Assembly (NCBI GenBank): GCA_903813345.2
Contig: CAIIXF020000011.1
Span: forward strand, 30,682,166 to 30,746,165
Direction of reading: 5' to 3'
DNA length: 64,000 bases
Origin: Owenia fusiformis
Taxonomy: Eukaryota; Annelida; Polychaeta; Sabellida; Oweniidae
The translations under genes and the position numbers were made by a program. The first letter of the stretch is position 1. Each line of letters opens with the position of its first letter. The notes under the pieces were generated by a model. That model ran no database searches and was not told where the DNA came from. It worked only from the letters and a program-made list of their open reading frames with translations. Below, piece after piece: positions 1 through 64,000 of this stretch.

Positions 1-2317
1 AAAATGTTAGCGTTTCAAATGTTAAAGTTCATCGCCTTGCTGTGTAGAAATTACACTTTAAAATGTTACTCAGACTAACTCAGTAGAAGATGGATACACA
101 TTTGTTTATAATAGACTGTAGTTTCCTTGGTTATATGTAAGGGTATACAGGATTATTTTATAGACATTATCGATGCAATATTAGGAGTAAAACACAATGT
201 TATCGTATTATATATGGGTATATATCTGAAAAAGCCAGTCCGTGCATCCATTCAAATTACTCAATTTATGATATTATACCAATTTCAAAAATGGCTTATA
301 GCACAACACTAAACGGATTCAATACGATGTTATATTGTATGGATTACTATCTCTGATTCATAAGCGAGTTGGACAACCAAAAGTTCCTCAGTCTAGATAC
401 TCCATTCTGATTGGTCAGTTGGAAGTGTACAATTTAATCAGATGAGTCTACCTCTGGAAAGGTCTGCTATTTGTTTCGTTAGTATAACATCACTTTCTCA
501 GACAAGTTGAATAGAAGCCAAATTCAAATGCCAAAACAACAATGGTCGTGGTATATAATCAGCAAATTTCACAAGTCACTGTACATGTATGAATAACTTT
601 TTATCATATTATTCAAAAAGTAATGAACAGGGTGGTTGTACATTCATGTGACTGTACTGTCTCGGCCTTAGATGTATGAGCTGAAGTGGAATTTACTTAT
701 CTAAAGGCTTCTTGTTTCTTTATGCCACAATCTTGTAACTGGTTTGGAAAATAATGTGGCTAAAATTGAAGAGTTTTCCATTATGGTTGTTGCAATAAAT
801 GATGTTGGTAAAATGTATAGCACAGTATTAAACTAAAGAACATATCACATGATTTTCATTTTAAATCAACTGAATATTTTTAAAGTTCATGTAAATTAGT
901 ATTTTTCAATTTTTAATTTATTATAACACATAGTTCTGTTAATGAATAGGATTACACATATGCAATTAGCAAATGTATTGAAACTTCAAGTTGATTTCAA
1001 AAGTTGGAAAATTAGAGCACCTGCAAAATTATTGTTTGGTGCTAGACATCACTGAAATTATTTTAAACTACTTTAAGTGATTGTTAGTTGGGGGAAATAC
1101 CCCATAATTCATTGATGGACCTATCTCCATGTAAAAGTAAACTCTAACTATGAATTCTGGGATATTCCTCCTTTATGAATGCTGGAAGTCTACTTCCTCC
1201 TTTGAAATTCTTGGGAGTTGGAATGTTGTGAAACAATATGCTCAATTTTTGATTTTGCATTTCCAAGATAAGAACCATATCAATCCTCCGCCATTCAAGA
1301 TGTTTCATTAATGTATTTTCTAATATAAAGGCAAGTCTATACTGTCACATAAATTTTATTTTCGGGAATCATTGGGAAGGGATAGTTTAACATATCAAAT
1401 GCATTAGTGGCCTACTTGACCAACATTGTGTGTGGTACACTCCCTCCAAAAGTTTTTGTCCATGCTACTATCCATGCTATCAAAAGGGAACCTTGAGTTG
1501 CTTAACTAATGAAGAGGGGTGTAGGTCACTGTGGTGAGGTGTATCATCTATATGGACATATTTGGACATATTGTTACTAATTATGTACATACTGCATATA
1601 GGCATATATGAATGTACAGGTGTATTTTACATTTATTAATTACAGGTATTCATGTTACCTTTGAATAATATTAATATGTACATTTATGTATATTTAATAA
1701 ATTACCTTTATACTATTACAAATTCGTTCATGTTACATTTTTAATAAAGGACAGTGAGTTTCTTTTGGACTGTCATGTTTGGATTTGTGTGATTATCACA
1801 GTCACATCAAGCTATTAAAGTCAACAAAAATCCATTTGATATGAATAATTGAAATGCAATCATCAATAATTGGCACATGTTCTTAATACTTAGGCCTATG
1901 AGGACCTCTCTGTCTTTCTAGTAATATGTACGTCAAAATAAGATGACCTTAAAAATGAAGATAAGCTGAAATTCAAAACTAGTGTACCACTTATTTTTGA
2001 CCCACCCTGTATGTTCACCTCTCTGATAGAACACCTCTCTGTAGGGGAAGAAACACCTTTTTATATAACAGCTTTCAAGAGAACCAAGTACAGGTACTAT
2101 GAATTAAAATGTACCCATCTACAAACAATACAAGGGATAATATTCCCTAATACAAAAGGCATTCCATATACACAGGTTTCACTGTACTTCACTTGATTGG
2201 AGATTAAAGTCCATTGATAGTATTCCCTTTCTCTATATTGTTATAAGTTGAACCAAAGTAGAACATGATAAAGGTGAACCAAGATTTAGTATTCTAATAA
2301 CAGTAAATATATTTAAC
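1..2317. other. Gene-less left flank
   Basis: This AT-rich stretch has only short open frames (about 60 codons) with no recognisable protein similarity and no splice-bounded coding block. It may be intergenic or 3' flank of a gene outside the window. I see no clear repeat or RNA gene in it. Confidence 0.5.
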
Positions 2318-3568
2318 ATGGCTACATCTAGTGATACAGAACCCAGGCCGAGCAGAATAAGATCCAGGAGAGTGTCTTATCTGGGGCTACTGGAAGAAGT
2401 CACAAGAAATACTGTAAAACTGAGTCAAGAACAGAAACAGAGACTTGATGCATATGTGGCAGCAGGATATGATGTAGCTAAGCTGCAATTCAGTGATGCT
2501 GATGTTAAAAACCAGAAAGACCATGTAGAGCACATTGTGAAGACACTTGTTCATGAACTAGGAGAACATTTTCCAGCACTTAAAGTTAGGAAACAACTAG
2601 GGACGGGAAGTTTCTACAATAACACAAGGATATTGAGTCCAGATGAGTTTGATTATTTACTGATATTATGTCTGACCAGCCAAGTAGAGAAGGAAGAGAC
2701 TGGAAATGATTCTGTAAAAATAAAAGTTATCGATGAATCATTAAGAAAGTATATGAAGAAGTATTTGTCAACCTATAGTGACAACCTATCAGGGCCACTT
2801 CTCACAGATGACAATTTTCTACAATCAGAACAATTTGTAGGTGTACTTATAAACACAATACATGAATGCCTAGAGCAGTTACAAAAGAAAGGTGTCATTA
2901 GCTACAAGGGAAAACATGTTTTTGAACACTCTATTGACACTTTGAAAGCACAAGACACAATGTTGGAGTATAACATGTTGAAATATGCAAAACCGGAATA
3001 CCAACCTGATGATGAATCATATATTCCAGAACTGTCTCTACATGATGTAATTCTGGATGAATTACCACACGGAGCAGCAGTGCGTCTAAGAGTACAAGGT
3101 CCTCTAGGCCCAGCTGACATCGACCTGGGCTTTTGCATTGAATCATCAACGACAGGAGCTGGTCGGTATATTTCTATACCACTGGGAATGGGTAATGAGT
3201 GGGTGCCATCATTCTACCAGAATCTTAGTCACCCCAAATTGAATGAACATCATGGAAAGATCCTTACATTCCTTAAGTATCTTCTCAGAGAGTGTAAGCT
3301 AGTATCCAATTACACATTCAACTCTCACAACCTTAAGACATGTGTAGTAATCCACCAGAAGGTATGTGAACAAAAGCAATATGATAAGGACAGATCACTT
3401 GGAGGATGTCTCATTGATATTGCTTTTTACATGTTTGAAAAACGTGGAAAAATTTGGAAAACTTTTGATGAATTACTCATACCATATAAAGAGGAGTGCA
3501 CATTGCCGAACATCAACTTCCCAGGTGAGACTGTGACAGCTTGGATACCATGGCAACCACTGTGTTGA
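2318..3568 (+). CDS. cGAS-like / Mab-21 domain nucleotidyltransferase
   Basis: This single-exon protein of 416 residues belongs to the Mab-21/cGAS-like receptor family, whose active members make cyclic dinucleotides after sensing nucleic acid. Residues 95-98 are GTGS, followed by an EFD motif (E110, D112); this is the loop and first two metal-binding acids of the fold and reads very like cGAS. The third acid is probably D267, in a strand reading ADIDL. A segment near residue 330 (SHNLKTC) matches the family's conserved helix in the C-terminal half of the domain. The first 80 residues form a basic, probably flexible N-terminus. The start has a fair Kozak context (A at -3, G at +4). Enzyme activity, ligand and product are inferred, not shown; a non-catalytic Mab-21-like role is possible. 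I did not recognise a cGAS-type zinc ribbon. The reading frame stays open for 67 codons after the TGA. Confidence 0.85.
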   Translation: MATSSDTEPRPSRIRSRRVSYLGLLEEVTRNTVKLSQEQKQRLDAYVAAGYDVAKLQFSDADVKNQKDHVEHIVKTLVHELGEHFPALKVRKQLGTGSFYNNTRILSPDEFDYLLILCLTSQVEKEETGNDSVKIKVIDESLRKYMKKYLSTYSDNLSGPLLTDDNFLQSEQFVGVLINTIHECLEQLQKKGVISYKGKHVFEHSIDTLKAQDTMLEYNMLKYAKPEYQPDDESYIPELSLHDVILDELPHGAAVRLRVQGPLGPADIDLGFCIESSTTGAGRYISIPLGMGNEWVPSFYQNLSHPKLNEHHGKILTFLKYLLRECKLVSNYTFNSHNLKTCVVIHQKVCEQKQYDKDRSLGGCLIDIAFYMFEKRGKIWKTFDELLIPYKEECTLPNINFPGETVTAWIPWQPLC

Positions 3569-3769
3569 TTGAGATGGTTAAGGACGCACAGATTCCTCGT
3601 TATAGACCACAGGTTGGTTCTGGCTGAGCTACTTGCACAGGAGAAGGCAGGAATGATATATACGCGTGCGACAACAGGGTTTAATGATGAGAAGGTTACT
3701 CATTGCCCTTTACACATACTAGAAAAAATGAAATCTTATATCACACTACCAACTCCACAAATGGAATAA
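3569..3769 (+). other. In-frame open extension after the cGLR stop codon
   Basis: The frame of the upstream nucleotidyltransferase runs open for 66 sense codons after its TGA, ending at TAA or equivalent near 3769. It has no ATG near its beginning. It could be 3' UTR, the relic of a longer C-terminus cut by a recent nonsense mutation, or a readthrough extension. The context (TGA followed by TTG) is not the known high-leakage TGA-CTA signal. Confidence 0.35.
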
Positions 3770-4786
3770 CTTGAATAATGCTTATTCATTGCAATATTCA
3801 AAACAAGCCATGGTACCTGGATTCATAACAAGGACATATGAATACTGTATCACATTCACTTGAGACATATTTAAAGTGAACTTGTGTTATGATGGCTCCA
3901 TATTTTGATATGGTCACAAAAGATAGTTCAAGATTAAAATTTGAAGTGGACCTTTCACTCACTTCCTAAATAATGTATATTTGAAAATGTTAGTACATGT
4001 ATATGGATATTTTATATTGGCATTGCCATGAATTGGTGACATATTGTATAAAGTATAATTCACTTCTTACTCAAAACTAATGCACATTAACGAAATGTAT
4101 TGGACTTTTACCATTTCCTTAAGCTTATTATTTAGGCTATCAACAAGGCAGCAAATAGTGTATCACTCTCCCCTTAAAATTCTAGTTGTACTACATATAT
4201 GAAAAAATGTTGATATCTGACAAGAGCAGAATTTATTGAAAATCTAACATACATAAATGTCTAAATTCATTACAATTGAAAGAGGGCATCCACTTTTTGA
4301 AAAGGGTTTGACATGGAATGTTGAGAAAAGTATAATCGTGACAATGTTTCATGGCTATTACCCTTTAATCATCCATGTGGGAAGATACTGGTATAATTGT
4401 CATTGTCCCTTCTCCCACTCCGTTTCTCCAAGGAGGATTGGCCACAATTATGCAATTAATTTGATCTTCTGTTGCCTGAGCATGAACTAATTTGTTAACA
4501 ATATTAACCATTATGTTGAAAGTACTGCCTGGGAGTTTGGATCTTACCATAATACTCATAATGTCCACCTTCCAATGAAAAACTTGGTCCAAAGATGAAC
4601 CTAATAAGTATTATTACTAAATTGTTCCATGCAACGGATGATCAAGTTTGAATAATGGCTGCCAATTCCCCTTGCCAACTCTCTATGAAATGAATTTTGG
4701 GTTTGACTTCAGGCAGAATCTTATCTGAATCAATCACAATAAAATTAGGCATAAACACGACAAAATGTCATCTACCTTCTTAGTTA
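3770..4786. other. 3' flank of the cGLR gene
   Basis: Non-coding, AT-rich. An AATAAA at 4738-4743 on the + strand is the best poly(A) signal I see for the nucleotidyltransferase gene. Nothing else stands out. Confidence 0.35.
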
Positions 4787-4886
4787 TTGCAAATTGGTAC
4801 AGATGCAGAACGCCGAATACCATCACCATCCACGAATATTTAGAAATTAACTATAACAATATGTCACCACTTTTGGTGGTGACATA
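4787..4886. repeat. Dispersed ~105-bp repeat, copy 1
   Basis: It ends in a hairpin around TGTCACCACTTTTGGTGG, and the same block recurs at 15085-15190 and, inverted, at 52656-52757. Partial pieces lie near 6655 and 14395. The shared first half reads TCACCACCTGCCATTTGT in the other copies. The family looks like a short non-autonomous mobile repeat. Confidence 0.6.
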
Positions 4887-6470
4887 ATTAAATAGTCCAA
4901 TTCTCGAAACAAACACAAGTAAAATTTTACTTTTGTCACGTTTTATTACAAATGGAATGCTAAAATTCTGAATGTTACAAAATGTTTCCATTCATGTAGA
5001 TTATGAATCTTGAACTCTATAGATGTCTACAAGCAATTATTAAGAAAAATAGCATACTTCACACATTATTTTAGCTGTATAAAAATAAAATGTTGAACAC
5101 GATTTGTTATTTATCCATCAATTTAGACATCCAAGCTTTTATCATGATTGAAACACAAATGAATCAATGTGTCTCTTGGTATTTACAGTATAATATTAGG
5201 CTAAAAAATATTTACATTTTAAATGTCAGGAATGCATATAAAATAAAACTAGCTCAGTATATAATATGATACTAAATGATTATTTTTATTTTACATTATG
5301 AGCTTGTACCATCTGGAATATCATTATAAAATATGTAGAGTATATATACAAATATAAAATCAGATCTACCATAATTCATAGGAAAGCTTTCAGATCTTTT
5401 CAGATATTAAGGTATACATATATATGCATGTACATTTAATGTTACCAGTAAAATAATTATGCTAAGCTTACAGCTCAACATAAAAGGTAATCAGATCTTT
5501 TTCCAATTATGCAATTTTTGAGAAACACTCAATCATGAGAAAAAGATTTTAAATACAAATATAAAGGTAGATAATAAAATTATCAGATCTGGGGAATGTT
5601 GCAAACTGAAAACTATGAAGTTATAAAATAACTTTTTATGGATTGTGTCACATAATACCCAAATAGGGTGTCACAAAATAGCCTACATTATGGATATATC
5701 CTGTAAAACAATAATGGAATGTAAACATTTCAGAATAGGTAAAATTGTAAACCAAGTTAACTTATTAATATAACCTCAGATCTATTTCTTGGACACAGGT
5801 AAAGTGCAATCATTTAATGTACTGCAAATTGATGTAATATCATTTAAACATCTACTTTATGTGATCAATCTTAAAGTAGGCACAGGCTGACAGTAATTGT
5901 CTGGTTATACAAAACTACAATTTCTAGATTAAAAACTATGAGTATATCTACAGCAGATCTTTCTTCCATCTCGTTAAAAAATGCAAAATATATATTTACA
6001 TTGCTTTCACAAATGATTTTAAAAACTTGTACACCATAACTGATCACAAAATAACTTCATAAGCATCATATGTCATTTTTCAATGCAGGGGTACTATTGT
6101 AAAGAGTAGAGTCTCGAATTTGAACACACATATACATTTGGAATCAACATTATGATATTTGGATCTCAAGATGTCAATCTTATGCAGAAGTTACTTCTCA
6201 ATTCTTATTGTGTATCAGTGTTGACAGAGATATTATGATGTTTACAGTGAAAAATTGAGAATATAAATTAATTCTTCGAGGTAGTCCTTAAAGGACTGTT
6301 CTGTTGTTCAATTCCCAGTGTAATGTTACATTAGGATGTATATTACCATGTTACCTATATAAATTCTTGGAATAACAAAACATTTGGCCTGTAATTTAAA
6401 TTGTCCCAAATACCACACTCATTGTGATGAATGATATGTAAAATTCAAGTAAAGCAAATAAAAGATGTCA
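4887..6470. other. Probable 3' UTR of the minus-strand Cache/EGF gene
   Basis: There is no coding potential. Minus-strand AATAAA signals occur at 4942-4947 and 5285-5290. One of these may end the minus-strand transcript whose stop codon is at 6471, giving a 3' UTR of about 1.2-1.5 kb. The two convergent genes are therefore separated by very little sequence. Confidence 0.35.
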
Positions 6471-6570
6471 CTAGTGCATCATGTGTATAACTGCTGCAAT
6501 GACGAGGAGAAGAATGGAGCTACCAGCTATTCTTGGGGCACTTGCAGGACGGCATTTAAGAGTGTGAAAC
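6471..6570 (-). CDS. Cache/EGF gene exon 9: C-terminal GPI-signal-like tail
   Basis: 100 bp after a TTGTTCCAG acceptor, ending in TAG. It encodes 32 residues: a short polar piece with one Cys, small residues (PASAP, AGSS) suitable as an omega site, then a hydrophobic run (ILLLVIAAVI) and a very short end. This is typical of a GPI-attachment signal. A minimal type I membrane anchor is the alternative. Confidence 0.8.
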
Positions 6571-9500
6571 CTGGAACAAAGAAATGTATCATTTAAACAC
6601 TTTCAGCGCTTTTGTACAATAAAAGAGGTCAAGTTTTCAACTTTGCATTAACAAGCAAATTGTCACCACCTGCCATTTGTTTAAGACCAGTGTTTTCAGT
6701 AGGTTTGTCCAAGATTGGGTCCCTGGGACGTAACGATTTTCAAAAAATGCGTCTCCCCTAAAAAAACTGGGTCCCTTGAAAAAATGTTCCCGGGAATTCA
6801 AAGTCACGCTTTTACACTAACCAAAATAAAATTGATGAAATTTTGAATCACTTTTGCTATTTTAATTTACGTCCACCCAATCTTGATTTACGTCCTCTCC
6901 ATTGAAGGACGCTGTTATTGAAATCACTGAAGACACTACACTCTGAATGCCAAATTCTGACTGCCAATACAAAAATTTGGAGACCAAAACAATTAATGGA
7001 AATGCATGGCACAACCCTGACCACTAAGATTACAATTAACATTTTATTCCGACAGATATCATGCTTTATTACTTACTTACAACTACAATAACATCTTACC
7101 TGTGTCGTACTTCATCAGGATTTGATTCACCCTTCTCAGCCGCAATCATTTTATTGTATTCAGACTCCATGGTCTGTCCATCATAGTACCAGGCTCTGTC
7201 GTTGAAGGGGTACTCATAACCCTGGCGACACTCGCACTTGTATGATCCCTTGTTAAACTTCTTCCCAGGCAGATGAACACACTAAAAGATAAACAACATA
7301 TCCTCAATTATGTGCAGTGGTATCACCATGGATATGACTATAGACAGCTTTTAATGACATTATTTGTTGCTATGGTGGATAAGTTGGGGTGAGATACTCG
7401 AATCAAATCCATTTCTTCATGTTCATTGTAGCAAACAAATATTTCTCTTTCCTATAATGAGAAATTGCACTTTCCAAACATGTATATGATAAATGTTAAC
7501 GACATCTCATGTCATGTGATCTGTTTTTGACCAATCAGATATAGTGAAACATTACAATGATCAAACATGTATTTATAATTCTGTGAGATGATTATATATT
7601 AGTATGGTATATTTGAGGAGATGAAAAGCTGAGGCACCATTCTCATTTTGATTGATTTGTTAATAGTTATGACATGCAGAGTTGAAATCAGGGTAGATCA
7701 CATCATACTAGCTGCTACGAAATCGTTCCTGTTTGGCACCAGGGGAAAATCACAGTTTCAGCACGTGATTATTCCGCCAGTGCCAAGCTAGAGCAATCAC
7801 TATCTACATTGGTTGCTATAGATGCATACACATCATTGTGCAATCATCTAGTTGCTATGGTCACACCTAAAACAATGTAAATGCACTGTTGTGCCAGTAA
7901 CATTATCAGGACGTTAGAAGCAACTATAAGGTCTCTAGGATGTCACAGCAAACAATCAAAATCCACTATGGTTGCTATGGTATGGCACGGCAAACAATCA
8001 AAATCCACTATGGTTGCTATGGTAACAAAAGATTACTATCCTGATACTTTGGTCTAGAAATTAACTTTGCTGAGATATCAACAAACAATATATATATAAA
8101 GATAATCTGATTTTTTAAGCAAACCCTATTTTCTGCACTCTAAATACATACCCTTGTGCTCTCGTAATGGCAACGAGCGGTACTCTTGAAAGCATTGGGG
8201 ACATGGAAGGGCATTGGACATTGGTGGATATCTAGCTCTGCCAATAAGACATCTACAGTGGCAACACCCCTAGAATCATAAACAGAAAAAATATTCAATC
8301 AGGCTGTACTGGTTATTGTAAATGTTTTCACAAATTTGGTTTTAACATTTTCGTTTTTATTTACATTTTTTTTATTTAGACAGCATAATATATGATACAA
8401 CAGAGTCCAAGTCAAGACAATATTGACCCTGTACGATACATAATTCAAGATGACCCTTAAGTGCAATGGAGATTAACTGGTTTGTAAATAGTAGCAATTT
8501 GATTTTAATAACACATCAAGCTGAGTCTCATATGCATTATGCTAATAAATGTACATCGAAAAAGAAATCTATAAGACATATTGGATTGCTTTAAACAATG
8601 GAACTTGTTCACTTTTGGTGAAATTAATTAGGCAGGACAGGTGTCATGACCACAAGCTTGTATATTTTTTTAATCATTTTAATAAAAATAACTGAACATG
8701 TGGATAAATATACTGTAACTATATTCATTAAATCTAATAACTTACTTGAATTCAATATGGGTGCGGAGGCTGTTCATTCCAAAGAAAGGGACAGAATAAG
8801 TGATGACCCAATCGTTGATGCCAGTATGGCCACCGCAGTCAAAGTATGGCTTGCTCCACTGGCCATCATCCAAGGCAGGTGCTCTACAACAGTAAAAGAC
8901 GAGGGAGCATTCAATACGTGTATTTAATATAAAATAATACGTTCAGAGATTACTCAATATGAGGTTCAGGATATTGGAATTATCCAGAAGCAAATATAAT
9001 GTATCTGTCTGCTAGCCAAGATGAAAATCTACATCCTGCCCACTGTTGAAAATAATCATAGTTTTGATTACATTCTTTACACTCTGCACTTTGGACATAC
9101 TTTTGCGACAATAACTATCAGGTAAATGGGTAACTTTCTATTTATTTCTTAAATGTCATAACATTTGAACACATGTAGCAATTGTAACCAAATAATGAAG
9201 TGGACCAATACTAGTTTAGCACAAAAATCTGATAAACCATAACTGATCTTCATCCTGAAACCTTAATTTCATAATCAGGAGTTTCACTAGAATTTCTCAA
9301 AACAGGCTAAATAAATGAAAGCAACAAGCAAAATTAATTGAAATCATAAATTTAACATGGAAAGTAGAAAAGTCCCTAAAAACAACAGGTGATTTTTTAA
9401 AAACAACCAATGGAAATCGCCTGTTGCCTGCTGCTATTGAAACCCCTGATAATCATCAATGTATTGTTGATTGAGTTTGGCACCCACCTGTAGAACATTG

Positions 9501-12500
9501 GGTAATGTTCAAATCTGTTCAGTGCTGTTCCTTTCAAGTCTGATCTGACCAAGGCCTTTGTAGTCCATTTCTTCAAACCATAGACATTTGACTGCCATCT
9601 CTCCTTAATATTCACAAACCAGTCATCATTGATGTATGGCTCACCATCAAATCCAGCAAAATCCACAACCTTTGTTCGTGTTCCACTAGCTTTGTATGCA
9701 TACGGCCCAAAGTACTGACGCGTTGTACCATCCAGATTTACAAACTTATCAGTATCAAAGAAGATACCACTTCCATGGATTTTATAATCAGCCATCACAT
9801 TTGCCATGACTTCCCCAAACAGTTGCTCGTAGTTGAGAGGACGGTCTCCACGCAGGGTTCCATACTCCTCATAGAAGTCAATATTCTCCATGAAGTTACT
9901 GATAAAGTGTGCCATACGGAGAGCGGTCCTTGCCTGATTCTGAAGTTGTTCATCAGCTCCATATGCGACATCTCCCGGCAGGAACAAGTCATCTTTGGTC
10001 ATCAGATGACAGTTGTCAGCCTTCACTTGTAGTCTATGGTTGTCGATTCGTTGAAATCGCTCAAATGCTTCAGCATCAAAGAAATCACGTTTCACACGAT
10101 GTTTCGAAGTGTCTCTTTCATATCGTGGTACAAATGATCGTTTAACTTTAGGGGCTTCCTTGGTAATCTAAATCAAAACATCAACAGTCAATTTAATTTC
10201 CTTTTTCGCAGAGTTAGATCATTACAACAGGAAATCAACACACAGTAAATAGTAATGGTGTCAATTAACCGCTTGAGCATTAACCGGTTAACCGGGGTTT
10301 TTTACCGGTTAAAGTCGGTTAACCGGCGGGAAATTTGAACTTATAATTTCAAATGAAATCTTCATCTTCGATCTTGAAAGTTGAAAAATGATATATCGGC
10401 GTTTATTTTTTACGTTCGTCAAGCTTTACGCTATTCTATGTAAGTAAGCGCGGGAAAGCAATGTGGCAGGGATTAAAGTTGCTGATTGGATGTTTGTAAG
10501 GAATTATCGGACCTATCACATGTATGAGTAGCTCACATGAAACTGACGCTTGAAAACAAACAGATTAAAATGCAAAGTAAGCGCGGGAAAGCAATGTTGC
10601 AGGGATTAAAGTTGCTGATTGGATGTTTGTAAGGAGTTATGGGACTTATGACATGTATGAGTAGCTTACGTGAAACTGACACCATAAAACCAAACGGATT
10701 AGCATGCAAAATAAGCGCAGGAAATAACAGAATTATACACGGTCAACTAACCGCCCATAAAAACTCAGACCGGTCAAGGCATTATCGGCGGTTAATCGGT
10801 TAACCGGTTAATACTTGACACCTCTAGTAAATAGAGCACATAACGCTTTAAGATACAGCTCTATAGAGTTCATATAGGTGATATCACATTATACATTGCA
10901 GTAGATTTCTGACTTTCCTAATAAATGGTATAGAGTAAATTAAAAATACACATTAAGAGTTGTGTCCAACTGTTGACAGTTCTGGAAAAACAAAGCTAAT
11001 TTCAATCTGGTTGACCACACATGCCTCATAATTTAATTTTGGTATTTTTATCACTGGCTAAGGATGAAAATTTCAAGTGAGTGCAGATTAATTCTAAAAA
11101 TCCTCAATTGAGTGCACCTGGTTGATGATTTACTAGACCTACCTTCTCTTCTGGTTTAGGAAGGGCCCTCTTAGATACAATATGTCGTCTGGCCCTTTCT
11201 TTAACCTCAATCTCTGGCTTAATAACAACATTCATAGCTTCGATAAATGTCTCCTTTAGGCTAACAGGAGTCTTGCGCTTTGTTCGACTCTTCAACATTG
11301 TACGTTTTTTCCTTGATTTAACTAGATCTGACTCAACATGTTTTCTTGAGTTTATGGCTCGTTTCTTCCGTCCAAGGCCTGGAATAACTCCTGTATCTAC
11401 TGGTCTTTCTCCATCCAAGTTTGGTAAAGTTTGCTTCCCTAGAATGTCATAAATTATGAAATAAGTAAAAATAAAAGCAACTCTGTAAATATTTTGTAAA
11501 GTGAATACATTTGGGGACCAAAAGGGTATTCCCTGTAGGTGTTCACTATTTATAAGGTTTGTGTCAATGGAATTCGAAGAGGGATGTGTTATCACTACAT
11601 CATTGCATGATTTCTTCTCAAGAAAATGCAAATTTTCTTTTGGGTAAACATTTGCCACTCACTATCACTCTACTATACCTTACCACTAGAAATGCATAAG
11701 ATACTCTGTTTGTCCAATTGTATTGTTTAGTATATTTTTGAGAGTACCCTATTAACATCTAACGTCATCCGATAAACTATTAATAAGGAACAGACAAATA
11801 AAAAACAAATAACATAATGATTACTAATAAGCCGAAAGAATTGCTCATGAACACCTAATGCAAGGTATAGTAGAGTGACTATGCTTGCAATAATAAAATG
11901 TTGAAATTATTTGCCACTTGCTACACACACAACAATAAAAGTTTTGAATTATTTGTCAGCTTGCTACACTCGCAAACATAATCCTACTTAATCTACACTG
12001 CTTCGCATAAACTTTCCCTATTCTTTATGGGTCAATAATAAAGACTGATGTTAATTAACACACCCAAGCTACAAGGACTGAACAATTTAAAAAATAAGAG
12101 TTTTTGATTATAATAATTACCTCTTGATTTTCATTCCTTTACTTTAGTAGATTTAAAAATAAGAGTTTTTGATTATGATATGTTAATGCTTGATTTTCAG
12201 ATCAGATCTTTAGTTTAAGAAAATAAATTAACTGTGAGTGATATTTTTCATAATAAATACAGGGATCTGCATACAGATAAGACAAATTTAGATGCATCAA
12301 CCCTCCTCATCTTTTTTTCCCACTGTAGCACATTTCTGAGCTCAGGTGGGTGATGCACCAAGAGAACAATGCTATGGAGACAAACTTACATCCTGTTTCC
12401 AGACACTGAAAACCTCTCTCATGTTCCGTATTTGTCGCTCTTTCTATGTCAACCCCCTCGTATGGCCCATTCTGGAATGCGGGGTAACGGTAACCAGGAC

Positions 12501-15500
12501 GACAGGCACAATTGTAGCCACCTCGTTTAAAACCCCAACCGTGATGTGGCTCACACTGAAATATGGAATTCAACTCATAGAAATATATAGACATCAGGCT
12601 GGTATTTCTTAAATAAACGCTGGAAGGAAAATGATGAAAATGATTTCACTGAGCATATTGTGTTGACTCTAAGATGGTAAACCATGAAAAACAAATCCCT
12701 AAAAGTAGTATTTACTATTTCGTTAATTAATTACAGTCAGTGCCATTTACATGAAATATTTCAAAATGTAAAATATTGATAAAATAATATGGAAATATTG
12801 AAAGATTAAACGGGGTATTTTTTATTTTCATGTGACTTCCAATACAACATGGTAACCATAAATTGAATGGTTCGATTTTCAAATAAGAATGATTTCTAAC
12901 ACCTATGGAGCGTTGCAGAATAATATAATACATTGCAATTGCAATGGTTAATTGTTAACAGTATGGCAAAGTACACGCTATACAGTTGATTAAGCTCCTT
13001 CTTCATTGTATGTCATTGCATTTCTGAATTGTCTGGAAAAGATTATAAATTTTGGCAGTATATTCACGCAGGTAACATTGCTTTCTGACAAACTGTATCT
13101 TCTGATTCATTCATTTCATGATGATATATAGTAATGCTGACATTTCTTTCACACATTTTTTCAAAACCTTGCGTAATTTGATGAGTTCTTAGGGCAGATA
13201 TAATAGAGAGATTTCGCACATACGTGAAAGTACACTTATAACGTATACTTATACTTATAAGTAAACGTACAAGGTGTTTCATAATGTGGGTTTTTCGTCA
13301 GGAAAGATCTTCTCGGACTGTAATAAATAAAGGTCAAAGGGATGCCATTTGTACTTTCTTGAATTGTAGCATGTTTAGTTGATCCAAATGTGTTTGTCTA
13401 GAATAAAAAGGCTCATATATAGTACATATGTTATAGACCCATCTCTTCTCAAATTGACTTTTTGGAGATGCTCGTTATGAAACACCCTGTATGTCATTTG
13501 TTGAGCTACTGAATGGGTCGTTTCCAGGAATTGCTAGAACCTATTGGTTTGATTGGTGTTTCAAATTGATGTTTAAAGTATTTGATTGGATACAGTTCCT
13601 ACTCAGCCAATTTATTTTAAAAATGCTCGCGGTCAATTGTTCCACACACATGTAGGTAAAGCTTTATACGGAGATCAAACTGTATACGTTTATCATCTAC
13701 GTATTTCTACCGTTTTGTAAGTTCATTGAACTTATACTGATCGTGAAAACTTTGAAATAATCAACTTGTTTATGTGATGACTCACTTTAAAGGATCATGA
13801 CTCACTTTAAAGGATCGTGTTTATAATACACTACAAGTACTAGGACACGGAAGCAAGCATTTAATTATAATGTGAATAATCTACACGTGCAGATGATAGT
13901 GCATTCACAATTTCTAGTTGACAGAGCTTTTCTATATCGGGAATAGTTATGTTCCATTAAGTACAATTTAAAATTTATTTTAGTAAATATAATAGTTCGA
14001 CATGACCCTTTAAAGTATACGTATACGTATAAGTTGTACTTTCACTTATGTGCGAAATCTCTCTAATAACACAAAAGGAAGGTTTTAATAACAAAAAATG
14101 TAATTTAAGAAGTTCTTAGGGCAGATTTAGTAATTCAAAAGGGAAGTTTTAATAACAAAAAAATATCAAGGCATACAATAAGTCTCAATTCACAAGAAAC
14201 CCCCCGGGCAGCCCTGGTTGAAAAAGTATAAAGAAATGAGCCAAATATCAAACAACATTACACTAAAAAGGCCCTAGTCAAAGTTTGAAAATATATTTTA
14301 GCATTCAACTTTTATCTCATGCACCTCCATTGTTTTTTCAAATATTTGAATTACTGGACCATTTCAAAATATATTTAACAAGGCATTAATATGCAAAATG
14401 TCACCACCTGCCATTTGTTACAAATGCCATTTCACAATATATTCAGAGATGTCGCTACATTTTCAAAATAACATTTTCTCTATTCTTAAAAAATCAAATC
14501 CTTTAAAATAAGCCTTTTAATTTCAAACAAATTTTGCATATACAATTATTTCAACTGTGATGTTGTTTGAAACATTACTTGAATCCTTTAACTATGTAAA
14601 ACAGACAAATTTTTATAATAAAACTTACGCAATTTTTGGAGGGATGAGGAATGCCCCACTCAACTTTATTAGATTCTTAAAACCCCTGGAACTGTTACCA
14701 ATAACAGGTAGAATCCAGTTAACATTAAAACTGTTGAGATGTGATATAGATTCTTAAAACCCCTGGAACTGTTACCAATAACAGGTAAAATCCAGTTAAC
14801 ATTAAAACTGTTGAGATGTGATATGTTCATAAAACCTGATAATTAATTGTGTTGGAAACTTGAGAAAACTAATTTCATTGCATGCTGTCTTATCATGTAT
14901 AGTTATAATTAGATGTCGAAATCTTTTGCATGTCAAACCTCTTTTGTTCACATTAGGGTTATTTTCTTTGGGATCTACTGCGGTCCTTGTATTTTTCTAC
15001 CTTATTTCTTAAAGCCTTTGGAAAATATCTAAACGAATAAATACTGTACATGTTAAAGGGCATCAACAAAGCTAGTATCAACATGCAAAATGTCACCACC
15101 TGCCATTTGTTATAGATGCCGAACAAAGAACGCCAGATGCCACACAAAAATTGAGACCATAACAATGTAACCACTTTTGGTGGCGACATAAAAACTGAAG
15201 GTAAAATTAGACAATATTTGAAGAGCGAAATATCATTTATTTATACTCACTTGTGGCAGCACTCCTAGCAGATGAACTTTTATTGCATGTGTACATCTAC
15301 ATGTTTGGCATGCATGATTAATTTATGGGATAAATGCATAATAGATAGGTATTGGCAATACCTATTGTTACATGGCATATACAGGAGGAGTGTGTACATG
15401 TATTACTTGAGAATACTGAGTTCATACCCCATAATCAATAATAGCCTCCCTTAATCCCATACAAAAAACAATACTAACTTGTGTGGTTGGATCACATCGT

Positions 15501-18500
15501 GCTATGTTCTGAAACATATTGGGTGGGGGGTTACCCTGGCCTGCAGGGCACGGGTTCAAGTCAATCTTCAAGAAGTCTGTATCCATGACGATTGCACCAA
15601 CAAATCTAAATAACAACAAATGCATTTCTGTGATCTCAATCATGTAATAAGTAGATATACATGTATAAAAATGATGTTTCTGCACGATATAAATATATAA
15701 TTAAATACACTGTATACAGCTTCTGTGAAACAAAATAAGGCCACTGTAATTAGAGATAGGTATAAGGATAAGGCCACATGACATTGTTGTTTGACGGGTA
15801 CTGCATACAGCATTCTTACTTCCCTTCGTTCTTTTTTATTCTCTGTAATTGAAATATTTTTAAGCTTTATTTATTCAATTGTTGAAATCAGATAACTATA
15901 ACTGCAAATTCCTTGCCTTCATCAGAAATTGATTAACTTTGCGAATTGATAATAAAAAAAATTCTAGAAGACTTAATGCATTTATAGCTTCCATGAGGAA
16001 ACAACCCCAATATATAAAACCATGAAGCCGGATGTAGCCTACAATAAACAATGAAATGATATGAGTATGCACTTTATATACAAATTTATATAAACATTAT
16101 GCAAGTATTTCATCTGTGTCAGGTGAAAGAGGCCTGATCAGGATATAACACATACTTGTGCAGTGCTTTACAAAAGTATTAAGTCATTAAACAATAATGA
16201 GATTTTCATGTTTAATATAACAGCAACACTAAGGCATAGTTTGTGACTTAACGATTTGCTCCGCTGAACCCAACTTCAATTAGTTACTATGACAACCACT
16301 ACAGTAACAAATATCATCATGTCTTATAGCCAAATTTTTACATCTACTCTATGTACGAGACTCTGGCCCTGATAGTACTAGTTATTTATCGCTAACATCT
16401 GAATACAATGAGAAGGGGTTCACAAGTGTAAGTCACACCAACTCTAATTTAACGTCAGATACCAAACAATAGAGTTATCATCACTTATTAGAACGAAACT
16501 GACAGAACAAAGAGTTCACTCGCGATTTGTTAATTCATTCTGTTTCTGAATTCTTCAACCTTATGTAATTTCCAATACCTCTCTTATCGCATGATAATTA
16601 CTGCTCATAAGAATGTGATACATTTATTGGATGTTCACGAAATTATGGCATCAGGAAGACATCTTGGTTTACACTGACTAAGGCGTGGTACCAATTATTA
16701 AATGGAAACACAACTACAGAATACTATAATTGTCTGTCATGTAAAACTTGGTTACTTAGATTGCTTTCTACTCAGCAGTGGCTCTAGCACACCTGGGGTT
16801 ATGATGAAAATAGTGTATGTTTTAATTACAAATCCATTAAGAGTATTCTAACAAGGCACAGGGTGAACAATAGAGACCTGAAACATATAACAAACAACAT
16901 TTGTAAAATTCTGAAGTAATTCTGTTAAGTTGTACTGGAATTGCGATGACAAGTAAAGTGAAAACAGCCACCCACACACCTGCAAGCTGACAATATCGTA
17001 TCTTTTTTTGGTATGATAAAAATTGATTTGTCTTATTCTTCGTTGTTATTTATGCTACTCATTCTCTTTATGTTGAGATATCATGATGATTTGTATTTCT
17101 CTGGTGATGTCTCAATGACATCATCAATCATGAAGAAAAATTATTCAATATAAGTTGATAAAAATAAAAGTTATATGGTACCTAATTTGGTAGAAATATC
17201 AAAATTATTCATAACACATTCAGAAACATTCACATTCAGAAACTATAGAATCTCTCCCTGTTGCATCGCAAATCTCTCCAGAAGGACAGAGAAGGAGAGG
17301 ACGTGGCTTACCACAATGCCAGAAAGGTGGAACACAAAATCAATTTTTAAGAATGAAATTCATTTTCTGCATTGTCATATTAGAAAAATGAAACAGATTA
17401 GTTCAAACATTGAAATTTAAAATGTAGTAACTTATCTCGGTTAAAGGCCGCCTTTCCATCATTCTTCTTTGGCTATTTAATTATCAACTTGTCATAACTT
17501 TTGAAGAATTAAATTACAGGTTTTACAACTTTGTATTATTTCTTTGAACAAGAATACCTTTTTAATAAATGCCCATTTCTGGATGGAGTTACAAAAGTTT
17601 GGCAAAATCACTCCATCTGATAAGGATACATACCTGCATCTTCTCTTTTGCGTCTTTCTTTCATAGGCCTAACTATCCTATACAACATTTCAAAATTCCA
17701 ATTCGAAGGTATCAATTGTTTAAATAGTTTGCGTTTTTTTTTCATGATGAGTAGTTAAATATATAGCATGATTCAACATCCTCAAGAAAGATTGCTGGTA
17801 CAATTTGAGATTCATTTTGATTTTCGCTTCTCTTCTGTTGAATAGGTGCAGATCAGTCTTCCAACTAGTACAGTTTTGATACACTCTTCTGTTTCAGTTG
17901 CATGATGATCATTGAAATTACACGATCAACTGGTGTCTTCATAGTCAGGTTATATATTAATAAATAATAGCATGAGCCAATCAAAGCGCCACACCTAGAT
18001 TATATTGCAGCTTGATGTGAAGCAGCCATACATACACAGAGGGTTCATACCAAAGATTGGTCAGAATATAATATAAGAAAATAAAAATACAAATTAATTA
18101 TTTTAGTTTAATCTTCAATGATCTTGCAGATCTGAAGTAATTTTTTTAATATATAGTAAAATAAAACATATAATGATGTATACATTGGCGTCAGAAGGGG
18201 GAGGACGTTGGGGGCGACCGCCCCTCCCGCCCTTTCCCAGATTTTTTTAGATTTGAAATCGAGCCTAGAATTGAAAGCTCTAGCAAAAGTTTTTTAAGTC
18301 AAAGTCAAGTTTTCTTTCTTAAATTTGAAAATTTTCTTTGGGCATGGGCCCTAATCCACCTAGATTGCGTTTTGCGTGCGGCGCGCTTCACGCATGACCC
18401 AGCCATACCCAAAAGTCGCCCCCTCCCTTGGTAAATCCTTCTGACGCCCCTGTGTATAATAGTATATAATGATGTAAAATAAAATTAAACAAAGTAGGAT

Positions 18501-21500
18501 GCACTCATATTATATTATTTTGAGTGGTAGGTTTGAGTAAATCTAATACTAGTTAACAAAAAAAATTCAATTTCATACTGCAAGTAATTAAAACATTGTT
18601 TATCACTCCATCTCATAGTACCTTCTCACTATAGCACCCACTGAAAGGGTTTTCTTCATCATAACAGATTTTCTTTGACTTTCTATGAGTTTTTGCAAAA
18701 GTTCTTGTATAAAATATCTAATTTCAGTTTAAAAGTAAAAAGGTAATACTCATCATGAGTGAATGTTGAAAAATTAAAAAAAGTTTGGGGGAAATTCTGT
18801 GAAGATCTATTTCAAATATCATATTTTTACAATTTGTTTTTTATTACACATTAACATTTTCACCAGCAACCTTGTACAGTTTAGAGAATTGGTAAATGAG
18901 CAAACATTGTTGAATTCATTTTTCCTTGTCACCCTTTTCAGAAAAAATGTAAAATTGTTTCACTTACAGCAAACAAGTGCATCGAACTGAACCCAGGTGC
19001 GGAGGGTACACATCAGAATTGAAAATATAACTGTAAGATAATGCTCATGTTAAATTGATATCTCTCCTGAACACCAGTGTGAGATTCTAATTAGTTCATA
19101 GGGGCTCATTTCTCCTAGCTTGATACACTACACTAGATTAGTATAGTCATGTTTCTCTGTAGAAATAATAGATGCTTTACCAGATAATTACCAGTCTTGG
19201 TCCATGAAGGGTTAATTTCATATGACTAAAGGAATATACTGGTTTAACAGTGTGATAATTATATAATAACAAAAATATTGATAAGAATTGCAATTTATAA
19301 TTATGACCATTTCACACTGGTTCATATATACTCATCACATCTGACATGAAACTGGAAATGTTTCTCTAATAAGTTTTTAGTTTTGTTTTATTAATCTAAA
19401 GTATGGTATTGGAATTAATATCAAAAGGATTAATATCAGATTTTCCACTAAACATGAATTTTGCAATACTGTATATATATGAAAAGATTAACAACTAAAT
19501 CCGTGCAATATAATCAAGTCAGGGGTTGTCATGGAAATAGGACACTCATATATTAAATTACATGTACTTGTAAGAATAGGTGTTGAAAGATTGTCACTAT
19601 TTCAAGCTGTTAATTATGATTTCTAGTCCCCCACAAAATTTTTTTGACTGAAGATTCTTATTTTTATTTCATAAATCTTTGCATCTGATTGAAAACTCAT
19701 GATTTTTCAAATGTGTAATTAAATGGTTACAAATCAATATTCAAAGGGGTACAAGATAATCTTCAAATTCTCGATACAACACCTGATGCATTGCTTCAGA
19801 GTTTATGTTACCCAGGTGTCATTCAACGTCTCCAGGGACGACGAATGTACATGTAGTTTCAATAATGAATTATTATCTAGCGAGATAATCATATTTCATT
19901 CTGCACCATTGTTATTGAGCTGATAACTAGCGCTGGCATGGAATTGAATCAGGGCTGATTTTGGAAATTGCCTTCGGATTTTGGAACTTTTGAAATTTCG
20001 AACCGAAATGGCTAAATAAGATATAAAATATATGTTTACTCCAGTTCACATTCTTTATTAACCTTAGAATATAGCTGCAACTATAGGGTTCAACACAGAG
20101 AATTAACCAGTTTAACATATATGCTCTAAAATGGGTACTCAATGGGTTTGCGATCATGAGTTGAGAACAAGTATCAAGCTTTATACATGCAAATAACCCA
20201 GATGCGAGTAGAAATAATCTTGATTTACGTCATTAAATAAAATCACAAAAAATGAAATATCTTTTCTTTTAGTGGACAGATAATATTTTGCTTTACTGCA
20301 ATATTTTCATTGGTATAAGTATCAGGCACATAAGGGTTATATGAAAATTGAGCCACTTAAATTGATAATATTCAAGTTTAAGGGAACTTTCTATACCTGC
20401 CATGTTAATTGACCCGAATCAGCCACCTGGTGGTGAAACTGGTAACTCCCTATTCGCATTTTGGTAATTAGAATAAGGGGACGTTTGGAGTCTTGAGCTA
20501 ATATAACTTTCAATTAAAATGTGAATATAAGAGTTATATAAATGATGATTATGATTGGGGAAGGTGGAATGACAATTGTTTAATATACTTTCACAAACAA
20601 CTTATTTTATAAATGGGCAGGAACATGGGCCAGCCCGTGTAATTTACAAATCTATGTTTTATCGTAGTTCGTATTTATACAGAAGAACTTCTAACATTTA
20701 TTTATTTATTTATTATCAATTTTGGTTGGGCGGGCATCTTACCTTATGGTGGTAAGCTGCGTTGGCGCCTTAAGGCCCAACCATTAATATTAATTTGTTT
20801 CCAGAGAACGTGAGTATGCACTTAATTAAGCTAATTAGGTTTTTATATTAGGTGATCGTACTAATAAACTAGACTATGGTCGTATCTTATTAAGCTAATC
20901 TAGCTAATTATGCTTATCTAGCTAATTAAGCTTATTAAGTGCTCAACTTAAGACTACCCGGTGGCCAAATTCATATAAACTTAGAAATTGATAAGATAAA
21001 TAAAAATTATATGCAATATAATGTGCTTTATTATTTCAATTGCCTAAGGGAGTCTTCTGTTTATACAAATGGGGGTTTAGTGCAAAGTAGACACTCCCCA
21101 ATGTGTTTTAGTCTAATTGATCAATCCCTTTTGGATTTATTGGTACATTTCCCTCCCTTCTCCCTGTATTACACACTTAATCTTTTTATAATACTTTTAA
21201 TTGTACTAATTAGCTAGATCTGATTCCTCATATATAATACACACAGGTTTAAAGGAATATTCCTGGTCAGACCATTTCTCTCCTAATATGGTAGCTATAA
21301 CCATATAATACTTTCCATATTTAGCAAAACAGGGAAAAATGTTTTGATATGGTCAATATTGATCACTTGAAAATGTAGTGCCGAATTCCAGTAGGCTGCC
21401 ATCTTTTAATATTTCACTCAGGAAGTGATGTCATTGACTCTCAACTTTGCATATAACACTAAAAGGAGCTATTAAGAATTACAAAACCAGCTGAATATTC

Positions 21501-24500
21501 TTTTTCAATTTTGTCTATGATTTAATCCTTCTAAAAGTCTCTTCTTTTATTCTAAGCTGACAAGCTCTGAACATATTTTTGCGCATAAATTAAGGATCAC
21601 TCGTCTAGAAGTGATATTGTGCTATTTTCCTATACTGTTATATGCAAGGTCATGAAAGTTGAGAGTCAATGACATCGCTTCCTGAGTAAAATCTTAAAAA
21701 TCTTAACAGCTTACTGGAAATGAGCACTACATTTTTAAATTATCAATACTGACTATATTAAAACATTTCCCCATGTTTTGCTAAATATGGAAAGTACAGG
21801 GTGTCCCGAAAGTATGGGCCCCCCCTAGGCAGACATACACCAATGTCCCCATAGTATGTATCATATATCATTTTAAAGCTTGTCCAAAGTTACATTGATT
21901 TGCCAAGTAGCATGGTTCAACTCACAAACGGGAAAAAGTTACAAACGTTTCAAAATGTAGTGTTTTACCAAAATTAGAGTTTAGTTTTACACAAAATTAA
22001 TAGTAGCGGCGTCTCCCTTGGCCATGTTAACAGCAGCAATTCTTTCCAGATATGACCTTTAATACACTGCAAATAGGGGTATGGGATTTAATAATCCTCA
22101 TAAAACCTTTTTAAGGCATTTTAGAAGAGTTTCCTTGGAGTATCTGCCCTAACCGACCTCTTTTTACAACTCAATATTCATCCTCACTTTAACGATAACA
22201 TCCATATTTTTGGTCACATTCAGTTTAGTGGTGTTTCCAGGATACTGATTTTAACTTTAATTTTAACCAAACACTAAGTTTTGAAATGCCTGTAACTTTT
22301 TCCCATTTGTGAGTTGAATGATCATACTTGGCAAATCAATGTAACTTTGGATGAGCTTTAAAATGATATATGACACATACTATGAGAACATTGGTGGATG
22401 TCTGCCTAGGGGGGGGGCTCATACTTTCGGGACACCCTGTATATATATGATTATAGCTATCACATCAGGATAGAAAAGGTTTGGCCAGGAATGTTCCTTT
22501 AAGTATAAATTAAAAACAACATGTTATATACAGGTTTAAGTGTAAATTGAAAACAACATCACAGGTAGGGATCAGATCGCACCTTCGCGTCCATACCGCT
22601 GTTTTCCGTACAGGTTGCCGCTCCTTCGAGTAGATAATCGACAGAATTTACGAATACAAAGGCTCTATCTTTTAATTCAGTCAACCTAGCCCTTTCTTCA
22701 TAGTATATTCAGTTAGAGGAATGTGTTTCATATCATCAACGTTTTTAAGGGTACTTACATATGTCTAGGTTGCTCGTAGGACAGCACACAAATTACCCCC
22801 TGACATCCACCATTTCAGTTAAGTACGTTTTTCTTGGATTTGGGGTCATTTTTGTTCCTTCACACCTCGTCCAACGTAAAATTTGATTGATTTTACTGTT
22901 TAAATGGCTAAATGTATAAGAATATATACCTGTTATACCAGCATTGTTTCGACTTTACAGTTTCTGTCAAATTCCGCCGTTTTCGTTTTTGGATTACGCA
23001 CCTTAATCGTATTTTGGTTTCAGTTAGGTAGAACTCTCCTTTTATTCAGATTAATGTTAAATTGGCAAAGTTCAGATCACAGAGAACTATTTACACGTGA
23101 TTTGTGTCGTTTTTAGAGTTCTTTCAAAAACGATACAAACGATACAAATCATAGTCTATGTAAATAGATTAGAATTTCCCAAATCGCAGCCCATCGATTT
23201 TTAAAGAATTGCAATAAAATACAGCAGAACTTCTCACCTTTATGTCGTAAACATTTAAACAAAGAGGCCACGAAAATCAAAACCTCTGCTGTCCTGGTTG
23301 GTTAAAGTGCAAAAACGTCGTCACATTTATGTTAATGAGCCAAATTACCGGGGCCCACAAACAATTGTGTGCCCAAAATTTTTGCAGTGGGCCTTTTTAG
23401 GTCAAATTATCAAAAATGGGCATTCAAAGTTTTTGGATTTGAAATGTACACCCCCCCCCCTTGTTAACTTCTGGATTCGGCAGTGGTTATGATCACAAAT
23501 CTACAAGTTATTCTTTACTCTCTCTCGCGAATAGGCCTACGGGCGTTTATTTTGCACAGGGCGTTTATTTGAAAGAATTTTTAATAAACGCCCATGGGCC
23601 TATATTAATCACGTATTATTTTGGTAAATAAATGTCATATTCATAAAAATTATAAATTGTTAAATTAAAAGTGTTTAGCATAAACTTCTCTAGATAAAAC
23701 CAATATGATTTAATCTTTTAGAATTAATTCACCTAACTTTTTTACAATCAATAAATTCAGAAAATTACTTAACATTTCCGATTTATATCTAGTTTCTAAT
23801 TTATCCCTAATTCTTTCAAAATTCATCAATATCATAATGAAAGGTACATCTAATTGTTTTTATAGATATTTAAATATGGTGGGGTCGAGTTGACTAAGGG
23901 TTGAGTTGACCAAGGGTTGAGATGACTTGGGGTCGAGTTGACTAAGGGTTGACTTGACTTGGGGTCGAGTTGACTAAGGGTTGACTTGACATGGGTTGAG
24001 TTGACTTGGGGTTGAGTTGACCAGTTACCTTTTTAAAGAGGGAAAAACCTTTTCATACACCCCACTTTCAAATAAACGCCCATGGGCCTATTCGCGAGAA
24101 ACTAACATCGTATGTGTACAAAATAGAGAATTCCTTCCCAATATAGTGCTATTCCACACCATTGAAAAAACAGTTATTTACAAACCTGGCTGCTCTTCTC
24201 TGCTCCTGTTCCAACATATCAATATTTTTGCCGGTATGGATCCCATGCAGAACTGGCATATTCTGCAGGACTAGTGTCTTATATGCCTGAGCCTTCACTT
24301 TTTAAGGCCATTGATGGAGGTTGCGTCTGAGGAACCAAAGCACTTTATTGGCTTTGGATAGTTTGAATATGTGTAGTCAAGCGTAAATTATTTGTGATGT
24401 CAATACATATATGTAGGTATGGGATGTGTGTTATCGACTTTAGGTTTTCCCCTAGAATGGTGTAGATGTGAATGGTAGGAGATTTACCTTTGTGAATATT

Positions 24501-27500
24501 CAGCACATAACATTTTGCCTGATTGCAGTTTGCACACTTCGTTTAACATATGCCAGCAGATGAACTGGAATCAATATTCAATGTACGTACAGTACACCTA
24601 CTAATAAGGTGTGGAACTGTTACAAAGAAACAGTGGAGCTTCGTGTCAAATTGTGTTGATCGTCAAATGGGATGGAATATTATATGAACGAACAAAAGGA
24701 TATTATCTTTAACATTCATGGCACAATTCCAATTATATGTGGTAGCTGGGGAAACTAATACAAACACGAGTTTTACCAAAACAACTGGCCACGAGAGATT
24801 TTCGAATGATAATTCCCGACTGTGCGCCCGTTTATGAAGAAATTTGAGGTAAGCTGGCGTGGGACATGGGTGAAAATGGTAGATAAATATGTGATTCAAC
24901 TTATTAGACCATGAACAGATCGGATAATTATTGTGAATTACGATTTAGATGCAGTTCTATGACCTACCTGTCCGTGATTTCTACTCGAAGGGGCGGTATT
25001 TCTACTCGAAGGCGCGGTAACCTCTACGGAAAACGGCGGTATGAACGGGAAGGGGCGAATTTGATCCCTACCTGTGAACATGTTATATACAGGTTTAAGT
25101 GTAAATTGAAAACAACATGTTATATACAGGTTTAAGTGTGAATTGAAAACAACATGTTATATACAGGTTTAAGTGTAAATTGAAAACAACATGTTATATA
25201 CAGGTTTAAGTGTAAATTGAAAATAACATGTTATATACAGGTTTAAGTGTGAATTGAAAACAACATGTTATATACAGGTTTAAGTGTAAATTGAAAACAA
25301 CATGTTATATACAGGTTTAAGTGTAAATTGAAAACAACATGTTATATACAGGTTTAAGTGTAAATTGAAAACAACATGTTATACAGGTTTAAGTGTAAAT
25401 TGAAAACAACATGTTATTGATCTGCATGCATACATCTACAACATATTCTGCAAGTTGGAACCTAAATGAAAATAAAATATACAAAAAAATTTTAATTGAA
25501 AGGAATAAATGACCTGCTCTTATTGAGGTCATCATATCAAACTGTGCTTTATGTATACCCTGCGTGCAGAGTCTAGTTAAACTACACTCTGCCTAGTAGA
25601 GACCATATTACAGTTTAGGAGCCCCGCCCCCACGACGGGTACTGGTGACAGTTTGGGTAATAAATCACTTTTGACCTACGCGCTGACCTTTCTTCCACCA
25701 ATCAGCGAGCTTGAAGAAACATACGCCAAATGCGTTCTAATTAAATATGCCAAATGACCCCTATCTCAGCTTATGTGTTCCCGAGCATTTTAATATTTTC
25801 CAAAGTATTATATGACATGCTATTCTTCATGATACACCTAAGAATGATTCATTTTGACCATAGGGATATTTGCCAATGATTGCACCTCTCCCTTTCATTT
25901 CAGTAATTATCAAAATAGTTTAAATACAAACTATATTATATTCTATAAAAATGTGTAAGTATCCACATAAAAATATGAAAAATATTTCCTATTTCATTAA
26001 GTTTTGGTACAATAATCGTGAAAATTTTATGAAAATTCCCATTATGCCAAATCTACCTTGCAACAAGAACCAGAACAACGGCAACGCCAAAGCGTAGCGA
26101 ATCCCATTGAACAGAAATGGCTGGCATTTTTACATACGAAATATATAGCAAATATCATAAAATAACACCCATAAGAAAGGCCACCATTTTCAAAATGGTT
26201 GATCACTAGCATCACTAGCCAAGTTGTCATCAGAAGTAATACTAGTATGCTTTTAAGTAGCCACATATAAAATTCTTAAAAGATTGCCATGCTGGCCACT
26301 TTTTAAAATGGCCGCTTACTACTCAAAATGTCATAAGACAGTATGCAATCCTTACGAGTATTCGTATATCAAATATGAACAAAATCGCTCTATTACTTTA
26401 TGAGTTATAATAATAATGTAAAATAACGGGGTCAACCCAGTTGTCCGAAACCCAGTTCTCCGAAACCCAGTTTTCCGAAACCCAGTTGTCCGAAACCCAG
26501 TTCTCCGAAAATTAGAGGATCTTATTTGAAAAATACAATTTTTTTAAACGAATCTCGTTGTCGCAACCTCTGCGAATCACAACATAACATTGGAATAACG
26601 TTGACATCATTGCAAAATTAGGCTAAATATGCTAAGTCAAGACGTTAATTGTTTAATGTTTAGCCTACGAAAGTTCATATACAGGTGATATAGAATGTTC
26701 AAACAAACAAAGTTAAATTATGTTATTCTCATTATAAAATGGCGCTTACACAACATACATAGATAGGGGTCTACAATTTTTAAACCAATTTTCTTTATGG
26801 CCCATGGGCCTTTTTCCAATAGGTGATGAGCGTTCATAAAAGGAAAAATAGCTTTCCCAAGCCAGTGGGCATTTATTTAGTAAAGTTGACATGTACATTT
26901 TTTGAAACCAAAACTTATTCTTCATTTACGTACTCTGTTCGAGAAATAGAGATTAAATTAAAAGGATGAAGTGAGTACATGGCGAAAATGAAACTTCTTG
27001 CGAATGGGAGAACATCCATTTTGATACGAGGACAGCCTGCCTTCGTTTCCAGTTGATCCCAAGTGGTTAAGTTAAGAATGTTTTGTTCTTTTACGATTTG
27101 ATAAAATACAGAGACTAAGAAATTAAATGCGACGAAATATTTTGACAACGTAATATGTATACTGTTTTATTCTTAAAGTACTATATGCGTAAACTTATTT
27201 TATCTGTTTCAAAATGATTCATTTTATTTTGCCTATATAAAAGAGATTGAAGAAGATAAAATAAACTGTTCCGTAATATATATTGTGTTTTGATAACCTT
27301 TTTTAGAATCACAATGTAAAATAAATCCCCCGTTCCTGCATGAAACTGGCCTTTTTCGGAGTAATGGGTTTCGGACAAGTGGGTTTCGGACAACTGGGTT
27401 TCGGACAACTGGGTTTCGGAGAACTGGGTTTCGGACAACTGGGTTTCGGACAACTGGGGTGCACCCAAAATAACACACATAAAAATGATGGCCATTTTTC

Positions 27501-30500
27501 AAAATGGTCGACTACTCCCCAAAGTTTAATTAGACAATGTGCCATGCTTAAAGTATTGTGGGAATTTTTAATTCCCCCTGAGTAGTACTAGGGCTTGTGA
27601 AACATTTATTTTACTGGATTTTATGTTATTTCATCTTTATTTCATGTTCCGTCCCTGTAATTTGGATGTTTACTTGATCAGCAAGCTGGGTTGGAATAAA
27701 TTTGCATAATTAGGCACCCAGCAACAGAGCTCAACCAATCAGATGGCTTCATTTGAATTTCCCTCCAACATAAGTTATAGTTTTCCCATGATGCAACTTG
27801 AGATGTCTGGACTTTAGCGTGAGATCGTGACCTGTAAATCAGAGTAAACCAAGACTTTGCAGAGGAAACACCTCGTCAGTTTATATCGTTTTATGTGAGA
27901 GCGTGGTGGATTTGAATTGAGAACTATATTGGACAATCTACAGTTTATTTGGATTATTTGCTGCAGTTTTGCATTCGTTTTGCATTCGTTTTCGACTGTG
28001 CGAGATACAAGAAGATAACAGCCGGTTTTGGGTGAGTTGGCAATTTGATTATTGAGTTTGACGCCATATTGCTGTCCGCCATTTTGATTTCTTCTTCCCA
28101 GAATTCCTAGCGGTCGGCCATCTTTATTTTTACGGAAGTGACATCATTTTAAGAAGTAATTCCTCCTCCGAGTAATTAAGGCTCTTGTCTAATCTCAGTT
28201 TGATTGATATTCGAGAGTCGTGTCTGCTCTGAGTACTGTCAGCTCTGAGTGATTACTCCTCCAATTATTTAAGTGTTATATCTCCTTCGAGTTATATTTG
28301 GTCCGAGTAGTTACAGCTCTGTCTAATCTCCGTTGTGATTGATATTCGAGAGTTGTATCTGCTCCGAGGATTGCCAGCTCCGAGTGATTACTCCTCCATC
28401 TAGTTGAGAACCATACCTACTCCGAGGACTCACTGCTCCGAGTGCTTACTCCTCCATCTATTCTAGAGTGGAATCTGCTCCGAGGGTTGAGGATACAACT
28501 CCGTCTAATCTCAGTTTATGATCGATATTCGTGAGTTGCTTCTTCTCCTCCTCCGAGTTATTGATGATCCGAAATTGATACAAGTTGCTGAACTTGACGC
28601 ATCCTCTGAGGTGATTTGACTCCTCCAGAAGTTAGATACTGAGGTTACACTACAGGAACCAAGATATTTCTGTGTTGCAAGGTTTACTCTCATTGGAGCC
28701 AAGGTTGCTCTACTGGAACTAAGGTACTCCACGATCGAGAAGTAGCAGCTCTGGTCTCTCACCATCTGATTGACATTCCAGAGGTGTTATTTCTCTGTAG
28801 AGGGTGAAGAGGTTTCTCCCGTGAAGTGGCGACTCCCTGAGCAGAGGATACTCCCGGAGTCTGGACCCCTTTCACGAGACAGTTTTATAGAGACGAGAAG
28901 ACTCCTGGAGTGGAAGGTACTCCAATAGCTAGGGTCTTGTACAAAAGAAGAGGGTTCTCTTGTGAAGTGGCGACTCCCCGAGCAGAAGATACTCCCGGAG
29001 CCTGGACCCTTCCACGAGACAGTTTTATAGAGACAAAATAACTCCTTGAGCCAAGGTTACACTTCCGGAACCAAAACTCCTGGAGCCCTGATTCCTCCGA
29101 GGTGAGAAGACTCTGAGGGACATTGGTGTGTTTACTGGGAGCAGTCACATCCCAGGTCTTATCTCAGCGGAGCCCCGATTCCTCCGAGGTGAGACGACTC
29201 TGAGGGACAGCGCAGTGAAGATTATTTGGAGCATTTATAACTTGGGTCTAATCTCAGTTTTGATTGACATTCCTGAGTTATTCCTCCTCCATAGATATCA
29301 CATTGAAGCCGTGATATAGACGAGACGATACCTAGAGCAGAAGGAATTCCCCCGAGGTTGAATTCCAGTTTAGAGGTGAAGAAAGCTGCAGAGGAGCAGA
29401 TCCTCCTCAGGCCAATTTACCAGTTGGAGCAGAAGGACCTCCTAGAGGGTGAAGATAGTTCATAGGAGCAGATCCTCCTCCTCTTACAATTATTCAAGAA
29501 GGAACAATTACAGAGACATTCAAGCTCTATATAGACATTTTGAATTTATTTGTATTATTATTTTACATTGGAATAGAGTATAAAATCCCTGTATACCATT
29601 GTTATATTTCCATCTTTGAAAGGTAACTGCCGTACCACCAAACCAGGTCGGCACCCGTGTATAACACCTCCAAGATCCCTTATATCGTCCCTGGCCTTTC
29701 CTGAAGTTTGCATACAGGGTACTCCTGGGAATCGGCCCGGCGCGACAGTATTCACATATCAAATATGAGCAAAATCGCTCGAATATTTTTCGAGTTATAG
29801 TAAAAAAATGTAAAAATGACAGCCATTTTTTAAAATGGCCGCCAACTTGGTGAAGTGTCATGAGACAGTGTGCTAGGCTCATGAGTATTCACATATCAAA
29901 TATGAACAAAATCGCTCCAATACTTTTCAAGTTATAGTAAAAAACGTAAAAATGGTAGCCATTTTGGCCGCCTACTACCCAAAGTGTCATTAGACAGTGT
30001 GCCATGCTTATAGTATTCACATATAAAATATCAACAAAATCGCTCTGCTACTTTTTGAGTTGTAGTAAAAAATGTAAAATAACACACGTAAAAATGGCGG
30101 CCATTTTTCAAAATGGCCACCTACTACCCAAAATGTCATTAGACATTGTCCCATGCTTAAAGCATTGACATACCAAATATGAACAAAATCGCTCCACTAC
30201 TTCTTGACTTACAGTAAAAATGTTAGATAACACACGTAAAAATGGCGGCCATTTTTCAAAATGGCCACCTACTACCAAAAATGTCATTAGACATTGTTCC
30301 ATGCTTAAAGTATTCACATACTAAATATGAACAAAATCGCTCCACTTATACTTTTCAAGTTACAGCAAAAATCGAAAAATGACGTGCAAAGGCAGCCATT
30401 TTTCAAGATGGCTGCCATGTATTTCTTCTATATTTACATTTCTAGCTTAATCAATGTCCTATATAACTTTTTTACATTTAAAACATATTGCTATTACAGT

Positions 30501-32903
30501 TTTATAAGCAGTACCTAAATTACTGTAAAATCGGCACTAAAATGGCCGCCATTTTGAAAATCGGTTTTCGAGCAGAACTTCTACCCCCATTGGGTATATG
30601 TGTACAAAATATGAACAAAATCGGGCCAACGGTATTTGAGTTATTGCCCGGACGGACGGACAGACGGATGGACGGACGGACGGACGGACGGACGGACGGA
30701 CGGACGGATGGAGGCGTTCCCTATATCCCTCCGAACTTTGTTCGATGGGATAATAAATCAAGTTATACATATACATACAATCAATCAAATATCTGTATCT
30801 AAACATAACAAGAAGTTATTATATCACTGGACATTATGATCTAATTTACAGGTAATATATCACTTAAGATTTTCAACAATGTCTATCATCGCACCTCTTA
30901 CAAGATAAGCCACTTCATATTTGACATATTACCTTCTTATTAGTCGAAGTATTTGATTATAACTTCTCATCATGTACTTTGTTTTTTATAATTGATGTGA
31001 CTGAGGTAATTTCTCTATGGCACTTTTAGGTCAAAACATCAATGGTTCAATCTTTTTTCATAGAATTAATTCATAGAGGATCATCTTTATCTCCTATTAT
31101 TCAAACCTCATCTACCATTTATTACTATTTAATATTGAAGCTCTTCTCCTCATTGAAGATTTCATTGTTTGTTTTATTTTAATAATGAAACTTGTTTTGC
31201 TTTTGTAAACAAACATTATAAGATGCATGAAAAAGTGACACATTGATTTTTGACCCAGCTGCAAGATGGACTTAAGATACTTTCCTCCAGTAATATTAAG
31301 TCAGATAAAAAATAAATGAAATATAATATACTGTATACATGTAGTTCTTTGGTTATATCTCAAAATATAAATCTGTTAATCTTAAGGGTAATGTTTACCT
31401 TTTTCTTAAAAAATTAAATTTGTTAGACTGGTATGTTTATTTTGTATGATTGATGTTATTGTACAATTGTAAGTTAATTTAAAAGGAAAATAAATGTTAT
31501 TTAAAAAAAAACACATAAAAACCACCTTTTTCTTGATAATATAAATTTCATTTTTAAGAATCCAGTAAGAAGTCAACAGATACATGGTGGCATGGCCTTA
31601 CTCGAGTAGCTGTAAATTCTAAATTAGCGATCCAGAAGATGTGAACCAATACACTGATCACTTTATGTATGTTTTGGAATTTTTGGTGAGGTAATAAGAC
31701 CAAAACTTGCACTTCAAATTGTGATGTGGAAAAATGGCGGACATATGATTTCAAATTTTATGATTACGACATGACCAGTTGTTCATGCAGGAATATATCT
31801 TTACTGGAAGGCCACGATACGTGGCCACGATATAGTGGCCTTAGAAGAAGGTAAGCATGGCCCTTATTTATTTTTGATAGATTTTTCTTACAAATATTTG
31901 TGTGATATATTATTGGCATAAATAAGGGATATGTTCACATTATGTTCTATCATAATACATACCTCTGTCGGCTCAAATCGGTCCAGTTGAAGATATATCT
32001 CGGCACATAGTCTAATACAGGTGAGGTTGCACTTATAATCCACTTGTTAGATCTGCCACAGTCGTAATAGGGGGCGGTGTATTTTACAGGAAGATGTTCT
32101 ATCTCACGCTGACCTGGTGATGAGGGTCCGAAAAATGCTCTGCCCTCGTAACCTTCTTTATTGATGAATTCTCCTGTTTGGTTGGAGAAATGAACTGCAA
32201 CATCATATGTATGTTTTCTTAAAGAGTCTAAACTACTGTCTGCATCTGGCATCCACATGTTGTACCATTCGTTAAGTTTGTAGTCAGAATTTGAGTAATT
32301 TGAGCCTTGCCCTGCGCCATAATCTTCGATATTAATTGTATAATTTGTTGGTTCACGTAGCCAATTAGTTGGCTCGTTGTAATCATCAAACCGCCAAGCT
32401 CGGGCACCAAATAACGGCAATGTGTGATTGAACTCAAGATTTGTATACCAATTGGCGTATGTATAGTGATTGTCCCACATGATGGCAGAGCCGTTGATAC
32501 ACCCAGGATTCGCAGCAACATCTGCCTCAGCACTCATATAGTAGTACATCAAACCAGGTTGCATATGAAATTCAGTTTTAGTTTCGTTCAGAGCTTGGTT
32601 CATGTAACTGTAGAAATAGGCACGGTTGAGCGCCATGTTATGTAAATGGAGCAAACATGTTCTGTTCGGGTAGATTAGCTGACTCAAAAGTTTATTTGAC
32701 ACTGGTTTTTGAGCAACTGAGTCTGGATTCAACATGAGCTCTGCTACAGGCTTTGCTCGACAGTTTTCAGGAGTAATAGCATCCATCCTATCATTTATTT
32801 CATCAAAAGCGTCATAAGTCATCCAATCGTAAGCTCCTTGGCCGATAACTGCTCCAAGGAGGCAAAATAGACACACCAGTGTGTTCAGTTTTATAGTCTC
32901 CAT
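6471..32903 (-). CDS. Tandem Cache/EGF ectodomain protein related to GPR158/GPR179, probably GPI-anchored
   Basis: Nine GT-AG exons (31963-32903, 15479-15605, 12390-12555, 11143-11438, 9488-10167, 8746-8883, 8152-8269, 7100-7281, 6471-6570) join with matching phases into 915 residues. Domains in order: signal peptide (1-22); Cache-like module 1 with its conserved YYDC...W strand (269-278) and EGF-like cysteines (to about 406); a basic linker (413-537) with furin-type sites RKKR, RKKR, RTKR, RARR and RVKR; Cache-like module 2 with YFDC (750-753) and a second EGF-like unit (to about 845); and a C-terminal hydrophobic tail (about 901-911) with no cytoplasmic domain. The Y-x-x-C, W-hh-T, F-x-G and hDhxxC signature followed by EGF-like C-x-C matches the GPR158/GPR179 ectodomain, which binds glycine in GPR158. 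No seven-transmembrane part is present. The GPI anchor, convertase cutting and ligand are inferences. Confidence 0.82.
6655..6682. repeat. Fragment of the ~105-bp dispersed repeat
   Basis: It contains the TCACCACCTGCCATTTGT core shared with 14398-14420 and 15085-15190. Only the first third of the unit is present here. Confidence 0.5.
6687..6845. repeat. Dispersed repeat shared with 40404-40550
   Basis: About 150 bp in the last intron of the Cache/EGF gene match, in inverted orientation, a block in ARID1 intron 1. Shared landmarks are TTGAATTCCC(A/G)GGAAC, a TTTTTGAAAATC stretch and TGGTCAAAC/TTGGACAAAC. The ends are not clearly defined. Confidence 0.5.
7100..7281 (-). CDS. Cache/EGF gene exon 8: EGF-like unit 2
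   Basis: 182 bp, acceptor TTTTAG, donor GTAAGA. It encodes C-VHLPGKKFNKGSYKCECRQGYEYPF and an acidic stretch, paralogous to exon 3. Like exon 3 it begins in phase 0 directly on a Cys codon. Confidence 0.84.
7945..8027. repeat. 42-bp tandem duplication
   Basis: Two copies of a unit containing GCAAACAATCAAAATCCAC and GGTTGCTATGGTA lie head to tail with a 42-bp period in the intron between exons 7 and 8. Confidence 0.7.
8152..8269 (-). CDS. Cache/EGF gene exon 7: end of Cache module 2
   Basis: 118 bp, acceptor TTCTAG, donor GTATGT. It encodes GVATVDVLLAELDIHQC, the counterpart of exon 2's VGAIVMDTDFLKIDLNPC, then further cysteines of the second EGF-like unit. The exon arrangement of module 2 mirrors module 1, as expected of an internal gene duplication. 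Confidence 0.83.
8746..8883 (-). CDS. Cache/EGF gene exon 6: conserved Cache strand of module 2
   Basis: 138 bp, acceptor GTTGTAG, donor GTAAGT. It encodes KPYFDCGG and DWVITYSVPFFG, the counterpart of module 1's YYDC and KWIISATSPVL and of the GPR158 Y-x-x-C / W-L-V-T segment. Both ends split codons and match exons 5 and 7. Confidence 0.84.
9276..9448. mobile_element. CAGGGG-type MITE with 5-bp target duplication, copy 1
   Basis: 173 bp bounded by CAGGAGTTTCA and TGAAACCCCTG, flanked by the direct repeat ATAAT on both sides. Close relatives sit at 52011-52184 and 40604-40775, and eroded ones near 49610 and 55095. The interior includes the repeated word pair CAACAGGC / GCCTGTTG. No coding capacity. 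Confidence 0.75.
9488..10167 (-). CDS. Cache/EGF gene exon 5: Cache module 2
   Basis: 680 bp, acceptor GATTTAG, donor GTGGGT. It encodes residues 511-736, starting with the last linker sites (KVKR 517-520, RVKR 534-537). A second Cache-like module follows, aligning in outline to module 1 (for example NDDWF against NEPTNWL). The donor lies only 39 bp from a small inverted-repeat transposon at 9276-9448. Confidence 0.83.
10253..10826. mobile_element. hAT-like non-autonomous element
   Basis: 574 bp with terminal inverted repeats of the form TA(A/G)(T/A)GGTGTCAA...TTAACCGGTTAACCG. It is flanked by an exact 8-bp direct repeat GTAAATAG, the target length typical of hAT transposons. Inside, a 133-bp segment starting GTAAGCGCGGGAAAGCAATG is tandemly duplicated (10444 and 10577). 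No transposase is present. Confidence 0.8.
11143..11438 (-). CDS. Cache/EGF gene exon 4: basic linker with convertase sites
   Basis: 296 bp, acceptor TTCTAG, donor GTAGGT, phase 0 out. It encodes residues 412-510, a low-complexity basic linker rich in dibasic and R-x-K/R-R motifs (RKKR 435-438, RKKR 454-457, RTKR 463-466, RARR 493-496). It contains no cysteine, in contrast to the modules on either side. Confidence 0.8.
12390..12555 (-). CDS. Cache/EGF gene exon 3: EGF-like unit 1
   Basis: Acceptor TTTCAG and donor GTAAGT; 166 bp, phase 0 in and phase 1 out. It encodes C...GWGFKRGGYNCACRPGY, the same pattern as the GPR158 EGF-like region that follows the Cache domain. The Trp codon is split with exon 4. 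Confidence 0.83.
13206..14063. mobile_element. Inverted-repeat element with TAATA target duplication
   Basis: 858 bp with ends GAGAGATTTCGCACATA and its complement, extending inward through GTGAAAGTAC and a TATACGTATA palindrome. The 5-bp repeat TAATA flanks both ends. It contains a nested TA-flanked element at 13268-13491 and a 22-bp duplication (GACTCACTTTAAAGGATC) near 13780. Confidence 0.68.
13268..13491. mobile_element. Nested mariner-like MITE
   Basis: 224 bp with ends TACA(A)GGTGTTTCATAA and TTATGAAACACCCTGTA. The terminal TA is compatible with a TA target site as used by Tc1/mariner elements. It lies inside the 13206-14063 element and is therefore younger. Confidence 0.6.
14395..14425. 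repeat. Fragment of the ~105-bp dispersed repeat
   Basis: It carries the ATGTCACCACCTGCCATTTG core found also at 6655 and 15092. Confidence 0.5.
14671..14824. repeat. 77-bp tandem duplication
   Basis: Two adjacent copies starting AGATTCTTAAAACCCCTGG differ at one visible base (GGTAGAATCC against GGTAAAATCC) over 77 bp. A duplication this similar is likely recent and may be polymorphic. Confidence 0.85.
15085..15190. repeat. Dispersed ~105-bp repeat, fullest copy
   Basis: It runs from GCAAAATGTCACCACC to CACTTTTGGTGGCGACATA. It is the most complete copy of the family also seen at 4787-4886 and, inverted, at 52656-52757. It lies 290 bp downstream of exon 2 in transcript direction. Confidence 0.65.
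15479..15605 (-). CDS. Cache/EGF gene exon 2: end of Cache module 1
   Basis: The acceptor TTTAG and donor GTTAGT bound 127 bp. One base completes the split Arg codon from exon 1, and the translation (FVGAIVMDTDFLKIDLNPC) continues the GPR158-like strand pair exactly. This supports direct joining across the 16-kb intron. It ends in phase 0 with cysteines that begin the EGF-like unit. Confidence 0.83.
18183..18452. mobile_element. GC-rich inverted-repeat MITE
   Basis: 270 bp with ends CA(T/G)(T/G)GGCGTCAGAAG and CTTCTGACGCCCCTG, flanked by a 6-bp direct repeat TGTATA. Inside the ends both sides carry GGGGGCGAC / GTCGCCCCC. It is much richer in G+C than the surrounding intron. No coding potential. 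Confidence 0.65.
20821..20945. repeat. AT-rich imperfect palindromic repeats
   Basis: Repeated AGCTAATTA/TTAAGCT words alternate in both orientations, so the stretch can fold on itself. It is a simple-sequence patch without assignable function. Confidence 0.4.
21249..22502. mobile_element. TTAA-flanked palindromic MITE (piggyBac-like), copy A
   Basis: The ends are TTAA-AGGAATATTCCTGG and CCAGGAATGTTCCT-TTAA. The arms are long inverted copies of each other, sharing for example GTTGAGAGTCAATGACATC and its complement. The right arm is split by a TA-flanked element at 21795-22441. A second copy sits at 42762-43371. TTAA targeting is the hallmark of piggyBac (also Kolobok). The insertion point is the TTAA inside a 37-bp minisatellite unit. 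Confidence 0.75.
21795..22441. mobile_element. Nested TA-flanked foldback element
   Basis: 647 bp bounded by TACAGGGTGTCCCGAAAGTA and its complement, with TA at both ends (Tc1/mariner-like). The arms stay complementary inward (for example GGCAAATCAATGTAACTTTG and its inverse), so most of the element is a hairpin. It interrupts the TTAA element between GGAAAG and TATATGATTATAGC, where the uninterrupted copy at 42762-43371 is continuous. Confidence 0.75.
22503..22559. repeat. Left remnant of the 37-bp minisatellite
   Basis: It holds about 1.5 units of the unit reading ACATGTTATATACAGGTTT...GTGTAAATTGAAAACA. It is separated from the main array at 25077-25417 by the 22560-25076 insertion. Confidence 0.75.
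23523..24099. mobile_element. Nested inverted-repeat element with minisatellite core
   Basis: It is bounded by TCTCGCGAATAGGCC and its complement, followed inward by GGGCGTTTATTT on both sides. The word recurs inside (GGGCGTTTATT near 23560-23600). Its core is the tandem array at 23881-24027. I could not find a convincing target duplication. Confidence 0.6.
23881..24027. repeat. GGGTTGAGTTGACTT minisatellite
   Basis: Eight or so degenerate units of 15-20 bp combine GGGGTCGAGTTGACTAA, GGGTTGAGTTGAC and GGGTTGACTTGAC. It lies within the inverted-repeat element at 23523-24099. Confidence 0.8.
24170..24560 (-). pseudogene. Relic of non-LTR retrotransposon reverse transcriptase C-terminus
   Basis: Conceptual minus-strand translation, with stops and a frameshift, gives GENLKSITHIPYL, then KANKVLWFLRRNL, then EYASSAWDPYRQK, then LEQEQRRAARFV. 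These are the conserved C-terminal blocks of jockey/CR1/L2-type LINE reverse transcriptases (YLGV, LGFLRRNL, LEYASSVWDP, LEQVQRRAARF). The copy is broken by at least two stops and one frameshift. It sits inside the 22560-25076 element and is not expressed as an intact protein. Confidence 0.75.
25077..25417. repeat. 37-bp minisatellite, main array
   Basis: About nine near-identical units with an exact 37-bp spacing (TGTTATATAC at 25081, 25118, 25155, 25192). The unit contains the TTAA used by the 21249-22502 MITE and the AACAT used by the 22560-25076 element. Confidence 0.88.
25418..26079. other. Intronic stretch without recognisable content
   Basis: It includes a locally GC-rich patch around 25620-25740 with CGCCCCC and CCAATCAGCG, but no coding exon. 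Nothing else can be supported. Confidence 0.4.
26080..26419. repeat. Left part of a ~130-150-bp tandem array with GGCCATTTT palindromes
   Basis: Units combine a block ATGAACAAAATCGCTC...GAGTTATA with a palindrome of the type GGCCATTTTNAAAATGGCC. The array continues at 27475-27556 and 29752-30649. The gaps are two insertions, 26428-27466 and 27557-29747. Confidence 0.7.
26428..27466. mobile_element. 1.04-kb element with tandem-repeat inverted termini and 8-bp duplication
   Basis: Each end carries four to six tandem units of about 16-17 bp (ACCCAGTTGTCCGAA) in opposite orientation. The outer ends read GGGGTCAACCCAG and GGGTGCACCCCAG. The exact direct repeat AAAATAAC flanks it. Uninterrupted copies of the host repeat near 30075 and 30225 show the empty site (AATGTAAAATAACACACGT at 30074). 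The 8-bp target suggests hAT or P type. The termini recall foldback/Galileo architecture. The interior is non-coding. Confidence 0.82.
27475..27556. repeat. Middle fragment of the GGCCATTTT tandem array
   Basis: It carries one partial unit (ATGGCCATTTTTCAAAATGG, then GTGCCATGCTTAAAGTAT). It lies between the 1.04-kb element and the 2.2-kb insertion. Confidence 0.7.
27557..29747. mobile_element. 2.2-kb TG...CA insertion, candidate solo LTR
   Basis: It begins TGTGGGAATTTTTAATTCC and ends GGCCCGGCGCGACA. It is flanked by GTAT on both sides and splits the array word AAGTATTCACATA. TG...CA ends with a 4-5-bp target fit a Gypsy- or BEL-like LTR. I find no second LTR, primer-binding site or gag/pol, so a long solo LTR is the simplest reading. 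The first part has CCAATCA and ATTTGCAT promoter-like words. From 28140 it is filled with degenerate CTCCGAG repeats. Confidence 0.6.
28140..29480. repeat. Degenerate CTCCTCCGAG repeat field
   Basis: The words TAATCTCAGTTT(G)ATTGA and ATTACTCCTCC recur (about 28191, 28324, 28504, 29249). A larger duplicate containing GTGAAGTGGCGACTCCC and CACGAGACAGTTTTATAGAG occurs at about 28820 and 28960. It is internal to the 27557-29747 insertion. Confidence 0.7.
29752..30649. repeat. Right part of the GGCCATTTT tandem array
   Basis: Five to six degenerate units of roughly 125-155 bp each contain CACATATNAAATATGAACAAAATCGCTCC, a GAGTTATAGTAAAAA run, and the GGCGGCCATTTTTCAAAATGG palindrome. The last unit leads directly into the ACGG microsatellite. 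Confidence 0.8.
30650..30712. repeat. (ACGG)n microsatellite
   Basis: About fifteen ACGG/ACAG/ATGG tetramers, preceded by GAGTTATTGCCCG. It sits at the end of the 29752-30649 array, the usual tail position for a dispersed repeat family carrying a tetranucleotide end. Confidence 0.92.
31963..32903 (-). CDS. Cache/EGF gene exon 1: signal peptide and Cache module 1
   Basis: It encodes residues 1-313 plus two bases of codon 314. The N-terminus is a classic signal peptide (hydrophobic LVCLFCLLGAVIG). At least eight N-glycosylation sequons (for example NRT, NGS, NHT, NYT, NYS, NQT, NWT) mark it as extracellular. The donor is GTATGT. The start is the first ATG after a short candidate leader behind a TATA-like box. 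Confidence 0.85.
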
Positions 32904-32957
32904 GTTTATATTAGTTCCAGTATCACCAATTCATTGGGATGTTCCACTTATACTCTA

Positions 32958-32965
32958 TTTTTATA
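32958..32965 (-). promoter_or_regulatory. TATA-like box of the Cache/EGF gene
   Basis: On the minus strand this reads TATAAAAA, 55-62 bp upstream of the initiator ATG. A start site around 32930 would give a leader of about 25-30 nt. The placement is plausible, but nothing beyond the motif supports it. Confidence 0.35.
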
Positions 32966-33005
32966 TTAAAAAGTTACAAAACTATTTCACTTCCTACCGT
33001 GTTTT

Positions 33006-33017
33006 CCAAGATGGCGG
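33006..33017 (+). promoter_or_regulatory. YY1-like CCAAGATGGCGG motif
   Basis: An exact match to the metazoan YY1 core (CAAGATGGCGG) lies about 105 bp upstream of the minus-strand gene's ATG. Similar words also occur inside the GGCCATTTT repeats, so it could be a repeat remnant. Confidence 0.3.
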
Positions 33018-34144
33018 TTTTTCAATACACCTTTGAAAAAGTAGGTCACATTTTTGCATTTGTGTACAGGTGAGTCAGATATGAATCAGACTGTCTCGTG
33101 CTGCCATCTTTCAAACATAAAATATTTCATGAAACTCAAGACAGTTTAGTGCTGCCATCTATGATTAGGAAGAAAAATATTTTATTCAGAAATTTCAAGA
33201 AATCATCTGATCATACATGTTGATAATAATATAAAATGGAATTAATCATGATTATGCTGTTCTGGCAATAATGAATTTTTGTATTCTCATGCAATTTTTT
33301 GCATGCTTGCCTTTTCATTTAATGTCCATTTCTTTCTTGCAAATACTTCATTTGTAGGAATTTTAAAGAGATGGTCAACTTGTTGCAACTAGGCTAAATG
33401 TTGTCATGTAAAAGTAAAATAGTTTTTGTCATTGTCATGGTCCGTTTAATTACAGGTGTAGTATAGACCCTTGATAAATGAGGCATTGTACCCGATGAAC
33501 GACGAGATGCAGATGAGAATTTAAAAATTCACCAGGGAAAGATTGACCCAATAACAATCTTAAAATCGCTTCTCATTGCACTAATTTTTAAGACGGGTGC
33601 ACAATCTGGCAAAGGCCCAATGGCCATTTATACAAATAGGCCCAAATGAAAGGGGATTCGCTTTCTAAAACTTTTCAGAGAGGTTCACATATGACAATTC
33701 GGATAGCTTCACATTTGACAATTGTAGCCCAAATCATTCAAAGTCCCGGCCAAAAATAGGTGAAAATAATTTTGGACTCACACCCTCCCGACGTCCATCG
33801 CTCCTCTGGTTACGGGCCTGTTGGCGTGAGCATCTTTGAAATGAGCAAGAAACAAAGTGTGAAGTCATACGAGTCCCGGTGCAGTGACAATTAACTTGTT
33901 AAATAATATGCGGGTGTCATAAAAAATCTTAGAAATCGATCAAATACATAATAATGTCAGTCTCCGGGGATTTCATTTTTTAAATTTTAGAATTAAATCA
34001 ATGATTATTTCTACTGGAAACTATAAACATGAAATATGATTTCTTTTCAAAAACGTATAAATGTATTCACTACTTTTTTATAAAAAAAAGATCAATAGTG
34101 AATACGGCAAATATACAATTTGTACAATTTCAAGAGTATGTATT

Positions 34145-34308
34145 ACCGGTTATTGCGTTATGCACTTGGAGGTTTTGGATACAGGGTTTATCTCGAAGGA
34201 AATATGTGTATCTCTCCAGTCTCGAGGCACTCATGGATATACACATATTTCCCAAAGGATAAACTCTGTATCCAAAAGTGAAAACCGACTGTGCATAACA
34301 GAATATCA
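34145..34308. repeat. Long imperfect hairpin
   Basis: Two arms of about 70-75 bp (left ending GGAAATATGTGTAT, right starting ATACACATATTTCC) are separated by about 20-25 bp. They remain complementary out to GTTATGCAC / GTGCATAAC. This is probably a short foldback element; the size also fits a hairpin RNA precursor. Confidence 0.7.
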
Positions 34309-35266
34309 GATCATGTATCCCATACCTACCTACCCTACCTATTTCCATTCGTTCGACTATGGTTCTCAAAAGAGAGCTTTAGGTTGAAATATTAAGTGTG
34401 GCGGACCCTCTCCCAAAAAGTTATTTTTTCATCTTAAATTGGCATATGTTTTTTTAATGACTTGAGTCCTCTTGGAACATTTGGAAAATTTGCCTTATTT
34501 GGAAAAATGTGTCTTTCAAGTGTTCTTTAATTCCTCGCTGAAATGAATTCCATCGTATTGTTTTCAGGGTTTGTTTCCCCTCCACCAAGAGGAGGGAATG
34601 AGCTTTAGCGATGACTGACAAAATACGTCTCTTGCGTACCACCTTCGTTTGCGCAAATTCTCACCAGTTAATTTTCTAGCATAGCGCGTCGTCGTGAGGT
34701 TTAATCCACTGGTGATCCACTCGATTACGCGAACCGTTTTGGTAACAAAATCTCGGAACGTCGAAGGTACGATTTTTCTTTTTTCCTTATTATTTTTTTT
34801 TTTTAAGGTTTTTTTTATTTCCATATTTAAGACATATATAAACATACAATAATACAATAATACATGAATATGGAGAAACAAGCCTACGTTTGCACATTAT
34901 TGGCTTGTGAAAATACATTTTATACAGCGGATATTTACACATACAATAGTAGTGTCATAATTTACATAAATGCAGTGTTCAGATGGGATGAAGATGAGTG
35001 ATGATGATATGAAATTTGGCAAGGTACAGTAGCTATGGCACTTCACAATATTTTGTTAATAAAATCTGATGATAGATTTATAAGTGTTGAGTTAAGCTTC
35101 GGTGATAGTTCTTTATCACCAAATAAAATCATATCAACCTTGTCATATTTACGTTTACTGGAGAAAAGTTTGAGGTCAGGGTCAGCTTGCTGGGAGAAAC
35201 TTAGGAGATTCACGCGTTGTAGGCAGAATCCTCACGACGTTTTTTCTCACAAACGTATATCAGTAC

Positions 35267-35490
35267 CATATGTTTTAGAAAATGTTCATGTTTGCGAAAA
35301 ATAGCTCAGAAGACAACAGAATCGTCGATTTAATTCCTCACTTAAGTTACATAAACGGTTTTGGTTAAAAGTGCAGATCTTAACTGTTTTTCGAAAAACC
35401 GTTTATGTAACTTAAGTGAAGGATTAAATCGACGATTCTGTTGTTTGCTGAACTATTTGTTCGTACATATGTACATTTTCTTAAACATAT
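35267..35490. repeat. Long near-perfect palindrome
   Basis: The inner arms (about 35302-35364 and 35394-35453) are almost perfectly complementary, for example AGAATCGTCGATTTAAT and ATTAAATCGACGATTCT. They extend outward with lower match to CATATGTTTTAG / TTAAACATATG. The loop is about 25 bp. No target duplication was found. Confidence 0.8.
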
Positions 35491-37127
35491 GATATTTTAT
35501 TTTGAATCCGCTATTTTTGTTTATCGATTTGGACCAATCAGAGGTGTATATCATCTCAATACAGGTTTACATAAGCGTATGTCATCTTTGAACTCTGGGG
35601 TAATCCCCCTCTTCCCTCCACCGTCTGTTACTTTCCATGTGCATCTCTGAGGGGCTCCTGGATGTAAGTATTTGTTCGTCCGTTTGTTTGTTTGCTTGTT
35701 TGTATCATTCGATCGTTTGTTATGGTATATATGTATATTTTATTACCGATCGGGTCGGATTTCATATCAACAATTAAGCCTACGTCACGTTATATATTCG
35801 GTATAATAATTCATGTTCTTTCAAATTCCTGCATGCATTTTCACGCTATCAAGTCATGGAAAATCAAAAGAAATTTGAGCATATTAACATTGAGGTATGT
35901 TAATCTCCAATCGGAAACAGGGGAAGTCATGGAAACCACTCTGGACAACCCCACCCATTTTGTTTATTCGGAGACAACGGCCCCTCATCCTTCAGGTATA
36001 AAATGCCTCAATGAACAATTCTTCGGATTATAAATCAGCGGTTTTTGCAAGTAGTTCCTCCGTCGGATTGATTTGGTATGTTGAAAGTTGTCAAAATGTT
36101 CCATCAAGTTATTTCACCCATCACGGCAATTAAATAAATCTAACAAGCTTCCATCGTCTGCTACTAATATCCCGTTGAACCTTTTCGCCATCTGACGGCA
36201 TTTACATTATTGAAGAGGGGCGCTGTTTTATAACGGGAAGAGCCGATCAAGTTTTATTAAAGTGTTCTAAATGCTATTTTCATCAAAAATATGAACTTTT
36301 GTAACATTTTCAGTTAAATTGTGGTGAAAACAGGGAAAAACTGTTATAGTGAGATGACTTTATTAAGCCTAAAATTCACCCTTTCATCTGCAGAAGGCAT
36401 TATCGATGAAAAAATGCATAAATACAATTGCGTGCTCAATAATATGAGTTTGTCCTTGTACTGACGTCAATACGAAGCTGTGGTGAAGCCCTTTGGCAAG
36501 TGTTAGCTCTTCTATTCTCTCCCTCTGAAATATTCTGTTTTCGATTTTTAAGAGCCTTGTATTGAATGGTTTTTATCAATACTCATGTATAAAATGGTAA
36601 GAACTCATTTAACTTCAAAAATGAATTTTATTTTAGAATATAATCAGAGATTCGTTTGAAATCTTTATTTATTTGAAAAATGTAATAAAGGGAGGCGAAT
36701 ATAAGCGCTAATTGAAAAGGCAGATTTGTAAAGAATGCCTCTGACGCCTCACAACGTAAAATTTGTCTACATCCGCAAAGTGGACAAATTGGAAAATGTA
36801 ATCCCGTGATTTATACTAATCATTAGCGTGTGTTGATTTTCGCTAATATAACAGAATGAAACCTCCACTTATGTGAACTGTAACAGATAAGAGTTGGCAT
36901 CAATAATAAAAATTCTTTGAAGCGCTTTTTTAAAATTCTTATTTTCGCGTATTGATTTTGCAATGCATCCCTCTAATATTCCCGCTATTGAAGTGCTCCA
37001 AATAATAGCATAGTGTATAAATGATAAGACCATGCTGCCATCAAGCTAAGTTTCTTATGCTTTAGAACCAGAACCTATCTTCAACACACGTGTGAAAAAT
37101 TCAACAAAGATCGCAGATATTGGAGGG

Positions 37128-37190
37128 ATGCCGAGGAAACTCACCCGGGGGTTCAGGGAAGTGACGACAGACTTTTTACCCTGGGTGTGA
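37128..37190 (+). other. Upstream ORF 1 in the ARID1 leader
   Basis: ATG to TGA, 20 codons, starting MPRKLTRGF. It lies 117 bp before the main ATG if this stretch is in the mature leader. Confidence 0.3.
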
Positions 37191-37200
37191 ACACTGCAGA

Positions 37201-37251
37201 ATGTCGACGCATCAAACGAAAGAGGAACAAAAAAACGATAGAAAAAGGTGA
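37201..37251 (+). other. Upstream ORF 2 in the ARID1 leader
   Basis: ATG to TGA, 16 codons, very basic and charged (MSTHQTKEE, then KNDRKR). It could restrain ARID1 translation if it is on the transcript. Confidence 0.3.
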
Positions 37252-37299
37252 TCTGACAGCGAAGTACAGTGAGTATCCTGTCGGTAAGAATCTTTACTA

Positions 37300-37317
37300 A
37301 TGGACTATGACTTCTGA
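37300..37317 (+). other. Upstream ORF 3 overlapping the ARID1 start
   Basis: A five-codon ORF (MDYDF, stop TGA) starts 7 bases before the main ATG in another frame and ends inside the coding sequence. Initiation there would favour termination-reinitiation or leaky scanning. Confidence 0.35.
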
Positions 37318-38035
37318 CAGTAATTCTGGTAATATTGTGATGAGTAACAAGCTAAAATCGGCTAATCAAAGCCCAGAAACGAACAACACAATGGAAAACT
37401 TTCAAGATGGAGGACAAAACATGAACTCCGATCAAAATCGAGCAGATTTCAATCCCAATATTGAAGGCCCTCGTATGAATTCGAACATGAATAGTTTCCC
37501 TCAGGGTGGTGGGGATCAACGAATGGGGGATGGAACTATGAACAGGATGAATGATAATACGCCAAATGCTCAAATGCAGGGTTATAATGGTGGTTATAAC
37601 CAGGGGAACTTCAACATGGGAGATCAACATGGCGGTCCAGGAAGTGACTATGGGCCACAGAATAATCAGTACAATCAGTACAACCAGCAGAATATGAGGC
37701 CTGGGTATCCTCAGGGTCCAGGTCAACCATCCATGCCACCCCGCCCAGGCATGGGTAATCAAAATATGGGAGCAGTGCCCCCATTCAACAGCCAGCAGCA
37801 GCAACAGCAGCGGTTCATGTCTATGTCTGGCGCAAGCATTCAGCAACAAAGTGGCCCAACACCGACCCTGAATAAGCTCCTTACGGACAATGGTACGGGT
37901 CAGCCACAGCCACGTCAAAATGAAATGACAAATATGCCTTACAGCTCAATGCAACAGCAGCAGCAAAATTGGGGAGGACAGCGTAGCTCAATGAACAATC
38001 CATATCAACAACAAATGCAAGGTGTACGACATCAG
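37307..38035 (+). CDS. ARID1: ARID1 exon with the start codon
   Basis: 243 codons ending at CAG|GTGAGT in phase 0. It is Asn/Gln/Gly/Met-rich with a short polyQ (Q163-168) and the conserved TPTLNKLL motif. A possible acceptor (TTCTGACAG at 37320) just after the ATG means an alternative first exon could replace this start. Confidence 0.82.
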
Positions 38036-41000
38036 GTGAGTGAACCAAACAATAATCAGAAGTCAGTCGTGTACGCAGTAGATTTTTTGTAATATTCTCG
38101 TTTACCATAGGCTTTATTTTCAGGTATATTGAAGGTTGTGTAATGAAAGATGGAATAGGCCACACTCATAGGCATCATTCCTTTGTCTTGAATGATTCAC
38201 ATATAACCATCACCAATAATGTATAATTTATTTAGATACAAAATAGATATAACTTATTGAAATGAAATGTGTTTGTTTTGGTTGAACACATGTGCTCACT
38301 GTTCAAAGTTACTTGATAGCATTTTAAATTTGGAGGCAAAATTGGATTGTGAAAGGACAGCTGGCGGATTTGCTAAATGCCATTCATTGATTGGTTAGAA
38401 TTCTTTGTCATACACACAATTAATCATCTGCATTATTCCCAGTTAACATTTAACAAAGCCAATATATTACTTGGAATTTTTACTTTTCCCATATTATGTA
38501 ACAGGCTCATTTGCAGCCAAAATATACTATTGTACAGTAATTTTTGGGTTATTATTGAGATTAAATTCTCTGGCATCAATACTGAGGTGTACTTATTGAT
38601 CTTTCGACATGTACAGTTAACCCATTTATCTATCAAAACATACAATATTGCTTGATGGAATTAATGATTCAGAAGGTTCAGCTATAAAGGGTTAGGTAAC
38701 TTAGCCATGTGCTTTTGTTTATTTATTCCCTAAAGTGTAATATGTCATCTGTTCATTGGTGTTTTATAATTACAATGTTGCTATGGTTACAAGTATGAAA
38801 CTGACAAGTAGAGAGTTTATTATTATCTATTACAGATGGAGTTATTGCGTTCTTATTTTATTTACTGGAATTTTGCTTGTTAACCATTTCAATGAAGAGA
38901 ATTATTATCAATGATGGAAAACGAGTAAACATTTTGAAGTGAAGAAATAATTCAAAATTTGGGATAATGTTTTTTTTACATTTGTCAATTTTACATTAAC
39001 TTAACTCTTTCACATTGCATTTAGTCTTCAATTACTTTTATTCAAAACTAGGAAAGATGATAACTATATCTGATTGTTGTTGTTGTTTTTGCATTGTTCA
39101 ACACCTGATGGTTGTTCAACATCTATTCTCTATTGGTTTTTCTGCATCTTAACTGTTATTCATCACCTAATGGTTGTCCTACATCTATACTTGAAAGCTC
39201 ATGGTTGTTCATTCAATATCTTTTGGTTGTGTCACATCTATCTTGATTGTTGTTCAACATTTATTGGTTTTTCTGCATCTTAGCTGTTATTCATTACCTA
39301 ATGGTTGTCCTTCATCTGTAGTTGAAAGCCCATGGTTGTTCGTTCAACATCTTTTGGTTGTGTCACATCTATCTTGATTGTTGTTCAACATTTATTGGTT
39401 TTTCTGCATCTTAACTGTTATTCATTACCTAATGGTTGTCCTACATCTATACTTGAAAGCCCATGGTTGTTCATTCAACATCTTTTGGTTGTCCCACATC
39501 TATCTTGATTGTTGTTCAACATCTATTGGTTTTTCTGCATCTTAACTGTTATTCATTACCTAATGGTTGTCCTACATCTATAGTTGAAAGCCCATGGTTG
39601 TTCGTTCAACATCTTTTGGTTGTGTCACATCTATCTTGATTGTTGTTCAACATCTATTGGTTTTTCTGCATCTTAACTGTTATTCATTACCTAATGGTTG
39701 TCCTACATCTATACTTGAAAGCCCATGGTTGTTCGTTCAACATCTTTTGGTTGTCCCACATCTATCTTGATTGTTGTTCAACATCTATTGGTTTTTCTGC
39801 ATCTTAACTGTTATTCATTACCTAATGGTTGTCCTACATCTATAGTTGAAAGCCCATGGTTGTTCGTTCAACATCGTTTGGTTGTCCCACATCTATCTTG
39901 ATTGTTGACCAACACCTATTGGTTGTTGTGCATCTTAATTTTTATTCAACCCCTCATAGTTATTCAATATGTATTAGTTATCCAGGGCTTTCAGAAACGC
40001 GTCCTTAACATTTAAGGATGCGTTTTAACGTCCTTAAAGTTTCTTTTCTAGAAGTTGATTTCCGAACGAATTATTTCGAGGCCTGTGATAGGACAATCAC
40101 TTTAAGTCGTTGCTACGATACCCAGCGGTAATCGGTATGAGTCCTATGATTGGCCACGATTGTTGATCGCGTTGCATCTTATTAATTTCAACTAATCAAG
40201 TTACTGGATTTGTTACGCATGCTCATAAAACAGGTGTAATAAATGGAACCTCACAGATATTGCCCCCAGTGAAAATTGCTTCTAGATGCGAAAAGAAAAT
40301 GCGTATTAATGGTTGACTATTAGTTATCTCTTTCAAGTGAAGGTACCAATATCATTTAGTGACCTTCTAGACATGTAGAATGCTGATTTAGGCCGATATT
40401 ACTTTTCATCAATTTTTTCGTTCAGTGTGAAAGTGTGACTTTGAATTCCCAGGAACCTTTTTTCACGGTACACGCTTTTTTGAGGGGGGATTCACTTTTT
40501 GAAAATCAATCCGTCCAAGGGATACACTCTTGGTCAAACATACTGAAAGCACTATTATCTCATTAATAAATGTTCAACAATGTATGGTCCCTCCATATAT
40601 GTACAGGGGTTTCACTAGAATTTCTCATCATAGGCTAAATAAATGAAAACAGGCACAATTAATTAAAATCATGAATTTAACATGGCAAAGTTGAAAAGTC
40701 CCTTAAAACAACAGGCGATTTTGTGAAAACAACCAGTGAAAATCGCCTGTTGCCTGCTGATAATGGAATAGTCCTATAGTAACACAGCTGACTGGTTAGG
40801 AAAAATTCTATCTCAGTTTAATGAAAAATAACAAAGAAAAAATTTTGAGAGGTATTTCAGAACTTTTTTGTTACAATTTGAACATTTGACTGAAGAACAA
40901 TAATTACCCTTTGGTGTTAGAACACAGAAGATAAAGGATCTCATGTAAATTCTAAAAAAATTTCAATTGAACTCGTCTTGTCACAGTCATTCTTATGTTA

Positions 41001-44000
41001 TCATATATCTAGAGGATCCGATGGTTTTCAACTTTTGGAATGATTTGGGACAGTCTCACAGTGACTCGACCACTGACTGATAATATACATAATTCAAAAT
41101 AAGTCAGACTCGACCAAAACATTTAAGTGACAACTGTCTGTTTATAATTGCGTTTATTAATAAAATACGTTTGGTGAACATGTGTTTGTTTTATCATATT
41201 TTGGTCGATAATGTTTGGTCAAAGGAATTTGAGGAAATTTTGATTCAATGATGTTTTGATAGATAGAAACTTGTTGTTAAGTCCCAGGAGAACTGTTTCT
41301 TGACAGATATAAAGATCATCATTAAATCAGGATCATTGTTAATTAATGATCACTTCATTATGATAGCCTTATTAGATTAATAAAAAAACGCTTTGTCATT
41401 TTGGTATGTAAAATGCCATAACTGTTGATATTACGTCCCCAGTGGGACTCTGCCCTGTCAACCCTCACGCATTAGGCGTGATTGTCAAGCATTTGCTGGA
41501 AAAATTGAAAGCACACATCAGTTTTGCATGTATCATAAAATGTCACGCAAATCACGCATTATGTTGATATTTAAAAAGAATTGTTCTTTATAAAATGCTG
41601 ACACAGTGAAAAACCGAACACCGAAAAAAAGCGGATGCATTCCGTTCAGACTTTTCACGTGAATTACGTATATGTCACGCATTTGGTTTGAAATATGTGT
41701 ATATGTCACGTATTTGCTTCAAAATATTTTGTACCCACCCCCCTGGTTTGTGATAAAATTGACATCCATTTCACCTTCTTGGCTTCGCTTTTTGCACAAA
41801 CTGTTTTAAAGTATAGCTACTTTGCATTTACATTGATTTACAGCATCTCAAAATCACTTGCTTTTCCAGGCAAGGTTTAATTTAACCATTTTGGAAAATC
41901 AAGAAATGATTATGTTTTTTGATGTTATGAATTGTACACTCATCTGTCTATCTGTCTGTCAATTATATTTGAAATTTTAATTTGAAAATTGCCATTTTTA
42001 TTAACCAGTGCAACATTTTGTGAGAAATCAGTTTTTTCGTGAATCCTTGTGGTTCTATTTTCTATCAATTTACATTATTGGTCGAAGCTCTTTGCCTAGT
42101 TTTGGAGAAATCAGTTTTTATGACGTCACCACAAGATACCATTCATATACCAGAATCTCTTTGTAAATAAATGGTGACTTGTCTCTGTAGCAATGGAATG
42201 CTACTGTGAACTCAGTTGGATCACCAAGTGAGTATGAGTAAGTCTGGGTTACAAAGACACTCACTCATGCATCACTGATCAGTCTCTCATTGATCAGTCT
42301 CCATCCAACTTGTGTTTGAGTGAGTATATGTGATGCGCATTACTCATCATGATTGACCATGACATCCCATTTCTTCTCAGCCTTGAGATGTCTCTGGTGA
42401 AACAGAAAGATGCTTATCAGAATGTATATTGCTTGCATACTAAGCCTTTCATAAGTTGCATTTGCTCGACTTTCCTTCTTAAAAGAGAGCTTCGTCTTCA
42501 CTCTTTCAGTTTACAATAAATCTCTGCGAGGTAGGTTTGAAATGATTTATGACCCGGGCTGTCACGGGCATCGTTTGTGAAGTGTAGGGCTACTAAACTG
42601 TAACATAGTCTTTATAAGGCAGAGGGTAGTTTGTTACCAGACTCTGTGCACAGGGTAGCTTTTCAATCAATGTATAGAATAAATTCTATATTCAGTTTGG
42701 AATAGTTGGACAGCTGTCTACCTGCTTGCCTACTTCATACTTATTATTTACCTGGGTGTTGTTAAAGGAATATTCCTTGCCAGACCCGTTCTCTCTTGAT
42801 ATGGTAGCTATAATCATATGTATAGTTTCCATATTTACCAAAACATGGGAAAATGTTTTAATATGGTCAATATTGATCATTTAAAAATCGAGTGCTTATT
42901 TCCAGTGAGCTGCCATCTTTTAAGATTTCTTGCAGGAAGTGATGTCATCAACTCTCAACTTCTATAACCTTGCCCATAACAGTACAGGAAAGTAGCACAA
43001 AATCATTTCTAGACAAGTGATCATAACTTTCTGTGCACAAATATTTTCAGGGCTTGTCAACTTAGAATAAAAGAAGAGATTTTCAGAAGGATTAAATAAG
43101 ATACAAAGTTGAAAAAGAATATTTAGCTGGTTTTGTAATTCTTAATAGCTCCTCACCTAATGCTATATGCAAAGTTGAGAGTCGATGACATCACTTCCTG
43201 TGTGAAATTTTAAAAGATGGCAGCTTACTGGAATTGAGCATCACATTTCTAAGTGATCAAATTTGACCATATCAAAACATTTTTGCGTGTTTTGCTAAAC
43301 ATGGCAAGCATATATATGGTTATAGCTACCATATGAGGAGAGAGATGGTTTGGCAAGGAATATTCCTTTAATATATATGTATATTATAGTCTGGCAGAAA
43401 TATAGGGTATTTTGACATTCAATCGTTTTCTTCGGATTACAATGTTTTTTTAACTTATCAACATGAATATAGGATTGGGACCTCAAAACCACCGGATGCC
43501 GGTGCGGCACCCTTGGGCAACTCTCTACAGAGCATTTCTTATACCCCCCTGATAAAATATACAGGGGGTACTATAAGACACCCTCATATCTCAGATACTG
43601 ATAAATATATTAACTTGAGATTTTCAGGAATTAGTTTTAGTATGATGCTTGACATGTATGACAAAAATCAAGAAAAAATCTTAATCCGTTGCTATAGCAA
43701 CAGTAACAGAACACTATTTGTTACCGTAGAGATGCATTATTTTGCTGATTTTCAACATTTCTTCATATAGTTGATTCTTAAACTAGTATATAGTATTACA
43801 CTAGTATATAGGACACTGCATATTTTATATTTAGTATATACATGTATATCAAATGAAATCTAATGCATTCATACAGTAGTGAGGTTGGCATATAGTCGGT
43901 CTAGACTTTGGCATTTAGAACATGCATCATAATAAAATCTATTGAATTATACAATAGAGAGGTTGGCATAGTCTAGATTTTGGCATAATGTCTAAATTTC

Positions 44001-47000
44001 ATAAGCATTGGCTTTCCTCATCTGAGCAATCAGACTACTGGGGGCCCTGTATAGCTTCTGGGGGCCACTGGGGACCATCGTATAGCTTTTAAAGGCACTG
44101 TAAATATTTGATTTAACATTGAATTCAATTTCTCTAACAGTGAAATTTAATGGCCATGAAACATTTCAGATTGACAACATCGTGAATTTTTTGTCAGTGA
44201 AAACTTGGGCTTACTTCTGGGGGCTACTGGGGGCCCTCGTATGGCTTCTGGGGGCCACTAGGGGCGCCTGTATAGCTTCTGGGGGCTCCAGTTTAGCTTC
44301 TTGGGGACACCAGGGGGCCACCATATAGTTTTTGGAAGCCACCATATAGCTTCTTGGGGCCCCTGTATAGTTTCTTGGGGCCATTAGGGGCCACCATACA
44401 GCTTCTGGGGGCTACCATATAGTTTCTGGGGGCCACTGGATGTCATCCTATAGCTTCTGGTGTCTACTGGGGGCCACCGTATAGCTTCTGGGTGCCATCA
44501 TATAGCTTCAGGGGGCTACCATATAGCTTCTTTGGGCCACTAGGGGCCCCTATATAGCTTTTGGGGCCCACTTTAAAGCTTCTTGGAGCCACCGTATAGC
44601 TTCTGGGTGCCATCATATAGCTTCTGGGGCCTACCATATAGCTTTTTGGGGGCCACTTTAAAGCTTCTTGGAGCCACTGGGGACCACCACATAGCTTCTG
44701 GGGGCTACTAGGGGCCCCTGGATATGCTTCTTGGGGCCACCATATAGCTTTCCGGGGCCACCATATAGCTTTAAGGGGGCACTAGGGGCCACTGTATAGA
44801 TTCTGGGGGCTACTGGGGGCCCCTGTATAGCTTCTGGAAGTCACCATATAGCTTCAAGGGGCCATTTGGAGCACCTGTATAGCTTCCCGGGGGCTACCAT
44901 ATATACCATGGGGGCTACTAGGGGTCCCTGTATAGCTTCTGGGGCTCCTGTTTAGCTTCTTGCGGACACTGGGGGGCCACCATATAGTTTTTGGGAACCA
45001 CCGTATAGCTTCTGGGGGCCCCTGTATAGTTTCTTGAGGCCATTGGGGGCCATCGTACAGCTTCTGGGGCTACCATATAGCTTCTGGGGGCCACTGGATG
45101 CCATCCTATAGCTTCTGGCGGCTACTTGGGGCCTCCGTATAGCTTCTGGGTGCCATCATATAGTTTCTGGGGCCTACCATATAGCTTCTTGGGGCTACTA
45201 GGGGCCCCTGTATAGCTTTTGGGGGCCACTGTGAGGCTTCTTGGAGCCACTGGGGACCACCATATAGCTTCTGAGGGCTACTAGGGGCCTCCGTATAGCT
45301 TCTGGGTGCCATCATATAGTTTCTGGGGCCTACCATATAGCTTCTTGGGGCTACTAGGGGCCCCTGTATAGCTTTTGGGGGCCACTGTGAGGCTTCTTGG
45401 AGCCACTGGGGACCACCATATAGCTTCTGAGGGCTACTAGGGGCCGCTGGACATGCTTCTGGGGCCCACCATATAGCTTTCCGGGGCCTCCGTATAGCTT
45501 TAAGGGGGCACTAGGGGCCACTGTATAGATTCTGGGGGCCCCTGTTTAGCTTCTGGAAGTCACCATATAGCTTCTGGGGGCCATTTGTAGCCCCTGTATA
45601 GCTTCTGGAGGCTACTAAGGGTCCCTGTATAGCTTCTGGGGGCCATCTTATAGCATCTTGGGGCCACTGGGGGCCCCTGTATAGCTTCTGGGGCCACTGG
45701 GGTCCATGGTATAGCTCCTTGGGGCCACTGGGGGCATTTTTTCTTGAAAATTAATCTATTTTGCCAGATTTGGTGGCTGTCGAGGTGGGGTAAAATTAAA
45801 TTACAATTTTTTTTTCAAATTCATGTGACTATTTATCTCTTAAGCAGCACTTTTTTTTTACCTAGGGAGCATAACCTTTTCAAGAAGTGTTATTTTTGAA
45901 ATGTAAAAACCTGATTATTAAGTGATGTTACCATAGCAACTGAAATGTTAGATATATTACATAAACCATATGATGAATTATTTCATCTTTACTTCTAATC
46001 ATGTATATAACAGATACATATATACTTCAGATGCTTTAAGAATCAAGAATATGAAGAAAATTATGAAAATCAGCAAAATAATGCATTTCTACGGTAACAA
46101 ATATTGTCTATTTCTGTTGCTATAGCAACGGATTAAGATATTTTCTTGATTTTTGTCACATGTGTCAAGCATCATACTAAAACCAATTCCTGAAAATTTC
46201 AAGTTAATATATTTATTAGTGTCTGAGATATGAGGGTGTCTTATAGTACCCCCTGTATATTTTATCAGGGGGGTATAAGAAATGCTCTGTAGAGAGTTGC
46301 CCAAGGGTGCCGCTCCGGCATCTAATGGTTTTGAGGTCCCAACCCTATATTGATGCTGATAAGTTAAAAAAACATTGTAATCCGAAGAAAACAATTAGCT
46401 TTGAAGTTTCTGCCAGACTATTAGTTGAAGCCAATATAACCTAATATAACCTAGGGGTGCTAATATACCCTAGGGGTGCTAATATACCCTAGGGGACTTT
46501 TTTCCTTATTGGAAATAGCTCTAATATTACACCCTTAAACAATTTAGAAGAACATGCCTTTTCTGAATCTCAACAAGTGGTTTTGAAGTGATCATCTTAC
46601 ACAACAGATAGTAATGTATTGATTACCTTAGTTCCCACACTCTTTAGTCTCCTTGTTTGGCCTGTCTTGTTTACCTTTCACAGTAAGAGTGATAGTAATT
46701 AGGCTGGAGGCTAAATAAGTTTATTGATACACTACAGAGATACCTGGAAAAGTGGAAAGGTCATCTTTGTAAGTGGTTTGGCCTTGTGATTATTTTTCAG
46801 TGTCTGTTAAGTGATAAGAATATTTTGGAATGTACTTCTTTTACAATTCTTGACTATGGTGCCTATTATACACAGCAGAATTAGATCACTTTGTTATGAA
46901 ACATTTTGATAAAAATCTAGGCGAGGAACAATTTTGTGCATGTTTAACACTTCAAAATCCTTCAAAAACCTTTTTGTCAGAATGCTCTGTAACGAAGCAA

Positions 47001-50000
47001 TCAAACCTGCTATGTAATTTTGTCACATGTGCTAAAATAGTATTTGAATCAATCAATTCAATCAATTATGTTAACGTTATCAATCCCAATGGTTTGAATT
47101 GTTTGAAATGATCTGATGTTTTTCAGAATATGTTCAATAGCCATGTGCAAAAGCACATGTGTTTCTTGAGTACACAAAACATTCAGTATCAATGAATGGC
47201 ATGATGGTAGTAAATAAATCACTCTGAGGTCACATTAACCTCATCAGTTTATATTAATAGATTTCCTGACATATTAATAAGACCATTAGATGATTGCATA
47301 AGTCTGATTGGGAGCTGTATTTTCATGGCCAACGTAATCAATCAATTCAATGTACTTGAGAATAGAGATAACTAGATCAAGCTGAACAGATTATGAAAGC
47401 CGTATTTATTGGTAAATATTGACTTAAAGTTGCAGTCAGCTGTTATGTGGCTATTATTTAAGGGTCAACCAGTTCTGCCTCCTACTCTTTCTAGTATTTA
47501 CAAGATTAAGTACTCTGAAGTTTCAAGGTTACACTAAGTGTTAGTTATTTGTCATTCATTCATAAAGCTTAACACAAAATCCTCTTCAAGGACGCCAGAC
47601 TTTTTTTTTTCTCCTGTGTTCAGTGTCAATAAAAATTAATCTATTTTTTCTTGGTCATCTAATTGATTTATTTGACTAGTTGTCAGTATGAAAAAGGGAA
47701 TGCGGATGTGAATAAGATGTGTAAAAATAGATAGAGCTTTGTATTGATGTTGAGATGACCCCTTTAGCACTGTTTCATTTCTGAATTGATCTTAACAAGG
47801 TAGCTCATAGTTAATGACTTATTTATAGCTATTTAAATGCCTACATTACAGTACATTGTCATGTATGCTATAATTAATTGCAATGTTATTATACTGCTAT
47901 ACTCAAAACAGGGAAAGCCCTTGTTAATGCTTTAACTGTAGTCTAAGACTCTAAACAAATAATATGAGTGCATTTTTTGAAATCAAACAATATAAGGTAC
48001 TGAACATATATTTGACGTCCCTGGCTAAAGTTTAAGCTCATGTGCAACTTGCAAAGGAAATGGAAAAGTAGTGCAATGGTGCATAGGTCATGTTGATAAA
48101 GATACACGTGGGGTAATTAAATCAGTAAATTGTCTATTAGTCTTCAGATCCTATTTTATTGTATGTTTTGTTCAAATCTTCATACAAATTAAGCTAAGTC
48201 TTGATTAACTGGATTAAAGATGCATATTGACAGACTTGTTAGTAGTTATGGGGTCATGTTTTTGAAGCATGATCTGTTATAGTATTGATGGGCTTAGTTT
48301 GTAATTTATTAATAGAAATCGTAGCATCCTAGTATTCTACACCCTCATTAAGGTTATCGTAACCTCTCTTGTGATGTACTTGTTTTAGACCACATGTACT
48401 TTGGTTATTGTGTTTTGACATGATAAATATTCATTCAGTAATATAATAGCATTTTGAAGGGTTCTGTCTAATCAGATTGTTTTTAATGAGATTTATTACC
48501 GTGAGGGGATTCCCCTTATTCTTTTAACCTAGTAGAGATAATGCTATCAGTCAGCCTATCTTGAGGAATAAAAGTGTAGATGTTTTGATCATTTAAATTG
48601 ATCATTTGTGAATGGAACCGTGCGTGGTATAAACATTCTATTGAAAATTTGAAATTATTGAAATGCAAGTTAGTATTGTTAAGAAAATCTTAGCTAGGAC
48701 TTAATAGAAAGTATGATCGGTTTTTGTTGTTTTGATGTCTTCCTATTTAAGTTTAATCTGGGAAAACATAATGCAAAGACCCTTTTAAGTATTCATAATA
48801 TTTTATCCTAATTTTTTCTACCAGCAACAGCAGCAGCCACAAGGGATGTACGATCCAGCTACCCAACATCGTGTCCGACCGAACGTTCCGGCATCTTTTC
48901 CCCAACAACAGTATGGTGGTCAACAATTTCCACCATCATCTCAACAACAGTATAGAATGCCACAGAACAGTATGCAGTCAAGACCAGGGATGGGACCCCC
49001 ACCCTACAATCAACAGGTACATGCTTTGCTTAGTTCAGCAGATTAAAATCACTTAATATATAGTTAAACATACAGTCTAAGATACAGACTCAAGAGTTCA
49101 GACTTGGATTGATCAAGCATGGTTTTAACTGGATATTGTCACTTGTGTATATTATGGCCAATATGTTTTACATAGTGTCAACCTTGATAAAAAGTGTTCA
49201 CCTTGATACATGTTCAGATTAGTGATGTTGGTATATAGAGGTTTTGCTGTAAACTTTATGAGTGATGGTCAGGAGCTATGGATACTGCCACAATGAATCC
49301 ATTGAGTATGTTAATTGATATTCTTGTGACTGTGTCTTAGACTGTATACAAATAGACCCTTTGTCAGCTGAACACTTTCATACTGTACCTGTAGATGTTC
49401 TTCAATTATCAACTGACTTTATCATAAAATTCTTTTCAATTGTAATTGAAGTAAAATGCTGTTCTTCAAACATATGTAATTCAGTGATTTTTATATTAAT
49501 AGCACTGGTTATTACTATAATTGTGTTCAGCTGACATTTAGTTATTTAACAACTATACTTAAGCTAGTTAGTCATAAGGTTGATTTCCTCAGTAATAAGG
49601 TGCCCAGTCCAGGGGCTGCATCAGAAAAAATGAGAACATGCAAGACAAATGAAAACACAGGTAGCAGCTTATTGGAAATTGCAATTTTAATATGGAAACA
49701 GTTGCAACCAAAAAACAGACAATTTTGATGAAAAGAACCTCAGAATTTACCAGTTTCCTGCTCGTAATGAACCCCTCCCTGAAAATGGGACCAGATTAAT
49801 ATTTCAATGTCATTCAAAAATGATAACACTGCAGATGCCTCAAAACATAAAATTGAACTGAGTATGTATTGAGTTTTTGTACCTCATTGAATCAGCAAAC
49901 ATGATCATTATTGCTAGCTTTGCTTTCATTATAAGGTTGGGTAATAAAAACAGTGTCAATGCTCTTGCATTCTAACTATGCTTCAGATATATTAATATAA

Positions 50001-53000
50001 GCTAGCTTACTATATGCGTTGTGTCAGGCATCAAAAGCAGTGATCTCCCTCTGGTCTTCCCAGGTCTTTTTCTCAACAGTGTGCCGAATTTTAATTTGAC
50101 CCATCTTGCTCAAAATATCGCAATATTTCTGGCAGAATGCAAGATTTTCTACGAATGGGATATAATTTTCAAATTTTCAATAGGCTGCGGCACTCAGTTG
50201 CTTAAAGGCAGAATCTGATCTATAGGGGTGACAAAATTACAAGCAACATGTCTAATTGACCTACCAAGCTATTCCTTACAATATCAAATACAATATCTCC
50301 CAAAAGATTCACAATATGTTATAAATTGGTGAAGTTATAATGATTCAAAGTGCAAAAATGAGTGAAAATGTTTAAATTCTCCCAAATAATAAGAATGGTA
50401 ACCATTCTTATAGAAAAATAATACATTATTGTAAAAATCCAGCTAAGCAGATGCATTTTTTGTGTCTGGTAATTTTTTGGTCAAAACTTTGAAATCAATA
50501 CATAGAATAGATACATGAAATACCTCTAAACATATATATAAATAGTTGACTAGTATCAAGATGTTACACTCTTGTTTTGAGTTTAGGGTAGGGGTGTGAG
50601 CTTGACCAGAGTGATGTCTCATTCTCAAGCATGGGCAGTAGTTAGTTACTTTTGTAGAATAGATATTATACCTTTTAGAGATGGTGATGGTACTTCTTTC
50701 TGTACTTTACAGATGTCAAATCAATACAATCAACAAAATCAAATGGGTTTCTCTTCTACGAGTAGTCATAACTCATCACAACAGTATAATAACTATCAAC
50801 AACAACAACAACACCATTTACAACAACAGTCTCCACAGCAACAATCCAGTCAAACTCAGGTAAGGTCGTCAAGTGCAAAGGTCACTCGGTGCATCTTGGA
50901 TGACCTCCTAATTTGGACTGTAGATGTCTTCAATTGAAACACAAGTTTGAATTTCTGTTGCTTTTTAGATATATACGTGGTAGATATATATATGGTAAAA
51001 CCTGTCTTGAGTGAATATTGCTTGGAAAGGCTCAATGTCTGTTGACATTGAGATATGTTCATATAAAGAAGTTGGGATGACATGGCCAACCAAAAAACTG
51101 AAAGCGTTCACTTCACATCATTTCATTTAGAGAGGTATTCAGGTACACAGGTTTTACTGTATTGTATTTTCACTTGTCAGTGACCTACATGGTAGTACAT
51201 GTATTTTAGAATTCTCTTGATCCCTATAAGTTATCTAGGTGGCACTATATCAATACCCTTTACCTACCTTTTCCAGTAGTTTGATTTCTTGCTTCTTTAA
51301 AAAGAGAGATTCGTCAACACGTACTAATGTAAATGCTTCGACACCAAGGATACCCTTTACCATCCATATAATAATAACCCTAATCTAAACCAATTTACTA
51401 GTCTCCATTTAATAAGTATTCTCGGTGTTCTATTGCTACTAAGGTAGGCCTCATACCAGTCTATAAATGGGTTAATATAATTATCATGAAATTAATGATT
51501 TTACTTGGACTCCAGTAAAACCTGTATATCCAAGCACTTCTTGGTGTGATTTTTGTTCTATCTCCCATTGGCTTCCATGTAATAAATTTGAAGTGTGAAC
51601 ATGCCAATCTTAGAACTTTTGGTTGGTTCCAGTGGTGTTTGGATTAGACAGTTTATATCATGTCCTTGGTACCTTTGTATATCTAGCTAAGTATATGTCT
51701 TTGACCAACATAAATGTATATATCTGTATGGTCTACACTACCTACTTTAGTACTCTTGGCCTACCTTAATATACCTATTTAGACTATCTAAGGATTTGTT
51801 CTTGTCAACCTAATATGTCTACTTTGCCTAACTTTGTATATTTACTGGGTCTACCTATATGAATAGTATTTGGTCTATTTCGTGTATCCACTTGAACTAC
51901 CTTAATTTGTGCCAGTGATGCACTAAAATGTCTAACATTCATTTATGTGAAAAAATGTGAAATTGTATGTAATCTTATGTAACATTGGAAATATAATTTA
52001 TTTCTTCACACAGGGGTTTCACCAGAATTTCTCACAACAGGCTAAATAAATGAAAGCAACAGGCAAAATTAATGGAAATTATAAATTGAACATGAAAAAG
52101 TTAAAAAGTCCCTAAAAACAACAGGCGATTTTGTGAAAACAACCAGTGAAAATCACCTGTTGCCTGCTGTTAATGAATTCCCTGTCACACCAGTATCTTG
52201 CCTTAAAGTTAGTTGTTAACCATGCAACAGTGATATCCCCTGCATTGGTGCAACTGGGTGCACTGCTGCAATGTTCTTGCAAATCTGTTTGCACCTTGTC
52301 ACAAGGATGAAAAGTTGACATATTTTCAACCGGAACAGGTGAGCTAGGAGCTCCTGTGACCTCCTTCCCACTAGAACTCACATCTTCTCACACAGAGAAG
52401 GTGTATGGTGGGAAGAGGGGTGAGGGGGGGGGGTGGTTACAAGGGCTTGTAGCTTGCACCTTTGGGAAGTTACTTGGGAAGTTTACTTTTCTGTTAGTAA
52501 TACTATAGCATTGTATTTAAGTTCATATTGGCCTTCTCTCGGGTCATTTATTTTACCTTGTTTACCTTGATGCAAGTTGAATTCATCATTTAAACTCTAT
52601 TCTATAATAAGCAATGAAAAACCTAAGATGGACTTAATCCAAGAACTCATTTTTATGTCGGCACAAGAAGTGGTGACATATTATTATATTCTTAACTTTT
52701 GTGGCGGTTGGTGTTCAGTGTTTGTAACAAATGGCAGGTGGGGGCATTCTGCACATAGGTGCCTTTTAATGCATGCTTTTGCTTGGCTTATGCACTCACA
52801 TTCAATTTATTTTGCAAAAAATTTGTTTTCATTTCAACTGCTTTTTCCTACAGTGCCTTGATTATTCAATTGATACGAAGATGCCAATTCCATGCCATAA
52901 AATGCTTGACTGAATATTCTGCCATTTCTAAATCAATACAAGAAATGTTTATTTGCTGCAAATAATATTTAAACGCAAACAGCCGCAACTAACGGACATA

Positions 53001-56000
53001 CATAGAATAGACAAAGATGTTGAGATGGTTACAGGGATTGATTGTAGAAAATATGTTTAAATTGTGGTCTTTCTCTAAAATGTCCTTATTTTGTAGTACG
53101 AAATAGACATCCATAAAATATGATTCAAATTTAGGTAAAAATTTGTAGGTTTAGATGGGAATCAAAGTGCAAATTTGGAAGTCACTCAGTTGTGTTTTGA
53201 CATTCAGTGAAGCGTGAATTGTAGATTTAGTGATATGAACTGTCGTAACATAATGTCAAGGTATTTCATTTTTAGAGTAACATGAATTTACAATGTTAAC
53301 GATATTGATAGTGAAGTAAAAGTCCTAGATAAAATGGATCAAATCATCCAAATTGCGGAATATTATTGAAAAATGTGTTTCTAAGATGGATAATATATTT
53401 TACTTCATTTTCTGTTCACCCTTTTCATAAAACATTAACTGATTAAAAACTTATTGATACATCGTCTAGTTCCACGTAGCATTGATATACAACCAAATAC
53501 GAGAGTCAATCTGAACGCTCACACAATTTGGATTTGGATTCTTATTCAGTATTCTATACACCCCAAGTTCCCTTGTCTCAATAACACAAAAGTATACTAC
53601 ATTTTATGTTTTGTCATCTTTCTTGATATATCATTTTCACCTGCCAGAAATATATGTATTGTTGAAATCTTTAGTAACTGTGTTTTAACTGTTTTTATAA
53701 CTGTGTTCAGAGTTGTTGTCAGAGTTTGTAACAAATTGTGTTCCAAACACTGACATCAACTTACCAGGTAGAGATATTTTGTCATGTTTATGCCTTGCTT
53801 TTCCTGTTATATAATTTTCATATTAAATATCACTCATATTAAGAGGTTGTATATTGTATTTAACATAATGATTGTTTTATTTTAGGGGTTTAATTCAACA
53901 CGTCCACCGAGCCAATGGAACGGAGGAACGAGCACCAGTAGCGCCCCCACATCCAATACTAACTCTAATTCCAATTCGCAAGATAGCACTGACTTACCTG
54001 TGAGTATAGCTTCTCTATGGTCTCTTTAAGTGAAGTGAAATATTTGTGAAATCAGCCTCTTCTTTAGAATGTCTCTCAAGGTGGTAATAAAGAATGAAGT
54101 TAACGTCATTATGGTTTAACCCCCTCCTCTTAAAAAATTAAAGTTTAGAATTAATTCACATTACCTACATATTCAGAGGCTTTCTTTCTACCAAAATTAA
54201 CCTTTCTTCACTAACTGTTGACATTTTTGTTTTCACTTGAAATCTTGGAAGTATCATATGGATAAAACCTGTTTTCCATGAGGCAAAGACAATAATCTGA
54301 AATAATGGTACTGCACCATACATTAAGAGTATGGTGCCTAGCGGTACTTTAAGAGTATGGTGTCGTACAGTGTTCATGGTACCGTATAGTATTGTTTGAG
54401 TCTGTGGTACTTTACGCTCGTACAGTATTGTTAGGGATGGCGTCTGTATTTCCTGTATTAATAGCGAAGATATATTTTGAGAATCTGAGTGCTTATTAGG
54501 GATTCATATAGGTATAATGAAATCCCAGGAGTGGTGCTTATGGTTCATCTCTTACATGCTTTAGTTTAATTGTAAAAATCTATCAAATCATTATAATTTT
54601 GATAATTCAGCGTCCTCCTAGTTATTTATGTTATCTGCAAATGAAATTTGTGAATTCTGCAAGAAAAAGGGTCAATTCTATGTGAGCGTTTTTTTTGTCA
54701 AAAAATGAGTAAAACAAGTTTTTTCAAAAATGAAGAGCTAGGTATGTTGCCAATACATAGAAACGAGGGTAGAACCATAACTTATTTTTGCTTTTGGGTG
54801 GAATTTTTACAGAAATATACCTGTTGATATCGGAAAATTAGCGAGGTAATGTAGATTAGTCATCAAATTTTGTATATTTGAAAATGGGTCAGTTCTGCTT
54901 ATTCAATCATAATTAAGATTCTGCAACTCTGGGAGGGGGTGGGGGCAAGGCTAAATCCTGTGTAAAATCAAAACTCAAAGGAGTGTTATATGAAAGGTTT
55001 TGACCTGCTATTGATTTGTGTTCCAATTAGATGGACAGGTTAATAATACATTTACAAGGTAACTGAGTACATATTTACGGCCATAACATGATGTGACATG
55101 GGTTTCATTAGAATTATGGCAACAGGAAAAATGAACAGCAACAACAGGCAAATTCAAATTGTTGAAAATGTTAAGTTTAACAACTCAGTAAAATCACACC
55201 AGAATAAATGGCTTGGGAGGGGGGGGGGTTCTAAAGATTCCACATAGTTTCCTGAATTATCTCAATAACAGTTACACAAGGAGTTGTGGTCTAAAGAGGG
55301 AATTCAAAGGGCTTGGTGCAAGACTTCGTGATTATCATGACTTGTGATGAAATACACCAAAAAGGCAGATGTAAATAAGCATGAGGGCTTGTATACTAAA
55401 AGTATATCGCCTACACGAGTAATATGAACACTTCCTGTGTTACAAAATATATTCTCTTTTTTTTATATATTATACAAAAGTCTTGCTTCAAGCTTACTCC
55501 TCTTCCAACTAACACATTCTAACACAATGTTTATATCTATATACATATATTTAAAGGTGGGAAGGGGCAGAATCTTTATAGGATATGAGAATAAAGATAT
55601 GTCCCTCCGCAAATTATTGTTAATTTTTCCCCCTCTCTTTTGGACAGCATTTGTTGATTCAGCTTAACAAATTCAATAAAAGTTTTATAATAATCACTAT
55701 TTATAGATAGTATAATAGATCAAGATTTAATTCATAATGGAAATAAGTCATAGCCTGTTCAATTTCTAGTTTTATTTCTATCCCCCATTGTTCGCTTTCA
55801 ATTAAATATGTTGTTAAAATTCCATTCATTGTTTGTTAATAGTTAATGTGGAACTGTGAGAAAATTGTAAAACAATGATTGTATTGTCACAATATACATT
55901 GTGAGGTCCTTAACACAATAAGTAAATGACTTTTTAGACCACAATCACAAGTTTCGCAAATCTCTTCTTACATTTATAATTTCACATTCAAGGCAACCAT

Positions 56001-59000
56001 TGCTTCAGTATTCAATCCAGTATACGTATAGAGCCATATTGCTGAATGCCTGCTATTACAGTGTGGTTCTATGCCTATATACTGTATACTGTACTGTGTA
56101 TACCAGATTACTCATTACTTCATTCAGAATCAATAAACCCTACATGCATACAATCACATTTTCCAGTGTTCCCAAACTACGAAACTTTTCTCTAACTTTG
56201 TGTATGCCTTCATGGAAGTGTTCCCTGCATCTGTGGTAAAAATCAGCCCTTAGTTTGAGGGTTAAACCAATGAGAAGTTATAAAAATTACAAGGGTTTGA
56301 CCCTTTTGGCATTTCACCAATATGAAAACACAATGTTAATGTGCAGTTTTTGTTAATCACGTTAACAAGTTGAAAATGGGAAAATTTCTTAACCAAAACA
56401 TCACTTGGCATAACCAAGTAGGATTGATGAAGGTTTCCACTCACATCTCTTATTTATTGATGAGAAAATTACGATTATTTAAAGCTGAAAAAATGCCATC
56501 TAGTGAGTAGAGCTGGAACTAGATAGCTCTGTAGTGTGCGTCTCACATTGATTGCAAGCCTACATATACACAGCTAGGTCAGTGAGATTCCCTTTACATA
56601 AACCATACTTGAAATGTTAACAGAACATTGGCTTAAAAACGAGCAATTTTGCTACTTTTTCAAGTCAGTTTTGACCAATTCTTTCTTCACTGTCTCTCCA
56701 GTTTCAAATACCAGATGAATCATAGAACATGTCAACATTTTCTTTGTTTACATATCCTTTGTTTAGGGTCATACTAATTAACTCGGCTATTACCAAGAAA
56801 AACAAAACTTACCAACAAGAGTTATAAGATACAGAGGAAGGAGAAGTGAATGTGAATAAAGGACAACTGAATTTCTTTCTAAGCAGACGAAAAGAAGTAA
56901 TTTACTTTAAGTTCTATTGATCTATAAGATAATTAGGAGCAAGTCACATGGGGAAGATATTCTATATCCAAGCAAGTTCTTACTGAAACTAACTACCTAG
57001 CGAGGGGCATATGTAGAAAGTTTGCCATTTTCCAGTAGATGTGTTTACTAATCAGGATTAGCATTGGCATAAAAGCGGTAATTTTGAAATGTGTTTCCAC
57101 AAAAATATCACTCGGCTCAGTGCTTATTGAATACAATGTAAACAGCAGGCGTACAAAGGTTGGAGATATCAGCCGGGACTACTTTATGCAAATGAAGCTA
57201 GGAGGCTTATAAATAAAGCATTATATATGCTAGGCAAATGAAAGCCTGTGTAATAATACGCTGGCACAGGGCAATCCAAGCAGTAACAACTTTAGTAGCT
57301 GAATCCATTTCATTTTCTCATACCAACAATTCTCAATAATTTCTAATCAACATCTTTTGAACTGTTTATGAAGAGTTTTTTTTATGTTAGTGTGAAGACG
57401 AGTGGAAAGGTGGAGTGAATGTTACCTAGAGGCTGACAGCTGTAATAGTGTAATATTCCTATAATGGATGCATGTGTACAGTGTTGGCTCTATTCAGCAT
57501 ATACACCCATGTATTAGCACACAGCACTCTCATATAGGCATGTGCGCTCAGCCTTTAGCAATTGATAAAAACCTTTGAAAGACTAATCCAAGACGCAGGA
57601 CAAAATTAGAAGGTGAGTAGATTACTTTCATGAAAAGAAATTAACAAAAAAATCAATCGGACAAAGGAGAAAAAGCGAGAAAAATCGTAAAAAGTTTGCA
57701 GACAAGTTGACCTGAGTTATATTAGAGTTAAAGGAAGGATGGATCGATAGTGAAATAAAAAATGTGGAGGGGGTTATATGACTGATAGTGCTTAGTGACT
57801 ATCAGTAGTTCAGATATTTGTTTGATTTTAAAGTTAAATTTTAACCATCAAACAACTTTTGGGGAGTTAAGGTGAAGGAAAGGTTAGACTTAAGATTGAT
57901 ATATATGATCAGAACATAGACTTTGTGAGCAAGTATTGATATAACTACTAATAACTCTTCAACGCAGCTAATGAAATTCAGGTATTTTGTAAATGACACA
58001 AGCATGTTTTGCAGTAGAACGTGTTGATTTTGTTGTGAACAAAATCAAAGTACTTTTATTGAGACGCGTTGACCTTATGCGGTAGGTTTTGAAATGGGTC
58101 CATTGTGAATGATGATCTTGTTTCGTAGATGGTGTGCAACTTTTGTTCTTTCACTGTTCATGCTGTTAAAAATGTTTCGTCTTGAGGGGGACCTACTCAA
58201 TCAAGTTTTCTCGTCGATACATTCAGAATTTAAAATGCCATAATTTAGAAATTTATTTTTATAACTTTTGAAATTTAACTCAAATTACATTTGTGGCTAC
58301 CCTAAGAATAGAAAAATAACTAAATGTGTTCATATTGTGTTTTAGTTTTTCATTTTAAAAGAAGTGCTCATTAACTAATATTCAACGAGAATTGAAAAAT
58401 ATATCAAAGGAACGAAAGAAAGCATGAAATGATTGCAGGCTTAAATTAATGTATCTAATTATTTTCTCTAATTTACATACAAGTGATATGAGCTTTGTAG
58501 CAGCACATGGCATACTTTGAAATATCTTTATCATTACTAAAATCATTACGCTTCTAGTAAACCACTGTGTATCCGATAAATACGGGTAATTAATTGATAG
58601 GTAGTTATACATGCATCAGATCGTAAAAAAGACAACTGAATTATGATTACGCAGTACATGTATACTATACTTATTTGATTCTGGACAATTGTTTGATTCA
58701 TTATACTCAGTGATTTATTAGGCGAGTTAATATCACTGACTTATGGATTAGATTTAATTTCTCAGGTGTATCTGAATGAAGTTAAATCTCAATGTTTATT
58801 CTGAGCATATAAGAATTAAGCATTGTTATTATTATGTACTGTAGTTATTATAACGTGAAAGATATAGCGAAAAATTACCAAATTACCGTCTCGTTTTATG
58901 ATTTTGACTATAATTCGTTATTCGCTATAGTTTGTTCCCGCTTCAATTTCTGCTTCTACAGTATATTTCAATATAGTTCATAATTTTGATGTTTGTCATT

Positions 59001-62000
59001 ACATTATGGTCATTCGTAGGTGGGATATGTGTTAATTATGTTATCAGTTTGCCACAAAACTGTTAGTAAATAAGTACAGCTTGTGTATAAAATTAATATC
59101 CTGTTCTCTTTATATGAAGTAAATATGATGTTGAGCTTTTAGTTCATCATTCTGTTGATAGGGGTCACTACTATCTAGGTGGCTGTACATTTGACAAATC
59201 TTATAGTTTTTCAGCCTTATTTGAGACAAGATTGGCAAAACGGGAATGGAACATTTCATTATATTTTGTTAACCCCCAGAAATATCACCATTTTGGGCTT
59301 TTTCTTAACCTTGAAACTGCTATTGAATTCGTTGCTGTATTATAGAAAACTATGTCTATGTGCAGCATATTTTTGCCACTTATAATAACCTGAGATTTTT
59401 TATTTGTGATGTATATTTTGTGATTCTATTTTCATTGTTTTTAGAAATGCAATCATAAATATATATTGCTGGATTTTTTAATAGAAAAGGAATCTTTTGA
59501 TTTCCATATGAATCATAATCAAAAATCAAATGCTCATTTTATCTAATCATTAAGTATCTTTATGTGATTGTAAGCTTTGGTCAATGCTAAATTATACTGT
59601 TTTACATTCTGTAGTATTTTATTTGTTTGTAAACAGAAGCACATGGCTTGCCAATAAACCTTCATATGCCTCACAAATCTCTGACTTTTCTAATTTATAA
59701 TCAACTAAAACTTGACAGGCTATTATTCAATATCGCTGTTCAAGGCCACCTTGAGTACACATTAACTGATACACCTCATAAACCTACATTTCTCTGAATG
59801 GCAAACAGCTGATGAAAGGTGATGAGTTAATCATAGTATGTTTCCTTTCAATAATAAATAAGCATTAACAGTTATTGTGTGATGTTGATATTTGGGTTAA
59901 GTGCAATCCATTGATCTTGAATTATGTCTGTATATAGTCCAACCCATTGTTAACTATTTCAAGCTGAAAATACCTGATTAGTTTACTGTTGAATCATCTT
60001 AGAAATTGATAGCTTAAATCTGAAATCTAATCACTAAAGGGTTAAAGGCCTGCTAAATGTAATCTGGTAAAAATCTATAAGTTTGTTTACAAGGGGTCTT
60101 ATTAACCTTAAGTGATAATGACTTCTTTAACCAATATGTTCCCATCAAAGAGCTCATTATTCAGTCATAGGGAACTGTTGATGAATGTCTATCGGTTAAG
60201 TCCCATAAATATAACAGGTTTCCTGGTCTACTCTGTTGACTTGGCTATCAAAAGAAAAATTATTGCAGCTTGTTTCCGCATATCTTGGCTGCATTATCTG
60301 CTCAAGTATACCTCTTACACCGATGCAACATTTAGGGAAATGAGGAATGTATCCTAAAGTGTTTCAGTAAATTCAGTTAAAGATCAAAAAAGATGTATTT
60401 TTTAAATCTTGAAAGTTACAAGAGCATTTAGTTTAACAATGTTTTAACAAAAAGAATGATAGGATGAATGGATATATAATTGTCAAATAATTGAAACTAA
60501 TTCATTGATTCTCTTTCTTTATCATTGACACTGTAGGGATAATGAGCTTAATTGAAGTTTTTTGATAGGAATCGAGATAAAAAGTGACATTGATTGGTTG
60601 ATTGACGTGTTGACTAACATTAAACTGTCAAGTTGAGTTAATTTTAAAACATTCAGTTTGAAATCGCTGACATCCTTTGTGTTGCAAAAGGTTTTCAAAA
60701 TGCACTTACACGTTTAATACATGGAACACTTTATATCACAGATACTAGAATCATCCAGGCAAAAAAGTGAAATTATGCAGCAAAAACACACCAAATTATG
60801 CAGGGGGAAATGCAAATTTTGCAACCTGATACTACGAAAATTCCAAAAATCAGTATTTCAAGTTATAAAAGCCTTCTTTATTTAATTTTGTGATAGCATT
60901 GACTCCATCTCACCATATGTATCGCCATACCAGAAATGAATAATAATACTAAAGTTCAAACTTTTTTGAGTTTTTATGTTAAGTTCCTATTTACTTAAAA
61001 TTTATGAAGATGATGAAGCAATGAAACATTAGCTAAATGCTTCTTTCCCAGAATTGTCAAATAAGCAGTAAAATTGTGAGATGCATGCACAACATTAATT
61101 GAATAAACCTGATTGGTTGATTATCCTGAGTGAAGACTGAAGATGTATCATTTCAGAAAACCTTGAACTGAGCATTGTAATTGTACTTTCTTGGACAGGA
61201 TAATGAAACTTAACACAATTTGTTTGATTTGCAACAGGAATGTCATGTTATTAACAGTAGATTAGGTACACATTTTAGAAAATACATTTACAACGACACA
61301 GGATGGGACTTTGTGTTCATATTATTGCAGCATCAGATGGTTCAACCATAACCAAACAAATTAATATATATATATTAAAGCAGACCCCAATACAATGAAC
61401 AATGATTTGTGTGTTCCAGGAGCTATCAGGCAGATTAGATGATCTAGGAGACCGAAGTGGTGCCCCTACTTCTACAAATACTACATCCAGCAATCCCGCA
61501 CCCCCAAGATCAGCACCCTCACCCGCAGGATCAGCGGGCTCACGATCAAACACACCTGCATCCACAACAGGTAATAATAATGACGAGAGCTTTTTATCGT
61601 ATCTAAAAAGTGCTTTATCGTCATTGTCTTGTGCTGCTTGGTATGTTTGCGGGTGGGCACCACATAAATCTTGTCTTGAAAATTACTTGTATGTTAAACT
61701 TGAAATTTTTACACAAGCAAACAAGTAGAGTACATGTAGTTCCAAAATCTGATTAGGTTTTGAGCATGCTAGGTAAATTACATGATGATGGCCAATTTGC
61801 TCTTCAAAGTGAGATATTTATCACTGTATGCCTTGTTGTATTTATGCTGAATACTGTTGCAATTGCAAATATCTAGTAATTAATTGTAACAAATCGATAC
61901 AATACTTTAAACTGTATTTATTTATTTTGTTAGATTATCTGGAACTGTTTCTAATTCTCAATTAATTTACATCAAAATAACATTACAATATGTATGCTTG

Positions 62001-63919
62001 CAGGTGTCCCTAGTCCCATGCCCCCACGTCCACCATCAGAGCACTCTCAGCCGCCCTTGGATGGTCCTAATAGAATACAGTCCCCCATGCAGACCCAATT
62101 TGGCCAGCAACCCCAGTCAATGCCCCCTCCAATGGGGCCTGGGGGGCAGGTGGGGCCCTACCCTAACAAAACGGGACACCCCAGTATGCCCATGGTAGGT
62201 CCCCAGATGGGAGCTCCTTATGGTCAACAGAATTCACAATATCAAGGTAGGTTATCAACACTTATGGTTACAAACCATGAAGTTAATAAATCCAAGATGC
62301 TTCAGAAAATAACATTGGTTAATGAAAACACAAATGAAATCCTGTGGAAATGAAAAACATGTAGAGCTAGTACTCCAAAGTAAATGCCATCTGATCAAAA
62401 CTTTTTTGTTGTTTTCTTCCAGGTAACATGAATAGACCAGGACAAATGGGTTACAACCCACAAAATATGTATAATAACCAGATGCCCCCCTCAGGCAACC
62501 AAATACCCCCTACTGGCAATCAAATGCCCCCTACTGGCAATCAAATGCCCCCTACTGGCAACCATATGCCCCCTTCAAACAACCAAATGGGCCCCTCAGG
62601 CAACCAAATGCCCCCTAGTGGCAATCCGCCTCCACATATGCCAGGGCAAAATCAGATGTATGGTGGTGGTATGAATAGGCATACACCCAATAACTATCAG
62701 AACAATATGAACACAAACTCTATGGGGGCATCAGGAGGAAGTATGCCCCCTAATGGTACCCCTAACATACCCCCCTCAAGTATACCTAATGCTGTGCCCA
62801 ATAGTGCAACACCTACCGGTGCACCAACTAGTGGTGGAACCCCAAACTCCACAAACAATATGCCGCAATATGGACAATATAATAGTCAGACAGGACCCCC
62901 CAATCAGAATGCAGCGAGCGCTTCAAATTCTCTGAACTCTCTACCTAGTCCCGGGAGCTCTCCAGTATCCAATGCTAGCTCAGGTACAGGAATAAAAGGG
63001 GCACAGGCAGCAGCCCAAGCTGCAATGATAGCTGCAGCTAGCTCTGCTCAACGGGCTAGCATGGCCAACCGTTTTCCAGGTAGTCCACAACAGCAAAGGA
63101 TGCCAGCTCCTGGATTTATGGCAGGTAGCCCTCCTCAAATGAACAGTATGAGCCCCTTGAACAATATGGAGGGAATGAGGCCTGGCGGACCAAGTCCAGG
63201 GCCCAGAGAGAATTCCAATGGATCCACAGGCAGCCAAAGTCTACCCCCTAATCAGGTTGCCCCCGCCAGCTTCTCATCTGTGGTGAACAGTTCTAGTCAG
63301 TCTGGTGGGAAGGGGGATGTGAAGCCTGGTAGCTTGCCAAACATTAGTGCCATGAGTGGCGATATGAAACCCACAGCCAAAGTTGAAGCCAGTGCCACAA
63401 ATACAGACACCTCAACTGCTGTGACACAAAGTATGACATACCCAGTGACAACAACAAACTCCATGGAAACCAGCTCAGTTCACAACAATGCCATGGAGAC
63501 TGTTTCACCTGCACCAATCACAACAGAGGAGAACAAAGCTATGATGAGGGATGACAAATCCAGAGTAAGTCTCTTTGTTCTTGTTTTTAAATTTCGCAGA
63601 AAGAAGATATATTCAATAAAAGTCCTGAAAAGTTGTTATTTATGAATTTAAATGTTTTGAGATATTGAATCTGATATGATCAAAGATTGCATTGAGTCGT
63701 ATAAACCATATTTATCGAACCCTGTTTGTATTGTGTTTACAGCAAGATGCTACCTCGATGCCTCCTAACCCTGTTGGTATGATGCCTATAGTGCCCCCAT
63801 CCCCCAGTGGAAATAGTATGTCCTCTTTCCCTGCCCCCTCTCCCAGTGGCAATAGCATGTCGTCCTTCCCCGGAGATGAAATGGAAAATATAAGCAGTCC
63901 AAGCTGGCCTGGCACGCCT
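37307..63919 (+). CDS. ARID1: ARID1/BAF250 SWI/SNF subunit, N-terminal part (incomplete)
   Basis: Eight GT-AG exons (37307-38035, 48825-49016, 50713-50859, 53886-53999, 61420-61570, 62004-62246, 62423-63564, 63743-63919) join in phase to 965 codons. The gene continues past the window. The protein is rich in Q, N, P, G, M and S. Recognisable ARID1 landmarks are TPTLNKLL (185-192; vertebrate TPTLNQLL), ELSGRLDDL (395 on; vertebrate DLSGSIDDL), SPAGSAGSRS (from about 428), MPPRPPSEHS (from about 449; vertebrate MPPRPPSGQS), and an Ala-rich AQAAAQAAMIAAASSAQ block in exon 7. ARID1 is the DNA-binding scaffold of the canonical BAF complex in the nucleus. The ARID and BAF250_C domains are not in the window. 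The start is the first in-frame ATG after a TAA nine bases upstream. Alternative splicing or extra exons cannot be excluded. Confidence 0.8.
39071..39935. repeat. 131-bp minisatellite in ARID1 intron 1
   Basis: About 6.5 units with an exact 131-bp spacing (TCTTGATTG at 39241, 39372, 39503, 39634, 39765, 39896). Each unit is built from a degenerate GGTTGT..CA(C/A)AT motif of about 25-30 bp. The strand is strongly T-rich and A-poor. Confidence 0.92.
40404..40550. repeat. Dispersed repeat shared with 6687-6845
   Basis: Inverted relative to the copy in the Cache/EGF gene. The GTGACTTTGAATTCCCAGGA segment is the best-conserved part. Confidence 0.5.
40604..40775. mobile_element. CAGGGG-type MITE, copy 2
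   Basis: It starts CAGGGGTTTCACTAG and contains CAACAGGCGATTTTG and GCCTGTTGCCTGCTG as in the 9276-9448 and 52011-52184 copies. The right end is eroded (GTCCT for CCCTG). The left flank is ATGTA; the right-hand repeat is no longer exact. Confidence 0.65.
42762..43371. mobile_element. TTAA-flanked palindromic MITE, copy C (uninterrupted)
   Basis: 610 bp: TTAA-AGGAATATTCCTTGCC at the left and GGCAAGGAATATTCCT-TTAA at the right. The two halves are inverted copies over most of their length (GATGTCATCAACTCTCAACT against GTTGAGAGTCGATGACATC). This is the intact counterpart of 21249-22502. Confidence 0.82.
43387..46420. mobile_element. 3-kb foldback element around a G-rich minisatellite
   Basis: Arms of about 375-385 bp (43387-43770 and 46035-46420) are inverted copies, roughly nine bases in ten identical. 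The ends are TAGTCTGGCAGAAA and the flanks read TTA on both sides, a possible 3-bp duplication of the kind PIF/Harbinger makes. Both arms keep an open frame containing GNSLQSISYTPLIKYTGG, but the arm-to-arm changes are mostly non-synonymous, so it is probably not a gene. The core is the minisatellite at 44036-45735. Confidence 0.75.
44036..45735. repeat. G-rich minisatellite (TATAGCTTCTGGGGGCCAC)
   Basis: Some 1.7 kb of degenerate units of 20-30 bp, each joining TATAGCTTCT to GGGGGC-CACT/CTACT. A higher-order 156-bp repeat is nearly exact (GCCTCCGTAT at 45131 and 45287). The many GGGG runs on one strand could form G-quadruplexes. Confidence 0.9.
46433..46499. repeat. Short AATATACCCTAGGGGTGCT tandem repeat
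   Basis: About three units of 20-21 bp immediately right of the foldback element. Confidence 0.75.
48825..49016 (+). CDS. ARID1: ARID1 exon 2
   Basis: 64 codons, acceptor TTCTACCAG, donor CAG|GTACAT, phase 0 both ends. It encodes QQQQPQGMYDPATQH and Gln/Pro-rich sequence. Confidence 0.8.
49017..50712. other. ARID1 intron 2
   Basis: It contains an eroded relative of the CAGGGG MITE at about 49610-49780 (CAGGGGCTGC near the left, TAATGAACCCCT near the right). Otherwise nothing recognisable. Confidence 0.5.
50713..50859 (+). CDS. ARID1: ARID1 exon 3
   Basis: 49 codons, acceptor ACTTTACAG, donor CAG|GTAAGG, phase 0. It encodes MSNQYNQQNQMGF and a polyQ tract with interspersed His. The Gln codons are mostly CAA. 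Confidence 0.78.
52011..52184. mobile_element. CAGGGG-type MITE, copy 3, with TCACA target duplication
   Basis: 174 bp from CAGGGGTTTCACCAG to AATTCCCTG, flanked by exact TCACA repeats. Size, ends and 5-bp target agree with the 9276-9448 copy. Confidence 0.78.
52656..52757. repeat. Dispersed ~105-bp repeat, inverted copy
   Basis: The reverse complement of the family at 4787 and 15085: AAGTGGTGACATA at the left and AACAAATGGCAGGTGGGGGC at the right. Confidence 0.6.
53886..53999 (+). CDS. ARID1: ARID1 exon 4
   Basis: 38 codons, acceptor TATTTTAG, donor CCT|GTGAGT, phase 0. It encodes GFNSTRPPSQWNGG and a Ser/Thr/Asn-rich tail ending DSTDLP, which leads into the ELSG motif of exon 5. Confidence 0.78.
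54000..61419. other. ARID1 intron 4 (7.4 kb)
   Basis: No exon is seen. There is a weak CAGGGG-MITE relic near 55095-55235, and short repeated words (TAAGAGTATGGTG) at 54320-54360. A repeat-free, more complex stretch at about 56930-57300 contains an octamer ATGCAAAT. The rest is AT-rich and unassigned. Confidence 0.5.
61420..61570 (+). CDS. ARID1: ARID1 exon 5
   Basis: 151 bp, acceptor GTTCCAG, donor ACAG|GTAATA, phase 1 out (split Gly). It encodes ELSGRLDDLGDRSG and SAPSPAGSAGSRS, corresponding to the vertebrate DLSGSIDDL and SPSPVGSPAS region. Confidence 0.82.
62004..62246 (+). CDS. ARID1: ARID1 exon 6
   Basis: 243 bp, acceptor CTTGCAG, donor CAAG|GTAGGT, split Gly at both ends. It encodes VPSPMPPRPPSEHSQPP, matching the vertebrate MPPRPPSGQS block, then Pro/Gly/Gln/Met-rich sequence. 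Confidence 0.82.
62423..63564 (+). CDS. ARID1: ARID1 exon 7
   Basis: 1142 bp, acceptor CTTCCAG, donor AGA|GTAAGT, phase 0 out. Near its start a heptapeptide (GNQMPPT and variants) repeats about seven times (62485-62630). An Ala-rich helix-prone block (AQAAAQAAMIAAASSAQ) follows, then Ser/Pro-rich sequence ending MMRDDKSR. Confidence 0.83.
63743..63919 (+). CDS. ARID1: ARID1 exon 8
   Basis: 59 codons, acceptor TTTACAG, donor CCT|GTAAGT, phase 0. It contains a 12-residue duplication (SPSGNSMSSFPA/G twice). The Ser/Pro-rich sequence is consistent with the stretch that precedes the ARID domain. The next exon is outside the window. Confidence 0.82.
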
Positions 63920-64000
63920 GTAAGTAGTATGACATAAATCTATACATGGCCAAATATATATATTTTAAGAAAAGCGAAGGAATTATGCTTGTTATTAAAA
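63920..64000. other. Start of the next ARID1 intron
   Basis: AT-rich sequence after the GTAAGT donor; truncated by the window edge. Confidence 0.7.

Follow-up and report, generated by a model that had tools for sequence, protein, structure and literature searches.

GPR158 (mGlyR) and GPR179 are class C receptors whose extracellular part is formed by a Cache domain, which carries a cysteine pair, and a six-cysteine EGF-like domain. GPR158 was an orphan until recently, and GPR179 is not known to have a ligand. According to PMC8611064, three disulfides lie in the EGF-like part of GPR158, and the spiral motif that comes next holds another two. The combination of Cache and EGF is described in PMC12716839 as a stem-metazoan innovation of the mGlyR/GPR179 receptors.

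The gene described here encodes a protein with the same kind of ectodomain, including the six-cysteine EGF-like part and the Cache cysteine pair, and the inner intron phases of the gene are those found in the receptors of the same genome. However, in contrast to GPR158 and GPR179, the ectodomain is present in tandem, the spiral stalk with its two disulfides and the seven transmembrane helices (7TM) are missing, the protein ends in a GPI-like tail, and convertase-type motifs are found between the modules. Decoy and accessory receptors derived from signalling receptors retain the ligand-binding part and lose the signalling part, a trait also seen in this protein. To our knowledge, there is no case of a class C receptor with a doubled Cache and EGF ectodomain and a GPI end. 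Among the papers listed by literature searches, three of which were broad and are represented by the best 12 of 2,683, 12 of 1,658, and 10 of 4,464 records, there was no GPR158-type protein that lacks the 7TM region or has two modules. The papers listed for the first and third of these broad searches do not mention GPR158 and are hence of little weight, and homologues may well sit unnamed in animal protein databases.

The gene is encoded on the minus strand of the window (the whole stretch of 64,000 nucleotides that was analysed, from contig C11 of a 498-Mb genome that is probably animal, judging by its introns and gene content), with its start codon at 32903 and its stop codon ending at 6471, both exact. 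A reading of the sequence alone, which gave coordinates but no strand, had proposed nine exons joined in phase, and this model holds: all borders are GT-AG and phase-compatible, and the product is a protein of 915 amino acids with no internal stop. The signal peptide (residues 1-21) is followed by module 1, with its Cache and EGF parts, up to about residue 411, a linker up to 537, module 2, whose last residue is C889, and a 26-residue tail. Exon 1 (31963..32903) encodes the signal peptide and most of the module 1 Cache with eight N-glycosylation sequons, and is 67% identical to its counterpart in a second gene over residues 16-315. The signal peptide is assigned from hydropathy, residues 4-20 being hydrophobic with a 17-residue mean of 2.2. 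Exon 2 (15479..15605, phase 2 in and phase 0 out) holds the end of Cache 1 and EGF cysteines 1-2, and exon 3 (12390..12555) the remainder of EGF-like domain 1 with cysteines 3-6, as placed by the gene model and the cysteine positions. The basic linker is encoded by exon 4 (11143..11438), whose frame lacks a signal peptide and contains the convertase-type motifs RKKR, RKKR, RTKR, and RARR, and by the beginning of exon 5 (9488..10167), where RVKR stands directly before module 2, the rest of the exon encoding most of Cache 2. Exon 6 (8746..8883) continues Cache 2 with a conserved PYFDC segment, and exon 7 (8152..8269) contains the end of this domain and EGF cysteines 1-2. Cysteines 3-5 of EGF-like domain 2 are found in exon 8 (7100..7281), placed in the same way as exon 3, and the sixth, C889, in exon 9 (6471..6570), which has a homologous exon in the second gene and encodes the GPI-signal-like tail, with its hydrophobic run, and the stop.

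The parallel exon arrangement that had been proposed for the two modules stands only in part. All seven modules compared (two from the window gene, two from the second gene, and one from each of three receptors) share two introns, one of phase 2 within the ectodomain and one of phase 0 ahead of the third EGF cysteine. The Cache domain is nevertheless encoded by one exon in module 1 and by two in module 2, and the intron leaving the EGF part is in phase 1 in the former and in phase 2 in the latter.

The derivation of both modules from a GPR158-type receptor ectodomain, also put forward in the sequence-only reading, is supported by profile and structure-database matches. In a Pfam scan of the whole protein, the model for the GPR158/179 extracellular domain (PF22572) matches two stretches (E 6.4e-49, 165 bits against a cut-off of 28.1), which agrees with the earlier claim of two Cache and EGF modules in one gene, and the Cache model PF22673 scores 41.9 bits, above its cut-off of 27. 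In a scan of single frames, the PF22572 cut-off of 28.1 bits is passed only by the frames of exon 6 (8745-8942, 30.0 bits) and exon 7 (8143-8298, 29.2 bits), whereas the module 1 frames individually remain below it (13.0 and 24.7 bits). The NCBIfam scan gave no match. The best PDB match of module 2 is GPR158 (E 1.6e-12) and that of module 1 is GPR179 (E 8.8e-8), and a profile made from six module sequences finds GPR158 with an E value of 1.8e-27 and the bacterial sensor 3lic with 2.6e-7. The two modules are 23% identical to each other (BLASTP E 2e-15, in a single comparison), and the EGF parts hold six cysteines, which would pair into three disulfides, in all four modules of the two tandem genes. 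A structure predicted for exon 1 without the signal peptide, with part of exon 5 as the sole companion row, had a mean pLDDT of 28.9, and the Cache fold is therefore assigned from sequence models. Module 1 is strongly divergent, with a branch length of 2.78 in the tree described below, and may have lost the ability to bind a ligand. Neither 24 pattern stretches from viral contigs nor 11 stretches from prokaryote genome contigs contained any relative, these collections being non-animal and not addressing the spread of the family in animals.

At least five loci of this ectodomain family, with at least eight matches, are found in the genome at E <= 0.001, counts that are lower bounds with scoring limited to the best candidates. 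Two of these loci are tandem genes, and the other three (C3, C7, and C8) are receptors, in which the ectodomain is followed by exons for a Cys-rich stalk and the 7TM region, with downstream 7tm_3 matches at E values from 1.7e-8 to 0.0015. Eleven probes were taken from the stalk and transmembrane exons of these receptors. Each of the three TM7 probes matches both receptors from which it was not taken (E 8e-17 to 1e-12), and the same is true for the three stalk probes (E 1e-8 to 1e-3) and the three TM4 probes (E 2e-5 to 2e-3). The TM2 probe C8_TM2 recovers one of the other two receptors only, at an E value of 0.013 that is close to the best match in the window, and for this reason it is the stalk, TM4, and TM7 probes that support the absence of TM exons. 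Six probe matches at E <= 1 were obtained within the window, with E values between 0.025 and 0.53 and the best one in intron 2 at 15177-15055, and the stalk probes of the three receptors gave none at this threshold. No spiral Cys-rich stalk was found, the single cysteine of exon 9 being the sixth of the EGF-like domain, and no long hydrophobic stretch besides the signal peptide and the tail appears among the 12 top windows listed. The lack of a 7TM region noted from the sequence alone is thus supported by probes that do recover receptor exons and whose lowest E value in the window is 0.025. Since neither a stalk nor a 7TM region turned up in these searches, the window protein is a member, as judged by sequence, of the GPR158/GPR179 ectodomain family and not, in a functional sense, of the receptor family.

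The two-module architecture draws its strongest support from the second tandem gene, located on the same contig, on the plus strand near 11.263-11.269 Mb, 19 Mb away from the window gene. It encodes a protein of 898 amino acids with the same order of signal peptide, module 1, linker, module 2, and tail, in eight coding exons, the counterparts of exons 5 and 6 being fused. The identity between the two genes is 68% for the first modules and 73% for the second, and the homologue of exon 9 was found by tblastn with 57% identity over 30 amino acids (E 2e-4 against a local database of small size). The modules show a pN of 0.15-0.26 and a pS of 0.82-0.87 in the comparison of the two genes, whereas pN reaches 0.50 for the linker, 0.48 for the tail, and 0.60 for the signal peptide. 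From these values, the modules are judged to be under purifying selection, and the pattern of substitution to be that of two working ectodomains with a spacer between them and a targeting signal on each flank. The possibility of a pseudogene was ruled out, given that the modules carry few non-synonymous and near-saturated synonymous differences with respect to the second gene, and no stops. In a tree built on 109 columns, the first modules group together (100/100), as do the second modules (98/99), and the pair of GPR158 and GPR179 stands apart (100/99), the remaining, deeper branching being without resolution. Since first modules pair with first and second with second, the modules were already distinct, and the tandem arrangement established, before the two genes split. 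The fetched stretches yielded no N-terminal Cache exon for the C3 receptor, which was therefore included only in the short tree and in the exon-phase check.

The window protein contains five RX[KR]R motifs, all of them in the linker, the number expected from shuffles of the entire sequence being 0.43, an excess partly due to the basic linker, whose basicity such a shuffle does not allow for. The second protein contains two against 0.48 expected, a number reached in 7.6% of the shuffles and not beyond chance. Both of the latter are aligned in the same columns as motifs of the window protein: RKKR at 454 corresponds to RRKR at 462, and RVKR at 534, which directly precedes module 2, to RVKR at 528. 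The presence of convertase-type sites between the modules, two of them common to both genes, suggests that the modules may separate, although the fast evolution of the linker means that cleavage could also be incidental. On the strength of these motifs, a cut by a proprotein convertase at one or both shared sites is rather probable, and it would leave the anchor on module 2 only. The cysteine counts of the window protein are even in each module (10 and 8), so no cysteine is obviously left to hold the cleaved chains together. In both proteins, the eight sequons are confined to module 1, and seven of the eight are in common alignment columns. The linker motifs, this distribution of sequons, the second gene, and the three receptors are all absent from the sequence-only reading.

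Two further observations concern this part of the proteins. Module 1 of the second protein has an odd cysteine, C150, for which no partner is apparent within that module, and the window protein has the extra C83 and C135 there. The basic stretch before module 2, KRSFVPRYERDTSKHRVKR at 10143-10087 on the minus strand of the window and KRVWAPRHQRDTSSFRVKR at 6550-6606 of the fetched second-gene stretch, is alike in both genes in an otherwise divergent linker, and with dibasic sites on either side it could be an excised peptide.

In the position occupied by the stalk in the receptors, the window protein has CRPASAPRIAGSSILLLVIAAVIHMMH and the second protein CREAGAPRVSSGSVLLISVIASIMAFFGR, each starting with the sixth EGF cysteine contributed by the last exon (C889 and C870, respectively). 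A GPI signal requires several small residues in a row, then a short spacer, and hydrophobic residues at the very end. By eye and by hydropathy, this type of pattern is present in both genes, with small residues preceding the final segment in each, and to that extent the GPI-like tail of the earlier reading is upheld. The omega site is presumably located in the small-residue run ASA/AGA after CRx. As a control, all AG-started phase-2 frames of 25-60 amino acids on both strands of the window were compared with exon 9; a terminal hydropathy at least as high was seen in 7 of 1212, exon 9 included, the other six ending at three places. The removal of the tail and its replacement by a GPI anchor are considered likely.

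Several alternative readings of the gene can be weighed against these results. It could be an ordinary GPR158-type receptor with its 7TM exons farther off or alternatively spliced; the reading past the window covered 8 kb, and a rare isoform might escape it. Against this, none of the eleven probes matched at E <= 1 in those 8 kb or in the 16 kb at the second gene, and their best window match is the one at E 0.025. Moreover, a Mab-21-like frame of opposite orientation terminates 2.9 kb past the stop codon, and the nearest 7tm_3 match among the 79 listed in a whole-genome search is about 220 kb past it, on the opposite strand and in its own frame of 756 amino acids, which makes a hidden receptor extremely improbable. 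Hardly more credible is an erroneous join of two adjacent genes or two transcripts with one module each, an idea that the 16-kb length of intron 1 would favour. Neither gene shows a signal-peptide start in exons 4-5 or in the adjacent upstream open frame, and the junction of exons 3 and 4 (phase 1, with a split Trp codon) is conserved in the second gene together with the linker exon. The recurrence of the whole module order in that gene also makes a chance join unlikely.

The other two alternatives concern the processing of the protein. The linker might stay uncut, with both Cache modules in one chain packed like a built-in GPR158 ectodomain dimer, an arrangement compatible with GPI anchoring. 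The two modules are kept together in both genes, and GPR158 ectodomains are reported to dimerise side by side in PMC8611064. The five convertase-type motifs, two of which have a counterpart at the same position of the second gene, and a divergence like that of a spacer or propeptide argue against an intact linker, which is considered possible but fairly unlikely. Somewhat less likely still is a short transmembrane end, or plain secretion, instead of a GPI link. The hydrophobic core of the tail is indeed short, with only about 10 residues before HMMH, and the terminal residues differ between the two genes; however, the hydrophobic run is at the extreme C terminus, the last 18 residues are uncharged (with one charge in the second gene), small residues come before it, and there is no cytoplasmic segment.

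The preferred reading, in which linker cleavage and GPI anchoring are combined, is that of a protein of the cell surface that originated from the ectodomain of a GPR158/GPR179-type receptor. Its hydrophobic tail would be exchanged for a GPI anchor, and a convertase cut in the linker would leave module 2 on the anchor and free the N-glycosylated module 1 from the chain, the latter either remaining non-covalently bound or being released. Without signalling of its own, the protein would bind a small ligand or a receptor ectodomain or, alternatively, act as a trans-binding partner. The ligand trap, co-receptor, and trans-binding partner put forward in the sequence-only reading are all candidate roles. 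Taken as a whole, this role of a processed, GPI-anchored, receptor-derived binding protein that modulates a ligand or a receptor seems, from its sequence features, a reasonable and slightly favoured proposal. That its targets would be the three GPR158-type receptors of the animal is a tentative suggestion. A more elaborate version remains speculative and rather doubtful: a family of tandem sensors with a cut linker, in which a GPI-held unglycosylated module would be accompanied by a heavily glycosylated module, released or exchangeable, that ferries ligand to GPR158-type receptors or competes at them, the basic linker perhaps giving an active peptide.

The working analogy for this role is alpha2-delta, a Cache-bearing, proteolytically matured, and membrane-tethered accessory protein. 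The VWA domain is a defining part of alpha2-delta and CACHD1, and the Pfam scan of the window protein at E 0.01 gave no match to a VWA model; because of this, alpha2-delta serves as a functional analogy without implying membership. In the literature, alpha2-delta and CACHD1 are Cache-bearing and extracellular, like the window protein, and the proteolytic maturation and membrane association of alpha2-delta resemble those proposed here. The window protein differs from both in its GPR158-type Cache and EGF modules, and whereas alpha2 and delta are described as disulfide-linked, no spare cysteine is seen in it. A natural soluble or lipid-tethered ectodomain, present in two genes beside three receptors, would help to find ligands or partners of this receptor class. 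It would also show that the Cache ectodomains of class C receptors can become accessory or decoy proteins, and would give a simple test of the action of GPR158-family ectodomains in trans.

As for the ligand, the sequence-only reading had mentioned the sensing of glycine by GPR158, and the comparison of residues gives no support for extending this to the window protein. The residues of GPR158 that we take to contact glycine are R173, Y269, E271, and D307, letters with which the PDB chain numbering is consistent. The positions of Y269 and D307 are conserved in both modules, and E271 is replaced by D in both. The position of R173 is occupied by Gly in all six sequences aligned (the two modules of the window gene, the two of the second gene, and two of the three receptors), in a region where the alignment is weak, the N-terminal stretch scoring 7.5 bits. 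Glycine as the ligand of the window protein is thus not supported by these residues.

Other features of the window include a single open frame on the plus strand at 2318-3568, which is the convergent frame mentioned above and has a weak Mab-21 nucleotidyltransferase match (E 0.0049, 17.4 bits) under the curated cut-off of 24.1; it looks to us like a cGAS-like/Mab-21 gene. Frames with a high content of Q, N, M, P, and G are open on the plus strand at 37301-38092, 50587-50937, and 61399-63645, and perhaps belong to the exons of a regulator of chromatin type, for instance ARID1/Osa; Pfam at E 0.01 gave no match in 37301-38092, 61399-61728, 61955-62353, or 62395-63645. Intron 1 (15606-31962) contains dense tandem repeats, with units of 37 bases at 25040-25446, 16 bases at 23864-24038, and 15 bases at 27339-27473, and an inverted pair at 21819-22415. 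Minisatellites derived from exons are also present in two of the receptor genes (L013 at about 2858-3666 and L017 at about 8198-8513), where a piece of a coding exon is repeated several times beside the exon itself, a Cache segment in one gene and a TM3-like segment in the other.
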